NCBI GenBank assembly: GCA_910589415.1 | Contig: OU342639.1 | Span: forward strand, 13,276,268-13,340,267 | Origin: Malachius bipustulatus | Taxonomy: Eukaryota; Arthropoda; Insecta; Coleoptera; Melyridae | Direction of reading: 5' to 3' | DNA length: 64,000 bases | Part shown: one piece after another, positions 1-64,000 of the stretch | Layout: every line of letters begins with the position of its first letter | How positions within the stretch are numbered: the stretch's first letter is position 1 | Made by a program: the position numbers and the translations under genes | Notes under the pieces: model-generated | Seen by the model: the letters and a program-made list of their open reading frames with translations, nothing else | Databases searched by the model: none | Told to the model about the DNA's origin: nothing

Positions 1-90
1 TAATCGTTCTTTAATGTTTTCCTCTCTACGTATTTTATGTTAGAACACTTGTACTTTTGCAAGAAGACTACATACTTCTGTGAAACAATA

Positions 91-494
91 CTACACCATT
101 TCTTTTTGTAGGAATATATTATTTAAATTATTAAAATTGGCGTATATGTAAGTGAGTATTTCTTTCTTATATTTATATTTGTTTTTTGTGTTATTAATTT
201 CAGACTGTAAAAGGTTGAGTATTTTAGGACCATAATATACCATGAATCTTTGATATCCAGATCTACGTAGAAATGGGGATCTCAGGCAGTTAGTGAATCT
301 TGTGTCTTTATTATGAGAACTAGTTTCAGGTTCATTTTTTCTCTTTTCAAATATCCACATCAAACATCTGTAACTATATAATTGTCTGACACTTAGTAAC
401 TTCGTTTCCAAATATAGCTGCTCGGTTGAGTGCCGATGATTTTTATTAAACAATATTTTTAATAAAGTATTTTGAATTACTTTTAAGTTTTTTA
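91..494 (-). pseudogene. ORF2 C-terminal domain of the CR1-like element
   Basis: This is the conserved C-terminal tail of CR1/Jockey RT proteins. FNKNHRHSTEQ is followed by a Leu/Tyr helix, then NKDTRFTNCLRSPFLRR, which matches the usual 'HNTR...LR.P..R' block, and VYYGPKILNLL, which matches 'Y.GPK.WN.LP'. It resumes directly after the palindromic insertion, and upstream codons (KKLKVIQNTLLKIL) continue into the left edge of that insertion. The stop lies at about 91, leaving a 3' UTR that extends past the window start. The small insertion-split ORF is therefore not a separate gene. Confidence 0.8.
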
Positions 495-1691
495 TACAGG
501 GTGTCCGGAAATTATGAGCAAAAAATTAAGGGGGTGATTCTTCTTGATGAAATATTGCCAAAAGTATCTATAATTTTTTTTCGAAAACTCAAAAAGAAGA
601 AAGTTATAAGCCTCCAAAGTTGATTTTTTTAAATCAATATTTTTTTATAACTTTTTTTCTCGTGTACGGATTTTCTTAAAATTTGACACACTTGTCACTG
701 ATGTTGCTTTACATCCTTGGTCCAAATTAGACTTGAATCCCTCGAAATCAAAAGGCCTTAACTGCCCTTGACCTTCAAAAAAGGCCTATAACTTTTTTCG
801 TAATATTTTTTTCTGAGTTTTGAAGACGCACAATTGAAGAACGTGCAGAAATATTCGGAAAAGGTCCTCTTTGTCTATCACGATAAAATGACCCGTTTCC
901 GAGTAAAACTGTTTTAAAAATTTTCCTGCACTAAAATTGATCACCATAAACTATGATCATTCTGCAACAACACCAAAGCATGCTTTGGAAACAGCTGCAG
1001 GATTGCCTAGTTATGTACAAAACAGAGACATTCGTATATAAATAGACTTGGAAATGATTTTTTTTTGAAAATGAAAAAAAAATTTAATCATTTTTTTTTT
1101 TATAAAATAATAAAATAATTTTAATAAAAAAAAAATAAATTGCTGTCAAAATGAAATCCAAAGCAAACGTCTTGTTTCCTAGGCAACCCTGCCACCGTTC
1201 CCAAAACATGCTTTGGTATTGTTGCAGAATGATCATAGTTTATGGTGATCAATTTGTGCAAGCAAATTTTTAAAACAGTTTTACTCGGAAGCAGGTCATT
1301 TTATCGTGATAGACAAAGAGGACCTTTTCCGAATATTTCTTCATGTTCTTCAATTGTGCGTCTTCAAAACTCAGAAAAAAATATTACGAAAAAAGTTATA
1401 GGCCTTTTTTGAAGGTCAAGGGCAGTTAAGGCCTTTTGATTTCGAGGGATTCAAGTCTAATTTGGACCAAGGATGTAAAGCAACATCAGTGGCAAGTGTG
1501 TCAAATTTTAAGAAAATCCGTACACTAGAAAAAAAGTTATAAAAAATATTGATTTAAAAAAATCAACTTTGGAGGCTTATAACTTTCTTCTTTTTGAGTT
1601 TTCGAAAAAAAATTATGAATACTTTTGGCAACATTTCATCAAGAAGAATCACCCCCTTAATTTTTTGCTCATAATTTCCGGACACGCTGTA
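495..1691. mobile_element. Palindromic TACAGGGTGTCCGG element (foldback/MITE), complete
   Basis: A 1.2-kb non-coding element. The left end TACAGGGTGTCCGGAAAT reappears inverted at 1672-1691. Both arms stay recognisably complementary for about 500 bp, to roughly 1010 on the left and 1180 on the right, leaving a ~170-bp AT-rich spacer. The ends are consistent with a TA target. It sits inside the RT gene of the CR1-like element and lacks any transposase. Long arms with TACAGGGTG ends resemble the DD41D mariner at 29844-32516, a likely source of transposase (inference). Confidence 0.85.
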
Positions 1692-2824
1692 TTTTCCTCA
1701 TATAGTCCCCCCCATATTAATATGCCGTATCTCATTATTGACCCCGCCAAAGCCATGTACACCCTGCGCCGATTTTCTATTGAAAGTATATCTCTCAGTT
1801 GATAAAAAAATGTATATTAATTTCCTAAGTTTTTTCACAATAAAGTCAATGTGCTCCCTCCATTTTAGATTTTGATCTACTTGAACTCCTAAGTATTTCA
1901 CTGTATTAGTTCTTTGTATAGAAGAACAGTTACATTCATGCGTTCGAGCACATGCGCCATGGTGCACTGTTATATGATTTTTGGCTGGTTGGTCTTGTTT
2001 TGTTAGGGAAAATGTGATAAATTTTGTTTTGCTCATATTTAAACTTAGTAGATTATTACTAAGCCACTGTTTTACTTTGATCATTTCATTCTCTACTTTA
2101 TTGAACAGAAGATCCCATGTTTCATCGTGGAAAAGTATTGCGGTGTCATCTGCGTATGAAATAGTCATACCATTTATATTTTTTGATTCTGTGAAGCTAT
2201 TTATGTATAGTATAAATAACAGTGGCCCCAAAATGGTTCCTTGGGGTATACCTGTTTTAATTTTCATTTTTTCACTCTCTATCCCATTTAACCTAACAGT
2301 CTGCTGCCTATCTTTTAATTTTTAAATAATCACTAAATATGTCCAGCGCTTTCCCTCTGACTCCCATACTCGACAACACCTCTAATAATCTAGCATGATT
2401 CACAGTGTCAAAGGCCTTGGCGAGGTCCAAAAAGACCACGAGACATTTCCTATTATTATTCATATTATTTATGACGTTTTCTATTAAATGTGTGATCGCG
2501 TGTTCGGTGTTTAAATTTTTTCTAAAGCCAAACTGGTTGTTACTTATAATCTTATTAATTTCCAAAAAGTTAACCAATCTTTCTTTCAAACATTTTTCAA
2601 ATATTTTAGCGAATACGTTTATTAGTGATATCGGTCTATAATTTGTAATTTTACTTTTATCTCCTTCTTTGTATATAGGGCATACCACGGACTCCTTCCA
2701 TTTCAAGGGAATCTTCCCAGAGGCGATTGTTAAGTTTATTATGTGAATCAGCGGTACTAGTATATATTTATGAATATTCTTTATTAATATGACTGTAAGT
2801 CCATCGGCTCCTGGTGAAGAATTA
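1692..2824 (-). pseudogene. ORF2 reverse transcriptase palm and thumb
   Basis: The RT core has SSPGADGL, NYRPISLINVFAKIFEK, QFGFRKNLNTEHA, VVFLDLAKAFDTVNH, GIPQGTILGPLLF, ISYADDTAIL (catalytic YADD) and KYLGVQVDQNLKW. A frameshift near 2315 separates the AFDTVNH half from the GIPQG half. A second, near 1780, shifts the thumb so that the track ends wrongly; the other frame gives a natural thumb with MALAGSIMRYG and IWGGLY. The palindrome at 495-1691 starts right after this point. First residues of the upstream ORF (2825-2952) come from the inserted Hx element. Confidence 0.9.
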
Positions 2825-2962
2825 TTAGTGTATTTTTTAACAAAAAAATACACTATTGAGGACGACATCACTTTTCGAAAATCACCCAAACTCATCAAAT
2901 GTCCACCGATCATGACCCCCAGATTACGAAAAAGTGGTTTTCCAAAATTCACCTGCCCACGA

Positions 2963-3010
2963 TATATATATATATATATTTATATATATTTATATATTTA
3001 TATATATATA

Positions 3011-3053
<43 letters not shown>
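2963..3053. repeat. (AT)n microsatellite inside Hx copy 1
   Basis: About 90 bp of nearly uninterrupted TA repeats with scattered TTTA variants. It lies between the 3' hairpin region and the first internal 637-bp unit. It encodes only an artificial IYIY repeat in ORF searches. The same tract occurs at the same place in Hx copy 2 (19524-19568). Confidence 0.9.
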
Positions 3054-3083
3054 CTCCAAAATCGCGAAATTTCGATTTTAAAA

Positions 3084-4370
3084 ACGCTCCTGTGGCTTTA
3101 TCTTTCAAGATTAGTGAACGAAATTTTGGGTCCTTGTAACACTTTGGAATGACGTTGGATTTTCGTTGAAAAACTTTCCAAAAGTCCCATCACTTCTACA
3201 GGGTGTCCCTTCAAAATTCCATGAACCCGGTTTTTGTCATCTCATTTCAGGTCGCAGTTTTGAATCTAGGGGGCTGAAATTTTTGTGGGAGTAAGATATC
3301 TATAAAAACTGGTCTGGTATTGTACTTGAGCAAAATCGGTCAAGCGGTTTCAAAATGGCGGTCATTTTAATTTTTGAAAAATTTGCTAGTATTTGAACCC
3401 CTGTATGAGCAAGATGGAAAAAAAACTTTGAAACCAAATCAACAGGGTTTGAAGAAAATTATTTCAAATTTAATTTAATGTAACAAAATTTACATTACTT
3501 TTATTATTAAGCCAGTGGCGTGGATAGGAAAGTGGTAAAAATGGCTAAATTTCCCTAACAATTTATGAGCACATTTTTGAAGCAATTGAACTGAAATTTT
3601 TACAGTAGATAACTATACTAATAGCCTTTAACACTTAAAAATTTCAAGAAGTGAGTAAGAAAAATGGCCGAGATATTCGAATTTATTTTACATGATGTTT
3701 ATTTCTCTAAAATTTTAAGAACGCTCCAGTAGCTTAATTTTTCAAGATTAATGAACGAAATTTTTTACTTTTGTGAAACTTAGGGATGACGTTTGATTTT
3801 CACAAAAAAACATTTACCTAAAATGGCGCTACTTTTACAACGTGTCTCTCCAAATTTCCAAAAAAAAAAAAAAAAAACGGGTATGAGGCACGGTTTCTGG
3901 TCGCTGTTTTCAATCTAGGGGGCTGAAATTTTTTTGGTGGTAAGATGCAAGTAGTCGTATGGTACTGAATTTGAGTTAAATCAGAAGAGCCGTTCCAAAA
4001 TGGCGGCCCTTTCAATTTTAGGAAAAATTGATAGATTTTGAACCTCTAAATAAGCCAGTTAGAAACAAAAACTTTTAAACGAAATTAACATTACTGGAAG
4101 AAAATTATTTGAAATTTGAGTTATAAAATATTGAGTTAAAATATTGCAATAAAATTTGCAATATTTTTATTATTAAGCCAGTGGCGTGGGTAGGAAAAGG
4201 GAAAAAGGGCTAAATTTCTATAACTGTTTATGAACATATTTTTGAAGGAATTGAACGAAAATTTTTCCAGTAGACAACTACGAGTATACTAATAAACTTC
4301 AAAATTCAAAGATTTCAAGAAGGAAATAATAAAAATGGCGGAGATATTAGAATATTTTTACATATTATGT
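3084..4370 (-). repeat. Two tandem ~637-bp internal units of Hx copy 1
   Basis: The landmark ACGCTCC occurs at 3084 and 3721, and the sequence that follows is parallel in both units. Shared landmarks, in order, are a 'fixed' block about a fragment ATTAGTGAACGAAATTTT, a TACAGGGTGTCCC-like block, GCAGTTTTCAATCTAGGGGG, AAAATGGCGG and GCCAGTGGCGTGGGTAGG. The units differ by point changes and small indels, so the duplication is old. Copies 2 and 3 also contain two units, so the duplication is part of the family design. No ORF is seen. Confidence 0.75.
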
Positions 4371-4726
4371 TTATTCCTCTAAAATTTAAAATTTTCGGGT
4401 TTCAAAGCTCCCCTTTCACTTTTTCCATTCTATAAAAGGTAGTCTAAAAAATAGTATTTTTTAAGTAATGTTAGCCAGTGGCGGGCATAGGAAATGGGCC
4501 AAAATTGTTCAATTTTGCCAATGATATTTTTTGTTTTGTTAAATTTAAAAATTCATTCTAAGGCATGCACGGTTTAAAACGAAATAAAATGCAATTGTCA
4601 GTAAGCCACTACGCGAATATCACCTGACTATGTAAAATTTCAGAAAGCCAATTTAAAAAGCGGTGAAAATATTCAGAATTGAATCGCATAAAAATACACT
4701 ATTTCTGCGATTGATGCGCAAGAAGG

Positions 4727-5203
4727 TTTTTTTAGTTGACTTATGTATAATATCAATTCATTCTCTGTAATTGGGTTAAGAAAGAATGACGTCTTATTAA
4801 TAATTGAATTTATGTTCTCGCCTTTCACGTCTGTTTGAATGTCCCTTACTTCATTTGCCATTTTTTCACCTATGCTTATAAAAAATTGGTTAAATTCATT
4901 TGCTTTATCTTTAGAGTTTGCTATTATGTTACCGTCTTCTTTAATGATCTTGGTGTTATGATTGCTGTTTTGTTTTTCTGGCGTATTTATGCTCTCTTCA
5001 ATTGTTTTCCATATTTTTCTATAATTACTTCCTGCCTGCCCAATTTTTTGTTTATAGTAATTATCTCTGGTGATTTTTATAAGTGAATTTAATTTGTTTC
5101 TGTATTGTTTATATTTGTAACTTGCTTCAATCGTATAATTGTGATTGAGCTCCCTCTTTAATTTATCTCTGTATCTTATTGACACCAATATACCTTTAGT
5201 CAT
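4727..5203 (-). pseudogene. ORF2 linker between endonuclease and RT (cut by Hx copy 1)
   Basis: This is the basic connector region and the very start of the reverse transcriptase, with residues such as YRKIWKTIEE, FNQFFISIGEKMA and ENELILYISQLK, typical of the region upstream of RT block 0 in CR1/Jockey elements. The reading frame runs into poly-A (CTAAAAAA) and is then interrupted by the 5' end of Hx copy 1. The missing continuation, NNSSPGADG, is found beyond the insertion at 2824. The C-terminal residues CASIAEIVYFYAIQF of the ORF belong to Hx and not to the RT. Confidence 0.8.
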
Positions 5204-5260
5204 CCACTGTTTAATTTTTCTATTTTTACTGTTAATATTTTCAAGACGTGTATTGTTATT

Positions 5261-6283
5261 CTAATGTGTCTGTATTATTTCCAAGAATCTATCGTATGCT
5301 TCATCAGAGCTGCCTGCCCCTAGCACTGTGGACCAATTTTCTTTTGATAAAGCCTCACATATGTTATTATAATTAATAACTCTACGAGTTATTTGTTTGT
5401 TTTGTATGTTTTGAGATTTATTATTTTTAAATTTCACCGATAATGCTATTGCGTCATGGTCAGTTAATGAAGTTTTAAATATAAAGCTATTGATATGTAT
5501 TTGTTTCTTATTGGTAGACGACACCCGATTTCTTACAAAAATGTGATCTATTAGGGTTTTTGAATTCTCGGTGATTCTAGTGGGTTTATTTATGTATGGA
5601 AAGAGTCCGTGCCCCGCCATCATACAAATGTAGTTATTAGTTTCGGATTCGTTCGGTTTAAGAAGGTCTATATTAATATCACCCAAGAAGACTTCTATGC
5701 TTTGTTTCTCCAGTTTGAGATAGTATTCTTGAAGGTCACTAGTGTATAGTCCTATGTTAACAGGATGTGGACGATACGAGGCTGTAAGTCCTATTTTCTC
5801 CCCATTATATTCAAATTTTGCCCTAATAATATTGATCTCCGATAATTTAATTATGTCTACTGTAGCCTGGACATCATTTCTTATGTATAACATACTCCCA
5901 TCATTCTGATTATAATATGATTCATTATTGTAACATGTAAAATTCGAAATGTAGTAGTTACTTACCCCTTTTGTATTCCAACATTCTGATAAAATTATAA
6001 AATGGATATTTTCTAGGTTGAAGCGTTCAACGTATATGAGTAGTTCATTAAAATTTTTATTTATGCTTCTTATGTTCATATGTAGTAAATTTAGATTACC
6101 CAATAATTTTTTGACTTCTTCATCTTCTATATTATTAATTACTATGGTATCAGGAATTTGGCTGTCCTCCCCGTCATCATCACACCTTAACAAATTTTCA
6201 GCCAGCGTTGAATATTGACTAAAAAAACTAAAAGCTAATAAATATCTCCAAAATAACCAAAGTAATAATTCTTGTGCAATCAA
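5261..6283 (-). pseudogene. ORF2 N-terminus: APE-type endonuclease
   Basis: This segment nicks target DNA to prime reverse transcription. Visible APE motifs in order are LLHMNIRSI (catalytic Asn region), IILSECW (metal-binding Glu), ASYRPH, FLGDINIDLL (GD-N), TLIDHIFV, and TDHDAIAL in place of the usual SDH. All catalytic positions appear present. The first residues after 6283 look hydrophobic and may not be native; the conserved fold starts around the LNLLH motif. An in-frame TAG just below 5261 separates it from the linker (5203-4727) in a compatible frame, so ORF2 was once continuous. Confidence 0.85.
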
Positions 6284-6445
6284 TAACTAATTAAGAAAAT
6301 CAAACACTTGTCTTCCTCCTTTTTTTTTCTGTGGTTCACTCCCCTGATTTACCATTGAGATAATCATGTTAATTACACCCGTTTATTTTTCAGCATCTTC
6401 CAATTCTGCAAACATCGACCTCTCTTTTACTCCACTAAAACTATT

Positions 6446-7089
6446 TTATGGAATGTACTTTGTTATGTCCTCTGTGTTGTTTATTAATAACTTCGTTTCG
6501 CCTTTTCTATAGAAAATTCTGCCTCCCATGCTCCATACATTTCGTTTTCCCAATTTTAAAATTGCTTCCTTCAATAATCTATGGTTATCTTTGGTTAAAT
6601 CATCGGTTATAATTATTTCGGTTCCCTTCAATGTGTTCCTCTGCATTATTATTTCTTCTTTATATTTATATTGTTTAAATTTTAAAAGTATTGCCCTGTT
6701 TCCTTTTTCAGTAGTTCTACCTGTTCTATAAACTGCCTCTATTTTTTCACTGGTAAAATTCATTTTGGTTTTCCTTTTTATAACGCTTATTATATCTTCA
6801 CATTGTTCGTCCTTTTGTTCTGGTATTCCATATATTCTCACATTATTTTTACGTAGAACTTGTTCCATTTTATTTACTTTGTTATTTACCGTTTGTGTAA
6901 ACTTTTGCAAATTTTCAATGTCTTGTTTACTTTCAGTAAGCCTTTTATCAATATTCTTGGGTATATCGAGAGTTTTTTTTTTACCTTTAATGCGATACTA
7001 GCTATGAACGTTCCATCTGCAAATAATTCCTTGATTGTTTCTTGTATTATTGTTTTAAATTCATTTCTCTGTGATTGCGTGAAAACCAT
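6446..7089 (-). pseudogene. ORF1 protein of the CR1-like element, frameshifted
   Basis: ORF1 encodes the RNA-binding nucleocapsid-like protein of the element. The start at 7089 (MVFTQSQRNEF) precedes a lysine-rich helical stretch. The frame is lost at a run of T bases near 6970 and resumes in the 6910-6446 frame. That frame holds a coiled-coil-like segment, then VRIYGIPEQKDE, the 'I-x-I-x-G-I-P-E' signature at the start of the RRM-like domain of many non-LTR ORF1 proteins, and a basic C-terminal domain ending YIP. About 160 bp of non-coding sequence separates it from ORF2. One frameshift in a homopolymer makes it non-functional. The family assignment rests on the motif and on its place directly upstream of an APE endonuclease. 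Confidence 0.75.
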
Positions 7090-7189
7090 TTTTGCTCTAT
7101 TTTATTCTCGACTATGATATACTGTTTTTGGTATACTTTTCAAGATTTAATTTTCACTACGTATTTGTTAATTTCAATTCATATTTAAT

Positions 7190-7740
7190 ATGAATTGTGC
7201 CACTTGCTCTCAAAGTGCACTTGAGAAGGACTCTATGCGTGCGATTTTTGTGCTGAACGTTACAATTTTACAATTGCGCAGGCCTGTCAAGAGCGGAAGC
7301 TCAGTGTCTAAAAACTCCAAATCGCTTATCAAGCTTCTATTACTAAAATTGCAAAAACCTGAAAAACCAGGTAAAATGTCTTGCGGATCTTCAAAGTAAA
7401 GTGGAGAAGCTAGAAAGGAGCATTTCCGACATTCAATGGCGATTCGATGTAATTTCTCTACAAAATGAACCATCTGACCAGACTCATAGTACTGACAACG
7501 GCAGAAGCATCGATGGACTCGCGAACGAGATTGCAGACCACGAATGTCGCAAGACCAATGTCTTAATGTTCAACGTTGCGGAATCTGCTGAGGCTTCTTA
7601 ACCAAACCGAGTGAAGGATAACTTGTCCAATGTAAAATTGTTTCTTGCTGATATACCAAGCGCTACTGCAGAGGACATCAAAATCTTCCGACTTGGTAAA
7701 AAACGAAGTATAGTGAAGGTAAATCTTAATAAATAAATAG
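7190..7740 (+). pseudogene. ORF1 fragment of another non-LTR element, with PHD-like zinc finger
   Basis: A degraded plus-strand ORF1. It begins CATCSQSALEK...M(R)CDFC in a frame-corrected reading, a Cys pattern resembling the PHD-type finger found at the N-terminus of some insect non-LTR ORF1 proteins. It then has VEKLERSISDIQWRFD (coiled coil) and ECRKTNVLMFNVAES, the usual 'E.R..N...FNV.ES' entrance to the RRM-like domain. A later piece (NRVKDNLSNVKLFL, then IKIFRLGKK) follows a stop near 7601. At least two frameshifts and a stop are present. No linked endonuclease follows, so it is a 3'-truncated scrap. Confidence 0.5.
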
Positions 7741-7929
7741 CCAAAAGCGATACGGGGCTTTAAATAGTGAGAGGAGAAAACGTGGCAATCAATAGCATAT
7801 TGCAGTGGCTGAAAGGAGTGGTTCTGAAACTTGTCCCAGAGAATACTGACGCATCGTTGATCAACATCTACGGTCTTGTTCGTAGATCGTGTCTGTCCTC
7901 CCCCCCCCCTGAGTCCAGTGGTTTCTAAC

Positions 7930-8480
7930 TTCCACGTGGAATTCTTGGATTAGATTTAGATTAGATTTCTTTTGAGTGGGCCATTGTGATACCTCCACTG
8001 CGACCGTAGGTCTATTGTGGCTCAAATCTAGTCGTGCTCTTTAAGGAAGCTGACCATCTTGACTGTTGATAATATATCCAGATCCTCCGGTATAGGAAAC
8101 TCTCTCCCGAAGGTTTGTAATCTAGTTATTAGTCTTCCTTTTTCTCAGTGAGATTTGGAGTTGGATTAGAACCGATCTTCATAGAGTTGTCTAGAGATCG
8201 AGGTTTTGGCTCTCGTGCATATTTGTTTTACACACTCCATGGTTGCGCCAGGAGTGACTGGGAAAGGTTAGTTCACTCCCAGCAGAACCCGCTTGCAAGG
8301 AGTAAAGCTCAACACAAAAGGGTGCGCCCTGTGTCCCGAGGCTATGTTTGCCGCTAAGACTGAGCTACTCATAGTCATGCATCTCTTCAGCGCGCACAAT
8401 ACCTTGAGATTTGGGAGGTTTTTATAGTAGTGCCTCATCTACACAGTCCGGACGGTTAAGGGTTGATTAATTAAAGCATA
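7930..8480 (-). mobile_element. Probable 3'-terminal fragment of an RT/RNase H-type non-LTR element
   Basis: On the minus strand a short coding-like tail (FGREFPIPEDLD, then TVKMVSFLKEH and a stop) is followed by a GC-richer 3' UTR-like stretch (GAGGTATCACAATGGCCC), and the fragment ends in an ATCTAA-type short repeat at 7948-7966. A microsatellite tail is how several insect R1/I-like elements end. No RT motif is visible, so the class is inferred from layout and composition. It is clearly more GC-rich than its AT-rich surroundings. Confidence 0.35.
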
Positions 8481-8779
8481 GAAATTAGATAGAGACAAAC
8501 GCTTAAACTAAAAAGAAAAATTGTTAATTTGAAGATTGTGAATACTTCTGTGGCCAAGGTACTCTATTCGAAGTCCCCTCCCTCCTTTAACAAAGAAGGT
8601 TATATCTTTTAACATGCACTCTCACACACACTTTGAATACGGATATAATACGCCCACATATACCTTATTTTTAAATACGTGTCCAATACTTTTAATCCCA
8701 TTTCAGCGGTGGTTAAAGAGTTTTATATTATGATCCAAGAATTATTACTTGATTGGGCCTTTACGTTGAGATAGTCACC

Positions 8780-9230
8780 TGCACGTACAACGCCAATACG
8801 CCCACCGAACAGTCAAGTCAACTGACCTGGCGTTAGATGACCTTAGCAGGCTTATTTCGAGGTCGATTGACGACAAAGAAATAGCAGTCGCCCTGTTCCT
8901 GGACGTGGAAGGGGCGTTTAACAACGCTAGGCCGGGTCCCGGATCAGAGCAATACAAGGGAAAGGAGTACCAACCACCGTCTGCCGACGGATTGAGGAGA
9001 TCCTTATAAATAGGCAAATCTCCTCGGAATTGGGAGGTGCTTCCAGGACCTTAAAAACGACCAGGGGCTGCCCGCAGGTAGGGGTCCTGTCTCCTCTGCT
9101 GTGGACTGTCTTGGTACGACCTATTAAGAACGCTGACGAATGAGGGGTTCTGCTCCCTTGGTTACGCGGATGATCTAATAGTCATGGTGAGGGGCAAGTT
9201 GGTGAGGATTCAAGCTTTTTGAAAAAAGAA
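8780..9230 (+). pseudogene. R1-like reverse transcriptase fragment
   Basis: Frame-corrected plus-strand reading gives TDLALDDLSRLISRSI, then FLDVEGAFNNA (RT block with the first catalytic Asp), SSELGGASRTLKTTRGC, RGCPQVGVLSPLLW and finally GYADDLIVMVRGK (YADD box). The style 'FLD.EGAF.NA ... GCPQGGVLSPLLW' is characteristic of R1/Jockey-group RTs. There are several frameshifts and a deletion between blocks, and neither the upstream palm nor the thumb is present. The minus-strand ORF here is a shadow. Confidence 0.7.
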
Positions 9231-10927
9231 CAAGCTGAGAAAGACAACGCATGTGCAGTATTAAAGTTCAATAGATAAAAGTGAAGATAAATTTCATTAA
9301 CATATACTGAAAAACTCTAACGAACACATTACAGGATGACAGATAGCTTCCCAAGGGAGCTCAGAATATCAGTTTCATTAACTCGATGCCATTAAAAGTC
9401 CACTGCGGTTTTCTTATCTTTTAACAAAGTAGAAATATAAAAATATCGTTTTCTACTTAAAGCAAATATAAATTGGCAAAAATTAGTAATCCTCCCGTGA
9501 TCACTTATTTTTTGGGAAAGCATACTCAATGGAAAAATCTCATTACAAAAAAAACGGTTATTGAGCAGTTAGTCATGTGTGTCAAAATAATTGAATAATT
9601 TAATAATATTATTACACAGAAAATAGTTTATAAAAATAATAATAATTTTGGAGATTAATGGTACAAGCTTTCCTACAAGTATATGTGTTCAAGAATGTGA
9701 TCTGATAAGTAAACTTGCACAGTGTCGTGTCGTATGCTAATGACAAAACGATTAGCAGTTTTGTTACTCGGTTAAAAATTAGTTTGCGAGGCTGTGAAAT
9801 ACTGCAACGACTCTGATGGTAGCAACTAGTTGTCATGATATAAACCTAAGATTTTTCACAGAGAATTATACGATTACATCACAGGTATTGAACACGAATG
9901 TAAATGTTGCAACCTCTCCAGTTTTCAACAACGATTCTATAGGTAGTTAAACATCTAGAAGTCAACGGTACCGATTTTCTCTGGGACGAACTTCGTTATG
10001 TACATATAAATTTAGCATACGTAGAAATTTCATCCAGAACAACGAAGTACTAATTAAAGTTATCGAACCTAAAATGTTAAATAAAATAGTTGAGACAGGA
10101 ATTCTGTAGGTACATTTACTTCCGTATAAGCTGAAATGAGGAACATTTCTCAAATAAGCGTTTTAACGGAGTAACTTCCTGGTGCATTGACATTGAGAAT
10201 TATTATAAAGTTGCACCCGAGTTATTTAATTCGTCAAGACATTAAATAAATGTTTGTATTTCGTCTAAAGCGGTCATGACTGTTAATGCCAGAGGCATTT
10301 TCAAAAATGCATTTTCATTTATGTTGATTAAACACAAACATATCCCCAGGGAATTCACCTGTCAACGTCGTTTTCTTATTAAAAATACTAATTGTGCCAC
10401 AATGAATCTTTACAAAGAAACGAGAATTCTCTTAAGCTCATCTTGCCTTTAATATAGTGCAAGCTTTATTTGATGAGAAAAAATTAAATAATTTGTTTCT
10501 TCTCTGAAATACGACAAGGAAATATCATCAAAAAACTTCTCCGAAAACAGCTTCTCAAAATTATGAAGCTCAATCAAATATCAAGGTGATAACATAAACC
10601 GTCCTTGATCTGCTTTTTACGGCGATTCTTTATGCTTTGTTTTATACATCACCATCAGGAATGATAAAAATATTCTCTAACAAAATAAACAAATTTTTTA
10701 AACTGGCGTATTCAGCTTTACCCAAACAATTCTCAAACATTGGCTAGTATGTATGTATTGTATATATGCGGTATTTTTAGCATTGGAACGCTCGCTCCAT
10801 CAGCCACAGACTTTTGGCAGGTCAGGCGCAAAACCTAACCTGACCTGACGAATTTTTGAAAGATTTGGTGGAGTTGGACTCACTTACAAAGGAAAATTAC
10901 AATGTTTGATGAAGTGCTATAAGACAT
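9231..10927. other. No gene recognised (AT-rich intergenic)
   Basis: About 1.7 kb of AT-rich sequence. Two short minus ORFs (9612-9836, 9962-10153) have no recognisable motif. There is no TIR pair, tandem repeat or retroelement motif that I can see. Near 10800 is a short stretch rich in CCTGACC/CCTAACC with no clear structure. Confidence 0.6.
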
Positions 10928-11226
10928 ATGCAATGGATGAATTTTTTTTCTTCTTTTTTCTTTTCTTTTTTTCCCACTTTATTTTTTCTTAGGAGCAGGG
11001 ATCGGGATGTCGACAATGATCACAACGCGTCTAGGGGTTCATCAAGAGAATTTTACGCTAGACAAGACAGGACCACGGGATACTTAATACCTAATTAAGT
11101 ATAGTAAAAAAAGAAAAACTAACAAACAAATAAACCAAGCATTAGGCTACAAAAAAACATAATAAAAAAGAGAATATTATGACAGTATCCAGTAGGTACA
11201 AGAACGCCAAAATGGCGGTTTTATAC

Positions 11227-12244
11227 TTAAAGTTGGATGCTGGCTAATTCATTGACTGACATATACACGTCTTCTGATTTGATTAGCAAAAGATTAGTTA
11301 CATCTAATGGCATTCTAATTGCATTGAGTTGCAGGTTATCTATAAGTTTTAGTCTTGCATCATAGTATTTTGGGCACATGAAAAATATATGATTTAGATC
11401 GGCATTTGACACACCGTCACATGAACATATACGGGAGTCCAGGACACCGATTCTGTGCAGGTGGAATTGATATCCTGCGTTTTCAGTCGAACTATAGTAG
11501 TATAAAAGACTCTCGATGTTGTGTAGAACGATAGTCCCTGTATGGTAGCAAGGGTTGGATGAATAATTTTATATTTGTTATTTGTATTGTGGCAATGATC
11601 TCTCCATTCAGCATTTGCTTTTATAGCTGTTAACTTTTTGACTTCTGGGTAAATGTCTGTTATAGGAAGGTAATTTTCTACATGTTCGCCATAATATACG
11701 GCCTATTTGGGTCGTTCATCTGCTTCCTCGTTGCCCTTAATATTCGTGTGTCCCTTAACCCAAACTAATACGATTCCTCCAGTTTCATACAATTGAGCGA
11801 GTGATCTTTGTATGGAACACAAAGCGTTGTCCATTTTTCTCCTGTCTTTCTGTTTAATTGCTTTTAAGGCCGACAAGGAATCTGTTTCACTACTGCGTAG
11901 GATTCTCCGTTCATGATCATCCATTGCAGAGCTTTTTTAATTGGGCACACTTCGGCTGTATATATTGAAGCTAATTTGTGTAGTGTGTATCTAACTGTGG
12001 TTTTATATTGGTCAATATAGATTGCACGCCCTGTTCCATCCTTACATTTAGAACCATCCGTATATATGTGGAGATACTGGCTAAATGGTTCTATTAGTCT
12101 GTTCAAAATGCTGATATTTAGTTTAGGTTGTTCCTGATAAGCCGGTATTAGTACTACTGCTTCTAACATGAGAGTTGGATGCGGTAGCCTGGATGCTGGT
12201 AGTTTTCTCTGGTCCCCTATATTATATTCTTTATATTTTTGCAT
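11227..12244 (-). pseudogene. RNase H domain and C-terminal Cys/His motif
   Basis: RNase H removes the RNA strand during cDNA synthesis in I/R1-type elements. Seen here are LHIYTDGSKCKDGTG (first catalytic Asp), SIYTAEVCPIKKAL (Glu), a frameshift, then SSETDSLSALKAI (second Asp region) and VWVKGHTNIKGNEEADE (the 'W..GH..I.GNE.AD' box). Downstream, RICSCDGVSNADLNHIFFMCPKY is the terminal C-x-C...H...C zinc-knuckle-like motif. The reading frame changes near 11920 and stops near 11703, so the protein is broken. Confidence 0.8.
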
Positions 12245-12246
12245 TG

Positions 12247-13340
12247 CTAAAAATGTGGTAACCAGCGGAGGATTTTTATTACTTTTCCAGTACTTATACT
12301 GTACATTGTCTCGGCTGCTAGTCTACCTAAAATTTTTACTAGACTAGGATATCTGATGTGAACTTTCAGCATATACTTGTTGGCAAGATGCTCTAGTCTC
12401 AGGTGTATGGCGTATTCAGTGGTTTCCGCAAGGATGATGTTTATTGGTGTTGATCTCATGGCTCCCGTGCAGGATCTTTTTATTTGAACTCTTTCTATTT
12501 TTGCCATATATTTGTCTTCATGGTGGGTCCATATAGGATTAGAGCGTATTCTAAAAAATGGAGCCGATGTACGATTTGTAGAATAATAAGGTATTGACTA
12601 CTGCCCTTAGTATATTGATACCCTTTTCACATTTTGCCTGCAGGTACTCTATATGTTTGGTTCAGAGGAGTTTTCTGTTTAACCACACCCCCAGATATTT
12701 ATGTGCCTCGAAGCACTTGATCCTGTTATATTACTTGGCAGATGAGTCATTGTTGGCATTCTGTGCCTAGTGAAGGTAACTACAGCTGATTTTCCCTCGC
12801 TTAACTTAAAGAACCTCGTTCTTCAACCCACATTCTTAAAATGTAGAGGATGGTTTTGTACTTTTTAAGACATTCTGCGAGCGTTAGTTTTGTTATGTAT
12901 ATACAGAAGTCATCGGCATATTGGATACATTTTGTGTCATCTTCGCAGAGCTTATGTATATCCTTGGTATATATATTAAAAAGAAGTGGAAGTAGAATTG
13001 ATCCTTATGGAATTCCCTTTGATGTTGTCCACAGCATCTTCAGGTAGTAAGTTTCTAGCCTCACAAAAATGTTCCAGACGAGATTTCAACATTTTTTCCA
13101 GAAGTTTTGTGAGACAAGGTATTAAGGATAAAGGCCTATATGAGGATGTTACGCCTTCCGGCTTCCCGTATTCCGTATTTATGAAATAAGCATCCAACTA
13201 TCTCCTTCATCTTAGATGGCACAACTCCAGTGCGAAGAATGTCGTTGAAGAGCTGTATGAGGACTGTTCGAGCGCGATTAGCATTTTGTATTATGTGATT
13301 CTGTCTATACCTGGAGAAGTCGACGTAGTATTTTTCATCA
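12247..13340 (-). pseudogene. RT palm and thumb of the I/R1-type element, with deletion
   Basis: SYRPLSLIPCLTKLLEKML gives RT block 2a, followed by LEHFCEARNLLPED. A deletion then joins straight to KGIPLGSILLPLLFN (GIPQGS box) and QYADDFCIYI (YADD box), so the block with the first catalytic Asp and AFD is missing. The thumb reads IWGCGL-type residues in another frame, then MAKIERVQIKRSCTGAMRST and LEHLANKYMLK. At least three frames are needed. Confidence 0.75.
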
Positions 13341-13479
13341 CTTGATTGAGTTCGTGAGTTGAAAAAGGGGTCTCGTGTGTTTTAATCTCAGACGTGTTAC
13401 GCGTTGAGCGGGAATCTTCCTCTTCTGTTGGAATCGTAGGTGGAGCCATGTTCATCAACACTTAATCCATAGATATCTC

Positions 13480-14314
13480 CGAACTTTGTTTAATGTTTCC
13501 TCCTTTCATTCTTCGGACAATTTTCCAGATTTTGTCTATTGGGGTATTTTTGTTAATCTTGCGTCATACATATCCTCGCCATGTACTTCTGCTCTTTTCC
13601 TTAAAGAAACGTTTTGTTTGTGCTTCTATTTCTTTGTAGTTAAGGTAATTCTTGACTATTTACAATTGTTTATACTGTTGTATTGCTTCCTTACGCCTTT
13701 TCCACACTTTATTGCAATCCCCGTCCCACAAGGTTGGATTTTGTTTGTTTGTTTTCGGTGCCCTAGACGTCTTTATATTTTTGCTTGCCAATTTTACAAT
13801 TGAGTCTATTATAGAATTATATTTTTCGACAGTGATTGGTCCGGTATCTAATTTATCTAAACCCTTATCGATTTCCCAGCGGAACGCACTCCAGTCGGCT
13901 GTATTTTCATTCCATTTGAGGTATGGTGGCGTAATTTGCCTTTTATAAATAATATCAAATTCAATAGCGATTAAATAATGGTCAGAACCTATAGTAACTC
14001 CGCGAATTGGCTCCACGAGTATTTATTAACGAGATCTCCTGAGGCAACACTTAAGTCAACTGCCAATGGGCGCTCCTTGGGCCTCGAAATTCTGGATGGC
14101 GTGCAATCATTGGTTTAGGCACGAAGCATGTATTTGTTGGTGGTTCTCTTAGAGATAGGATGCTATTGTCATTTTTCAACACATCAAATCTATTATTTGT
14201 AACTATTTTGGCATATGACGGGTTATTTTCGAAGGTTTCGGCCTCTTTGTAGGATATGTTTTTCTGTGACATTATTTCTTTAATTTGTTTTTGTTTTTGG
14301 TAAAGTGATTTCAA
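13480..14314 (-). pseudogene. ORF1 C-terminus fused to endonuclease C-terminus
   Basis: Residues MSQKNISYKEAETFENNPSY, then AKIVTNNRFDVL, look like the end of an I-type ORF1 after its zinc knuckles. In an overlapping frame the sequence runs LAVDLSVASGDLVNKYSW, then GVTIGSDHYLIAIEFD, which is the APE endonuclease end with its SDH box, followed by the basic linker (LWDGDCNKVWKRRKEAIQQ) that leads into the RT. The middle of ORF1, the intergenic region and about three quarters of the endonuclease are absent. Confidence 0.65.
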
Positions 14315-14354
14315 AATTTTGAAGGTTAAAAGTCATTGCTATGGTTGTCACTAG

Positions 14355-14445
14355 TACTTTAAAAAATTCTCATAAATGGTTATAAAAGCTTAGGCATTTT
14401 TACCCTTTTCCTACTCACGCCACTAGCTTATTGTGCCTATACATA
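14355..14445 (+). repeat. Hx family fragment
   Basis: About 90 bp match the Hx internal block: a CATAAACGGTTATA-like part, then TTTTTACCCTTTTCCTAC and CACGCCACTGGCTTAT with few changes. Orientation is the same as Hx copy 3. It lies just beyond the 5' end of the I/R1-type element. Confidence 0.65.
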
Positions 14446-15304
14446 TTTTGGACGCAATTCCTTGAGAAATGGGTGGCAAGAGTGCATTTTTTCATTAAAA
14501 AGATTAACAACTTCTGCTTGAGCTCTAATCTACCACCGTAACCAATCATCATTAATATTTCAATTCGATGAGTTTCTTTTAATTAGCGCATTTACTTGGA
14601 ACTGTTTGGTTTCAACAAACAAACAAGCAATATTAATTAAAGCAGCAAGAAGATCATAATAAGAAAATGGCACATAATAAAAATTTACTGGAACTGCAAC
14701 AACCGCTAACAATGCCGACGTGCTTCTTACCAAAACAAATCACCAGCTACTTTACGTCAAAAAACAGGTGCCCAAAAGGCTTATCGGTATCTTTCGTGAT
14801 TAACATATTATAATACTGCAATAAATTATTATATTGTAATGTGCAAAAAATGCTGAGGTTAAAGTTGTACTACATCACTATTTTTCAAAAGTTGTTATTT
14901 AGAAGAGGTATTATGAAATAATCATTTACAATTAATCATCCTATAATATATCAAGACTACATCAACTTTCTTCCCACTTACGAAATGTTTTGATACCCAG
15001 AAAAACCCGGACTGTCAATATCCAGCTCTCAAAAACTTTATTTTGCCATTAGAAAAATATATGCCCAAACTGGTGAGGGGAAAAACGGTAAGGGCAAAAA
15101 TTCAAATTGAGGGTGAAAAAATGCCAAATAAGAAATAAAATTTATTAGTTAAGTATTGGATTCTTTCTCAAAAAAAGTTTTTTTTCAGAATTATATCACA
15201 CTTTACAGTTAATCATTCTGTACATCCAATACTATATCAACTTTTACCACTTTTCCGAGGTGTCCTCACACCTACTCAGCAAAATAATCAGTATACACAC
15301 TGTA
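14446..15304. other. No gene recognised
   Basis: AT-rich sequence with no ORF of interest, no inverted pair and no retroelement motif visible. Confidence 0.5.
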
Positions 15305-16234
15305 TACAGGGTGATCCCGAAATGGCGGACACGGAATATATAGTGTGTGTCACAGGCATGGTACACCCCCTTTTTTTCTTTTTTTTTGAAGATAATTTTT
15401 TGAAATTTGGTACGTCGCATATCCTCGATAGAGCGCACTTTTTAGCAGAAAATTGAATTTTTTCCCACATCCGGTTTTTCCGGAAATGTTACCAACTTTT
15501 TATTTTTAAATGGGACATCCTATATATTATTATATTTTTGGTTTCTATACATTTGTACGAATCCAACAATACCACATAAGTACCATTTTAAATGTCAAAT
15601 TTGTTTTTATTTAATTTTTTATTTCTCAATTATAGTGTGCCATTCAATTTTCATCCAAATTCAATTTTCTGCTAAAAAGTGCGCTCTATTGAGAATATGC
15701 GACGTATCAAATCAGAAAGACTGTAAATTTAAAACAAAAATGGGTTCGTCGGCTTCGTTACCGAGATATAGGGTGTCCTTTTTCCAAACTTTAAATCGAA
15801 ACGGCAGTCAAATTTAAACAACCTCCACTGGCAAAGCACATGATTTGACATAACTATTACGATAGCGTTTGCTTTTTATTTTTATTATTATCGGGAACGG
15901 AATTATAGGCATTTAAAGTTTACCTATTCCCTGTGTTCAACAAATTTTTTCAATGTGGCATCGTTGTTCGAATTCGAGATTTTGAATAATATTATCGAAT
16001 AGAAGATGTATCCGCGCAACGATTATTGTTTTAAGCTTTGTTGTGTTCCCATTTCATATGTTTCCATGGTAACATCTATTTGGGTATTGTAGACCTACAC
16101 ATTATTTTTCTGCCTGCAGAATGGTATCCAGTGCAGCGTTGTGACTTTATTTTCTACAAAAATGATCATATCTTCTAAAGGGAGCCATACTGGAGAAAAC
16201 AGTAAATAAAACGCCATTTCGGGATCAGCCTGTA
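15305..16234. mobile_element. TACAGGGTGATCCCGAAAT TIR element containing part of another palindrome
   Basis: The outer ends are TACAGGGTGATCCCGAAATGG at 15305 and its inverted partner ending 16234 (CCATTTCGGGATCAGCCTGTA). The left portion from about 15340 is nearly identical to the left arm of the complete palindrome at 50410-51276 (GTGTGTCACAGGCATGG onward, about 300 bp). It is followed at 15655-15720 by a short inverted piece of the same arm (CTGCTAAAAAGTGCGCTCTA). The interior is therefore an internally deleted copy of a second family nested in the first. It is non-coding. Confidence 0.7.
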
Positions 16235-17075
16235 TAAATAAATGAGCACATAATTATTGACTCTGGTGCATAATTAGCACATAATCACGTAATAAGCACG
16301 AAATACCTCACATGTAAACGTCATCTAGTTCCTACAGCTCCGCTGCAATTCCAATACATCCAGTACCAATCTGGGACCCACGGTGTTGTGTTCTGTATTT
16401 AGAATTTAGAACCAGGTTTGATTTCGAATATTTGATTCAAGTATTTCGCAATTGAATCAAATTCATCATGCTGTATAGAATAAATATTTACAAATCTTTT
16501 TGTACTATTATTATTGACGTACGATAAAAAGTAAGAAAGTAAAACTAATGAATACCGACTCATCTACTCATCAATATATATTATTAATATAATTATAAAA
16601 TATATAATCTATTTAAATTTTAGAACGAATACGGATATAATGAGCCACGGATAATGATACACTATAATAATACATCTAACTACAAGAAGCAGTTGCATTC
16701 TGAGTTGAAATTATTTTGAATAAATTGTGAGTATTTCACTGCACAAGCATTTATCTCGTTTATTTCAGCCAACCCTTTTTTGGACAGAAACGATAATAAA
16801 TTACTAACATAAAACTGCTTTCTTGTCTAAAGCACTGAATTAAAAATGCGGCATTTAGCTCTAATTATACTTGGTTTAATTCGGAAGGGCATATTTGTGC
16901 CTTGTTAATTCTGCTATTTTTCACTTGACGTAAAACCTAAAATAACCCAATTAGGATTTGATAGAATTTTATATTCAGGTATGTTGGATAATAATCGTCC
17001 CTGAAGGCTTTCAAGAGTGTTGGTCTGAGATCCTGGTCAGTTCTTTGAAATCTTAATTAGCCAGAAAACACTTTC
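16235..17075. other. No gene recognised
   Basis: AT-rich sequence without recognisable coding or repeat structure. Confidence 0.5.
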
Positions 17076-17706
17076 TACTTGAGGATCTTAAAGGGTTACA
17101 ATGCGATATCTCGGAAACGGTTTCAAATATTTTTATAAAATTTAATTGAAATTTAATAATTAAAAAAGGTAAAATTAATAATTATTATGAAATTTTAATA
17201 ATAATAAGTACAGGGGGTTGACATATTTTACGATATTTTTCTTAATAAATAGCTTCCCCCTCCCCCTTTTTGGAGGTGGAGAAGGGAGTGAATTTCAAAT
17301 TTTAGTTAGGAACCCTGATTGTTATTTCCGATTCTGATTTTATTACTAAAAATAAGTAGAATTTATCTCTATATTTTTCCTCGATTCATGGATATTTTTC
17401 GTACAATTTCAGTAAGGGGACAAAGCGAAAAAGAATTCATTTTGTCGATTACAGAGCCTTCTATCGTAAATTAATCGTAAAAAATGTAACCGACAAATCC
17501 TAGTTATTTTTAGTCGTAAAATCCGAATCTGCAATTAAAAAAGGTATCCTATTTAAAATCACAAAGTTACCCCCCCCCCTCTCATAAGGGGGTGAAGGAA
17601 AATATCTCCCCCCTGTATTTATTGCACCTTAAAAATTTCATGAAAATATTTGAAAACGTTTTCGGGATATCGCATTGTAATAACACTTTAAAATCCACAC
17701 CCTGTA
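17076..17706. mobile_element. Foldback element with ACAATGCGATATC arms
   Basis: The right end is CACCCTGTA at 17706 preceded by GCATTGTAATAACACTTTAA. The left copy (CTTAAAGGGTTACAATGCGA, 17087) has lost the exact TACAGGGTG terminus but keeps the arm for about 60 bp, including ATATCTCGGAAACGGTTTC against GAAAACGTTTTCGGGATAT. Inside it, TACAGGGGG at 17211 faces CCCCCCTGTA near 17616, so a second TACAGG-ended unit may be nested. Non-coding. Confidence 0.6.
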
Positions 17707-18112
17707 TAATATACCATAAGCACGCATTATTTACAGATTAGTTGTCGTGGTAGGCAACCTTATAAATACTTAAAATTAGATACAAATAAGCTTAGCCACA
17801 GTTATTATTACGATATGAATTAGAAATTAATGAAGAAATTCAATCCTAATATTGGTGCTATTTTACAAGACAAGTTTATTCGGTTTGTAAGCAACCAGGT
17901 AGATTAGTTACATTACCTATAATAGATATCAAATTTACTATACAACGAATGGAAATAACATCAACTTCCAGACTATTATGTATAACAGGGGAATGTATCC
18001 TCCGAATCAGTCCTTCCAGGTCAGGTAAATATAACAATATATAACACTCAGCACAGTCCTTGGGGTGATGATATTATTTCTTTTCCTTAATCAGTTTCCC
18101 TAAAATTATATA
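17707..18112. other. No gene recognised
   Basis: Unique-looking AT-rich spacer between two foldback elements. Confidence 0.5.
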
Positions 18113-18861
18113 TACACCGTGTTTTATATTAAGTCGGCACTATTGCTAACTTCGTTATTATTTGAGCTAGAAAGTCGGTTAAATTAGCAAACTAGTAGTA
18201 TTTTTTCTCCTGAATAGAATGGCAAAAAGAGAAAAACAATTGAACATCGCGTTTTCGAGATATTTAAAAAAATGAACATTTTTTATGGAACACCCTGTAT
18301 ATTTTTAGATGGATCGGTTGCAAATTTTTTTTAAAGGAAAAAGTCTCTATGCACTATGATCCTAAAATAATAAAATTTTACAACACAAACAAGTTCTGTT
18401 ATTTGTTTATGTAAAATTAAATCCTTTTTCAAGGTAACAACTCTTATTTTTAGTGTATTTTTTTATTGAAAAATACACTATTGAGGACGACATAATTTTT
18501 TTACCTTACATTAAATTATAGATGCACGTAGATACACTAAATTACAACAATTGTCGCAGCCTACTTTGGGAGTAATAAAATAATGAATAATTAATGAATT
18601 TATTATTTTAGGATCATAGTGCATAAATACTTTTTCCTTTAAAAAAAATTTGCAACCGATCCATTTAAAAATATACAGGGTGTTCCATTAAAAAAATTAA
18701 ATTTTTTTTAATATCTCGAAAACGTGATGTTCAATTGTTTTTCTGCTTTCGCCATTTTATTCAGGAGAAAAAATACTACTAGTTTGCTAATTTAACCGAC
18801 TTTCTAGGTTAAATAATAACGAAGTTAGCAATAGTGCCGACTTAATATAAAACACGGTGTA
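18113..18861. mobile_element. Palindromic element with TACACCGTGTTTTATATTAAG ends
   Basis: The left end TACACCGTGTTTTATAT is mirrored at 18861 (ATATAAAACACGGTGTA). Arms of about 280 bp (18113-18395 and 18595-18861) keep strong complementarity, e.g. AGTCGGCACTATTGCTAACT against its complement. The ~200-bp centre carries the isolated 3' hairpin of Hx (18450-18495). Each arm has an internal CACCCTGTA about 187 bp from its end, facing inward. No coding capacity. Confidence 0.8.
18450..18495 (-). repeat. Isolated 3'-terminal hairpin of Hx
   Basis: TAGTGTATTTTTTT, a short loop, then AAAAATACACTATTGAGGAC matches the 3' end of the full Hx copies, but nothing upstream of it does. It sits almost exactly in the centre of the 18113-18861 palindrome. 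Confidence 0.7.
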
Positions 18862-21034
18862 TATACAGGGGGTGTCTTGCTAAGGTTGGCCACCGGCCAT
18901 ATCTCGGAAACTAATGGGCCTATAACTTCAAAATAAAAATTTTCCAGACATAAGTGATCACGAGAAATTCAAGGAAAATATTTTCAAGATGGCCGCACTT
19001 CCGGAAATACCGGAAGTTGACACCTACTTCGTTATTTTAACGGAAACACCCTGTAAAATATTATATTTTTTAAATGTCTGAAGAAATCGAATACAAGTGG
19101 TTTTCACCATTGGAATTTAGATTGAGCGGTTTATGAGTTATAAACAAGTGAAAATCGAAAATTTTCAACTGCAAAGCAGTCTAGAACTAGAACGGCTCAA
19201 GATATCTAAAAACGGTTTACATGTCCCTATCCTAACTTTTCATGTTTTATCCCACCATGTGGAGTAAATTTTAATACAGGGAGATGAAAATTATCTGATT
19301 TTTCATCACCCTGATGTATTAAAATTTAAACCACATAGTAGGATACAATGTGAAAAGTTAAGATAGGGAAATGTAAGCCGTTTTAGTGTATTTTTTAACA
19401 AAAAAAAATACACTATTGAGGACGACATCACTTTTCGAAAATCACCCAAACTCATCAAATGTCCACCGATCATGACCCCCAGATCACGAAAAAGTGGTTT
19501 TCCAAAATTCACCTGCCCACGATATATATATATATATATTTATATATTTATATATTTATATATTTCATCAAAAACGCGAAATTACGATTTTAAAAACGCT
19601 CCTGTAGCTTTATCTTTGACAATTAGTGAACGAAATTTGGGATCCTTATAAAACTTTGGAATGATATTAGATTTTTGTTGAAAAAATTTCCAAAAGTGGA
19701 GACACTTCTACAGGGTGTCCCTTCAAAATTCCAGAAATCCGGTTCTTGTGGTATCATTTCAGGTCGCAGTTTTCAATCTAGGAAGCTGAAATTTTTGTGG
19801 GAGTAAGATATCCACAAGGAGTGGTCTGGTATTGCACTTGAGCAAAATCGGCCAAGCCGTTTCAAAATGGCAGCCATTTGAATTTTTTGAAAATTTGCTA
19901 TTTTTTGAGTCCCTGTATGAGCAAGATGGCAATAAAACTTTAAAATTAAATTAACAAGATTTAAAGAAAACTATTTGAAATTTGAATTAAAGCAATAAAA
20001 TTGGCATTATTTATATTAATAAGCCAGTGGCGTGGGTAGGAAAAGGGTAAAACTGTCTAAATTTCTATAACCGTTTATGAGTTCATTTTTAAAGAAATTG
20101 AACTGAAATTTTCACAGTAGGCAAGTATACTAATATCCTTTAACCCTTAAAAGTTTCAAGAAGTAAATAAGAAAAATGGCGGAGATATTAATATTTTTTT
20201 CATATGATGTTTATTTCTCTAAAATTTTAAAACCGGTGCTGTAGCTTCATATTTAAAGATTAGTGAACGAAATTTTTTACCCTTGTGAAACTTCAAAATG
20301 ACATTTGATTTTCGTAAAAAAAATTTCCTAAAGCTACGTTATTTCTACAGAGTGTCCCTCCAAATTAAAAATAAAAACCGTCTATGAGGCACGGTTTCTG
20401 GTCGCAGTTTTCAATCTAGGGGGCTGAAATTTTTTTATGAGTAAGATAGCCGCAAGAAGTCTGGTACTGTATTTGAGTAAAATAGAACCGTTTCAAAATG
20501 GCGGCCTTTTCAATTTTAGAAAAAATTGCCAGATTTGGAACCCCTATACCTACCTACCTATAAGCAAGTTAGAAAAACAAATTTAAACCAAATTAACACG
20601 ATTGGAGAAAATTATTTTAAATTCGCATTATTTTTTATAAGCCAGTGGCGTGGGTAGGAAAAGGGTAAAAATGGCTAAATTTCTATAACCGTTTATGAGC
20701 CTTTTTTGAAGGAATTGAGCTGAAGTTTTTCCAGTAGACAACTATACGAATAACCCCTAACTCTGAAAAATTTCAAGAAGCAAATAAGAAAAATGGCGGA
20801 GATATTCGAATATTTTCACATGATGTTTATTCCTCTAAAATTTCAAATTTTCGGTTTTCAAAATTCCCCTTTCACTTTTTGCGAATTTATTAAAGGTAGT
20901 GTAAAGAATAGTATTTTTTGAGTAAAGTTAGCCAGTGGCGGACACAGAAAAAGGAAAAAAAAATTAAATTTGCCATTTTTTTTTATTTTGTAAAATTTAA
21001 AAATCCATTCTAAGGGACGTTTTCAAACTAAATG

Positions 21035-24000
21035 CACAGAGAAAAGAAATTGTTTGGCTGAAAGAAAAATTATTCAACTTAAATAAATTTGTTGTTTCAA
21101 TAGAGAGAAATAAAAGTTTATTTGAATTTTTTCAATTATTTGTTTGAAATTTCAGAGGGTAGACTTTGTTGAATCAAACAATATTAATGTTGCAATATTC
21201 AATAAAATTTATTTGAATCAAACAAATTCCGTTATTCAATCAAACATATATTGTTTTCAATAACAGGAAGCATTCTTTAACTTAACTTTTCGCTTGTTTA
21301 TTTGAAATAAAATATTATTTGATTTTAAACTATAATTTATCGAACCAAATAATTTTACATTAAAAAATTTAAAGAAATATTTGTTTGGTTTTGTCAATAT
21401 CCCCGTGGGTAAAAGGTTAGGTTAGGTATATAAAAATAGATTTATAATAATAAGGCATTACTTATACTTTTTATTGTCAAAAAACAGTAATAAGTTAACC
21501 ACAAAACAACAGAGCCAACCTAATCATTCGTAATTATAAAATATTAATATTGCAACATTTGTACCTTAAGTAATAAGTAGGTATACGTTTTCTTCCCACG
21601 AGAACAATAATTTTCATTTTCATTGGTGACGGATTTCAAGTTTCAGCTGGTCAGGACCATCGGACACATCTGCAAATGATTTGGCTTCTTCTAATAATTC
21701 ATAGAGGAGAAATCTCGTATTTTCGTCTAAAACAGAACGATATTTTAAATTCCTTAATTCTTGTAGCAAGTTTGCAATATAATGGAAGAGATATCACACA
21801 AATAAGCTACGAGGTAGAGTACTTACCTTCAAATTTTAACAAGTGCCGTGTGCATCAGATTGTATTTGCGGACAGAGATTCTCCAATATCCATTAGGTAG
21901 GTAGGTATATCCATCTATTAGGTATTACTGTTCCGCTGTTACAATACAACACACTGAACACACAAAACAGCAACTAATATTTATACCTATTCGCCTATTC
22001 CAATAAATTATTATTCACTAATTAGTATTACTGAAAACAATGCGGAATTGATGAACTAACTCCATACCACGCCATGATTTTACACCAACACAACACCATC
22101 AGTCAGTCACCAACCCTGCTGGGGTAGTGTAGTCCTTCCAGTCGCCACCAGAGGAAACAGACGCTACATCACGTGATGTATACAACAACAAATCTATGAC
22201 AAATCAAAAAAGTTAATGCTTGATTCAAAGTTTTATTTATTTCTCTGTCAATGGGTAGCGTCAATGACGTCTAAATAAAATAGACCCCCTTGTTTACATT
22301 TTTACAGAATCATTCATTGCCCCTCCGCAATTGCATGTTTGCCAAACCGTTACTGTGACCAGATTTTTGAATACTATCGTTCTTGAAACCATGACGTAAA
22401 TATATAAACAAGGCATTATCAATACAAACCGCGCGAAGTACTTCTTACTAATAATTAAATAGCATAATATTTCTAATAAACTCGAACAACAATAATGGGA
22501 TAGACGTGATTTAAATCATATATGAATATAATTTTCAATGTTAAGAAATGAAACACAAAATGCGCGGCAACGACGTATGTTTACGCGACTACGATATTTT
22601 TTCAAATTTTACAAATTCATTCATCATTTCGAGTGCGGTGTTGTCCCTATTTTGATTTCATTAGACGAGTGTTTTAACGAAATTAAACTGCTTCCTGCTA
22701 TTATTTCCACCAATTTAAAATTATAGACTATAGACAATAGTGCGAACTTTCTTGATGTGCAAGAAAAGAGACGATTTAAACCCAGAAGTTTGTTTTTGTA
22801 GGTGAGTACCAGTAAGTAAGGCTATGTTCATATCAGTGCTGTAGTCGCCGCAGGGAAAAATCTTTGGAAAATCCAGTAAAATTTAAATTATCCTCTGAAC
22901 ATTGCAATTGTTACGTACCTACTGTGACAAATTTCAACAGTACGTCCCATTGTAAGTATATTAGATATTATTTTGATAATTATTGGGCTTTAGATTCCGG
23001 GTTACTATTTTCGAAGTTTTAGATTTTGACAAATCTAAATGTCATAATTTATATTTTATATTTTAATTTTACTTTTCAATTTTTATTTGTACTTTACTTA
23101 TTATTAACTGTGATCAAGGAACTAATCAGTCTCGAAACGTTAAACTTCCGATCGGTAACTTCGAAAATAGTAAGCAGGAACCTAAAGCCCAATAATTATC
23201 AAAATAATCCCTAATATACATCATCGGCGTCAATTTGGTTCAATATTTACAATTTTCTAATTATCCTCTAATACCGTTATCTTAGAAGATGTTCACAAAT
23301 TGGATGACTTTACAACTTCAACTGTTACACCAGTTCCTTCCTAAGATTTGCGTTCCTGTTTAACTTAGAAATATCTATACATTTGTCTCAAAAATTTCAC
23401 AAATCACCTTTATTGAGGGTCTAATAAATAACAAAAAATATTATGATGGTCTTTTTGTAATCTACTAGTTAAATATGCTAAAGTACCTATGTATTGTCTT
23501 AGCTTTCCTGTGAATCAGGAGAAGAGGTTGCTTTGGCTTTCTGTACATCTAAGAAAAGTGTTTTATAGGATTAATCTTCATACAGACAGATAAGTACGGT
23601 ATTCCATTAATCATACAAAGTAACCCAAACTCGCTATTTTTCGTCCTAAATATTAATTCGTCGGAAATAATAATTATCTTGAAAAACCCTACGCCACTGG
23701 CTCTCATCGCGAGGGTTTCTGACAGCATTGCCATTTTCACCGCAAACCTCTATTTATGCGATCGGTCACTCCTTTTCTCACTCACATGAAGATACAAATT
23801 AGATGATGGATTTCGAATATTTCATATTTATGAATGGAATGTTGGGTCTATTGATTTAGACGTCATTGGGTAGCGTTAATTAAAAGCAAACAATTCCTTA
23901 TTTTTATTTTTATTGTTAGTTTATTTGGATCGATAAAATACTTCTTTCTTTCAAACAAATTTACGGTAAAATATTCTTATTTCAGTCAAAATTATTTTTA

Positions 24001-24347
24001 TTTCAATGAAAAGCATAAGTTCTTATTGCAACAGTGAAATTATTTAGAACAAAATAAGATTTGTTTGAACGAAATAAACGATGCATAAAATCAAATAAAT
24101 CTGATGTGTTTCTTTCTAGCTGTAATTTATTCAAATTAAATAAATTCTTAATAATTAGCAAATTTATTTGTTTGATTTGAAAAAAATGTACCTGAACCAA
24201 TTCAAACAAATGATTGAAAAAACTGAAATAAATGGTATTATTTAGGGCAAATAAATTAATTTTCAATCAAAAGGAAAATGTTTTAGTCAAATAAATTGTA
24301 TTCAAATAAATGAAAATACTGATTTCAAATAAACTGTTTTCTCTGTG
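21035..24347. mobile_element. 3.3-kb TIR element CACAGAGAAAA, non-autonomous, with unexplained cargo
   Basis: The ends are CACAGAGAAAA (21035) and TTTTCTCTGTG (24347), with AAATG found next to both ends, consistent with a short target duplication. The first ~350 and last ~480 bp are filled with diverged AATCAAACAAAT/ATTTGTTTGATT repeats, giving extended, imperfect inverted arms. Both arms also hold a GACGTCATTGGGTAGCG-like motif (22245-22285 and 23850-23880, inverted). The 1.6-kb core shows no transposase. Small ORFs (21676-21900, 22538-22726, 23549-23740) have no recognisable domain. It disrupts Hx copy 2 in the block between GTTTTCAAACTAAATG and AAATGAAATTTTCTCAG. Confidence 0.65.
22956..23219. 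repeat. Inverted repeat with 61-bp arms inside the 3.3-kb TIR element
   Basis: The left arm 22956-23016 starts GTATATTAG and ends TATTTTCGAAG. The right arm 23159-23219 is its reverse complement with few mismatches (CTTCGAAAATAG ... CTAATATAC). The 142-bp loop contains TCTCGAAACGTT, a phrase common in Penelope terminal repeats, but no full hammerhead core. Confidence 0.7.
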
Positions 24348-24967
24348 TGAAATGAAATTTTCTCAGTAAACCACTACGCTAATATGACCTGACTATGGAA
24401 AATTTCAGAAATCCAATTTAAAAAGCGGTGAAAATATTCATAATTGAATCGCATAAAAATACACTATTTCTGCGATTGATGCGCAAGAAGGTTTTTTAGA
24501 TATCTTGAGCCGTTCTAGTTCTACATTGCTTTGCAGTTGAAAATTTTCGATTTTCACTTGTTTATAACTCATAAACCGCTCAATCTAAATTCCAATGGCG
24601 AAAACCACCTGTATTCGATTTCTTCAGACATTTAAAAAATATCAAGTTTTACAGGGTGTTTCCGTTAAAATAACGAAGTAGGTGTCAACTTCCGGTATTT
24701 CCGGAAGTGCGGCCATCTTGAAAATATTTTCCTTGAATTTATCGTGATCACTTATGTCTGGAAAATTTTTATTTTGAGGTTATAGGCCCATTAGTTTCCG
24801 AGATATGGCCGGTGGCCAAACTTAGCAAGACACCCTGTATACATATATGTTTATTTACATATATACATATATAGGTACTTTTTTAGTCATCGACTAAGTT
24901 GGAACAATATACTAATATAGTAGGGAGTTCGATGAATTCAGGGCAGAAATGAGGACTCTGTTTTCAG

Positions 24968-25009
24968 TGCCAAACGTTTCGATATATTTCTATATCATCA
25001 TCAGTGGCA
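24968..25009 (-). ncRNA. Hammerhead ribozyme core (minimal type I), minus-strand copy
   Basis: Reading the minus strand: stem I 5' strand TGCCA, CUGAUGA, one extra U, stem II GAUAUA closed by a GAAA tetraloop and UAUAUC, then GAAA-C-GUU, and stem I 3' strand TGGCA. Stem I is a perfect 5-bp helix and stem II a perfect 6-bp helix. Stem III is reduced to the self-complementary AAACGUUU, the dimer-type design reported for Penelope elements. Cleavage would be after GUU. The extra U between the CUGAUGA box and stem II is not canonical. Confidence 0.6.
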
Positions 25010-25562
25010 GGCCTAGAAATTACATGAAAAAGAAAATCAGCTATAGACAAACCAATCATCTAGCGGTGTTGGTAAAAAACTTACGAAATTGAGGTTTTTT
25101 CATGTCAGCATCCTAGATCCACACTGCATGATGTGATTAAGTACATCAGCTTTACAATAATCACTCTATCTTGATTGCTTTTTTAAATTTAACTTCTTTA
25201 ACATCAATTAAAGCAAAAACTACTTTTTGGCAAGAATAAAATCTATTACATTTTTCTTACACTAGACAATTCACATTTCACAGGAGGACAACAGACAGAC
25301 ACAACACTATTTCTATAAAATATCAAAAATCGTCGATTTAATTCATTGTTCGTCTACACAAAATTACAGTTTTATTGATAAAATCTATCTTCTCTTGTTG
25401 CATTATTTGTCATACTTCAATCATTCTGACTGACAGTGGACACTCGATTTTTACAATAATAATGATGAAAAAACAAAAAAAAAAATTTAATTCAAGAAAT
25501 TTAAATAATTATTGTTTTTTTCTGTTTTTTTTTTTCTGTTTTCTAGATAGATTTGATTAGCC

Positions 25563-25604
25563 TGCCACTGATGATGATATAGAAATATATCGAAACGTTT
25601 GGCA
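25563..25604 (+). ncRNA. Hammerhead ribozyme core (minimal type I), plus-strand copy
   Basis: TGCCA 25563-25567, CUGAUGA 25568-25574, extra U 25575, stem II 25576-25591 with GAAA tetraloop, GAAA 25592-25595, C-GUU 25596-25599, TGGCA 25600-25604. It is identical in every core position to the inverted copy at 24968-25009. Conservation of both copies could reflect a recent insertion rather than selection. Confidence 0.6.
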
Positions 25605-26221
25605 CTGAAAACAGAGTACTCTCATTTCTGCCCTGAATTCATCGAACTCCTTACTATATTAGTATATTATATACATAAATGTATAATATGTTTATTTTTT
25701 ATGGACAAATCTAACGCATTCATAAATTAATAGCATCGTTAGTATTTCAAGCTTTTTAAATAACGGTTTGCAAGAAAAAATCCTATTGACATTTCCTAAT
25801 ATTCTTATGCAGTTTTTTTTTTATATTTTAATCCAATCTGTGGAAGTTTCCCAATGACTTATCCCATTTTTTAATAAAGAAAAGATGAATATTAAACCAT
25901 TTTCAATATATTTAGTTTAGAACCCTTTTTTTCATCTCAGTTGGAAACAGATTTTGATATATTTTTTTGATTTTTTTTCCAATTTAATTTTGATCAATAG
26001 TAAAGCCTTAAAATTTTAGAGAATTAACAATTTCGATATTGAAGTTATTATTTAAACAAATTTGTCTATTACTGTGAGAAATTTCATGCATTTCGTTTTT
26101 TGAAAATTTATTTCTATTTTATTAAGTTTAAAAGTCATTTTAAAGTTAATTTCTGTACTGTTACTATTTTCTTGTTTAAATGGAACAATAAGGAAAGTAT
26201 CATCGGCATACAGTATAGTTT

Positions 26222-27424
26222 TGAAACGAATTATTTTACCCTAGAGGGGAAAAATAACCGTTGAGTGCATGAGACAGATAAAAGACAACAAGGGTCGTGG
26301 ATTGAGCTGTCAGTCTAAGAGGGTCAACAAATAACAAGCGGGTCAGCATAACAACAGGTACTCTTTATTAAAAAAAATCACAGCTATTAAGTATCACATA
26401 ATCTTGAGCACGGTTAACAAAATAAAAAACTTTGAGATCAGCCGAATGAAAGGGGTGGTAAAATTGGACCAGTGAAGGAACTTATCTTCGTCGGGCTCTC
26501 CTATGCGAGGATGAAGATTTTCAGCCGGGACTCTGGTGGCTCAGGTTCGGCTGCTATTTATTGGTTCAGCTGCTGCGGGAGTCAGATCAGCAGCTCCAGT
26601 ACTACCAATGTGTGCCCCTGGATCAGGTGCACTTCGGTACGAAGACAAAGGTTGTCCAATCGGAAAAGTGATCTCAGGTATGAAGAGTGTGCTCCGATAT
26701 GAGACGTCGGTCTAGTAGGAAAAACTTGCTCCGGTAGAAACTTGCTCCCGTAAAAAAACTTGCTCCCATAAGAAAACTTTCCCCCGTAAGAAAACTTGAT
26801 CCCGTAGGAAAACTTGATCCCGTAGGAAAACTTGATCCCGTAGGAAAACTTGATCCCACAAGAAAAGCTGAAATTTCAGTATGTATCAGAGACACTCTTG
26901 GTGGTGTTAACGGTCCGATCGAGTTCTGGCCTACCAGGGTTACATAAAATTATGTCCCATCCTCAAGATAATTAAGATAAAAATGTGATCAACAAATTTT
27001 ACATGCGGGCGAAACTCGATCGGATTAATTGCTGTTTTCCTCTTTGTATTAAAAGGAAATATGATTTGTACAATTAAAACAATAATAAAAGAACCATTTT
27101 AGGTCACTCACCAAGCCAAAAACACAGACGATGTTTATAATATTTTACGTGAAAGTTCACGACGCCATTTTGGTGTAAATTGCAGGTGTTTGCCAAAACG
27201 ACCTTCTTCAAGCGAATTCCAGGAGAGAAAAGAAAGGTGAGATCTCAGGTATCGGCGTACCGGATCGAAACTCGACAGTCGAGGTCGACGAAACTCGAGG
27301 CCTCCAGCCGGCCGTGTTTGCACTGAACTAAAAGCCACCATCATCACTCACTCATGCGACGCGCGCAACGCGGTTGCCTCCGGGTCGCTGGTATTTAGCC
27401 AGTAAGCACAAAACGTACGTTACA
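26222..27424 (-). mobile_element. Solo LTR (TGTAACGTAC...TTTCA), 4-bp TSD GTTT
   Basis: On the minus strand the LTR starts TGTAACGTACG (27424) and ends AATAATTCGTTTCA (26222), with direct repeats GTTT at 26218-26221 and 27425-27428. It is homologous over most of its length to the LTR at 54085-55188: start, CTGGCTAAATACC/ACCAGCTAAATGCC, GGCCTCGAGTTTCG, AATGGCGTCGTGAACTTTC, GGTCAGCATAACAACAGG and the last 40 bp. No internal sequence is left, so it is an LTR-LTR recombination product. The 4-bp TSD suits Ty3/Gypsy-like integrases (inference). It is GC-richer than its flanks at its 5' end. Confidence 0.85.
26714..26870 (-). repeat. 18-bp minisatellite inside the solo LTR
   Basis: About eight copies of an 18-bp unit, GTAGGAAAACTTGATCCC and close variants, all in frame, which creates an artificial SSFPTG-repeat ORF on the minus strand (26674-26895). 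The equivalent LTR region at 54660-54870 carries different repeats. Confidence 0.9.
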
Positions 27425-27739
27425 GTTTGTTTATTTAGGAAACTAGGTAGATCATTCATAAAAATAATAGGGGACCCAAAACGGAGCCCTGTGGAACTCT
27501 ACATTCAATTTCTTCCCAGTTAAAAAATGGTTTAATGTTTTTGGAATTATTTAAAACATTTCTATGTTTTCTGTTACCCAAATAAGACCTCAACCAATTC
27601 AATGGAAAATCTCTTATATCCATGTGCTCTACTTTTAATAAGAGTTAATAAAAAAACAGATCAGAACTGCATTATAGTCTTACTTAATCGAAGTACAAAA
27701 CTTCCTTCTAACTTATCCATGAAAACTCTTCTCGTTTAT

Positions 27740-29757
27740 TAATGTAGGTACATCAGGGTAAATCTAGGATACCAGGTAAGATGCGGCATAATAACACTAC
27801 CGTAATCGATGATCCCGAAAAAATTGTAAACGCTTTCGCTGACTTCTTCGGATCTAACTTCAATAGCACCTTGGCTGCCTCTGGTTCTTCCAGCAGGGTA
27901 CATGTCCATGGACCCACCATGCACGCTGAGTTTTGTAACTGTGACTGAGAATGACGTCCTAACTCCATTAAGGAAAGTTAAGCGGACTTCATCATCTGGA
28001 CATGATCAAATTCCTGGCTTCTCAGTCCGTGACTATGGTTCTGTTCTGGCCAAGCCGTTACAATTCATTTTTCATTGCTGCTTGAAAACCCTCACTTTTC
28101 CATCTATCTGGAAAATATCTAGAGTTTGTCCGGTATTAAAGGACGGTAACCCTGACGAAATTTCAAACTATCGGTCCGTATCACTGCTATCTTCTTTCTC
28201 CAAAGTCTTTGAGATTGTCTTACATAAATATATTTATAATCATGTTAAATGTTTTATATCTCCGGAGCAGGATGGCTTTGTGGAGAATAGGTCCACGGTA
28301 ACTAATTTATGTCAATTCACACAAGTGGTATCTGAAGTCATAGATGATAGGGGGCAACTGGATATGATTTACCTTGATTTTGCTATTGCTAAGGCGTTTG
28401 ATCGTCTGGATCAGTGGTTATCCTAAGAAAAGTTCATAATTATGGTCTGAGCGATGATTTGATTTCTTTTTTGAAATCTTATATAAATCGCAGGTGGCTA
28501 TACGTCTTCTATAAAGGTTACTCCTTTCTGTTATGTATTTGGCTACATCTGGGGTGCTACGGGGATCCACCCTAGGTCCCCTTCTATTTCTACTTTTTAA
28601 CTTTTTATTAACGAGTTGCCAGATAATAAATATAGTCAATGTAAAACTAATGTTTGCTGATGACGTCCAGTCCTTTCGACGCATTTCTAATAACTTCTGA
28701 TAACTTAACTAATTCGGATTGCAGATCTGGTGCAATGGGAATTATCTGACACTGAATACTGAAAAATACAAAATAATAACTTATACATGGAAGAGGGACC
28801 CGATATTATATCAATATACGCTTAATAATGGAACGCTACTTGCAAGGGAAAGTGAAGTCAAGGACTTGGGAGTTAATTTTGACGGTGAGCTTATATACTT
28901 TCTATCGACATATCGATATTACAACAGCTGCTGGATTTAAAATGATGGGGTTTATTCTAAGTACTAAATACAAAGTCATTTAATAACATAAATTGTATAA
29001 AAACTTTATATTTAACTTACGTGAGAACCAAGTTAGAATACGCATTCGTAGTTTATCTCAGTATGACTATCGTATTTTACCTATTGAGTCTGTTCAGAGA
29101 AGATTTTTGAAGGCACTCTAGCTAGAAGGTTCAAGGTTTATCCTCAACATGGTTTCGATCAGTAACTACTGTTACAGACATTCAATCTACCCTCTTTGTT
29201 TCATAGACATTTTGCTTGGTATTTCTTTTATTTCTTTTTAAGCTGATTCGCGGCCGGGCGGATGCTACATGGCTACTAAGTAATCTTAATTTTAATGTGC
29301 CTGTACGGAATCTGAGGACTCCAATTACTTTTCAACTGCCTATACTACAAACCAATCTTTTTATGAGAGCACCGCTTTTCAAAATGTGATCTTACACTAT
29401 AACTCTATCCGTAATCGGTGCGACATTTTTTGACCTACTCTACATATGATTGTATAAAGCCACCATTTTAAATTTACTGTAGATGTTTATAATTTATTTG
29501 TAATTTCAATGCTAATCTAATTTTATTCTTATTTATGTCTGCATACAAATGGGTACAGTGTATTGTTTTTGTTGTATATTTATTACTTAATTTCTGGAAT
29601 GTCATACCTACTTCTTATATACTGTTTATTTATATGTAGGTGCTGGTGAATGTATTCGATTGTGCTCTGTTTATTTTGTTCTTAATAATTTAGCATTTGT
29701 CCTTTAATTGAATACATACTTATCTGTTGAGCAAATAAATTATTATTATTATTAATT
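27740..29757 (+). mobile_element. 5'-truncated Jockey/CR1-type retrotransposon
   Basis: Plus-strand RT with a natural 3' end. The coding relic runs 27752-28940. After that come degraded C-terminal codons (RRFKVYPQHGF, LPSLFHRH), a long AT-rich 3' UTR and a terminal AATAAATTATTATTATTATTA tail at 29737-29757. There is no endonuclease or ORF1, so it is 5' truncated. The 3' end directly abuts the TIR element that starts at 29770. Confidence 0.75.
27752..28940 (+). pseudogene. Reverse transcriptase of the Jockey/CR1-type element
   Basis: Motifs in order: FADFFGSNFNSTL, SSSGHDQIPGFSV, NYRSVSLLSSFSKVFE, EQDGFVENRST, MIYLDFAIAKAFDRLD (the usual DF-KAFD block with a small AI insertion), a frameshift after 28426, GVLRGSTLGPLLFLLF, LMFADDVQSF (FADD box), a second frameshift, NGNYLTLNTEKYKIITY and VKDLGVNFD. 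At least three frame breaks and a stop make it inactive. Confidence 0.8.
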
Positions 29758-30364
29758 ATTATAAGTATGCTATACCTCAGTCGGCCAAAAGATATAGTAA
29801 TAAAAGTGCGCGGTAAGTTTACAATCCAGGTAGGCAGACCTTATACAGGGTGTCTCTGAAAGGTGCGGAAAAAAAGCTACCACAAATTCCTGAGGCCTAA
29901 ATAAGCCGATCTAACCCAACTTATCTCTGTCCAAAAGTGGATGATTTCGGAGATACAGGGTATCAAAAGTTCAATTTGGTTTCCGTTTTTCTTAAATAAC
30001 TTTTTTAATAATTGGTATATTTTCACAATATTCGGCTAAAGGGGCTTTTGTGGGGTGAAAAATTAAAAACTGCAATCATTTTTATTGTAAAATTTAGAGG
30101 GCGCCACCTGCGGTACCTTGAACACATTCAAAACGAACTATCTTTTTTGGGCCACTCTGTATTTAACTTTTAAATAAAAATTCTTATTCTCCAACGTCTT
30201 TTCCCAAAAAAAGGCATACGTGGTAAGAGTTGATTTGAGCAGCCGTTTCTGAGATATCTGGATTTAAGAAAATCACTACGTGCATGGCCAGGCCTAAGTA
30301 AGTAATTGTATTAATTGAACACAATTTGAAGCAAAGGCGTTGCATTAAAATTATTTTACTTAAA

Positions 30365-30654
30365 GTGCCATACCAGGTTTCAGGTGTGAGCTACCTCTCA
30401 CATATGCCTGTGGTGCGCGTACTGTTGAAGTTCACTCTTTTGGGGCCACCCTTTTTATCGGAAGAGTCCGAAAGGCACTATTTGAGAAGTATTACGAGGC
30501 AGAGTACTATGCGGTGCTTTTCCATTGCCTTCCACAAGGCGCATCCCGATTTTGGCTCGAGTAGCACAACAAATACTTTTCGGCTGCTGGTGAGTTTCGC
30601 ACCAAGGTTTACCGGCTGGTGGACGAACGCTCTATCCACTACACCACGGGACCC
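30365..30654 (-). mobile_element. tRNA-derived SINE
   Basis: The minus strand starts GGGTCCCGTGGTGTAGTGG, then ATAGAGCG, which fits a tRNA 5' half with an A box. About 50 nt later is GGTGCGAAACTC, a B-box-like element. Roughly 200 nt of unrelated body follow. ACTTAA flanks both ends (30358-30363 and 30655-30660), a possible short target duplication. It lies exactly at the inner edge of the left mariner arm. It is not a tRNA gene because the anticodon and acceptor arms do not fold properly. The plus ORF 30326-30694 is an artefact of this sequence. Confidence 0.6.
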
Positions 30655-30788
30655 ACTTAACGAATTTACATCAACGAGATCACTGTCACTATAAACCAAG
30701 TAAGTAATTGGTGTCAAATCGAATCTAAAAAAACAATTCAAGCATACACTGGAATAATTGTCAAACAATTTTCAAATTTACTTTAGTA

Positions 30789-31714
30789 ATGGCCGTACAG
30801 TATACTAATGAAGAAATGAACGATATGTTATTGGTTTTTGGATATTGCCAAGGAAATGGCTTAGAATCTTGCAGATTATCAGTGAACGATTTCCGAATCG
30901 TCGTTTACCAAACCATAAAACCTTTAATGAAAGACGTCTTCGTGAACCAGGTAGGTTTACGCCTGTTTCTATTAATTAAGGTCGCGCACGTACAACTTCA
31001 GAGGTTGAGGAAGATATTTTAAATAGGATTGAAGAAAATCCTAAACTCAGCACCAGACGATTGTGCTTAGAGCTAGATGTATGCAAAGATACTGTTAACA
31101 GGGTGACCAGAGAACAATTACTGCACCCATTTCATGTTGAACTTTTACCCCATGATTATGAACCACGTCTAGCTTTCTGCCGGTTCATTTCCAAGAAGAA
31201 TCAGGATAGGAACTTTACACAAGGAATTTTATTCACAGATGAAGCTTGTTTCACGCGGAGTGGCATAACTAATTTGCACAATGTACATATCTATGCTGGA
31301 GAAAATCCTCATGCGGTTAAAGTAAGCCATTACTTATCAAAAGTAAGCCATTATCAGCATGAGTTGAAGATCAATGTGTGGGCAGGAATCATAGACACTT
31401 TCATAATTGGTCCTGTCATTTTACCACCTCGACTTAATGGCGAAAATTATTTGGAACATCTGCAAAACGAATTACCACACTTGTTTGATCCCCTGCCCTT
31501 GGAACATCAAACATGAATGTGGTTTATTAATGACGGTGCTCCTCCACATTTTTCGATAAATGTACGTAATTATTTGAGCGAACAGTATCCAAATAGATGG
31601 ATAGGTAGAGCCAATGATGCACCCACAAGTTGGCCAGCTCGATCGCCTGCTATGACACCGATGGATTACTTTTTATGGGGAACTTTGAAAACTCTTGTGT
31701 ATTCTAGGCCATAG
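30789..31714 (+). pseudogene. DD41D-like mariner transposase, disrupted
   Basis: The N-terminus (YTNEEMNDMLLVFGYCQGNG) matches the DUF4817-type helix-turn-helix that opens this transposase group. A frameshift falls between about 30960 and 30985. The other frame continues EEDILNRIEENPKLSTRRL and reaches the catalytic domain: ILFTDEACFTRSG (D1), INVWAGI, GPVILPPRLNGENY, an in-frame TGA (31514-31516), then INDGAPPHFS (D2) and SPAMTPMDYFLWGTLK (D3). D2-D3 spacing is 43, against 41 in the related copy near 53100. A short tandem repeat doubles KVSHY near 31325-31350. The protein cannot be functional. Confidence 0.85.
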
Positions 31715-32663
31715 TAAATAAGTACAGAAGGTTAATTAAGGAGACGTATTGAAACCGGAATGGACGTTTTGAAAAATGATCACGAAATGCTCCAAAGAGT
31801 TCAATTTAATTTTTTAAAACGTATAAATCTTTGTATACACGAAAATGGAGATCATTTTGAATATTTGATAGAAGCATTTTTTTTAATTAAATTAAACTAA
31901 ATTTTTGTTGTTGATAAATCTCTTATTGACTGTTTTAACTAAAGTACCTATAAAGTTAAATCCACATTTATGTACCTAGTCGTTTTTTTGTAGCTTTCAG
32001 TGACAGTTATTTTAATTCAACGCCTTTGCTTTAAATTGTGTTCAATTAATACAATTACTTACTTAGGCCTGGCCATGCACGTAGTGATTTTCTTAAATCC
32101 AGATATCTCAGAAACGGCTGCTCAAATCAACTCTTACCACGTATGCCTTTTTTTGGGAAAAGACGTTAGAAAATAAGAATTTTTATTTAAAAGTTAAATA
32201 CAGAGTGGCCCAAAAAAGATAGTTCGTTTTGAGTGTGTTCAAGGTACCGCAGGTGGCGCCCTCTAAATTTTACAATAAAAATTATTGCAGTTTTTAATTT
32301 TTCACCCCACAAAAGCCCCTTCAGTCGAATATTGTGAAAATACACCAATTATTAAAAAAGTTATTTAAGAAAAACGGAAACCAAATTGAACTTTTGACAC
32401 CCTGTATCTCCGAAATCATCCACTTTTGGACAGAGATAAGTTGGGTTAGATCGGCTTATTTAGGCCTCAGGAATTTGTGGTAGCTTTTTTTCCGCACCTT
32501 TCAGAGACACCCTGTATACACAAGAATTTTTTATTTTTTTTTTATTTGGTACTAAAAGTTACAATCTACTTCCATTTGGAGCATTAAGTAGATATGATGA
32601 GTGAAGGAGACTTGGAAGGGAGCATCCACCGATGCCTCGCCTTATGGAATACACCCACTGTGC

Positions 32664-33041
32664 TTAGTGCTGTAGGAGGTCTTGTGGCCATGTTCTGCGG
32701 AGTCTTCTTACTTCGGGACCATTGTCATAGACTTGCTCAACTAGTATGTTCTGATGATTTACTGTTTGTTGGCTGTATGTGGTTGCAACTTTTTGAATTT
32801 CGTCTCTGATGAGTGGTATTCGGAGGTCATTGTGGAGTGTGTGGTTGCTGACATACCAAGGTGCGTCTGCTATTGCTCTGAGTGTTTTTGATTGAAATAT
32901 TTGTATGATATTTAGTCTTGTGGGCTTAGCACATCCCCAAAGTTGAAGTCCGTAAGTCCAAATAGGTTTCAGCATGCTTTTATACAGCAAAAGTTTGTTG
33001 GCTAGCGAGAGTTTGGATTTTCTTCCGATGAGCCAATACAT
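32664..33041 (-). pseudogene. Jockey RT thumb / C-terminal domain
   Basis: LIGRKSKLSLANKLLLYKSM, then LKPIWTYGLQLWGCA and DAPWYVSNHTLHNDLRIP, are hallmark Jockey-clade C-terminal residues. The frame is open to its natural stop. It ends about 110 bp before the poly-A tract, a normal Jockey 3' UTR length. Confidence 0.85.
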
Positions 33042-33134
33042 TTGTCGGAACTGAGATCTAGCTGTCTCCGTTTGGTGTCGATATGTTTCTGCCAGGTAAG
33101 CCGCTGGTCAAGATGGAGTCCAAGATATTTGATT

Positions 33135-34034
33135 TCAGTTTTGATTGGGATCGGAGAGTTGTCCATGGTTACGGGAGGGCATGTCGGCAAGGGCAAGGGT
33201 ATGTCGGTTGGTGAATGTAACTTGAGCTGATTTAGCTGTGTTGATTTCTGTTCTCCATTTCCTATACCATCTTGCTAGTAAGGTTAAGTGGATTTGTAGT
33301 TTTTCAGAGGCAATTTGGGGGTATTCATTCACAGACAAGATTGCTACATCGTCTGCGAAGGTTGCTATAGTGGTGTCATTTGTCTCAGGTATATCCATTG
33401 TGTAGATTAAAAATAGTAGCGGACCTAGCACACTTCCTTGAGGAACGCCTGATTGAATTGGTTGGTAATCGGATTTTTGGTTATTGTATTTGATGGAGAA
33501 GTTTCTTTCGGACAGGTACGACTTTAGCAGAAGGTAGTAGTTCGAACTTAGCGTACTTTTTAACTTGAAGAGGAGGCCCGTATGTCATACCTTGTCAAAC
33601 GCCTGAGAGATGCCAAGAAACGCTGCGGTACAGTATGCCTTTTTTTCAAGGCTGTGGTGTTCGCGGAATCCAAACTGATGATTGGGCAGTAATGTTGGAA
33701 GGTCGTAGTCTTCTTTGATCCTTTTGAGTATCAACCTCTCGAATAGTTTGCTTGGTATGGGAAGGAGGCTAATTGGTCGATAGGATGTTGGCTCATTGGG
33801 AGGCTTGTTTGGTTTCTGGATCATTAAGATTTCGGCGTACTTCCATGTGGTGGGAAAGTAGGCTAGAGATACCATGCGGTTATATATCACCGTTAAGAGG
33901 ACAATGGCTTTATGAGGTAATTGCTTTAGTATTAGTCCAGTTATTAGATCATATCCAGGGGCTTTGCGCTCATTCAGATTTCTAATTTCTGCACTGACTT
34001 CTGCTGGTGTGAAAGGTTTTATGGGTGGGGACAT
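33135..34034 (-). pseudogene. Jockey reverse transcriptase
   Basis: KAPGYDLITGLILKQLP, SYRPISLLPIPSKLFERL and NHQFGFREHHSLE are in the upstream frame (34034-33585), which also has AAFLGISQAFDKV, the degenerate D-x-x-x-AFD box. After a frame change near 33570 come SGVPQGSVLGPLLFLIYT, TIATFADDVAILSV (FADD box) and the RKWRTEINTAKS region. IKYLGLHLDQRLTWQKHI lies in the next frame (33196-33002). Upstream, between 34034 and 34554, linker codons are frame-shifted. Jockey identity rests on the characteristic thumb that follows. Confidence 0.85.
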
Positions 34035-34553
34035 TTGACAAGGTGAGTAGATAAATTCCTGGATGTCATTGTCTATGTTTCCTGGAGCAGTTTTGAAAAC
34101 GTTGCTTAGGTGTTCAGCAAAGGTGTCAGCCTTTTCTTTGTCGGTTCGTGCCCACTCGCCGTTTGTTTTGCGAATTAGTGGTACATGTGCTTGAGGTCTT
34201 TTGAACTTTTTTGTTGCTTTCTTATAGTATTATCGTCAGGTGATAGAGTGGTAATGTAGTGCTCAAATGTGGAATTTTGGAAGTCATTTAAGGCTGCTGC
34301 TAACTGTCTGCGCAGTCTGTTATAGCAATGTTGGTCAGCTACGTTTCTAGATCTTTGCCAGCTTCTCCGAGCTCGACGTTTTTCGGAAATTAAGAATCGT
34401 ATGTGAAGTGGTATGCTAATGTCACTAGTTATTTGATGGGGGTTTTGAGGTGTGGAACAATATGCTGCTTTTTGTACTAGCGTAGTGAAGTGTTGTACAG
34501 CTTCATCTATATCGGTGGGACATTTGATTCGTAGTCGCAGGTCAATAGCCTCA

Positions 34554-35667
34554 TTAATGTAGGATCGAAAATTTGTGCCAGTTAGTATTTTTTGATGTTA
34601 GCTTTGGTGGAGGAGGTTTACTGATAATGGCAGCACTCATGCTAAGTATAACCGGGGTGTGGTCGGAAGTGAGGTCAAAGCAACTGTCGACTATGCAATT
34701 GTTCCGGGGAATTCCGCTCGTTATGAAGAAGTCAAGCAGATCTGGAATTTTTGTGGGGTCCGTTGGCCAGTACGTGGGTTTTCCATTACTAAGGAAATCC
34801 AGGTTCATGTCGGACATGGCACGAAGAAGGTTTCGACCTTATGTGGTGATGAGTCTTGATCCCCAGTGTGTATGTTTGGCATTCCAGTCTCCGCCACTGA
34901 TGAATCTACCATTGAGGGTTTGGAAGAAGTCTTTGTATTCATCAGTTGATATAGTGTGCCGTGGTGGACTATATATGGCGGTGGCTTTGAATTTCCATGG
35001 TGATGCATCTACTTCGATGGTTGTTGCTTGCACCTTGTTTGTCCGGTAGTGTGGTAGTTCGTGATGGGATATGGCTGAGCGAAGCCAATGCCTTACTGTA
35101 GTATGCTTCTTCCTCAGTTATTGCGGAAATGTTGTTTATCATGTCTTTGAATTTTTTGACTCCGAATATGAATATGGGAGGTGGCTTTTGAATTTTCGTT
35201 TGTGGGCTACTTCTATGATTAACGTCAGTTCGTTCGTCTCCACCTGTAGTGAGTAGTGGGTCGTATCGGTTGCGAGTTATAATTTGGGGAGAAGTAGGAG
35301 CACTGTTTTCATTGCTGATTGCCTGTCTTTTGCGTTTTCTCATGTCTTTCGCATTTTGCCAGGAATGCTTATTTTGTGTTTCTTCGGGGTCGGCAATGTC
35401 TGAATCGGATTCAGATATTTGGTTGATATTCTGAGTATTATATGTCGTGGATTGTGATATTGTGGATTTTTGGTATGGGCTGGTTGATGGCTGGGTAGGT
35501 ATGTGCATTTGGTGCTGTAGGTATTCTGGTGGTAGTTGCGTCTGCTGATATTGTGGTGGCATTTGGGGTTGAAATTGTGAAAAATTAGGCGACAAAAAAT
35601 TTTGTTGCCAGTTTAATTGATTTTGCTCATTTGGCTTGCTAAATAATTGTTGTGATGACGGGTACAT
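34554..35667 (-). pseudogene. Jockey ORF1 N-terminus fused to endonuclease
   Basis: ORF1 begins at 35667 (MYPSSQQLF), with a Gln/Pro-rich N-terminal half, then an acidic patch (SESDSDIADPEE), a basic patch (KDMRKRKRQA) and PPPIFIFGVKKFKDMINN, the Jockey ORF1 'PP.I.V.G...F..M' entrance to its RNA-binding fold. At about 35045 the ORF1 frame ends and the endonuclease appears in an overlapping frame: VDASPWKFKATAIYSPP, FISGGDWNAKHTHWGS (GD-N) and, in 34817-34554, FDLTSDHTPVILSMS (SDH). ORF1 zinc knuckles and the endonuclease N-terminus are gone. Confidence 0.8.
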
Positions 35668-36045
35668 ATTGTACCCCTGACGTTACTTTCTTAGTAAGAG
35701 CAATTTAATTTGCTTACTTGTTATACTGCAGTTATAGGTACTAAGGTGCGCCTCTGCCAGGCGTGTTTATCTTCTGGTCACTGCTATCTGAGTACACAAA
35801 CTGATAACGCTCTCGCTCTTGATATGCATGCACTCACTTTGGCTGCTTGCAGCAGACTATACACAAGAATTATATACACAAACCTTAGAATGTCCTTCTC
35901 ATTGGTTTACCGGAACCAGGTAACCAATAAATAAGGCACTATCTGCCTACAGATGTGACTACTTGGACCTTAAAAGTTTGTGCGCAGTTTTATTACTATA
36001 TCTGTTGGTCGACTGAGGTATAGTAGTATGCTAGTACCATTAAAC

Positions 36046-36118
36046 ATTTCAGAAAGCCAGTTCAAAAAACGGTGAGAATATCGCTTTTCACGCGATTGAT
36101 GCCATAAAAAGGTTTTTA
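36046..36118 (-). repeat. Hx 5'-end fragment
   Basis: ATTTCAGAAAGCCAGTTCAA, AAACGGTGAGAATAT and CGCGATTGATGC...AAGGTTTTTA match the 5'-terminal ~75 bp of Hx with a small deletion. It lies directly right of the TIR element ending at 36023. Confidence 0.65.
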
Positions 36119-37660
36119 TCATTCATATATGAACCAACCATTCCCAAGCATACTTCCACAACTAGATACCTATGCAAAATCATATTCCAGTCTATACCCA
36201 ATCCTGTCATCCTTTTGTATTTCAGAGCAGACTACATTAGTTAAGTAATAGTAATATACATGTCAAAGTATTTGGGAGTGTTATGGGATTCGGTAATCAT
36301 GCCTATTGTCAATTTTTATTAATAATTATTTATATTTATCTTTCTGATTCAATCAAACGATGTGGAACACCACCGTTTGATTAAGAAATAGTTACAGACT
36401 GAGGTTTTGCTTGTTAATTTCTCGCTTTTTGCAGTGAATTAACGAAGTAGAGACAGCATTTCATGCGTAAAATCTATTAAAATTAAAATTTCTAATAATT
36501 TTGTGTCAAACTATTTACCGCAAACCGCCAAGACGTGTAGAGATTTCCTATTTATAGTCAATGACCACGACGGGTCGCACCGTAGCTCTGTCCAGATAAC
36601 GCCATATTTATGGGAAATTCGAGGACAATATACAGATAAATCAGTCAGTCACTTGCGCCGACGGATAACACTGATTCATTCCCAGTTTCGTCACAGATTG
36701 GATTTATGAACCATTTATCTATTATTTTATTCGAATACCTCGGTTTCCGCTTCTATATTATTTAAAATTTAGTAAGGTGAAATTAAGGATTATTAAGAAC
36801 GTTCTTAGAATGCTCGAACTTTCAAGGTATAGTGTCTAAATAACCGGTACTGGTACGCGTATACGGGAAATAGGTCTAATAATTGCTCTTAATTTGTGGT
36901 ATTCTTGTGTTAATGACTCCACCCACCTTGACACATGTCAGGAATCAATTTCACTCAAAACTCAGAAACGATCTTAGATAAAACAATGGGAATATATCCA
37001 ACTGTGCAGACAATGTAAGCACTGTCTGAAACTGTACTTCTAATTGAAGAACTAAATACCGCAGTTATACCTGACCTACCATTCAAAATTAGTGTAATTT
37101 ATTAACGAAAAATCATTTCATGCAGCATAAACAGCCTAATAATTATTAACGTCGTATATATGCCTTGTTTCTGAACGGTTGATGGCCCACAGAAGCACCT
37201 ACCCAAATGTCATCCGTATACATACCCAGATATATGGATTAGATTAGAGAGAATATTTCTGTTTCACCGAATTAGTATTCAAATTTCTCATCAAGTTAAC
37301 ATACGAGCTACTGAATACGGAACTGGAAATTATCCCAGGCCGCCAACCGGCGTAGTACGTGCATGTGTAAAGATGTTACAGAACATGACATCATTTACTA
37401 TGTTCCTGTGATCCTGTCTAGACCAATTAGCTGGGACGTCTATGTCATTCGACTAGGAATCGGTAATAATTTATTAAATAGAAAAATTACCTAATTACCC
37501 ATGTCATAGTTAGAGGAAACATTCAATCCAGTACTACACTACTGAAAAATTTCGCAACAGAAAGATACCTACACATTTTGAATTCTCTTTCTTTTACCAT
37601 TTTCTACTTGATAAAACAAAAGCGATTCAGTTTCCCTCAACGCTCGCCAACATTCTATCT
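36119..37660. other. No gene recognised
   Basis: About 1.5 kb of AT-rich, apparently unique sequence. Short ORFs such as 36503-36709 have no recognisable motif. Confidence 0.5.
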
Positions 37661-37663
37661 CTC

Positions 37664-37703
37664 CAAATGTTTCGTCTGCATCTGCGGTAGACATCATCAG
37701 CGG
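37664..37703 (-). ncRNA. Degenerate hammerhead core, inverted partner
   Basis: On the minus strand ACCG-CUGAUGA-U-GUCUAC is followed by a loop and GCAGAC, GAAAC and AUU. One mismatch sits in stem II and GUU is changed to AUU; stem I pairing is weak. It lies downstream of the GIY-YIG codons in sense orientation and is inverted relative to the copy at 38207-38247. Together they frame a ~590-bp remnant. Confidence 0.4.
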
Positions 37704-37758
37704 TAACGTGTGCGCAAGCGATGCTTCCACTCATCTTCACTAGCATGGCCGAGCGCTC

Positions 37759-38150
37759 CTATTTATCTCGTGACGTCATACCCCTTTCACTAGCTATTGC
37801 TATTTCCATTGTAGCATCGGCCGGTCTCTTTGATAATGTCATAGGTCCCTGAGTCACACGATGTCTCATTTGGGTCTGACGTAACGCGGGATGCCAAATA
37901 CTCCGCAGTTTCAATATTTCCTTCTGCCTGTTGAAATTATTTTCATGTTTGTATTTGTCTGTCTGGCCCAGGCGACAGTTTCTCTTGTGGTCGATCACGC
38001 GGGTGTTGACACTGAGTTTGGTAGTTCCCATGTATACAGCACCACAACAGCACGGTATTTTATAAACTCTAACAGAAGAAAGTGGATCAATTGGGTCTTT
38101 AGATGAGCGGAAAATTGTGCGAAATTGTTGTGTACGTTCGATGCTACTGG
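37759..38150 (-). pseudogene. Penelope-like element C-terminal GIY-YIG endonuclease domain
   Basis: A minus-strand reading gives FRTIFRSSKDPIDPLSSV, RVYKIPCCCGAVYMGTTKLS, then VNTRVIDHKRNCRLGQTD, matching the 'Y.IPC.CG..Y.G.T.R....R..EH...' core of GIY-YIG nucleases in Penelope-like retroelements. EIAIASERGMTSRDK follows, which fits the usual end of the domain. The first Tyr of the GIY box appears as VYKIP and the YIG box as VYMG. A frameshift lies near 38060 and 37950-37990 looks truncated relative to the family. The RT domain is absent. Confidence 0.65.
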
Positions 38151-38206
38151 ACGGATCCTACAATGAAGATAGCTAGTGGAGGGGGTATCCCCTTGCGAAC
38201 ACGTTA

Positions 38207-38247
38207 CCGCTGATGATGTCTACCGCAGCTGTAGACGAAACGTTCGG
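38207..38247 (+). ncRNA. Hammerhead ribozyme core in Penelope terminal repeat
   Basis: Stem I CCG (38207-38209), CUGAUGA (38210-38216), an extra U (38217), stem II GUCUAC / GUAGAC (38218-38223, 38231-38236) with a 7-nt loop, GAAA (38237-38240), C-GUU (38241-38244) and stem I CGG (38245-38247). Stem II is perfect; stem I is only 3 bp. It is antisense to the GIY-YIG fragment. Confidence 0.5.
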
Positions 38248-38319
38248 CGCAAATCTCCATGGACCACGGCGAAACATCCCGGAATCAACTATGATCATTA
38301 TACTATTCATATTCATAAT

Positions 38320-38370
38320 ATTCATGTATATATTATATATATACTATATATATATTATATATATACTATT
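38320..38370. repeat. TA-rich microsatellite
   Basis: TATATATACTATATATATAT-type repeat of about 50 bp just right of the Penelope remnant. Confidence 0.8.
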
Positions 38371-38465
38371 CATCAATATACTGTTGTTCGGGGTAGTGCA
38401 AAAAGCACCTGATATGATTCGGAAAGAAATTGTTTGGATGCACTTTACTGATTTCAGGTAGGATA

Positions 38466-39774
38466 TACAGGGTGGTTAAAAATTCGATGCTCACCATTGA
38501 GATCTCAAAAACGGTGAAAGATACATGGTGGGTGGTGGGTTAAATTAGAGAAAAGTTGCGCAATTTTATGTTTATTAAGAATCTGAAAGAAAATTTATGG
38601 AAACTTCAGGCGTTGCTGAAATATCAAAAACCAAATTTTGGGCAACTTTAGTCGTTGCTGTCTTCTTCTTTTTTTCTGTGGTCTTCCTTTATCGAATAAA
38701 AAATTAGGAAATTATTTCAGTGAATGACGTCGATATCACGTCGCCAAGTGACATTGCTTGCCTTATGGTTTTTTTATGACCATTTGGTTAAAGAAAGGTC
38801 ATTTTTTCGAAAAAAGGAGAATAAAATTGTGACGATTTTTTTTTACAAGTGATAGATTTTTGGTTTCCCTGATTTGTTTAATACCGAATCACACAAAAAA
38901 TAATATAGCAGCCCTAAGAAAAACAAAAGTCGGCTATGAAAACCCTGGGATCTAGTAAGTAGGCTTTGAAAATTTTCGAAATATCAAATGAATGGCTGCT
39001 GACGACTTATGCAACCTATAAAAAATTGTTAATTTATTTTCAATAATAAAAATCTCTTTTTTAATTTAAATATTAATTTCGACAGAACACTCAACCACGG
39101 GTTAAAGATATGCCAATTTAACCGCAATTATTTCTGTTAAAAATGGCTCCGTTAAAGAGGGACTGAATACACATTTTCCAAAATAAAATTTAAAAAATGA
39201 ATTAAATGAAAAACTTTAGTTTCAAGGCCTACTACGATTATTCTCCAGACCAATAAATGCCAAAAAAGTTGTTTCTGTGGAATCGAACTTATTATTTTGA
39301 ATAAAATGAAAATTTCACAAATATACGTTTTCATGGTGTAAGTCCATCATTAAAAATTAATTATGGGAAAACAAGCAAGATAACAATTTTTTATAAGGAC
39401 AAAAAGTTTAGCAATACTTAAGCCTTTGGATAAAAAATACAGAATCAATCAGGGGCGTGCGGATAAAAAAGTTTTAGAGTAAAAAGTAAAATGTGACATC
39501 AAAAACAGAAACAGCCTGTATGTCAATATTTGTAAAACTATGTCAGTGTATCGATTTTAACAATAGTAGTAGGCGATAAAATTTTTAAGTTTCTCAGTTA
39601 ATCCGTTTTTGACTTATTCTGGAAAACGTATATTTGGGTTTAACCCTTTTATTAAGGGCCTGTATCTTGAAAAGGGTGCCTTTTTGGACATAGATAATTG
39701 CGGTTAAATCGGCATATTTTGTGCTCGGGAATCTGTGTTAGAGCGTTGGTGGTACCTTTTAGCGACACCCTGTA
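38466..39774. mobile_element. Composite region bounded by TACAGGGTG ends
   Basis: TACAGGGTGGTTAAAAATTC starts at 38466 and CGACACCCTGTA ends at 39774. The two ends do not match each other beyond the terminus. However, the right arm complement (ATATGCCGATTTAACCGCAA) reappears at 39108-39135 as ATATGCCAATTTAACCGCAA, so a second, degraded left arm starts inside. This looks like two different TACAGGGTG elements joined or nested. No coding capacity. Confidence 0.4.
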
Positions 39775-40423
39775 TAATACCAATATAATATAGCCAAGTC
39801 CAATGTTGCTTTTGAAATCAACCATTTATGTATGTAAAGGCGGGCAGTTTTAAGCAAATAAGTGAATTTTGTAATCGTAACGCGAGCTCTGTAACAGATT
39901 TTTAGCCTGAACGGAACAGTTTTTTCTGATTATTTTATCATTTACATAAAATGTTAAAGTTTATGCTTTTTTAGTTTAGTTTCAGGGTTGTATTATTAAC
40001 AAGCGGAGAATGATGGCTGTTATTTGTAAATTATACAATCTCAATCTGTCAATACAATAAATTTTGTAATTTAGTTTTTTTAGATTCTTGCAGAGCTCAT
40101 ATACATTTAAGACCAGGGTTTTTTGTTGTGTCTAATAAATTTTTCAATAGATTTCCTCTAGATTTTTCTTTGATCATTGAATTCGTTATAAAAGGTTTTT
40201 GTTTACGCTTAATTTTTACGCTGAAGACACCTTTGTTAACAAACATGAACTGATCTGAATGGGCATACTTTTTTTATTATCTATGTATTAATTTTCTTTG
40301 TACTGATTAAGACCTGGCCATTAAAGTTTTATAAAACACAACTGATTAGAAACATATTTCTCTATTGCTAAATTTCTAAAGTTCGGTACCATTTTAGTGT
40401 AGGTATAAGAGCTTTCAAACCTA
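39775..40423. other. No gene recognised
   Basis: AT-rich spacer without visible structure. Confidence 0.5.
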
Positions 40424-41715
40424 CGAGGGTCATTTGAAAAGTGTCCGTCCTTACCGGCAAAACGTCATGGCGCATTCAAGTTCTCTTGCCAATCAATAGA
40501 GGGCCTTTCCATATGTTTGCCATAAAAATGTCAAGTCATTCCGATCAGTACAAAACACATGGTACCCTTCCAAAGTTGACAGGTGACGTTTGTTAACGAA
40601 AATGGATAAAATCGACTATCGCGCGGTGATAAAGTTCCTGTATTTGAAAGGGAAAAAAACTCGGGAAGTGAAAGAAGAGTTAGACTCCGTGTATGGTGAA
40701 TCGTCGTTCTCATTTACAACCGTGAAACATTGGGTGGCCGAGTTCAAACGCGGTCGTACAAGCATTTTTGACGATGAACGTTCTGGTCGCCCAAAAACTG
40801 TTTCCACGGAAGATATTGTCAGTTTAGTGCACACAACCGTGATGGAAGATCGCCGATTAACCATTAGGGAAATTGCCGAGGCTTGTGGGATATCAACTGA
40901 ACGGGTGCATAAGATTTTACATGAAGATTTATGCATGAGAAAATTATCCGCGCGATGGGTGCCGCGTTTGTTGACGATCGACCTAAAGCGCGTAGGGATG
41001 GACATGTCGCGCGAAACTCTTCAGCTGTTCCAAATGAATCCTACTGAGTTTTTGCGCCGATTAATTACTGTCGACGAAACCTGGATCCATCACATTACTC
41101 CGGAGACTAAACAACAGTCAATGCAGTGGATTGAAGTGGGGGAACCAGCTCCGAAGAAGGCGAAGGTCGTTCTTTCTGCCGGAAAAGTTATGGCGACAGT
41201 TCTTTGGGACAGCCGTGGAGTAATTATGGTTGATTACCTTCAAAAAGGTAAAACCATTAACGGACCCTATAACGCTGCGTTGCTGGACCAATTGAAGACG
41301 GAACTCAAGAAGAAACGACCACACGTGGCGAGGAAGAAGGTGCTGTTTCATCAGGACAACGCGCGAGTCCACACGTGCATGGTCTCAATGGCGAAATTGG
41401 ACGAATTGAAGTTCGAATTGCTTCAGTACCCATTCTACTCACCAGACCTAGCTCCGAGTGACTTTTTTTTGTTCCCCAACTTGAAAAAATTTCTGGGTGG
41501 GAAAAAATATGGGTCAAATACCGAAGTTGAAGAGGCAGTAACCTGTATTTTTCAGGTTTACCTAAAGAATTTTTTTCTGATGGCCTGAAGGGTTGGGAAA
41601 AGCGTTTGACCAAATGTATTGACTTGCGTGGAGGCTATGTCGAGAAATAAATTTTTGTTTCGCTTGAATTATGTGTTTTTCTTCAAAAGGCCAGAAACTT
41701 TTCAAATGACCCTCG
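40424..41715 (+). mobile_element. mariner (DD34D) transposon, nearly intact
   Basis: A 1292-bp unit with TIRs CGAGGGTCATTTGAAAAGT (40424) and ACTTTTCAAATGACCCTCG (41715) and a TA duplication at 40422-40423 and 41716-41717. Length and layout are those of a complete mariner. It carries one transposase gene on the plus strand. The TIR is intact, so it could still be mobilised in trans. Confidence 0.95.
40602..41648 (+). pseudogene. mariner transposase (DD34D), one C-terminal frameshift
   Basis: The transposase cuts and re-inserts the element at TA sites. I start at ATG 40602 (MDKIDYRAVIKFLYLKGK); the longer frame from 40590 has no earlier ATG. The N-terminal paired HTH shows HWVAEFKRGRTSIFDDERSG, then SGRPKTV and IREIAEACGISTERVHKIL. 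The linker is WVPRLLT. Catalytic boxes are TVDETWIHH (D1), FHQDNARVHTC (D2) and YSPDLAPSDFFLFPNLK (D3), with D2-D3 spacing of exactly 34. A one-base loss near 41555 ends the frame at 41588. The other frame continues PKEFFSDGLKGWEKRLTKC to TAA 41648, restoring the family's normal end of about 345 residues. Confidence 0.9.
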
Positions 41716-42552
41716 TATCATAAGATATGTCCTAGAAGATATCAATTTCTGGAAGGAATAGTTTTTTTTTTAATACATCAAAAGAAAAAAGTATGTATCA
41801 TTAGTTACTAGGTACTGGTACTAATAAAGGTGAGTATGGATGTTGAATACTTCAATACAAATCGTAGCCATTTATTAAACTATAGATACAAATTAACAAC
41901 CTACTTGAACATTGAGAGGCAAATAAACTAAGAACGGTATGTTTGAACAACTTTAGGTTACAAATAAATTTAATCTGACATTTATAGGTTTTTATTCCTC
42001 TAACATGTCATAAAATATCATTTCAAAATCAATACTAGAATATAAAATCTAATAACACCAGCATTGACGCCAACGTTTAAAACGTCCACATATTTATAAG
42101 TGCTCGAGCTGCTTTCTCCTAGAACATCACATAGGAGCAATCTTGAAACTAACCTCAGGAGGCAACTTCTAAATCTAAAGCCTCGCCAACAGCTTACATC
42201 TCAGCGATGAGCTTGATACCTATCCTATATATTATCAAGGTCTATGTAGATGAACTTTTAGATGCTTAACGCGATATTTTTGAACCATTATTATAATATT
42301 ACCTCCACAGTTGTAAATGTGACGTTGAGAATAAATAACAACTATTTTTTATCAATAATAACGCGCTATATTTTATAACTAAACAGCTATTCAATATTAT
42401 TATTTACGTGTTGGATTAACTATGTACAGTGTACACCTAAATCTAATTCATATGTTGCAAAATTACATTTACAAATGAATATCAAAAGGTAAAGTAAAAA
42501 CAGTGGAAAGTCAACTCAAGAAAGTTTCCTCGACTTATTTCTAATTTAAAAA
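41716..42552. other. No gene recognised
   Basis: AT-rich spacer between the mariner and Hx copy 3, with no structure that I can see. Confidence 0.5.
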
Positions 42553-43062
42553 ACCTTCTTGCGCATCCATCGCGTTAACAGTATATTTTTTTTGCGTCGA
42601 TTCAATTATGAATATTTTCACCGCTTCTTAAATTGGCTTACTGAAATTTTGCATAGTCGGGTCATATTGGCGTACTTAGTGGTTTACTGTGAAAATTTAA
42701 TTTCATTTTGTTTGATAGCGTGCCATAAAATGAATTTTTTAATTTAACAAACCAAAAAAATTGGGCAAAATTTTACAATTTCGTCCCTTTTCTTATGCCC
42801 GCCACTGACTAACTTTACTTTAAAATGCTATTTTTACACTACTTTTAATAAATTCGAAAAAAGTTACAGGGGAGTTTTTTTTCATTCATTTATTTAAATT
42901 ATCGTGTCTCGACATCAGATGGCCATTGACACATTAACAGTACACCTTACAATATTAAAATATTATACAAGAAGAGGAAGATTTGCATTTGCATTTACAT
43001 TAGTTCTATTAAAATCTGTATCATAAAGAATTGAAGCTGGCATTGATTCTTGGATCCATTTC

Positions 43063-43990
43063 TTATATTTCATGGTAGAGGTCTATATCTTGCAGGTATT
43101 CAATGAGACGTGGTATCTGGCTGGGGGAACTGAGGATTTCCCGTATGCACTGTGATAGGCATTTATTTTGCCGGCTTATCTCGTAGTGAGGGCAGTCTAT
43201 AATTATGTGTTTAACGGTAAGGGGGTGGAAACATTTTCGACATACAGGTGGGTCCTCGGTAGCCATTAGGTGTTTGTGTGTTATCCGCGTATGGCCAATT
43301 CGCAGTCTTCTGATGACAATTTTTTCTCTTCTGCTCATAGGAGGTAGTTCAACTGGTTTTACTGAGGGATGGATTTCCTGCAGCTTGGAGGGGATTGTAT
43401 TCCAGTGGATTTGCCAAGAGATTCTTGTGGAGCGTTTAAAGTGGGCTTTGAGATCGGTATGGATTTGAACTCTTTCAGGAGTTGCGTTTGATGATGTGGT
43501 TTGTTTGGCCTCCTGGTCGGCTTTCTCGTTTCCAGGTATGCCGACATGTGATGGAATTCAAATTATAGTAATGGCTACTCCAAGGGAGGCAAGTTTATTG
43601 GAAGAGTCGTGGATGGCTGATACTAGGGGATGGTCTGTATAAATGTTGTTAATAGACTGGATGGCGGCAAGTGAATCTGTGCATATGGCTACTTGCTTGT
43701 GGTCGGAAGTTAGTGAGTTCAAGGCTTGTTGGATAGCAAAAACTTCACCTGTGTGGACGCTGGAGAAAGACGGCAGAAGACTTGTTATGATGGCTCGGTC
43801 AGTAGAGGTGACTGCACAGCCTACGTCAGTTTCAGATTTGGAAGCATCCGTGTAGAGGATTTTATCAAAGTGGAACGAGTTGATTAGAGTTAGGAAGGCT
43901 TGTTTTATTACTTCATGTGGAGTTTCAAGTTTGTTGTATCTGGTGAGGGAGGTGTTGATTTTTGGCAGTGACTTGTCCCAGGGCGAGGAA
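43063..43990 (-). pseudogene. RNase H domain and zinc-knuckle C-terminus
   Basis: In a frame that the longest-ORF view misses, the minus strand reads a KSETDVGCAVTS stretch, FSSVHTGEVFAIQQAL (Glu), AICTDSLAAIQSI (Asp), an in-frame TGA at the Trp of 'II(W)IPSHVGIPGNEKAD' near 43552, then the RNase H end and IVIRRLRIGHTRITH, CRKCFHPLTVKHIIIDC, the terminal C-x2-C...H...C motif. One stop and otherwise good conservation suggest recent decay. Confidence 0.75.
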
Positions 43991-44181
43991 GAGGAAATAG
44001 GTTTTAAGGTTGTCTGGGTGAGGTTTATGTTGCGAAGAAGGGGGGAGAGAATTTGCGGTAGCGGTTGTGGCCTTGACTGATTAGGATTTGTGTGAGGGAA
44101 GTTTATTAGTGATGAAGCAGGATTTTGTTGATTAGCAGATATTCTGGCAAAGTATAGCAGTAGAATTTGCCGACGTCTCAG

Positions 44182-44658
44182 TCATAAAGGTGGTTCATTA
44201 GCCTCACAGTAGAGACTTTCGGCAGGGCTGGAACGGTAGGCTCCTAGACAGATTCGCAGTGCTGTGTTTTGGACTGTATTGAGGGGTTTTAGGTCGGATT
44301 CTGTAGCTGACATGTATACGAAGCTGCCATAATCAAGTCTCGAGCGTATGAGGGACCTGTATATTCTCAACAGGACATCCTCATCGGCCCCCCACCGAAA
44401 GTGTGACAGGGTTTTGAGAATATTGAGTCTGCTCATGCAATCGGTTTTAATATTTTTGATGTGGTGTTTCCAGCTGAGTCTACTGTCGAAGGCCAGTCCA
44501 AGAATTTTGTGGTGGTCGACCACCGATAGGAGTTCCCCGTTGAGAGTTATCTGCGGTACACTTGAGTAATGAGTTCTCCGGCTAAACCGGATTACCTTGG
44601 ATTTTGCCGCGGAGAACTGGAGGCCAGTGGTAGACGACCATTGAGCGAGTTGGTTCAC
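44182..44658 (-). pseudogene. RT thumb region of the I/Jockey-like element
   Basis: LAQWSSTTGLQFSAAKSKVI, then KILGLAFDSRLSWKHHIK, LNILKTLSHFRWGADEDVLL and IRSRLDYGSFVYMSATES are the conserved post-YADD and thumb residues of RNase H-bearing elements ('LDYG...Y'). The catalytic YADD itself lies upstream and is lost. The frame is open for 158 codons. Confidence 0.85.
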
Positions 44659-46149
44659 TTCTGTCTGGATTAACGCAGTTGTAGTTGGAACACTTCTACC
44701 GTGACAAAAAATGCTTCTTGAAATTTTTCAGACTTGAAAGCTATCAGTATAGTTGTCTACTGTAAAAATCTAAGTTAAAAACCTTTAAAAATGTGCTTAT
44801 AAACGGTTATAGAAATTTAATCATTTTTACCCTTTTCCTACCCACGCCACTGGCTTATCAATAGAAATAATGCATATTTTATTACACTAATTAAAATTGC
44901 GAATTATTTTATTCTAAGCTTGTTATTTTGGTTTAAATTTTTTTCTCTATCTTGCTTATACAGGGATTAAAAAAAATAGCAATTTTTTTTTAATTCAAAA
45001 AGTCGCCATTTGGAAGGGCTCGACCGATTTTACTCAAATACAGTACCAGGCCACTTTTTGTGGATATCTTACTCCCACAAAAATGTCAGCTCTCTCGATT
45101 GAAAACTGCGACCAGAAACCGTGCCTCATGCCTCATTTACGTTTTTTTTTTTTTTTTTTTGAAATTTGAAGGTCCACCCTGTAGAAGTAACGCGACTTTA
45201 GGATTTTTTTAACGAAAATCAAATCATCTCAAAATTTCACAAGAGAAAAAAATTTCGTTCATCTTGAAAGATGAAGCTACAGAAGCGATTTTAAAATTTT
45301 AGTGAAATAAACATTTAAAATATTTAAAATATCTCCGTCAGTTTTCTTATTTTCTTCTTGAAATTATTTACAGTTAAAGGTTATTAATGTAGTTGTCTAC
45401 TATAAAAATTTCAGTTCAATTCCTTCAAAAATGTGCTCATAAAAAGCTCATAAAAATCATAAAAATTTAGCCATTTTACCCTTTTCTTACCCACGCCACT
45501 GGCTTATTAATAGAAATATTTCAAATTTTATTGCATTACTAAAATTTAAAATACTTTTCTCCTAATCATGTTAAATTGGTTCCAAAGTTTTTGTCCATCT
45601 TGCTCATACAGGGGTTCAAAAAATGTCAATTATTCCAAAAATTCAAACAGACGCCATTTTGAAACGGCTCGGCCGATTTTGCTCAAGTGCAATAACAGAC
45701 CACTCCTTATGGATATCTTAATCCCAAAAAAATATCAGGCCACTAGATTGAAAATTGCGACCTGAAATGAGATCACAAGGACCGGGTTTTTAGAATTTTG
45801 AAGTAATGTCGTCCTCAAGAGTTTATTTTTTTAATGCACTAATCAAAGATTTACGGTCAACTAAAAATGACGAATACTTGTGAATTGGTGTTAAGGGCGT
45901 ACACTCAGTAATCGCAGGGATGTTTTTGCTTTTTAACGGGAAGGAGAGTATTGAGACGGTACAGTATTCTGTCACTATTTTAAAGTAAATTAAGCACACA
46001 ATCCCCAGAAGTGGAGCATTTTTTTTTAAGAAACGACCACTTCTGAGAAAACATATCTCCAATATACGTGACACAGACAGGAAATAATCAAAATACCAGC
46101 GACACGAGGGATGGGTCGAAGAAAATTCTTAAGTAATGTATAAAAAGAA

Positions 46150-46460
46150 AACATCAAGGTTGCCTGGCTCGTTGACCGCGTGCTCACTCACGACCGACGT
46201 GATTAGTCACGTGTAAACAGGGACTTCCCCGCAAGACCAGCCGGCTTAGATGGGGCATTGTTGGCCTGCGAAGGAGTTAGATAGAATATAAAGGGCAGTA
46301 CCGGAGACTCGGGCCTATAGCCGTTCACATATCAGACCGTGACAATAAATCACGTGTGAAAATTTGTGTCAAGTGATGTGATGTATTTACCTACACAGTA
46401 GTGCCGTGATTACTTCACCGAGGGCCTGGCGACGACGATGCGAGGACGACCGCCTGAGAT
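46150..46460 (+). mobile_element. LTR-like promoter/PBS region (BEL/Pao-like?), low confidence
   Basis: A GC-richer island in AT-rich DNA. It contains TATAAA (46287-46292), AATAAA (46344-46349), a CA end at 46396-46397 and one base later TAGTGCCGTGA, which resembles a TGGTGCCGTGA-type primer-binding site with G changed to A. GC-rich, gag-leader-like sequence follows to about 46500. No second LTR or gag/pol is visible, so this may be an LTR remnant or an unrelated promoter. Confidence 0.3.
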
Positions 46461-46559
46461 GACAACAGCCCCGGAGTGCCCGGGACCTGTCATGGTGAAT
46501 GACTACGAATGTTATGCGATGAGTCGTATTTTAATTCACATCTACCTACTGAGCAAAAT

Positions 46560-47100
46560 TTGATTAGTATTTACTTTATATTTACATTCTGAGGCATGGC
46601 AGATTTGTGGTGTTTACGTTTCCGTGTGAAAAGGGTCGTAACCCTTGTTTTCTGTGGATTGACAGCCAAGGTGTTCTCTTCGCACAATTTTTCTACTGTG
46701 CGGAGTGCGGTTGGCATCCTCTCACAGAGTGTGTTTTTGTATTTGCCAGATATTAGAATGACAATGTGATTCGCATAGCCGATGGTAAGGAGGTTTTTGT
46801 CGTTCAGACTCCTCATCAGATCGTCCACCAGGGCTATCAGAGCAGCAGCCAGAGGACTCCCCCTGCGGACAGGCCTGCTTGACCTTGACAGGTATCTTAG
46901 TGCTAGCTCTTTTGATTTGAACGTGGTCTTGTCAAAGACCTCAATGTCGAAAAACGCCCCAAGGGTGCGGTGCGTTCTTTTTGATCTAGCATTATGCTGG
47001 TGAACAACTTGGTGTAGTGCAGACTCAGTGGACCTGTCAGTAATGAAGGCGTGTTGGTTTGGGTGGATCGATGGTTTGATTCATCCCTAATTAGTCTGTC
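46560..47100 (-). pseudogene. R1-like RT fragment
   Basis: Frame-corrected minus reading gives AFITDRSTESALHQVV (QHAF..G.ST.TA box), a DIEVFDKTTFKS stretch with the 'EGAFDNT' block partly deleted, LALRYLSRS, then RRGSPLAAALIALVDDLMRS and LTIGYANHIVILISGK, where the YADD box is YANH. VEKLCEENTLAVNPQKTRV is the post-catalytic part. Loss of the second catalytic Asp shows it is dead. It is similar in type to 8780-9230 but not the same copy. Confidence 0.7.
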
Positions 47101-47795
47101 GCAAAACCTGTCCAAATATGTTTAGTGGACTTTTTTTGAAGCACTTTGTATAAAAAAAAAATTATCGCGAAGCTGTAGCCAATAATGGTTCCCGAGATAC
47201 ACTTGCACTATGCCCAAGATAAAAATTAACAGCATGGGGACCTCGGAAACCGTGCATAGGAGATACAGAGTCGGTTAAATAGGGAAAAACTTGGGGAACC
47301 AGAAGGACAATGCTATGGCGGAAAGTAGTAAGATAATAATAATGATAGTACCTCCGAAAATAATCTTCGCAAGAGAGGCGGAGGCGGAATGATACGCTTA
47401 TAATTTGCTTTGCCGCCACGTAGCGGCGGACAACTGAGACTTCTTGATCCTTAAATTCCGTCTAACGGCGGATTATTAAAGATTATTTTACTAGAAATTC
47501 CGTCCAAGTTCCGTCGTCAGCTCTGTTGGCTGTTTGTTGTTGTTAACTTGTTATTGACTTATTGTTTTATAGTGACTGCTTACTGCTTAGTGACTGCGAC
47601 TGCACAAATTAGGAAAAAAGGAAAAACAAAAACATAAACAAAAAAAATTAACATACATTAAGACCTTTTAACTTTATGATCTGTAATTATGCAAAGGGGA
47701 TGTTGAACCCCTGCTTGAGTTTCATGTAAGTAGACACATAGCCTTTTTTCTGATTTTCTGATTACATAGCTAACTTATATAAATCTGTCATTCTA
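47101..47795. other. No gene recognised
   Basis: Mixed AT-rich sequence; the minus ORF 47162-47419 has no recognisable domain. An ACTGCTTAGTGACTGCGACTG stretch at 47575-47605 is locally repetitive. Confidence 0.4.
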
Positions 47796-47839
47796 GTGCC
47801 TGATGAAGAAAATAATAAAAATTTTCGAAAGCTTGCAAG
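47796..47839 (+). ncRNA. Hammerhead-like core, variant with CUU cleavage triplet
   Basis: CUGAUGA (47800-47806), an extra A, stem II GAAAAU / AUUUUC (47808-47813, 47821-47826) with a 7-nt loop, GAAA (47827-47830), then G-CUU (47831-47834) and GCA (47835-47837), which pairs with UGC at 47797-47799. The stem III core AAGCUU is self-complementary. Stem I is short and not fully paired beyond 3 bp, so activity is doubtful. Confidence 0.35.
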
Positions 47840-47937
47840 TAGAAACAATGTTTTAATCATTATTGCAACCCTAATTGACTGCGTTCCCAATACATCAAGA
47901 TACCTTATACAACTAGTCAGTCAAGACTAAGAACCAA

Positions 47938-48756
47938 TTCCACACTCGTTGGGTCAAAGTTTTGATAGGTGTCACTTTGCAGAGCTGAAGACTTATTTTT
48001 CAAAAAATACACTGGTCATTCATCTTCAATACAGGTACTTTTAATTACTTTGATAAAACTGGCGGTTTTCGAGCTAAATCGGTAAAATCAGGTTGTTGTA
48101 GTTGAACCTAACTTACCATAATGGATTACCATTGACGGAACTTGCTCAAAATGCGCATAAAAGTCGATTTATTTCGAAAACGGCCAGTTTTATTGAAATA
48201 AATTAAGAGTAGGTACCAGTATATTTAAAAAAAAAGTTTTCGGCTCTGTAAAATGACAACTGTCAAAACTTTGACTCAACTAAAAGTAAATCGTTGGGTA
48301 CTCTTTTGGGGCTCTCCGTATCTCCGTTTAGGGCACTTTGCGATTTTTTTTATGACAGACTAGGTTTACGTTGACCTCCCCTGTATGCTCCTGAAAAATT
48401 AGGAGGTACTTACCGGACTTACTACATAAACTGGGGATATACAGAGAAGACCCAATTTGTAGACTCTGCAATGAAGAAGACGAGACAGCTTCTCATGTGA
48501 TATTCGAGTGTCCAGCACTCGCACGAACGCGCTATGCGGTCCTGGGACCAATCAGTCCCGGGAGCCATCTGGCGGTAAAAACCTTGGTTAGCGGGCTGCT
48601 AAACCTTGTCAAAGGAACGGAGCTCTTCTAATCAAGGAGAATCTAAATGTGAGAAATACAATAAGCCCGCTGGCTTCAGTGTTTGGGACCACATAAACCA
48701 TCTCTCACATTTAGTTAAAATACCAAATACCAAATACCAATACCGGACACCCTGTA
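47938..48756. mobile_element. Partial TACAGGGTGTCCGGTA palindrome, split by a small non-LTR insertion
   Basis: It matches the palindrome at 62773-63738 from GTCAAAGTTTTGA through the centre to the right end, but lacks about the first 285 bp and an internal stretch of the right arm. Its end is split: AGGTACTTACCGGAC at 48407-48420 and TACCGGACACCCTGTA at 48741-48756, with the retroelement fragment 48421-48740 between. Confidence 0.7.
48421..48740 (+). mobile_element. Short 3'-end insertion of an RT/RNase H non-LTR element, TACCGGAC TSD
   Basis: Codons LLHKLGIYREDPICRLCNEE, then DETASHVIFECPALARTRYA, form the terminal zinc motif (C-x2-C...H...C) of the same class as 57852-58871, ending LVKGTELF and a stop near 48631. 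A ~95-bp 3' UTR follows and then AAATACCAAATACCAAATAC, a short-repeat tail, at 48717-48740. TACCGGAC lies on both sides, which fits target-primed insertion of only ~320 bp. Confidence 0.75.
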
Positions 48757-49926
48757 TATGGAAAGTTGCTAAAGATATAAAAGAATGTACCCGGTTAAGG
48801 CTGCTGCTCCAGCTAGGATGGTGATTCATTTAATAAATATCGTGTCATATTTCATCTTTGTAGGGTACAATTATTAGGAACAAAATAATAGGAGTTATGA
48901 ATTAAAAACTCAGAGCTCTTTTATATCGCAAGCCGTCATAAAAGTCTTTTGTGCTATTGAGGAGACTTGGACATGAGCAAAGCAGGTGGCTAGCAAGTTA
49001 TGAACAAGAATTCTTTAGCTCGTTATACCTTGTCTACAACACGCGCGGTTCTATAGTGCGACTTCATCCCTAAAATGTAAAGCCCAGAAATTTAATAACG
49101 ATGAAATAAAGATTGCCAGTGAACTAAATATTTAATTCTTCCTGACAAAGACTAGGAGGTATATGAGATTAAAATTGAAGTTCTTAACTTTATCAAAGGC
49201 GCGTGATGCAGTAATTGTTGGCAAGTAAAAATGTAACAGTAAAGTTAATATCAAGAATCTGTGCTGTATACAAGCTTTAATTTATCAGAATTTATTATTA
49301 AAAACTGTAATGGTGCTCTCATCACAGTGAAGTCCAATAATTGATCTGCACACAATAAACTGCTCTGCGAGAATTTAAATTATGAAAGCAACACTACGTT
49401 TATTACAACATATTATTCAGGGTTTAAGTGCGCAACTTGATTTTCAATCGAGAAGAATGATATTCAAAGAACGATTATTGTCAGAATGCTGTGGTCAAAA
49501 AATCTTATTCATCCTTCAAATTTTCTTTACTAACACTAACACTGTTAGGATAATAATTAAGGTAATATCAAATAATTAAAAAACACATAAAAAATTACAA
49601 TTACCTAATAGAAAATTAGCGATAAGGAATTTGCACTTTTTTATATTTTTAAATTAATACATTGTCCCAAATATACATACTTGTAACATACAAAATGTTA
49701 CTCTCAAAATTATGCCCAAAAAAAAATTCTGAAATATATGTAGTCATTTTAGCCATGTCAAACGCTGGTATTTACGCGCCACCCGTCGTGACGTCACTGA
49801 TCATGATAGTGACTTTAGATCGCACGGTATTACCGTAGGTACTCGTCGGGTATTCAGGTGTGCGTTTTGATATTTTTTGTTAAAAATAGAAAAACCTACA
49901 TACTATAAATATTGTATAGTACCAAA
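48757..49926. other. No gene recognised
   Basis: AT-rich, apparently unique sequence. The ORF 49382-49579 shows no known motif. Confidence 0.45.
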
Positions 49927-50100
49927 ATGGTTCAGTTCGACAATAAAGATACCCGGAAAAATATTTTTCTTTGTTCCAAGAGGTGTAGTAATGTTCGAAA
50001 GAAATGGTGTTTGGCAATGAAACACATGATGAAACGAAAAATGTAAAATTATCAGGCACATCAACGTTATATTGGTGTAAGGATCATAAACATAATTTTA
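49927..50100 (+). pseudogene. THAP-like zinc-finger remnant
   Basis: From ATG 49927: MVQFDNKDTRKNIFLCSKRC, then NVRKKWCLAM. After a one-base shift the sequence continues DDETKNVKLSGTSTLYWCKD and H. The RKKW and C..DH pattern matches the middle and end of THAP-type DNA-binding domains (the conserved Trp and the last Cys-His pair). The N-terminal Cys pair and the AVPTIF box are not visible. It could be the start of a THAP-bearing transposase or of a lineage-specific gene family. Short and frameshifted. Confidence 0.35.
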
Positions 50101-50409
50101 TTATTATTTTATGAAGAATAAGGTTAAACAGACAGGAAAAAATCCTAATGTTCAACAGTTTTATACTTTTTCGAGGTAGAGCTTACTCTCTTACTTTTTT
50201 GGAATTGATATAATAATTATAAAACTGGTAGGTACCTACCTACCTAATAATAATGATGCATAATATAACCGTAATCATTTAGGGATCCTTAATATTTATA
50301 TTGTAAAACAATTTATAGATCTAAGAAGATATGGAAAATTACTAGCAGTATAAATTAATGGGGAAATCAGTTACTCTCCTTAGACTGAAGAAAAATGTTT
50401 TACCCCATA

Positions 50410-51276
50410 TACAGTGTGTGTCACAGGCATGGTACACCCCCTTTTTTTTCTTTATTTTTTGAGATCATTTTTTGAAATTTGGTAGGTCGCATATTCTCGA
50501 TAGAGCGCACTTTTTAGAAGAAAATTTAATTTTTTCCCACATCTGGTTTTTCCGGAAATATTACCAACTTTTTATTTTTAAATGGGACACCCTATATATA
50601 TATTATTATATTTTTAGATTCTATACATTTGTACGAATCCAACAATAGCACATAAGTACTATTTTAAATTTTAAAATTTAAATTTAAAAAACAAATTTGT
50701 TTTTATTTAATTTTTTATTTCTCAATTATAGTGTGCCATGACTATTTCGTTTTACTCCAATTGGATCATCTAATGCTAGAAAAATAGAATTTTGGTTCAA
50801 AGTACTAAATTAAGTGATTTATGGATAAATTATGCGCACCGGAATGCTTTTTTGAGCTGGATTCATTTTTTTCAAATGGTACCATATTGGTACCGTGGTA
50901 CCATCTACTAGTACTCTTAATAAGGGACATTTTGGTGTACCCATTTTGCATCTGTGTGACGAACACAACTGAAGTCATGTCACACTATAATTGAAAAATA
51001 AAAAATTAGATAAAAACAAATTTGACATTTAAAATGGTACTTATGTGGTATTGTTGGATTCGTACAAATGTATAGAATCCAAAAATATAATAATATGTCC
51101 CATTTAAAAATAAAAAGTTGTTAACATTTCCGGAAAAACCGGATGTGGGAAAAAATTCAATTCTCTGCTAAAAAGTGCGCGCTATCGAGAATACGCGACG
51201 TACCAAATTTCAAAAACTTATCTCAAAAAATAAAGAAAAAAAAAGGGGGTGTACCATGCCTGTGACACACACTGTA
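50410..51276. mobile_element. Complete palindromic element TACAGTGTGTGTCACAGG
   Basis: An 867-bp non-coding element with arms 50410-50735 and 50985-51276. The end TACAGTGTGTGTCACAGGC is mirrored at GCCTGTGACACACACTGTA. Internal landmarks are GGTACACCCCCTTTTT, CGATAGAGCGCACTTTTTAG and CACATCTGGTTTTTCCGGAA. The central ~250 bp is not palindromic and contains GGTACCATATTGGTACC repeats. TA flanks suggest a mariner-type target. An internally deleted relative lies inside 15305-16234. Confidence 0.85.
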
Positions 51277-51545
51277 TGTATTTGAGTGCCAAAACGTGCA
51301 GACATCAAGGCCTGTGGTGGAAAGCAGAGGTAGCTTGAAAAGACAGTGCAGCAGATATTGGAAGAGGCTGGTGAGGAAGAAAAAAAAAGGAAAAAGCGTT
51401 CTGTGAGTCTCTCAGTGAAAGCTGCAGAGGCAAGTACTTTGAACATCGAAGAGGAACCTCCATTATCTTGACACTACTTGACACTGCAACTGCAACGATT
51501 GCTCGGTGTAATAAAACGGTGTAGGTATAGTATATTGTAAAACAA

Positions 51546-51625
51546 GTGCGGAAAAGAGAAAATTTCTCACGAGTGTGAAACAATTGTGGAACAATTCACA
51601 CGAGTGTGAAATTTCTTTTCCGCAC
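51546..51625. repeat. Short inverted repeat, GTGCGGAAAAGA arms
   Basis: GTGCGGAAAAGAGAAAATTT, then CTCACGAGTGTGAA (51546-51579) faces TTCACACGAGTGTGAAATTT, then CTTTTCCGCAC (51595-51625), with a 15-bp loop. It could form a strong hairpin. It lies just downstream of the minus ORF 51857-51672. Confidence 0.8.
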
Positions 51626-51671
51626 GTGCTTCACACAGTACTTTTCCTACGACCACAATTTAACAGATTAA

Positions 51672-51857
51672 TTATTTAACAAATTTAACACATAAATTAT
51701 TTTTTTTTGACAATGCTCTGCTTTTATGACCTTTTCTCAAATTTATGAAATGTTTATAAGCAGATTCGTATTTTTCTCTCGAAACTACAGGTAGCAAATT
51801 CAAAGAACACAAACCTGCTTGTTTTCTGACTTCAGATTCAGAGGAATTACAATCCAT
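51672..51857 (-). pseudogene. N-terminal fragment resembling insect tyrosine-recombinase-like genes
   Basis: A 61-residue ORF with ATG at 51857: an acidic start (DCNSSESEVRKQ), then NLLPVVSREKYESAYKHFIN, which matches the 'LLP.KS...Y...Y..F' opening of a large insect family of phage-integrase-like (core-binding) genes, then KGHKSRALSKKNNLC. The frame stops before the domain is complete; the rest may be in another exon or lost. Low confidence because it is short. Confidence 0.35.
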
Positions 51858-52907
51858 TATAATGATAGGTACCTAACTAAAGTTTATTTTTTCAGACTAC
51901 CTACCTAGGTAGGTATTATTTTCAATTCTACCAATGACTTTTTATTATTACTATTATATACTGTAAAATCATTGAATTCTACCGACAATATTATTATTAT
52001 TTATTATTAGACTCCGTATAAACTAAAAATAAGTGACGTGAGCGTGGAGACGTGGTAGATAATAACAATGATTTAAGAGAGGTTAGTATATCATTGATAT
52101 GCAACTTCTACACAACGCAGGCGCTGTACGTCGTCGATGGAAGTTAGTAGAGGTGTGCGAGTTATTTTCACGATCACGTTCGTGAATTTGATTTGAACGC
52201 TACGAATGCTGTTATTAGCGATCAACTCGTAAATTTTAATAATTACTGCCACAAGAGAATAATGAGTATATTTTATAGTCTTGTCGGGTTCTATGTTATC
52301 CCATTTGTGTTTATTTTATTACCTTGAAGCTTTAAATGAATAGTTATTCCATTAACAATAAGTAACAGTTGAGTTCTCAGTTACCGCCCATCACTATTGT
52401 TTACATTAAAACTGTACGGAAACGATTTTTGGCTATGCGTTATGTCACTTTGTCGCACAGTTTTGGATACGTGAGAAATCTGCTAGGGTTTTGTATAGTG
52501 GTCGTAGGAAAAATATTAAACCGCACTGCAGAAGTAAAGCTGCAAATACACCACCTGCTACCATTAGTGATGTGGGACATACTGTTGTGGAATATTTTTC
52601 ATTTTACGAAAAATAAAATAAAATTTTGTGAAAATTACCTACGTGAAATTGATTAAAACAAACTTTGATAACTTTAAGAAAAAAATTGTTTTTGCTTTGC
52701 CTAACGAATGTATTTTTATAATACCTCCTTAAAAAAGTAAATTCAATGAATTTTTTTTTTGTATTGTAACTGCAATTTGCATATAGTACGAAAAACTACA
52801 TTGTTTTCAGTAAATCTACAGAAGATGCACTTCTTATTTCTTACATTTCTAGCATATATTTTACATATGCGGGTCCACCTTATATCTATAAAATGGCGTT
52901 TGAAATA
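51858..52907. other. No gene recognised
   Basis: AT-rich sequence. CTACCTACCTAGGTAGGTA near 51900 is a short palindrome. The ORF 52369-52656 has no recognisable domain, and its GGTCGTAGGAAAA (52501-52513) echoes the inverted CTTTTCCTACGACC at 51640-51653. Confidence 0.4.
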
Positions 52908-54080
52908 TTAGTGTATTTTCTTAATTAAAAAAAAAATACACTATTACATCAAATGTCCACCGATCATGACCCTCAGATCTCGAAAAAGTGGCTTTCCAAA
53001 GTAAAGATTTAAAGTTGAAATTGCATTTTTTTGTTTTTAAGGTATCCCCATAAAAAAGTCGACTGGGGTAAGATCTGGAGATCTGGGGAGCCATTGTATG
53101 AATCCTCTTCGTCCAATCCATCTTTGCGGAAAGACTTCGTGTAAATATTCCCGTACGTGAACAGCAAAGTGGGGTGGTGCACCGTCGTGTTGAAACCATA
53201 TCCTTCCATTGGGAATATTTGGTTCTATTATTATTGGGATACAATTCTGCTAACAATGGGACAACTTGTTCTTTTAGTATTTCTAAATATGTGAAACCGT
53301 TTAAATTTTCTATAAAAAAAGGTCCAACTACGTGCTCATCGATGATACCAGCCCATCATACGCTCAATTTCTGAGGACGCTGAGTGTGTGTTTTTCGCAT
53401 CCAGTTGGGATTTTCTGCAGCCAAGTATCTGCAATTTTGCCTATTTACTTCGCCATTTAAAATAAATGTCGCATCATCGGAAAACAGAATGTTTTGAGAA
53501 GAAATAATATTTCTATGTAACATGTCCAACAGTTGTTTGCAAACTTGCAGTCTTCTATCAAAATCACCGTCAATCAATTCTTGAACGAGATAAAATAACT
53601 CTTATAAAAACAAAAATTCACCACCTTGTAGAAAAAAATTTAAGCCGTTGCGGACATATGTTCATATTAACTTTTCTTTATAAAATGACCTGAGCAATCA
53701 CACCCTGAAGTATTAGCATGTTATTAAGAAACATCCTGTATTTATATATTTCTCCAAAATCGTGAAATTTTGATTTTAAAAACGCTCCTGCAGCTTTATC
53801 TTTCAAGATTAGTGAACTAAATTTTGGATACTTGTAAAATTTTGAATTATGATATTACCATTTCGTTGAAAAAATTTCCAAAAGTCGCGTTACTTCTACA
53901 GGGTGTCCTTTCAAAATTCCAGAAATCCGGTTCTTGTGGTATCATTTCAGGTCGCAGTTTTCAATCTAGGGCGCTAAAATTGTTGTGGCAGTAAGATATC
54001 TACAAGGAGTGGTCTGGCATTGCACTTGAGCAAAATCGGCCGAGCCGTTTCAAAATAGCATGCCCCCATTTTAACTTTTT
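52908..54080 (-). mobile_element. Hx family copy 4, 5'-truncated, split by a DD41D fragment
   Basis: The 3' hairpin TAGTGTATTTTCTTAATT...AATACACTA is at 52908, followed by ATCAAATGTCCACCGATCAT as in copies 1 and 2. At 53000 a mariner-type fragment starts and Hx resumes at 53741 (TATATTTCTCCAAAATCGTG) through GTCTGGCATTGCACTTGAGC to about 54080. It then stops at the LTR insertion site. No Hx sequence is recognisable beyond the LTR. Confidence 0.7.
53000..53740 (-). mobile_element. Second DD41D-type mariner, 3'-truncated
   Basis: The minus-strand end at 53740 reads TACAGGATGTTTCTTAATAA, a TACAGG(A)TG terminus. Transposase codons follow from 53577 to 53005: LQVCKQLLDMLHRN, ILFSDDATFILNGEVNRQNC (D1), LSVWAGIIDEHVVG in another frame, IWFQHDGAPPHFAVHVREYL (D2) and RSPDLTPVDFF (D3), with D2-D3 spacing of 41. 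It has at least two frameshifts and no right TIR. It is a different lineage from 29844-32516. Confidence 0.8.
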
Positions 54081-54659
54081 ATGTTGTAACGTACATTTTG
54101 TACGTACCAGCTAAATGCCGGCAACGCGGAGACAACGGCGGGCGCGCGCAGTGAGTGAGTGATGGTGGGTTTTAGTGCGACGCAAGCTGGCGGCCTCGAG
54201 TTTCGTAACATCGACTGTCAAGTTGCAATCAGGTGCGTTTCATCATTATACCTGCGTTTTCATTCTCTTTCTCTCCTGGAAATTCGCGGATGAAGGGTCC
54301 GCAAAAACCTTAAGTTTCCTGAAATGGCGTCGTGAACTTTCACGTTAATTATTATAAGAATGAACTACGTTTTTGGCTTGGTGAGTGTCGTAAAATGATT
54401 TTCTTAATTGCGTTAGAATTATACAGATCATATTTTCTTAATTGCGTTAGAATTATACAGATCATATTTTCTTAATACCGTATGCTAATTTAATTACAGC
54501 GTTTAAATCCGATCGAGTCTTCGCTCCGATTGTAAAACTTTGCCGATCACATGTTTGATCTCAACCTATCTTGAGGACGGGACATCATTTTATGTACCCT
54601 CGGCAAGCAGACTCGATCGGACCGTTCATTAATGCAAGAGTGTTTCTGATACCCATGAA

Positions 54660-54875
54660 ATTACAGCTTTTTCCCTGGAGTCCATTTTCCCTGGAGTCCA
54701 TTTTTCCCTACGGATTGATTTTTCCCTGGAGGCAATCTTTTTCTTGGCGGCAATTTTTTTTTCCTGGAGGTCATCTTATTCGTACCGAGAAGAACTCCAT
54801 GTACCAAGGCAGATTTTCTTGGATACCCAGTAAGAACTCCACGTACCAAGGCAGATTTTCTTGGATACCAAGTCA
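54660..54875 (+). repeat. LTR-internal repeats (TTTCCCTGGAG type and 42-bp dimer)
   Basis: 54664-54775 holds variants of TTTTTCCCTGGAGTCCA about 20 bp apart. 54791-54874 holds two copies of a 42-bp unit beginning AGAACTCCATGTACCAAGGC. The sister LTR at 26222-27424 has an unrelated 18-bp array at the same place. Confidence 0.8.
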
Positions 54876-55190
54876 CCCTTTCAAAGCAAGTTCCTGGAGC
54901 CTAGTCATACGAAGATAAGTGCCTTGTAAACTCTTAGCAACCGATCCATTCATTCGACTAGCACCGCACGCTCTTGTTTTTTTTTATTATCTGTTAACCG
55001 TGCTCAAGAGTGTAATATTAATTACTGTGATATATTTTATATTTTAATAAAGAGTACCTGTTGTTCTGCTGACCTGCTTGTTATTGCTGACCCTCTTAGA
55101 CTAGCGACTCAACCTACGACCCTTGTTTTTCGTGTCTCATGCTCTCAGCGACTATTTTTCCCCTCTAAGCGTTAAATAATTCGTTTCAAG

Positions 55191-55204
55191 TGGCGCCCAA
55201 CGTG
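55191..55204 (+). other. LTR retrotransposon primer-binding site (tRNA-Lys type)
   Basis: TGGCGCCCAACGTG sits two bases after the LTR end, the usual place for the tRNA primer-binding site; it complements the 3' end of a Lys tRNA ending CGCCA. Confidence 0.75.
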
Positions 55205-55232
55205 TCTATCTGCCAATAATTCGTTTCAATGT

Positions 55233-57487
55233 AAGTACTATATCCTATGATAATATAGAAACATTTGTACTTTCTTTATTTTCGTTATTTGGTGACCTGT
55301 TGAGAAATCTCAGACTCTTTCAGATTTTTTTTCAACCTGTATAGACATTTAATTTACATCATAGGATAGCACCTACATTAAAAATTAAAATAGGGACATA
55401 CGCCGCTTTTCTCTATCTTGAGCCGTTTTCGTTGTACAGGGCCTTGAAGTTCGAAAACTGCGATGAAATCACCAACTGTACAAAAGTATCTTATTTTTTA
55501 TTCTCAGACAATCTAAAAATGCGATAACATACGAGCACTCCATTAAAAAAAAAACATAACTTTGATATGCCACTCCCATATGGGACACTCAGTGTACTCC
55601 AAAATAATTTTAAATTATAGCCATTGTGATCCTGCACTTGAATTCGCAAAAAAATATGAAAAATTCGTTTGGCCTACAGAGACCGCTTCGAATGAGCTGG
55701 GACACCTGTATATACTAAGCCATCGATCAATATAAGAGCAGCTTAATATTTAAATTTGGTCTCCATTTAATTTGCTTGTAAATTCGACCACGATTAATTC
55801 GTTAACATTGTCAAAGAAATCAGAAAGTAATGACTATGGTGGCGGTGGTGTTTGTGAGTGGTCGTGGTAGTGGTGGATGTAATAGCACACAAAGGCCTAA
55901 TTGAATATCTTTGCTTCAAGAGTCGAATAAGGAGATCGGAACGAGAGAAGTTTTTCACTTGTTTTTTGGCGAATCGATTGCTCTTGAAATGTGCATAAAT
56001 ACATAGGAAATGAAGAGCTCGGTACGAAGTGGGCATGCAGAATTACCATAGATCATGGATAAAAAATAAATATACGTTATCTGTATCTGTAAGACGATAA
56101 AAGCAACACTGATGCATGGAAATGTCTGGTGAAAAATAAAAATAATTCTGATGAGTTTGTGACCTAAGATTTACATTTAACTCATTACTTCCTCCAAATA
56201 CTCATATGGTAGTCGACGTTAATAAGATATCATCAAGGGAACTTCGTTTTGATTTAAAGACGATCGATAAATTTGGTCCGTGATAAATTCACTTTTGATT
56301 ACTTACTAGATTTGAAATAATCGTGAAATCGCGCACGGTGGTAGTGGGTAATTACTCAATTGATTTATTTCACTAATTGAAACAAAACTTAACGATGTGG
56401 AATATAAATGATGTAAAGTTTAGTTTAGTTAGGCTTGTTTAGGTTGGTGAGGCAGCTTGGTAATTTCCTTATGAATTGTCGGAGGTGTATAACTTGGTGT
56501 AAGGCATTTACGTTAGAGCATATTAATTGATTAGAGGGAGCTAATGAAGCGAATTGAAAACTATCATTATTTTCAATTAAAAGCTGAACAAACACCGTCA
56601 GATTCTGGTGCATTTGTCCGGCTGTAATCTGTAAAAGGGGGTAGGTCCCGATTGAAAGCAATTACCAGAGAGAAAGGGTTTCCCCCTTCATGGTCTGGCA
56701 ACGCTCGTACACATTAGATATAATACAAAGAAATGAATCAGCTCTGTAAATAATCACCTGTAAGCTTATAGGTGTAAATTACCGATAATTTTAATACCGT
56801 GCATGTAAAGGTGAGGTTTTTAGCATTAGACTGTTTCACTATATCACTTATCATTCGTTAATCAATCAGAGTTCTATACCTAATAAAACACAAACAATGC
56901 AACTTTATAATGGCTAATATTTAGAGCAGGGAAAATAACCGTATAGAAGCATAAATGTATGTTATTTAGTTATTCAAAACACCAAAAGGGGCAAAAGGAG
57001 TCTTCATTAGAATTTTTTATCCTCCCTATAGCTTCCATAATTTGTATTCAGTATTAATTAAGTATTTGTCGATATCAAAGATTCCACTAATATGTGACCG
57101 TACCTATATACAGTCACACTAATCATTGATTCCGGTAGAGCTCCAGGTGATCCTCGAGTATTTTGGGTTACTGAGCGACACTGATGATTTATTCGTACCT
57201 ACTTTTATGGAATTAGTGCCTACTGTAAAAAATTAAAATTGTTTATTTATAGAAGATTGCTGAACTTGTAAATCATCTTAATTATGTAATATTAATAATA
57301 TTTGTAGTTCCAGACCACACGAAGCCTAATAATAATAAAAATATAAATAAAAATAATATATTTACCCAACTGGTTTCACCAAATAAAGGGCAAAGGATAC
57401 ATAAAATACAAAGGGTGGGAAAATAATGTTAAACTGGTAAATTGATAAATTATTATTTGGGTTAGGTAAATATCTTATCATTGTTAT
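55233..57487. other. No gene recognised
   Basis: 2.2 kb of AT-rich, apparently unique DNA. A GGTGGCGGTGGTG-like purine stretch lies at 55840-55880. ORFs 55794-56036 and 56425-56661 (minus) have no identifiable domain. Confidence 0.45.
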
Positions 57488-57503
57488 TAGGCTTCCTCTA
57501 CTA

Positions 57504-57848
57504 ATGTGGAACAAGCACTTAAGTGCAACAGTAAGTAAGGCCACATCCGTACTCATGGTGTGCAGGAGAATGGCGGGGAATGCATGGGGTTGTAACCCAT
57601 CCATTTTACGCTGGATGTACACCATGCTAGTGAGACCCATCATCACATACGGAGCGGTCGTCTGGTACAAGAAGACCAAGCTAATAACAGCGAGGAAAAC
57701 ACTCGAGAAGATCCAGAGACTTGCATGCCTCTGCATCACAGGAGCAATGAGAACATGCCCAACAGCAGCGTTGGAAGTAATTCTAGATCTCACACCACTG
57801 CACTTAGTGATTGAGAGAAGTGCCGCAGAGGCTCAACTCAGAATGTAA
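57504..57848 (+). pseudogene. RT thumb of the RNase H-type element (truncated)
   Basis: The sequence WNKHLSATVSKATSVLMVCR, then RMAGNAWGCNPSILRWMYTM, LVRPIITYGAVVWYKK and RLACLCITGAMRTCPTAALE, IERSAAEAQLRM is the conserved thumb ('P.ITYG..VW', 'TGAMRT.PT.AL') of R1/I-like elements. A stop at 57846-57848 separates it from the RNase H ORF by only a few bases in the same frame group; it may mark a real lesion. The catalytic palm is lost by 5' truncation. Confidence 0.85.
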
Positions 57849-57851
57849 AGA

Positions 57852-58871
57852 ATGGGGATCAGGGGGGGACTACGGACCGAGGGGAATCAACCCCTGAACG
57901 TCTGTAAAAACCTCCTGATAATGCCAAAAGACAAAACTGTCAAGAAATTCAGCTTCAAGAGAAACTTCATCATGGAACTGCCTACGAAAGAGGAATGGAG
58001 CCACACATCCATACACACTCTCAAAGAAGGTACAATAAGGTGGTACACAGACGGCTCAAAGGCCACCGAGGGAACTGGGGCAGGAGTATATGGGCCAGGC
58101 ACCAACTACTCCGAGCCGATGGGAACATCCCCAAGCATACTTCAAGCGGAACTGTACGCAATAGAAGTATGCGCCCAAATAAACCTCGACAGAAACAATA
58201 AAAATAGGGAACTAGCAATACTGACAGACAGTCAAGCAGCCATAAAGACGCTGAGCTCTCCTATCATCAGCTCAAAAATGGCATGGAACTGCCTACAAAA
58301 ACTCAATAAACTAGGCAGAGAGAACAAAATTCACCTCAAATGGATACCAGGACACACTGGGATTGAGGGAAACGAACGTGCCCACTCATTGGCAAGAAAA
58401 GGAGCATCGACACCCTTTATAGGACCAGAACCATTCTGTAGCCTTGAAGACACGTTTTTCAAGGCAGAACTTCGGAAGGAAGAAGAAAAACTGAGAGAAA
58501 TCCATTGGAATAACCTCTCAGGATTGAGACAATCCAAGGAGCTCCTCGGGAACTTTAACCGAGAAAGGTCAAGGAAACTCCTGACCCTCAACAAAGGAAG
58601 TCTCAGAATGCTAACAGGATTCCTAACAGCTCATTGCAAGCTCAATGAACACCTGAGGAAACTTGGTATAGAAAAAGATGGCGTTTGCAGACTCTGCAGG
58701 GAAGAAAACGAGACGCCTCGTCACCTATTGATGAACTGCGAAGCCCTAGAACGTGAAAGAAACGATGTTCTGGGCCAACACCAGCTCAACGGGGGGGCTT
58801 TGCCCGGCCTTGATCCCCTTCAAATCCTGAAATTCCTAAGGGAAGCGGAGTTGGAGAGGCTGCTTCAATGA
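57852..58871 (+). CDS. RNase H / zinc-motif C-terminal ORF of the non-LTR element
   Basis: A clean 339-codon ORF. RNase H boxes: WYTDGSKATEGTGAG (D), ILQAELYAIEVC (E), ILTDSQAAIKTL (D) and LKWIPGHTGIEGNERAHSLA (H...D region; the last Asp is replaced by His in this copy's ERAH). A basic helical stretch (HWNNLSGLRQSKELL) is followed by LTGFLTAHCKLNEHLRKLG and CRLCREENETPRHLLMNCEA, the C-x2-C...H...C motif. The first ATG is used for convenience; natively this continues the RT ORF. It could still be translated but lacks RT and endonuclease. Confidence 0.85.
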   Translation: MGIRGGLRTEGNQPLNVCKNLLIMPKDKTVKKFSFKRNFIMELPTKEEWSHTSIHTLKEGTIRWYTDGSKATEGTGAGVYGPGTNYSEPMGTSPSILQAELYAIEVCAQINLDRNNKNRELAILTDSQAAIKTLSSPIISSKMAWNCLQKLNKLGRENKIHLKWIPGHTGIEGNERAHSLARKGASTPFIGPEPFCSLEDTFFKAELRKEEEKLREIHWNNLSGLRQSKELLGNFNRERSRKLLTLNKGSLRMLTGFLTAHCKLNEHLRKLGIEKDGVCRLCREENETPRHLLMNCEALERERNDVLGQHQLNGGALPGLDPLQILKFLREAELERLLQ

Positions 58872-58983
58872 AGGGAATATACTCCAAAGAAGCAGAGAAG
58901 AGGGGGCACAATAGATCTGTAATAGGTCGCAGCGCATCTGACACCCTCAATATCAATATCAATATCAATATAGGCTTCCTCTA

Positions 58984-59147
58984 GTCTTGTAACTACACGT
59001 ATTGAATTCAGCTTTTTATTAACTTTCGTTTTACCTTCTATAAGTTTTAAGGTGATCACAAGTTGATTTTCAATAAATTTTCTAGATTTTCTATAAATAA
59101 ACAATTTTTCACAGAAGTCAATGAAGTAAGAAAAAATAAAACTATGT
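58984..59147. other. Short spacer between two retrotransposon insertions
   Basis: 164 bp of AT-rich DNA between two target duplications. No motif that I trust. Confidence 0.6.
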
Positions 59148-59161
59148 AGGGGTCATAGGGG

Positions 59162-59584
59162 TCACAGATAAAACTACTGACCACCCTCTTCAATAAGATT
59201 TACACGGGCGGTGAAATGCCAAAAGATTGGTTGCTATCAACATTCATGCCATTTCCCAAAAAAGCAAACGCAACTAAATGTTCTGACCATAGAATAATCA
59301 GCCTAATGAGTCACGCTTTAAAAACCTTTCTTAATATCATCCAAACACGCATATATAGAAGACTCGACGCGGGACATCAGTGACACTCAGTTCGGCTTCA
59401 GGAGGGGACTTGGTACCAGAGAAGCCCTATTCTCCATACAAGTTCTCATTCAACGGGCACGTGATGTCGGCACGGATGTTTTTGCATGCTTCATAGACTT
59501 CGAGAAGGCCTTCGATAGAGTCCAACATGGCAAACTTATCTCAATGCTGCGTGAATCGGGAATCGACGATAGAGACACAGAGGT
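59162..59584 (+). pseudogene. RT N-terminal part of the RTE-like element, frameshifted
   Basis: MPFPKKANATKCSDHRIISL, then MSHALKTFLNIIQTRIYRRL, a frame change, DTQFGFRRGLGTREALFS and ACFIDFEKAFDRVQHGKL, the block with the first catalytic Asp. A two-base shift at about 59582 (GAG-GT-ATG) separates it from the downstream ORF. Only two or three lesions are visible in this part. Confidence 0.8.
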
Positions 59585-60562
59585 ATGATATCAAAGTTAT
59601 ACCTACAACAAAGAGCCATGGTCCGGATCGAACGAGAGGTGTCGGAAGAGTTTAGCGTGAGGAGAGGAGTACGTCAGGGCTGCATACTGACGCCTCTCTT
59701 GTTCAATGTGTACTCGGAGCGTCTATTCAGGGAGGCACTGAACGACATAGAGGATGGAATTGTGATAAACGGGGAGGTGATAAATAACCTGCGGTATGCA
59801 GACGATACCGTTCTTGTGGCTGACACTCCTTGGGGACTTCAGAGACTCATAGACCGCGTGGTGGCTGCGTGCGGCGAGTATGGTATGAAGGTAAACTGCA
59901 AGAAGACACAAACGTTGATTATCAGCAAAAGCGGCACTGGCAATCTGCGGTTTACCGCCAACAACGTGGCACTTACAATGGCCGAGACGGTTACCTACCT
60001 GGGCTGCACTCTGAGTAGGGATTGGGATCACTCTCGGGAAATAAAATGCAGAATCGAAAAAGCAAGAGCTGCGTTCAACAGGATGAGAAACATACTATGC
60101 AGCCTGTCTCTTAGCGTCCGTACTAGAATCAGAGTTCTGAGATGCTATGTACTTTCAACCCTCCTGTATGGGGCGCAGGCCTGGACACTTACTGAAGCCT
60201 CATGCAAACGCATAAATGCGTTCGAGGTGTGGTGTTATCGCCGCATGCTCAGGATCTCATGGGTGCACCACGTGTCAAACGAGACACTCTTGAAGCGTAT
60301 AGATGGAGAAATGGAGTACCTGGCATGTGTCAAGCGCAGGAAATTGGAATACTTCGGACATATAATGCGCAACGAAAAATACCATCTGCTCCAACTCATC
60401 CTGCAGGGAAAGATAGAAGGCCGAAGATCAGCGGGACGCAGACGAATATCTTGGCTACGAAACTTGCGAACATGGACCGGGATGACGTCGACGGCTTTAT
60501 TCAGAGCGGCAGTGAACAGAGTGATGTGGACCAATGTGATAGCCAACATCCACAGAGGATAG
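59585..60562 (+). CDS. RT catalytic core and C-terminus of the RTE-like element
   Basis: A 325-codon open frame. RRGVRQGCILTPLLFNVYSE is the 'R.GVRQGC.L.P.LF' box, INNLRYADDTVLVADTPW has the catalytic YADD, and YGMKVNCKKTQTLIISK with TYLGCTLSRDWDH follow. The C-terminus shows LLYGAQAWTLTEASCKRINA, WCYRRMLRISWVHHVSNE, RKLEYFGHIMRNEKYHLLQL, then GKIEGRRSAGRRRISWLRNL, the hallmark tail of these 'endonuclease-reverse transcriptase' proteins. The natural start lies upstream; ATG 59585 is only where the frame reopens. Confidence 0.9.
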   Translation: MISKLYLQQRAMVRIEREVSEEFSVRRGVRQGCILTPLLFNVYSERLFREALNDIEDGIVINGEVINNLRYADDTVLVADTPWGLQRLIDRVVAACGEYGMKVNCKKTQTLIISKSGTGNLRFTANNVALTMAETVTYLGCTLSRDWDHSREIKCRIEKARAAFNRMRNILCSLSLSVRTRIRVLRCYVLSTLLYGAQAWTLTEASCKRINAFEVWCYRRMLRISWVHHVSNETLLKRIDGEMEYLACVKRRKLEYFGHIMRNEKYHLLQLILQGKIEGRRSAGRRRISWLRNLRTWTGMTSTALFRAAVNRVMWTNVIANIHRG

Positions 60563-60598
60563 GCACTTCAAGAAGAAGAAAAGAAGAAGGGGTCATAG

Positions 60599-62229
60599 TA
60601 CCCAAAAATACAGGATGTTTCGTATAAGAACCGACAGAGTTTGGGGGAATCCAAACTATCTTGATTTAACGCAACTTACCCCTACACTAAGTTGCACCCT
60701 TGAGAAGTTATAGGCCTTGAAGTTGGAGTTTAAAATTTCGAAAAAATCAATGTCTCAGTTATACTTATTGAACTTCAAAAAAACAAATTTGATACACGTC
60801 ACGAGTAATACCAAGAGAATTCATTGATAGGAAGTAGAGTCAAATTACAGCATCTTAAAGGGTCGATAAGGGATGATGCACCCTTAAAATGATACAGAAT
60901 TTTTCAACCTGTTGGCCGATTTAAGAAATAATTACTTTATTTTATGTAATTTAATTCTCAAATTTTTATTGTTTCTATTATTTTTAAACAACTTTGTCAT
61001 TTTCCACAAAAACCCAAATAACCAAAATAAAGTTTTGGAGTTGTGTTATTTAAAATCATCGAAAATTCAAAAGTTTGGCTTTTAAATTAAATTAAATTAA
61101 AATTTTTTTTATTAAAAAATACACTAATATTCTCTTCAATTAATACAGGGTGATTTTAACGTGTGATGGTGATTGAAAGGTATTATTCTTGAGGCTATTT
61201 AAAGAAAAAAACTTTATGTTCTTATGTCCTAAAAATCTTAACTTTTGACCAATTATAGGGTGTTGAAGTTTTCAGAAAAAATTCGCCTTGTTATAATATC
61301 TTTGATATCGATCTAAATATTTTTGTGAAATAATATTAAGGTTTTCTAAAGTTCAACTTTTTTATTACTACCAGTGAAGGTAGTAAAAATTAAAAGACAA
61401 CTTTTTTGTATGTATAAATTATTAAATGTTAGAATAAGCAGGCCATGCAGAAAATCATCATTACATTTGATCACATTTTTTGACGATTGTTATATTTCAG
61501 AGTCAGGTGACACTTTGACGGATCTAATTGCCTAGTGATTACGGAGAAATCGTGCAATCTAAACGCCAAACGAATAACGAATGATTATTCCACACTTGAC
61601 AGTTAATATGTCATTTCTGAGCCCTTGAGATGTATTTCCCTAAGTAAGGGATCAGCTGTGTGCACTCAATGTGATTCATTTATAAATTGCTATAGCTACC
61701 CTAATAACGCCACTGCCCTTTCGGTGTCCTTGGGCCTAGATGTAGCCCAATCGACTCGACAACTACCACATTCTCATTCCTATAAGTACATTTCGATACC
61801 ATAGATCTTCCACTAATCAAATTAGAGTTGTATAAAATGATCTTTTCACTCTCCCGATCCCTTCTTGAAACCCTCCATACAATTCACCCCAGTAGAAATC
61901 CAACAATGGCCGCCTGTAATAAGTCATTAGTGGAGAGGAGATAATTATAACAATCATCCCAATGTCGGATATGCTCATTACTCTAAAACTATTTGATATT
62001 CATGGTATCTTGGATGAATTATATCAAATTTTGAGATCAATATCTATCTATTAGTTTTCTTAATTATTTTACTCTAAATTAATTAAGCATACCTAAGCGT
62101 GTGTGGGATGTTTGATGAGTCAAAAAGACCATTCAAAGCGCAGTCGCTAGGAAAAAATAGATCGTGAGTAGTTGCAATTGATTTAAGTTCTTGAGATCCA
62201 CTTCAATTTTTAAATTGAAAATACGCATC
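60599..62229. other. Two unpaired TACAGG ends, otherwise no gene recognised
   Basis: TACAGGATGTTTCGTATAAG starts at 60609, with the same terminus type as the DD41D fragment ending at 53740. TACAGGGTGATTTTAACG starts at 61144. Neither has a visible partner in the window. ATTAAAAAATACACTAA at 61111-61127 resembles an Hx 3' end but lacks the pairing strand. The remaining 61130-62229 is AT-rich and shows no gene. Confidence 0.4.
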
Positions 62230-63890
62230 GATTTAAATCCGGTCAAGTGTGTTGAGGTCAAGCTAAATTACAAGTTTAGGATCCAGGAACACTCCCAGAA
62301 ATTTGACAAGCTGAGCATTCTCATGATCAACCATTGGTCTGTGGGTGAAAATCACATCGACTGTTTCATTTCTATTGACACTCAGATTGTTCTTACTGAA
62401 CCATTGAGTTGCAGCTCTCGTGGCTTCTGCCATTTCACCCTCAAGCACTTCCAGCTGTCGTGACCTCGATAACAACGTTGTGTCATCAGCGTACAACACA
62501 CAATCACCCACGTTCAGACAGCTTTTGATGTCATTTATGGTATAATGTAAAGATAAGAACCCCATGTGTTGCCGGTGCGAAAGATGATGTTTTCTCATTA
62601 TATTGAGTATATTGTCGTCTGTCTGTGAGATATAGGTTACACGCCGATAGATCAAACTCAAGATGTTTTAATTTTTTTGATAAGGCAAGTGTGAGATATA
62701 CAATCAAATGCTTTCTGGAGATCACAAAAGGTACCACCAACAAACTCACCCGATTCCATACCGATCGTTATATACAGGGTGTCCGGTAAGTACCTCCTAA
62801 TCTCTCGGGAGCATACAGGGGAGGTCATAAAAAACCTAGTCTGTCATAAAAAAATTTCTTAAAGTGTCCCCAAACGGAGATATGGAGCCCTAAAAAGGTG
62901 CCCCGCAATTTACTTTTTTGGCTCTAACTTTTGAACCGACCTGTATAATTTGATGAAATTTTATTTTTTATAGAGGCCATAAAGACTCATTAAGCCACAT
63001 CAGAGTAGATGTTTGAGGTTCTCAAGGAAGTCAGGAACGGTTTTACCACCACACTCATTGTGTCAAAGTTTTGACAGGTGTCATTTTACAGACCTGAAAA
63101 CTTATTTTTTAAATACACTGGTCATTCATCTTCACAAAACGTACTCTTAATTTATTTCGATAAAACTAGCGGTTCTCAAGATAAATCGACTTTTATGCGA
63201 ATTTTGATCAAGTTTCGTCAATAGCAATCCATTATGTATGTAGGTTTATCAATAAGAACCTGATTTTTACCTGTTTGTGTTTAGCATTAGTAACTTTTTA
63301 GTGTTTTGCATTACTAAAAACCGATTTATCTCGAAAACCGCCAGTTTTACCGAAATAAATTAAGAGCACCTTTTTTAAAGATGAAGTATTAGATTATTCA
63401 AAAAAATAGTTTTTAGCTCTGTAAAGTGACATCTGTCAAAATTTCGACTCAACGAGTATGATGGTAAGTCCGTTCCTGACTTCCCTGACGACTTCAAACA
63501 ACGACTTTAATATGGCTTGATGGCTCTTTGTGGCCTCTATAGAAAATAAAAATTTCATCCAATTATACAGGTCGGTTCAAAAGTTAGAGCCAAAAAAGTA
63601 AATTGCGGGGCACCCTTTTAGGGCTTCATATCTCCGTTTGGGGACACTTTAGGAATTTTTTTTTATGACAGACTAGGTTTTTTTTGACCTCCCCTATATG
63701 CTCCCGAGATACTTACCGGACTTAGTTAGATACCTGTATAATCCACTAGGTATCTAACAGCATCGCATGAAAACCTCTTTGATCTGAATCCGAATTGCGT
63801 GTCACACAGTAATTTATTTGACTCTATGTACTTATTTATATGCCCCTCTAGAGATATTTCAAATATTTTTGATACTACCGGGACTATACA
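62230..63890 (-). pseudogene. Jockey/CR1-type RT fragment split by a palindromic element
   Basis: Upstream part (63890-63740): IVPVVSKIFEISLEGHINKY, then LLCDTQFGFRSKRFSCDAVR. Downstream part (62772-62230): SGEFVGGTFCDLQKAFDCI (AFD block), a frame change, QTDDNILNIMRKHHLSHR, CVLYADDTTLLSRSRQ (YADD) and WFSKNNLSVNRNETVDVIF, QLVKFLGVFLDPKL. The palindrome 62773-63738 cuts between the QFGFR and AFD boxes. GIPQGS is deleted or replaced. The 5' side ends at another TACAGGGTG element (63891). Confidence 0.75.
62773..63738. mobile_element. Palindromic TACAGGGTGTCCGGTAAG element
   Basis: Left end TACAGGGTGTCCGGTAAGTA (62773). Arms of ~460 bp face each other around a centre near 63270 (GGTCATAAAAAACCTAGTCT, GGAGATATGGAGCCC and AAGTTTTGACAGGTGTCA are mirrored). 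The right terminus reads CTTACCGGACTTAGTTAGAT, then ACCTGTA, so CACCCTGTA has been altered. It interrupts an RT gene. It is a longer relative of 47938-48756. Confidence 0.8.
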
Positions 63891-64000
63891 TACAGGGTGT
63901 ATTGTAACGTCCGCATAATATTAGCACCACGCGATTCTACATCAAAAACAGAACAAAAAAGTCCTCAACAGTTTTTTCTTGATGTACACAGATTTTAAGA
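63891..64000. mobile_element. Left end of another TACAGGGTG element, cut by the window end
   Basis: TACAGGGTGTATTGTAACGT starts at 63891, immediately after the RT codons that would precede IVPVVSK. Only 110 bp are in view and the right end lies outside. Confidence 0.5.

Follow-up and report, generated by a model that had tools for sequence, protein, structure and literature searches.

The window analysed here is a stretch of 64,000 nucleotides from the genome of Malachius bipustulatus (assembly GCA_910589415.1, contig OU342639.1, positions 13,276,268 to 13,340,267 of the forward strand), and coordinates below are those of the window. It contains several copies of a repeat family, here called Hx. 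Copy 1 (2826..4726, plus strand) is full length, runs from TAGTG to AAGAAGG, and is followed by seven T residues at 4727-4733. Copy 2 (19384..24491, plus strand) lies within the arm of a foldback repeat, and itself holds a nested foldback-type insertion of 3.3 kb at about 21035-24348. Copy 3 (42554..~45841, minus strand) is diverged, with degenerate hairpins, and holds a LINE fragment at about 42879-44713. Copy 4 (52909..~54064, plus strand) is partial, keeping its 5' end and missing its 3' end, with a foreign segment at about 53002-53738. There is also a solo 5' end, consisting of the hairpin and 13 nt (18451..18493, plus strand), and a short fragment resembling a 5' end (61103..61131, minus strand).

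These repeated copies had been recognised in a preliminary description of the window, and the interruptions that it reported, of a reverse transcriptase frame and of a foldback arm, are real. It also gave four copies a shared end, CCTTCTTGCGCATC. This end is found exactly three times in the window (0.20 expected from shuffles), in three copies and not four, because copy 4 lacks it. No coding capacity had been seen, and indeed copy 1 encloses no frame of at least 130 codons, although two listed frames overlap its ends.

The orientation adopted here is that used for HINEs, and it reverses the original polarity. The CTAA|T junction, taken for the 3' end of a Helitron-like element, in fact marks the 5' end, and the A tract is the opposite strand of the T-tract target. 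Read in this direction, Hx starts T|TAGTGTATTTTT. This 5' subterminal inverted repeat (subTIR) immediately follows the flanking T, as expected of HINEs, in which it is 8-15 nt long and lies 0-4 nt from the end. Together with its complement it forms a 5' hairpin, and both hairpin arms are present in 29 of 31 5' ends, the ends having been found by the adjacent motif. In copy 1 the hairpin occupies 2826..2855 (plus strand), with subTIR TAGTGTATTTTTT and complement AAAAAAATACACTA; the fold of 2826-2870 has an energy of -10.7 kcal/mol (z -7.7). The hairpin TAGTGTATTTTTT..AAAAAATACACTA described earlier stands for copies 1, 2 and 4 and the fragment at 18451, for each of which none of 200 shuffles folds equally well. 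In copy 3 it is degenerate, and 186 of 200 shuffles do as well.

After the hairpin comes a (TA)n microsatellite (2962..3051 in copy 1, approximate limits, plus strand), and then, in the central part, two tandem repeats that are each about 640-680 bp long (3075..4390, plus strand). By self-alignment the repeats correspond to Hx positions 251-894 and 888-1566, and are 73% alike. A microsatellite and central tandem repeats are common but not obligatory traits of HINEs. The 3' part consists, in order, of the 3' subTIR AAAAATACACTA, a short palindrome TGCG-7-CGCA, AGAAGG, and TTTT. In copy 1 this module lies at 4690..4726 (plus strand), with TGCG-ATTGATG-CGCA as the palindrome, and its subTIR is 25 nt before the T residues, within the 20-60 nt from the 3' end that is expected of HINEs. 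Among 33 3' ends, AAAAATACACTA is present in 32 and the palindrome in 31. The fold of the palindrome is equalled by 41 of 200 shuffles in copy 1 (30 of 200 for a shorter piece), 24 of 200 in copy 2 and 146 of 200 in copy 3. The palindrome has a competitor in copies 1 and 2, where the stem AATCGCA/TGCGATT is favoured.

The motif AATAGTGTATTTTT, noted earlier as common to both ends, is real. The subTIR match is exact over 12 nt. When the last 60 nt were shuffled by a Markov model, none of 2000 trials equalled it, and among 2998 within-element controls one did. The family was said to have no TIR; it does have a subterminal inverted repeat, which is asymmetric, lying 0 nt from one end and about 25-29 nt from the other.

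Hx is very abundant. Its exact end motifs occur 3,092 times (5') and 3,216 times (3') in the genome, with no matches to the motif read backwards as a control, and copies are up to 98-99% alike. In the first 30 Mb of one contig (C1), 61 of 93 5' ends have a 3' end on the same strand within 25 kb, while for six the 3' end is on the wrong side. The spacing in 24 of the 61 pairs is either 1.33-1.35 kb (8) or 1.80-1.88 kb (16). The exact 3' end had no match when IMG/VR was scanned.

The target is clear from the junctions. All 27 distinct 5' junctions have TT or longer (background 0.12 per position), and all 33 distinct 3' junctions have TTTT or longer (background 0.022 per position). For copy 1 there is an empty site whose flanks are 97.8-99.0% identical over 600 bp (L069/L070), and from this it can be seen that the element inserted cleanly into a LINE reverse transcriptase sequence, at a tract of T6, T residues alone being gained (T6 when empty, 2+7 T when filled). 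Four further empty sites agree with a gain of T only, and a fifth is weak. The empty T5 compares with 9 T when filled for L006 and L007, and with 10 T for L010 and copy 2. The number of T residues gained per insertion varies from 3 to 5, with a weak case of 75% (L012) that would give 8. A fixed target duplication with TIRs, which the preliminary description had set against its own reading, is not seen, since comparison with the empty sites reveals no duplicated sequence other than T.

These sites bear on two other readings. A MITE or foldback element of a cut-and-paste transposase would account for the terminal inverted repeats and hairpins, the high copy number and the lack of coding capacity; the asymmetry of the repeats and the empty sites without fixed duplication make it very unlikely. 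A SINE-like retroposed element, with the A tract as a tail made by target-primed reverse transcription, is suggested by the A run that adjoins one end on the strand first described. There is next to no probability that this is correct: the A/T tract pre-exists in the empty sites as T5 or T6, Hx has a fixed end on either side, no target duplication surrounds the copies tested, and the exact 5' and 3' motifs are near-equal in number, unlike those of 5'-truncating retroposons.

On the basis of the architecture, which in the reversed orientation closely fits the published descriptions of Helitron2, Helentrons and HINEs (PMC3627910, PMC4067079 and PMC7492417), we conclude that Hx is very probably a HINE, that is, a non-coding non-autonomous Helentron (Helitron2 group), presumably mobilised in trans by a Helentron Rep-helicase-endonuclease. 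The data directly show the ends, the paired subterminal repeats, the 5' hairpin, the T-tract target, the lack of target duplication and the very high copy number. Counting against this conclusion are the short 3' palindrome with its poor fold, the variable number of T residues gained, and the failure to find an autonomous element with both Hx ends. Hx had been placed in no known class. This does not hold, but its transposable nature, hairpin ends, insertion at A/T tracts and nearest kinship to Helitrons were all correctly seen. A canonical non-autonomous Helitron1 (5' TC, 3' CTRR, insertion between A and T), in the orientation first adopted, would explain the CTAA|T junction and 3' hairpin seen there, and proteins of the corresponding type are also encoded in the genome. 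It is nonetheless highly improbable, since Hx has neither the 5' TC nor the spacing of hairpin then CTRR, it targets T tracts and not the junction of A and T, and published descriptions assign paired subTIRs and a 5' hairpin, as seen in Hx, to Helitron2.

Hx is probably a new family of a known kind, set against published families by description rather than by sequence comparison. Among the closest is Cg_HINE of Crassostrea gigas, which as outlined in PMC7492417 shares a 5' subTIR of 11-12 bp with a complementary inverted repeat, a 3' subTIR, a 3' palindrome, a microsatellite, central tandem repeats, an oligo-T target without target site duplication, and an autonomous partner that was not identified. 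Hx differs, by the same description, in its host, in having (TA)n where Cg_HINE has mostly tetranucleotide microsatellites, and in its two long central repeats (~640-680 bp). DINE-1/HINE-Mo and Helentrons, going by the account in PMC4067079, likewise have subTIRs, a 3' palindrome, and T-rich sites with T residues on both sides that vary in number between copies, and the 5' inverted repeat and hairpin of Hx are as drawn there for DINE-1; they differ in that no partner with identical ends was found for Hx. Compared with the Helitron2 group as sketched in PMC3627910 and PMC5148889, Hx is non-coding and its 3' hairpin is weak.

By analogy with the known group, the transposase would nick Hx at its 5' T|TAGTG end, rolling-circle replication through the central repeats would displace a single strand, and replication would be halted at the 3' palindrome. 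The displaced strand, probably circular, would then be ligated into a T tract, between two of its T residues. At termination, the subTIRs of the two ends may base-pair with one another. With the identification of Hx as very probably a Helentron read backwards, a would-be new transposon class falls away. A HINE family of ~3,000 copies, with a near-identical empty site and in a chromosome-scale genome, is useful for studying T-tract targeting and variation in T number, and as a resource for finding the helper element.

Candidate helpers are present. PF14214 has 37 matches in the host genome, and 30 of these loci were examined for the Rep motif. Eight belong to group A (RGLPH, canonical Helitron1), six to group B and eleven to group C, both of the latter being RGSPH, the Helentron type; in the remaining five (L035, L038, L043, L049 and L053) no such motif was read. 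The genome encodes Rep proteins of the RGSPH (Helentron) type that also have PIF1 helicase and endonuclease-like domains, which is in favour of the HINE reading. At four Helentron-type loci inspected with their flanks (L061 with L065 and L067; L062 with L066; L063; L064), Hx ends bounding a RepHel-endonuclease gene were not demonstrated, and no autonomous element with both Hx ends was found. L061 (group B) has Hx sequence on both sides. It was rejected as a partner and read as nesting, because its RepHel frame lies within a 17.9-kb insertion that splits an Hx central repeat, unbroken in copies 1 and 2; the gene does not use Hx ends at that locus. The sequence TTAGTGTATATTC upstream of this frame was rejected as a 5' end, since homology between copies extends further upstream. 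At L064 (group C), the gene and an Hx 5' end are separated by 0.7 kb, but the Hx end is on the opposite strand and points away.

In 20 of the best 40 Hx matches, the alignment begins only at about the (TA)n. Ten of these were examined together with their upstream DNA (L017, L019-L022 and L024-L028). In L025 and L028 the Hx 5' part is found farther upstream, beyond 0.6-0.85 kb of foreign DNA, which in L028 has terminal inverted repeats CCGGGTGTCCC next to TA. In L017, L020, L021, L024 and L026 the upstream DNA is foreign across the ~1 kb examined, L022 and L027 have an Hx piece on the opposite strand upstream, and the upstream DNA of L019 has no Hx match. Other elements inserted in or near the (TA)n therefore explain at least some of the apparently 5'-truncated copies, and for this reason one-ended transposition is not claimed.

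Five of the 61 same-strand end pairs (30 Mb of one contig) are about 10.8-11.3 kb apart. Such pairs could bound a long Helentron, either autonomous or carrying cargo, that has Hx ends, in which case the (TA)n would be a junction of module swapping. We consider this unlikely: two of the five pairs were sampled at an equal offset and showed no match between them. One of the two contains an open reverse-transcriptase-like frame, which from its motif we take to be Penelope-like. In the other, no ORF reaches 90 amino acids within the sample, and the 3' part consists of an Hx copy that starts at the microsatellite.

Also in favour of a Helentron origin, one locus (L071) carries a head-to-tail array of Hx; its first two units, 499 bp apart, are without 3' ends. 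Tandem head-to-tail arrays are known for Helitrons, according to the introduction of PMC7492417.

The window (G000:C17:13276268-13340267, in a genome of 544 Mb and 52 contigs) is rich in transposons, and it does contain four copies of Hx and several fragments, as the preliminary description had it. The copies lie at 2826-4726 (+), 19384-24491 (+), 42554-45841 (-) and 52909-54064 (+). The end motif CCTTCTTGCGCATC, claimed to be common to the family, has three exact occurrences in the window against 0.20 expected, but copy 4 lacks this end and has only the hairpin end.

The orientation originally given to Hx is reversed. When copy 1 is read the opposite way, the layout of a HINE (non-autonomous Helentron) appears. 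The element starts T|TAGTGTATTTTTTAACAAAAAAATACACTA-TTGAGGACG, followed by (TA)n and then by two central repeats (Hx 251-894 and 888-1566, 73% alike), and its 3' end reads AAAAATACACTA-TTTC-TGCG-ATTGATG-CGCA-AGAAGG|TTTTTTT. The fold of the 5' hairpin was matched by 0/200 shuffles in copies 1, 2 and 4 and in the solo 5' end at 18451; in the diverged copy 3, 186/200 shuffles fold equally well. The exact match between the 12-nt subterminal inverted repeats (subTIRs) was reached in 0 of 2000 Markov shuffles of the last 60 nt and in 1 of 2998 within-element control comparisons. Both hairpin arms are present in 29 of 31 5' ends, and among 33 3' ends the subTIR is found in 32 and the palindrome in 31.

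A strict motif, which misses the degenerate 5' ends of copies like 3 and 4, picked out 27 distinct 5' junctions in the window and the retrieved loci as far as L067, and every one has at least two T; each of the 33 distinct 3' junctions has at least four. The comparison of filled and empty sites proposed earlier found empty sites for copy 1 and others. The copy 1 flank, a LINE reverse transcriptase, gave 24 matches, and two uninterrupted relatives (L069 and L070) were read: these are continuous, GAATTA-TTTTTT-AGTTGAC, where copy 1 has 2 T, Hx and 7 T, with 97.8-99.0% identity to the copy 1 flanks over 600 bp on both sides. Joined flanks of 20 copies were compared with the window and retrieved loci, giving a spanning match for five: L006 (T5 empty, 9 T filled, 99% identity), L007 (T5, 9 T, 98.7%), L010 (T5, 10 T, 80%), copy 2 (T5, 10 T, 89%) and L012 (T4, 12 T, 75%, a weak case). 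L006, L007 and L010 are inserted in other Hx copies, so that their empty sites are themselves Hx sequence. L003 agrees as well: it lies within another Hx 5' hairpin and has 11 T filled and 7-8 T in the empty relatives shown, although the right-hand match is short. It follows that the target is a T tract, and that insertion adds a small number of T's (in the firm cases 3 to 5) and no other duplication; the fixed target duplication named, together with TIRs, as a refuting outcome was not seen in the sites tested.

These features can be compared with the published plan (PMC4067079, PMC3627910, PMC7492417, PMC5148889): inverted repeats that are asymmetric or subterminal, the 5' copy forming a hairpin at the extreme end and the 3' copy lying about 20-60 nt in from the other end, before a palindrome; central repeats together with a microsatellite; and a T-tract target without duplication, the number of T's differing between copies. 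Hx is thus a HINE family, and the view that it fits no nameable class is abandoned. The one membership feature that could not be matched is an autonomous partner whose ends are those of Hx. The class is ordinary, and at most a new family name is needed.

Hx is abundant. Exact end motifs number 3,092 (5') and 3,216 (3') genome-wide, against 0 for a backward-read control. Searching with copy 1 produced 5,908 first-look candidates, and among the best 40, which were scored, complete-query copies reach 98% identity to copy 1 (itself aside) and copies aligned from about the microsatellite onward reach 99%. End pairing was sampled in the part of contig C1 that the listing covers, about 30 Mb (93 5' and 98 3' ends used, of 100 each): for 61 of the 93 5' ends a same-strand 3' end lies no more than 25 kb away, and for 6 there is one on the wrong side. 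Eight of the 61 pairs measure 1.33-1.35 kb and 16 measure 1.80-1.88 kb, the rest being spread; five are 10.8-11.3 kb long (near 1808480, 4271866, 9612350, 14252442 and 26893078), and two of these, sampled at the same offset, are unlike each other.

The ends, the T-tract target, the amplification and the absence of duplication in the sites tested are direct observations. By analogy with the group, a Helentron Rep would nick the element, rolling-circle displacement would follow and stop at the 3' end, and joining would take place between T's of the target. Folding shows the 3' palindrome to be weak, and this counts against the termination step and not against the classification.

In the suggested search for an autonomous partner, the genome proved to encode proteins with the RGSPH motif, the Helentron diagnostic of PMC4067079; in none of four such loci examined with their flanks was the gene shown to be bounded by Hx ends. 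In group B, L061 has Pfam matches to DUF6570, Rep and PIF1, with OTU just at the cut-off and an endonuclease match below it. In group C, L063 (598-8258, several frames) matches DUF6570, Rep, PIF1, endonuclease and UCH (ubiquitin hydrolase), and a second gene, L064, aligns to L063 621-1787 and 2950-8464 and not in the gap between. The group B protein retrieved 785 proteins at E <= 1e-20; among the best 120, its closest relatives, about 45% identical, include those of a scale insect, a mealybug and rotifers. At L061, taken with L065 and L067 (G000:C6:38728000-38748499), an Hx copy is split by a 17.9-kb insertion containing an open 2323-codon Helentron-type Rep-helicase frame and then a tandem array rich in GTGTGTAGACACAAGCGTCACACC. 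The Helentron genes of L061 and another group B locus, L062 (with L065 and L066), are 97% identical until shortly after the stop codon, beyond which their DNA is unrelated; their N-terminal parts are only about 75% alike, as if by exchange of the coding module between different contexts. The HINEs of C. gigas are similar to Hx in this respect: the authors of that study likewise could not tie them to an autonomous element (PMC7492417).

Some copies are arranged in tandem or interrupted. L019 has two copies in direct succession, joined across a shared T4: the first is 98.5% like copy 1 and the second 85.5%. In L071:1-2201 (G000:C1:15050300-15052500) three 5' ends follow one another head to tail, spaced at 499 bp by the hairpin motif and with no 3' ends between them, an arrangement that looks like rolling-circle tandem copies. 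The (TA)n of the Hx copy at L028 (about 150-1003) contains a different element, whose terminal inverted repeats are CCGGGTGTCCC, beside TA; this tract may be a landing site. Within the window, copy 2 is interrupted at 21035-24348 by a 3.3-kb element of foldback type, its long inverted ends reading CACAGAGAAAA...TTTTCTCTGTG, and copy 3 by a LINE fragment that includes RNase H. Copy 4 contains a foreign segment (53002-53738); a Pfam search of 52924-53355 gave no match at 0.01, and on the minus strand we take the segment, by eye, to resemble a piece of a DDE transposase.
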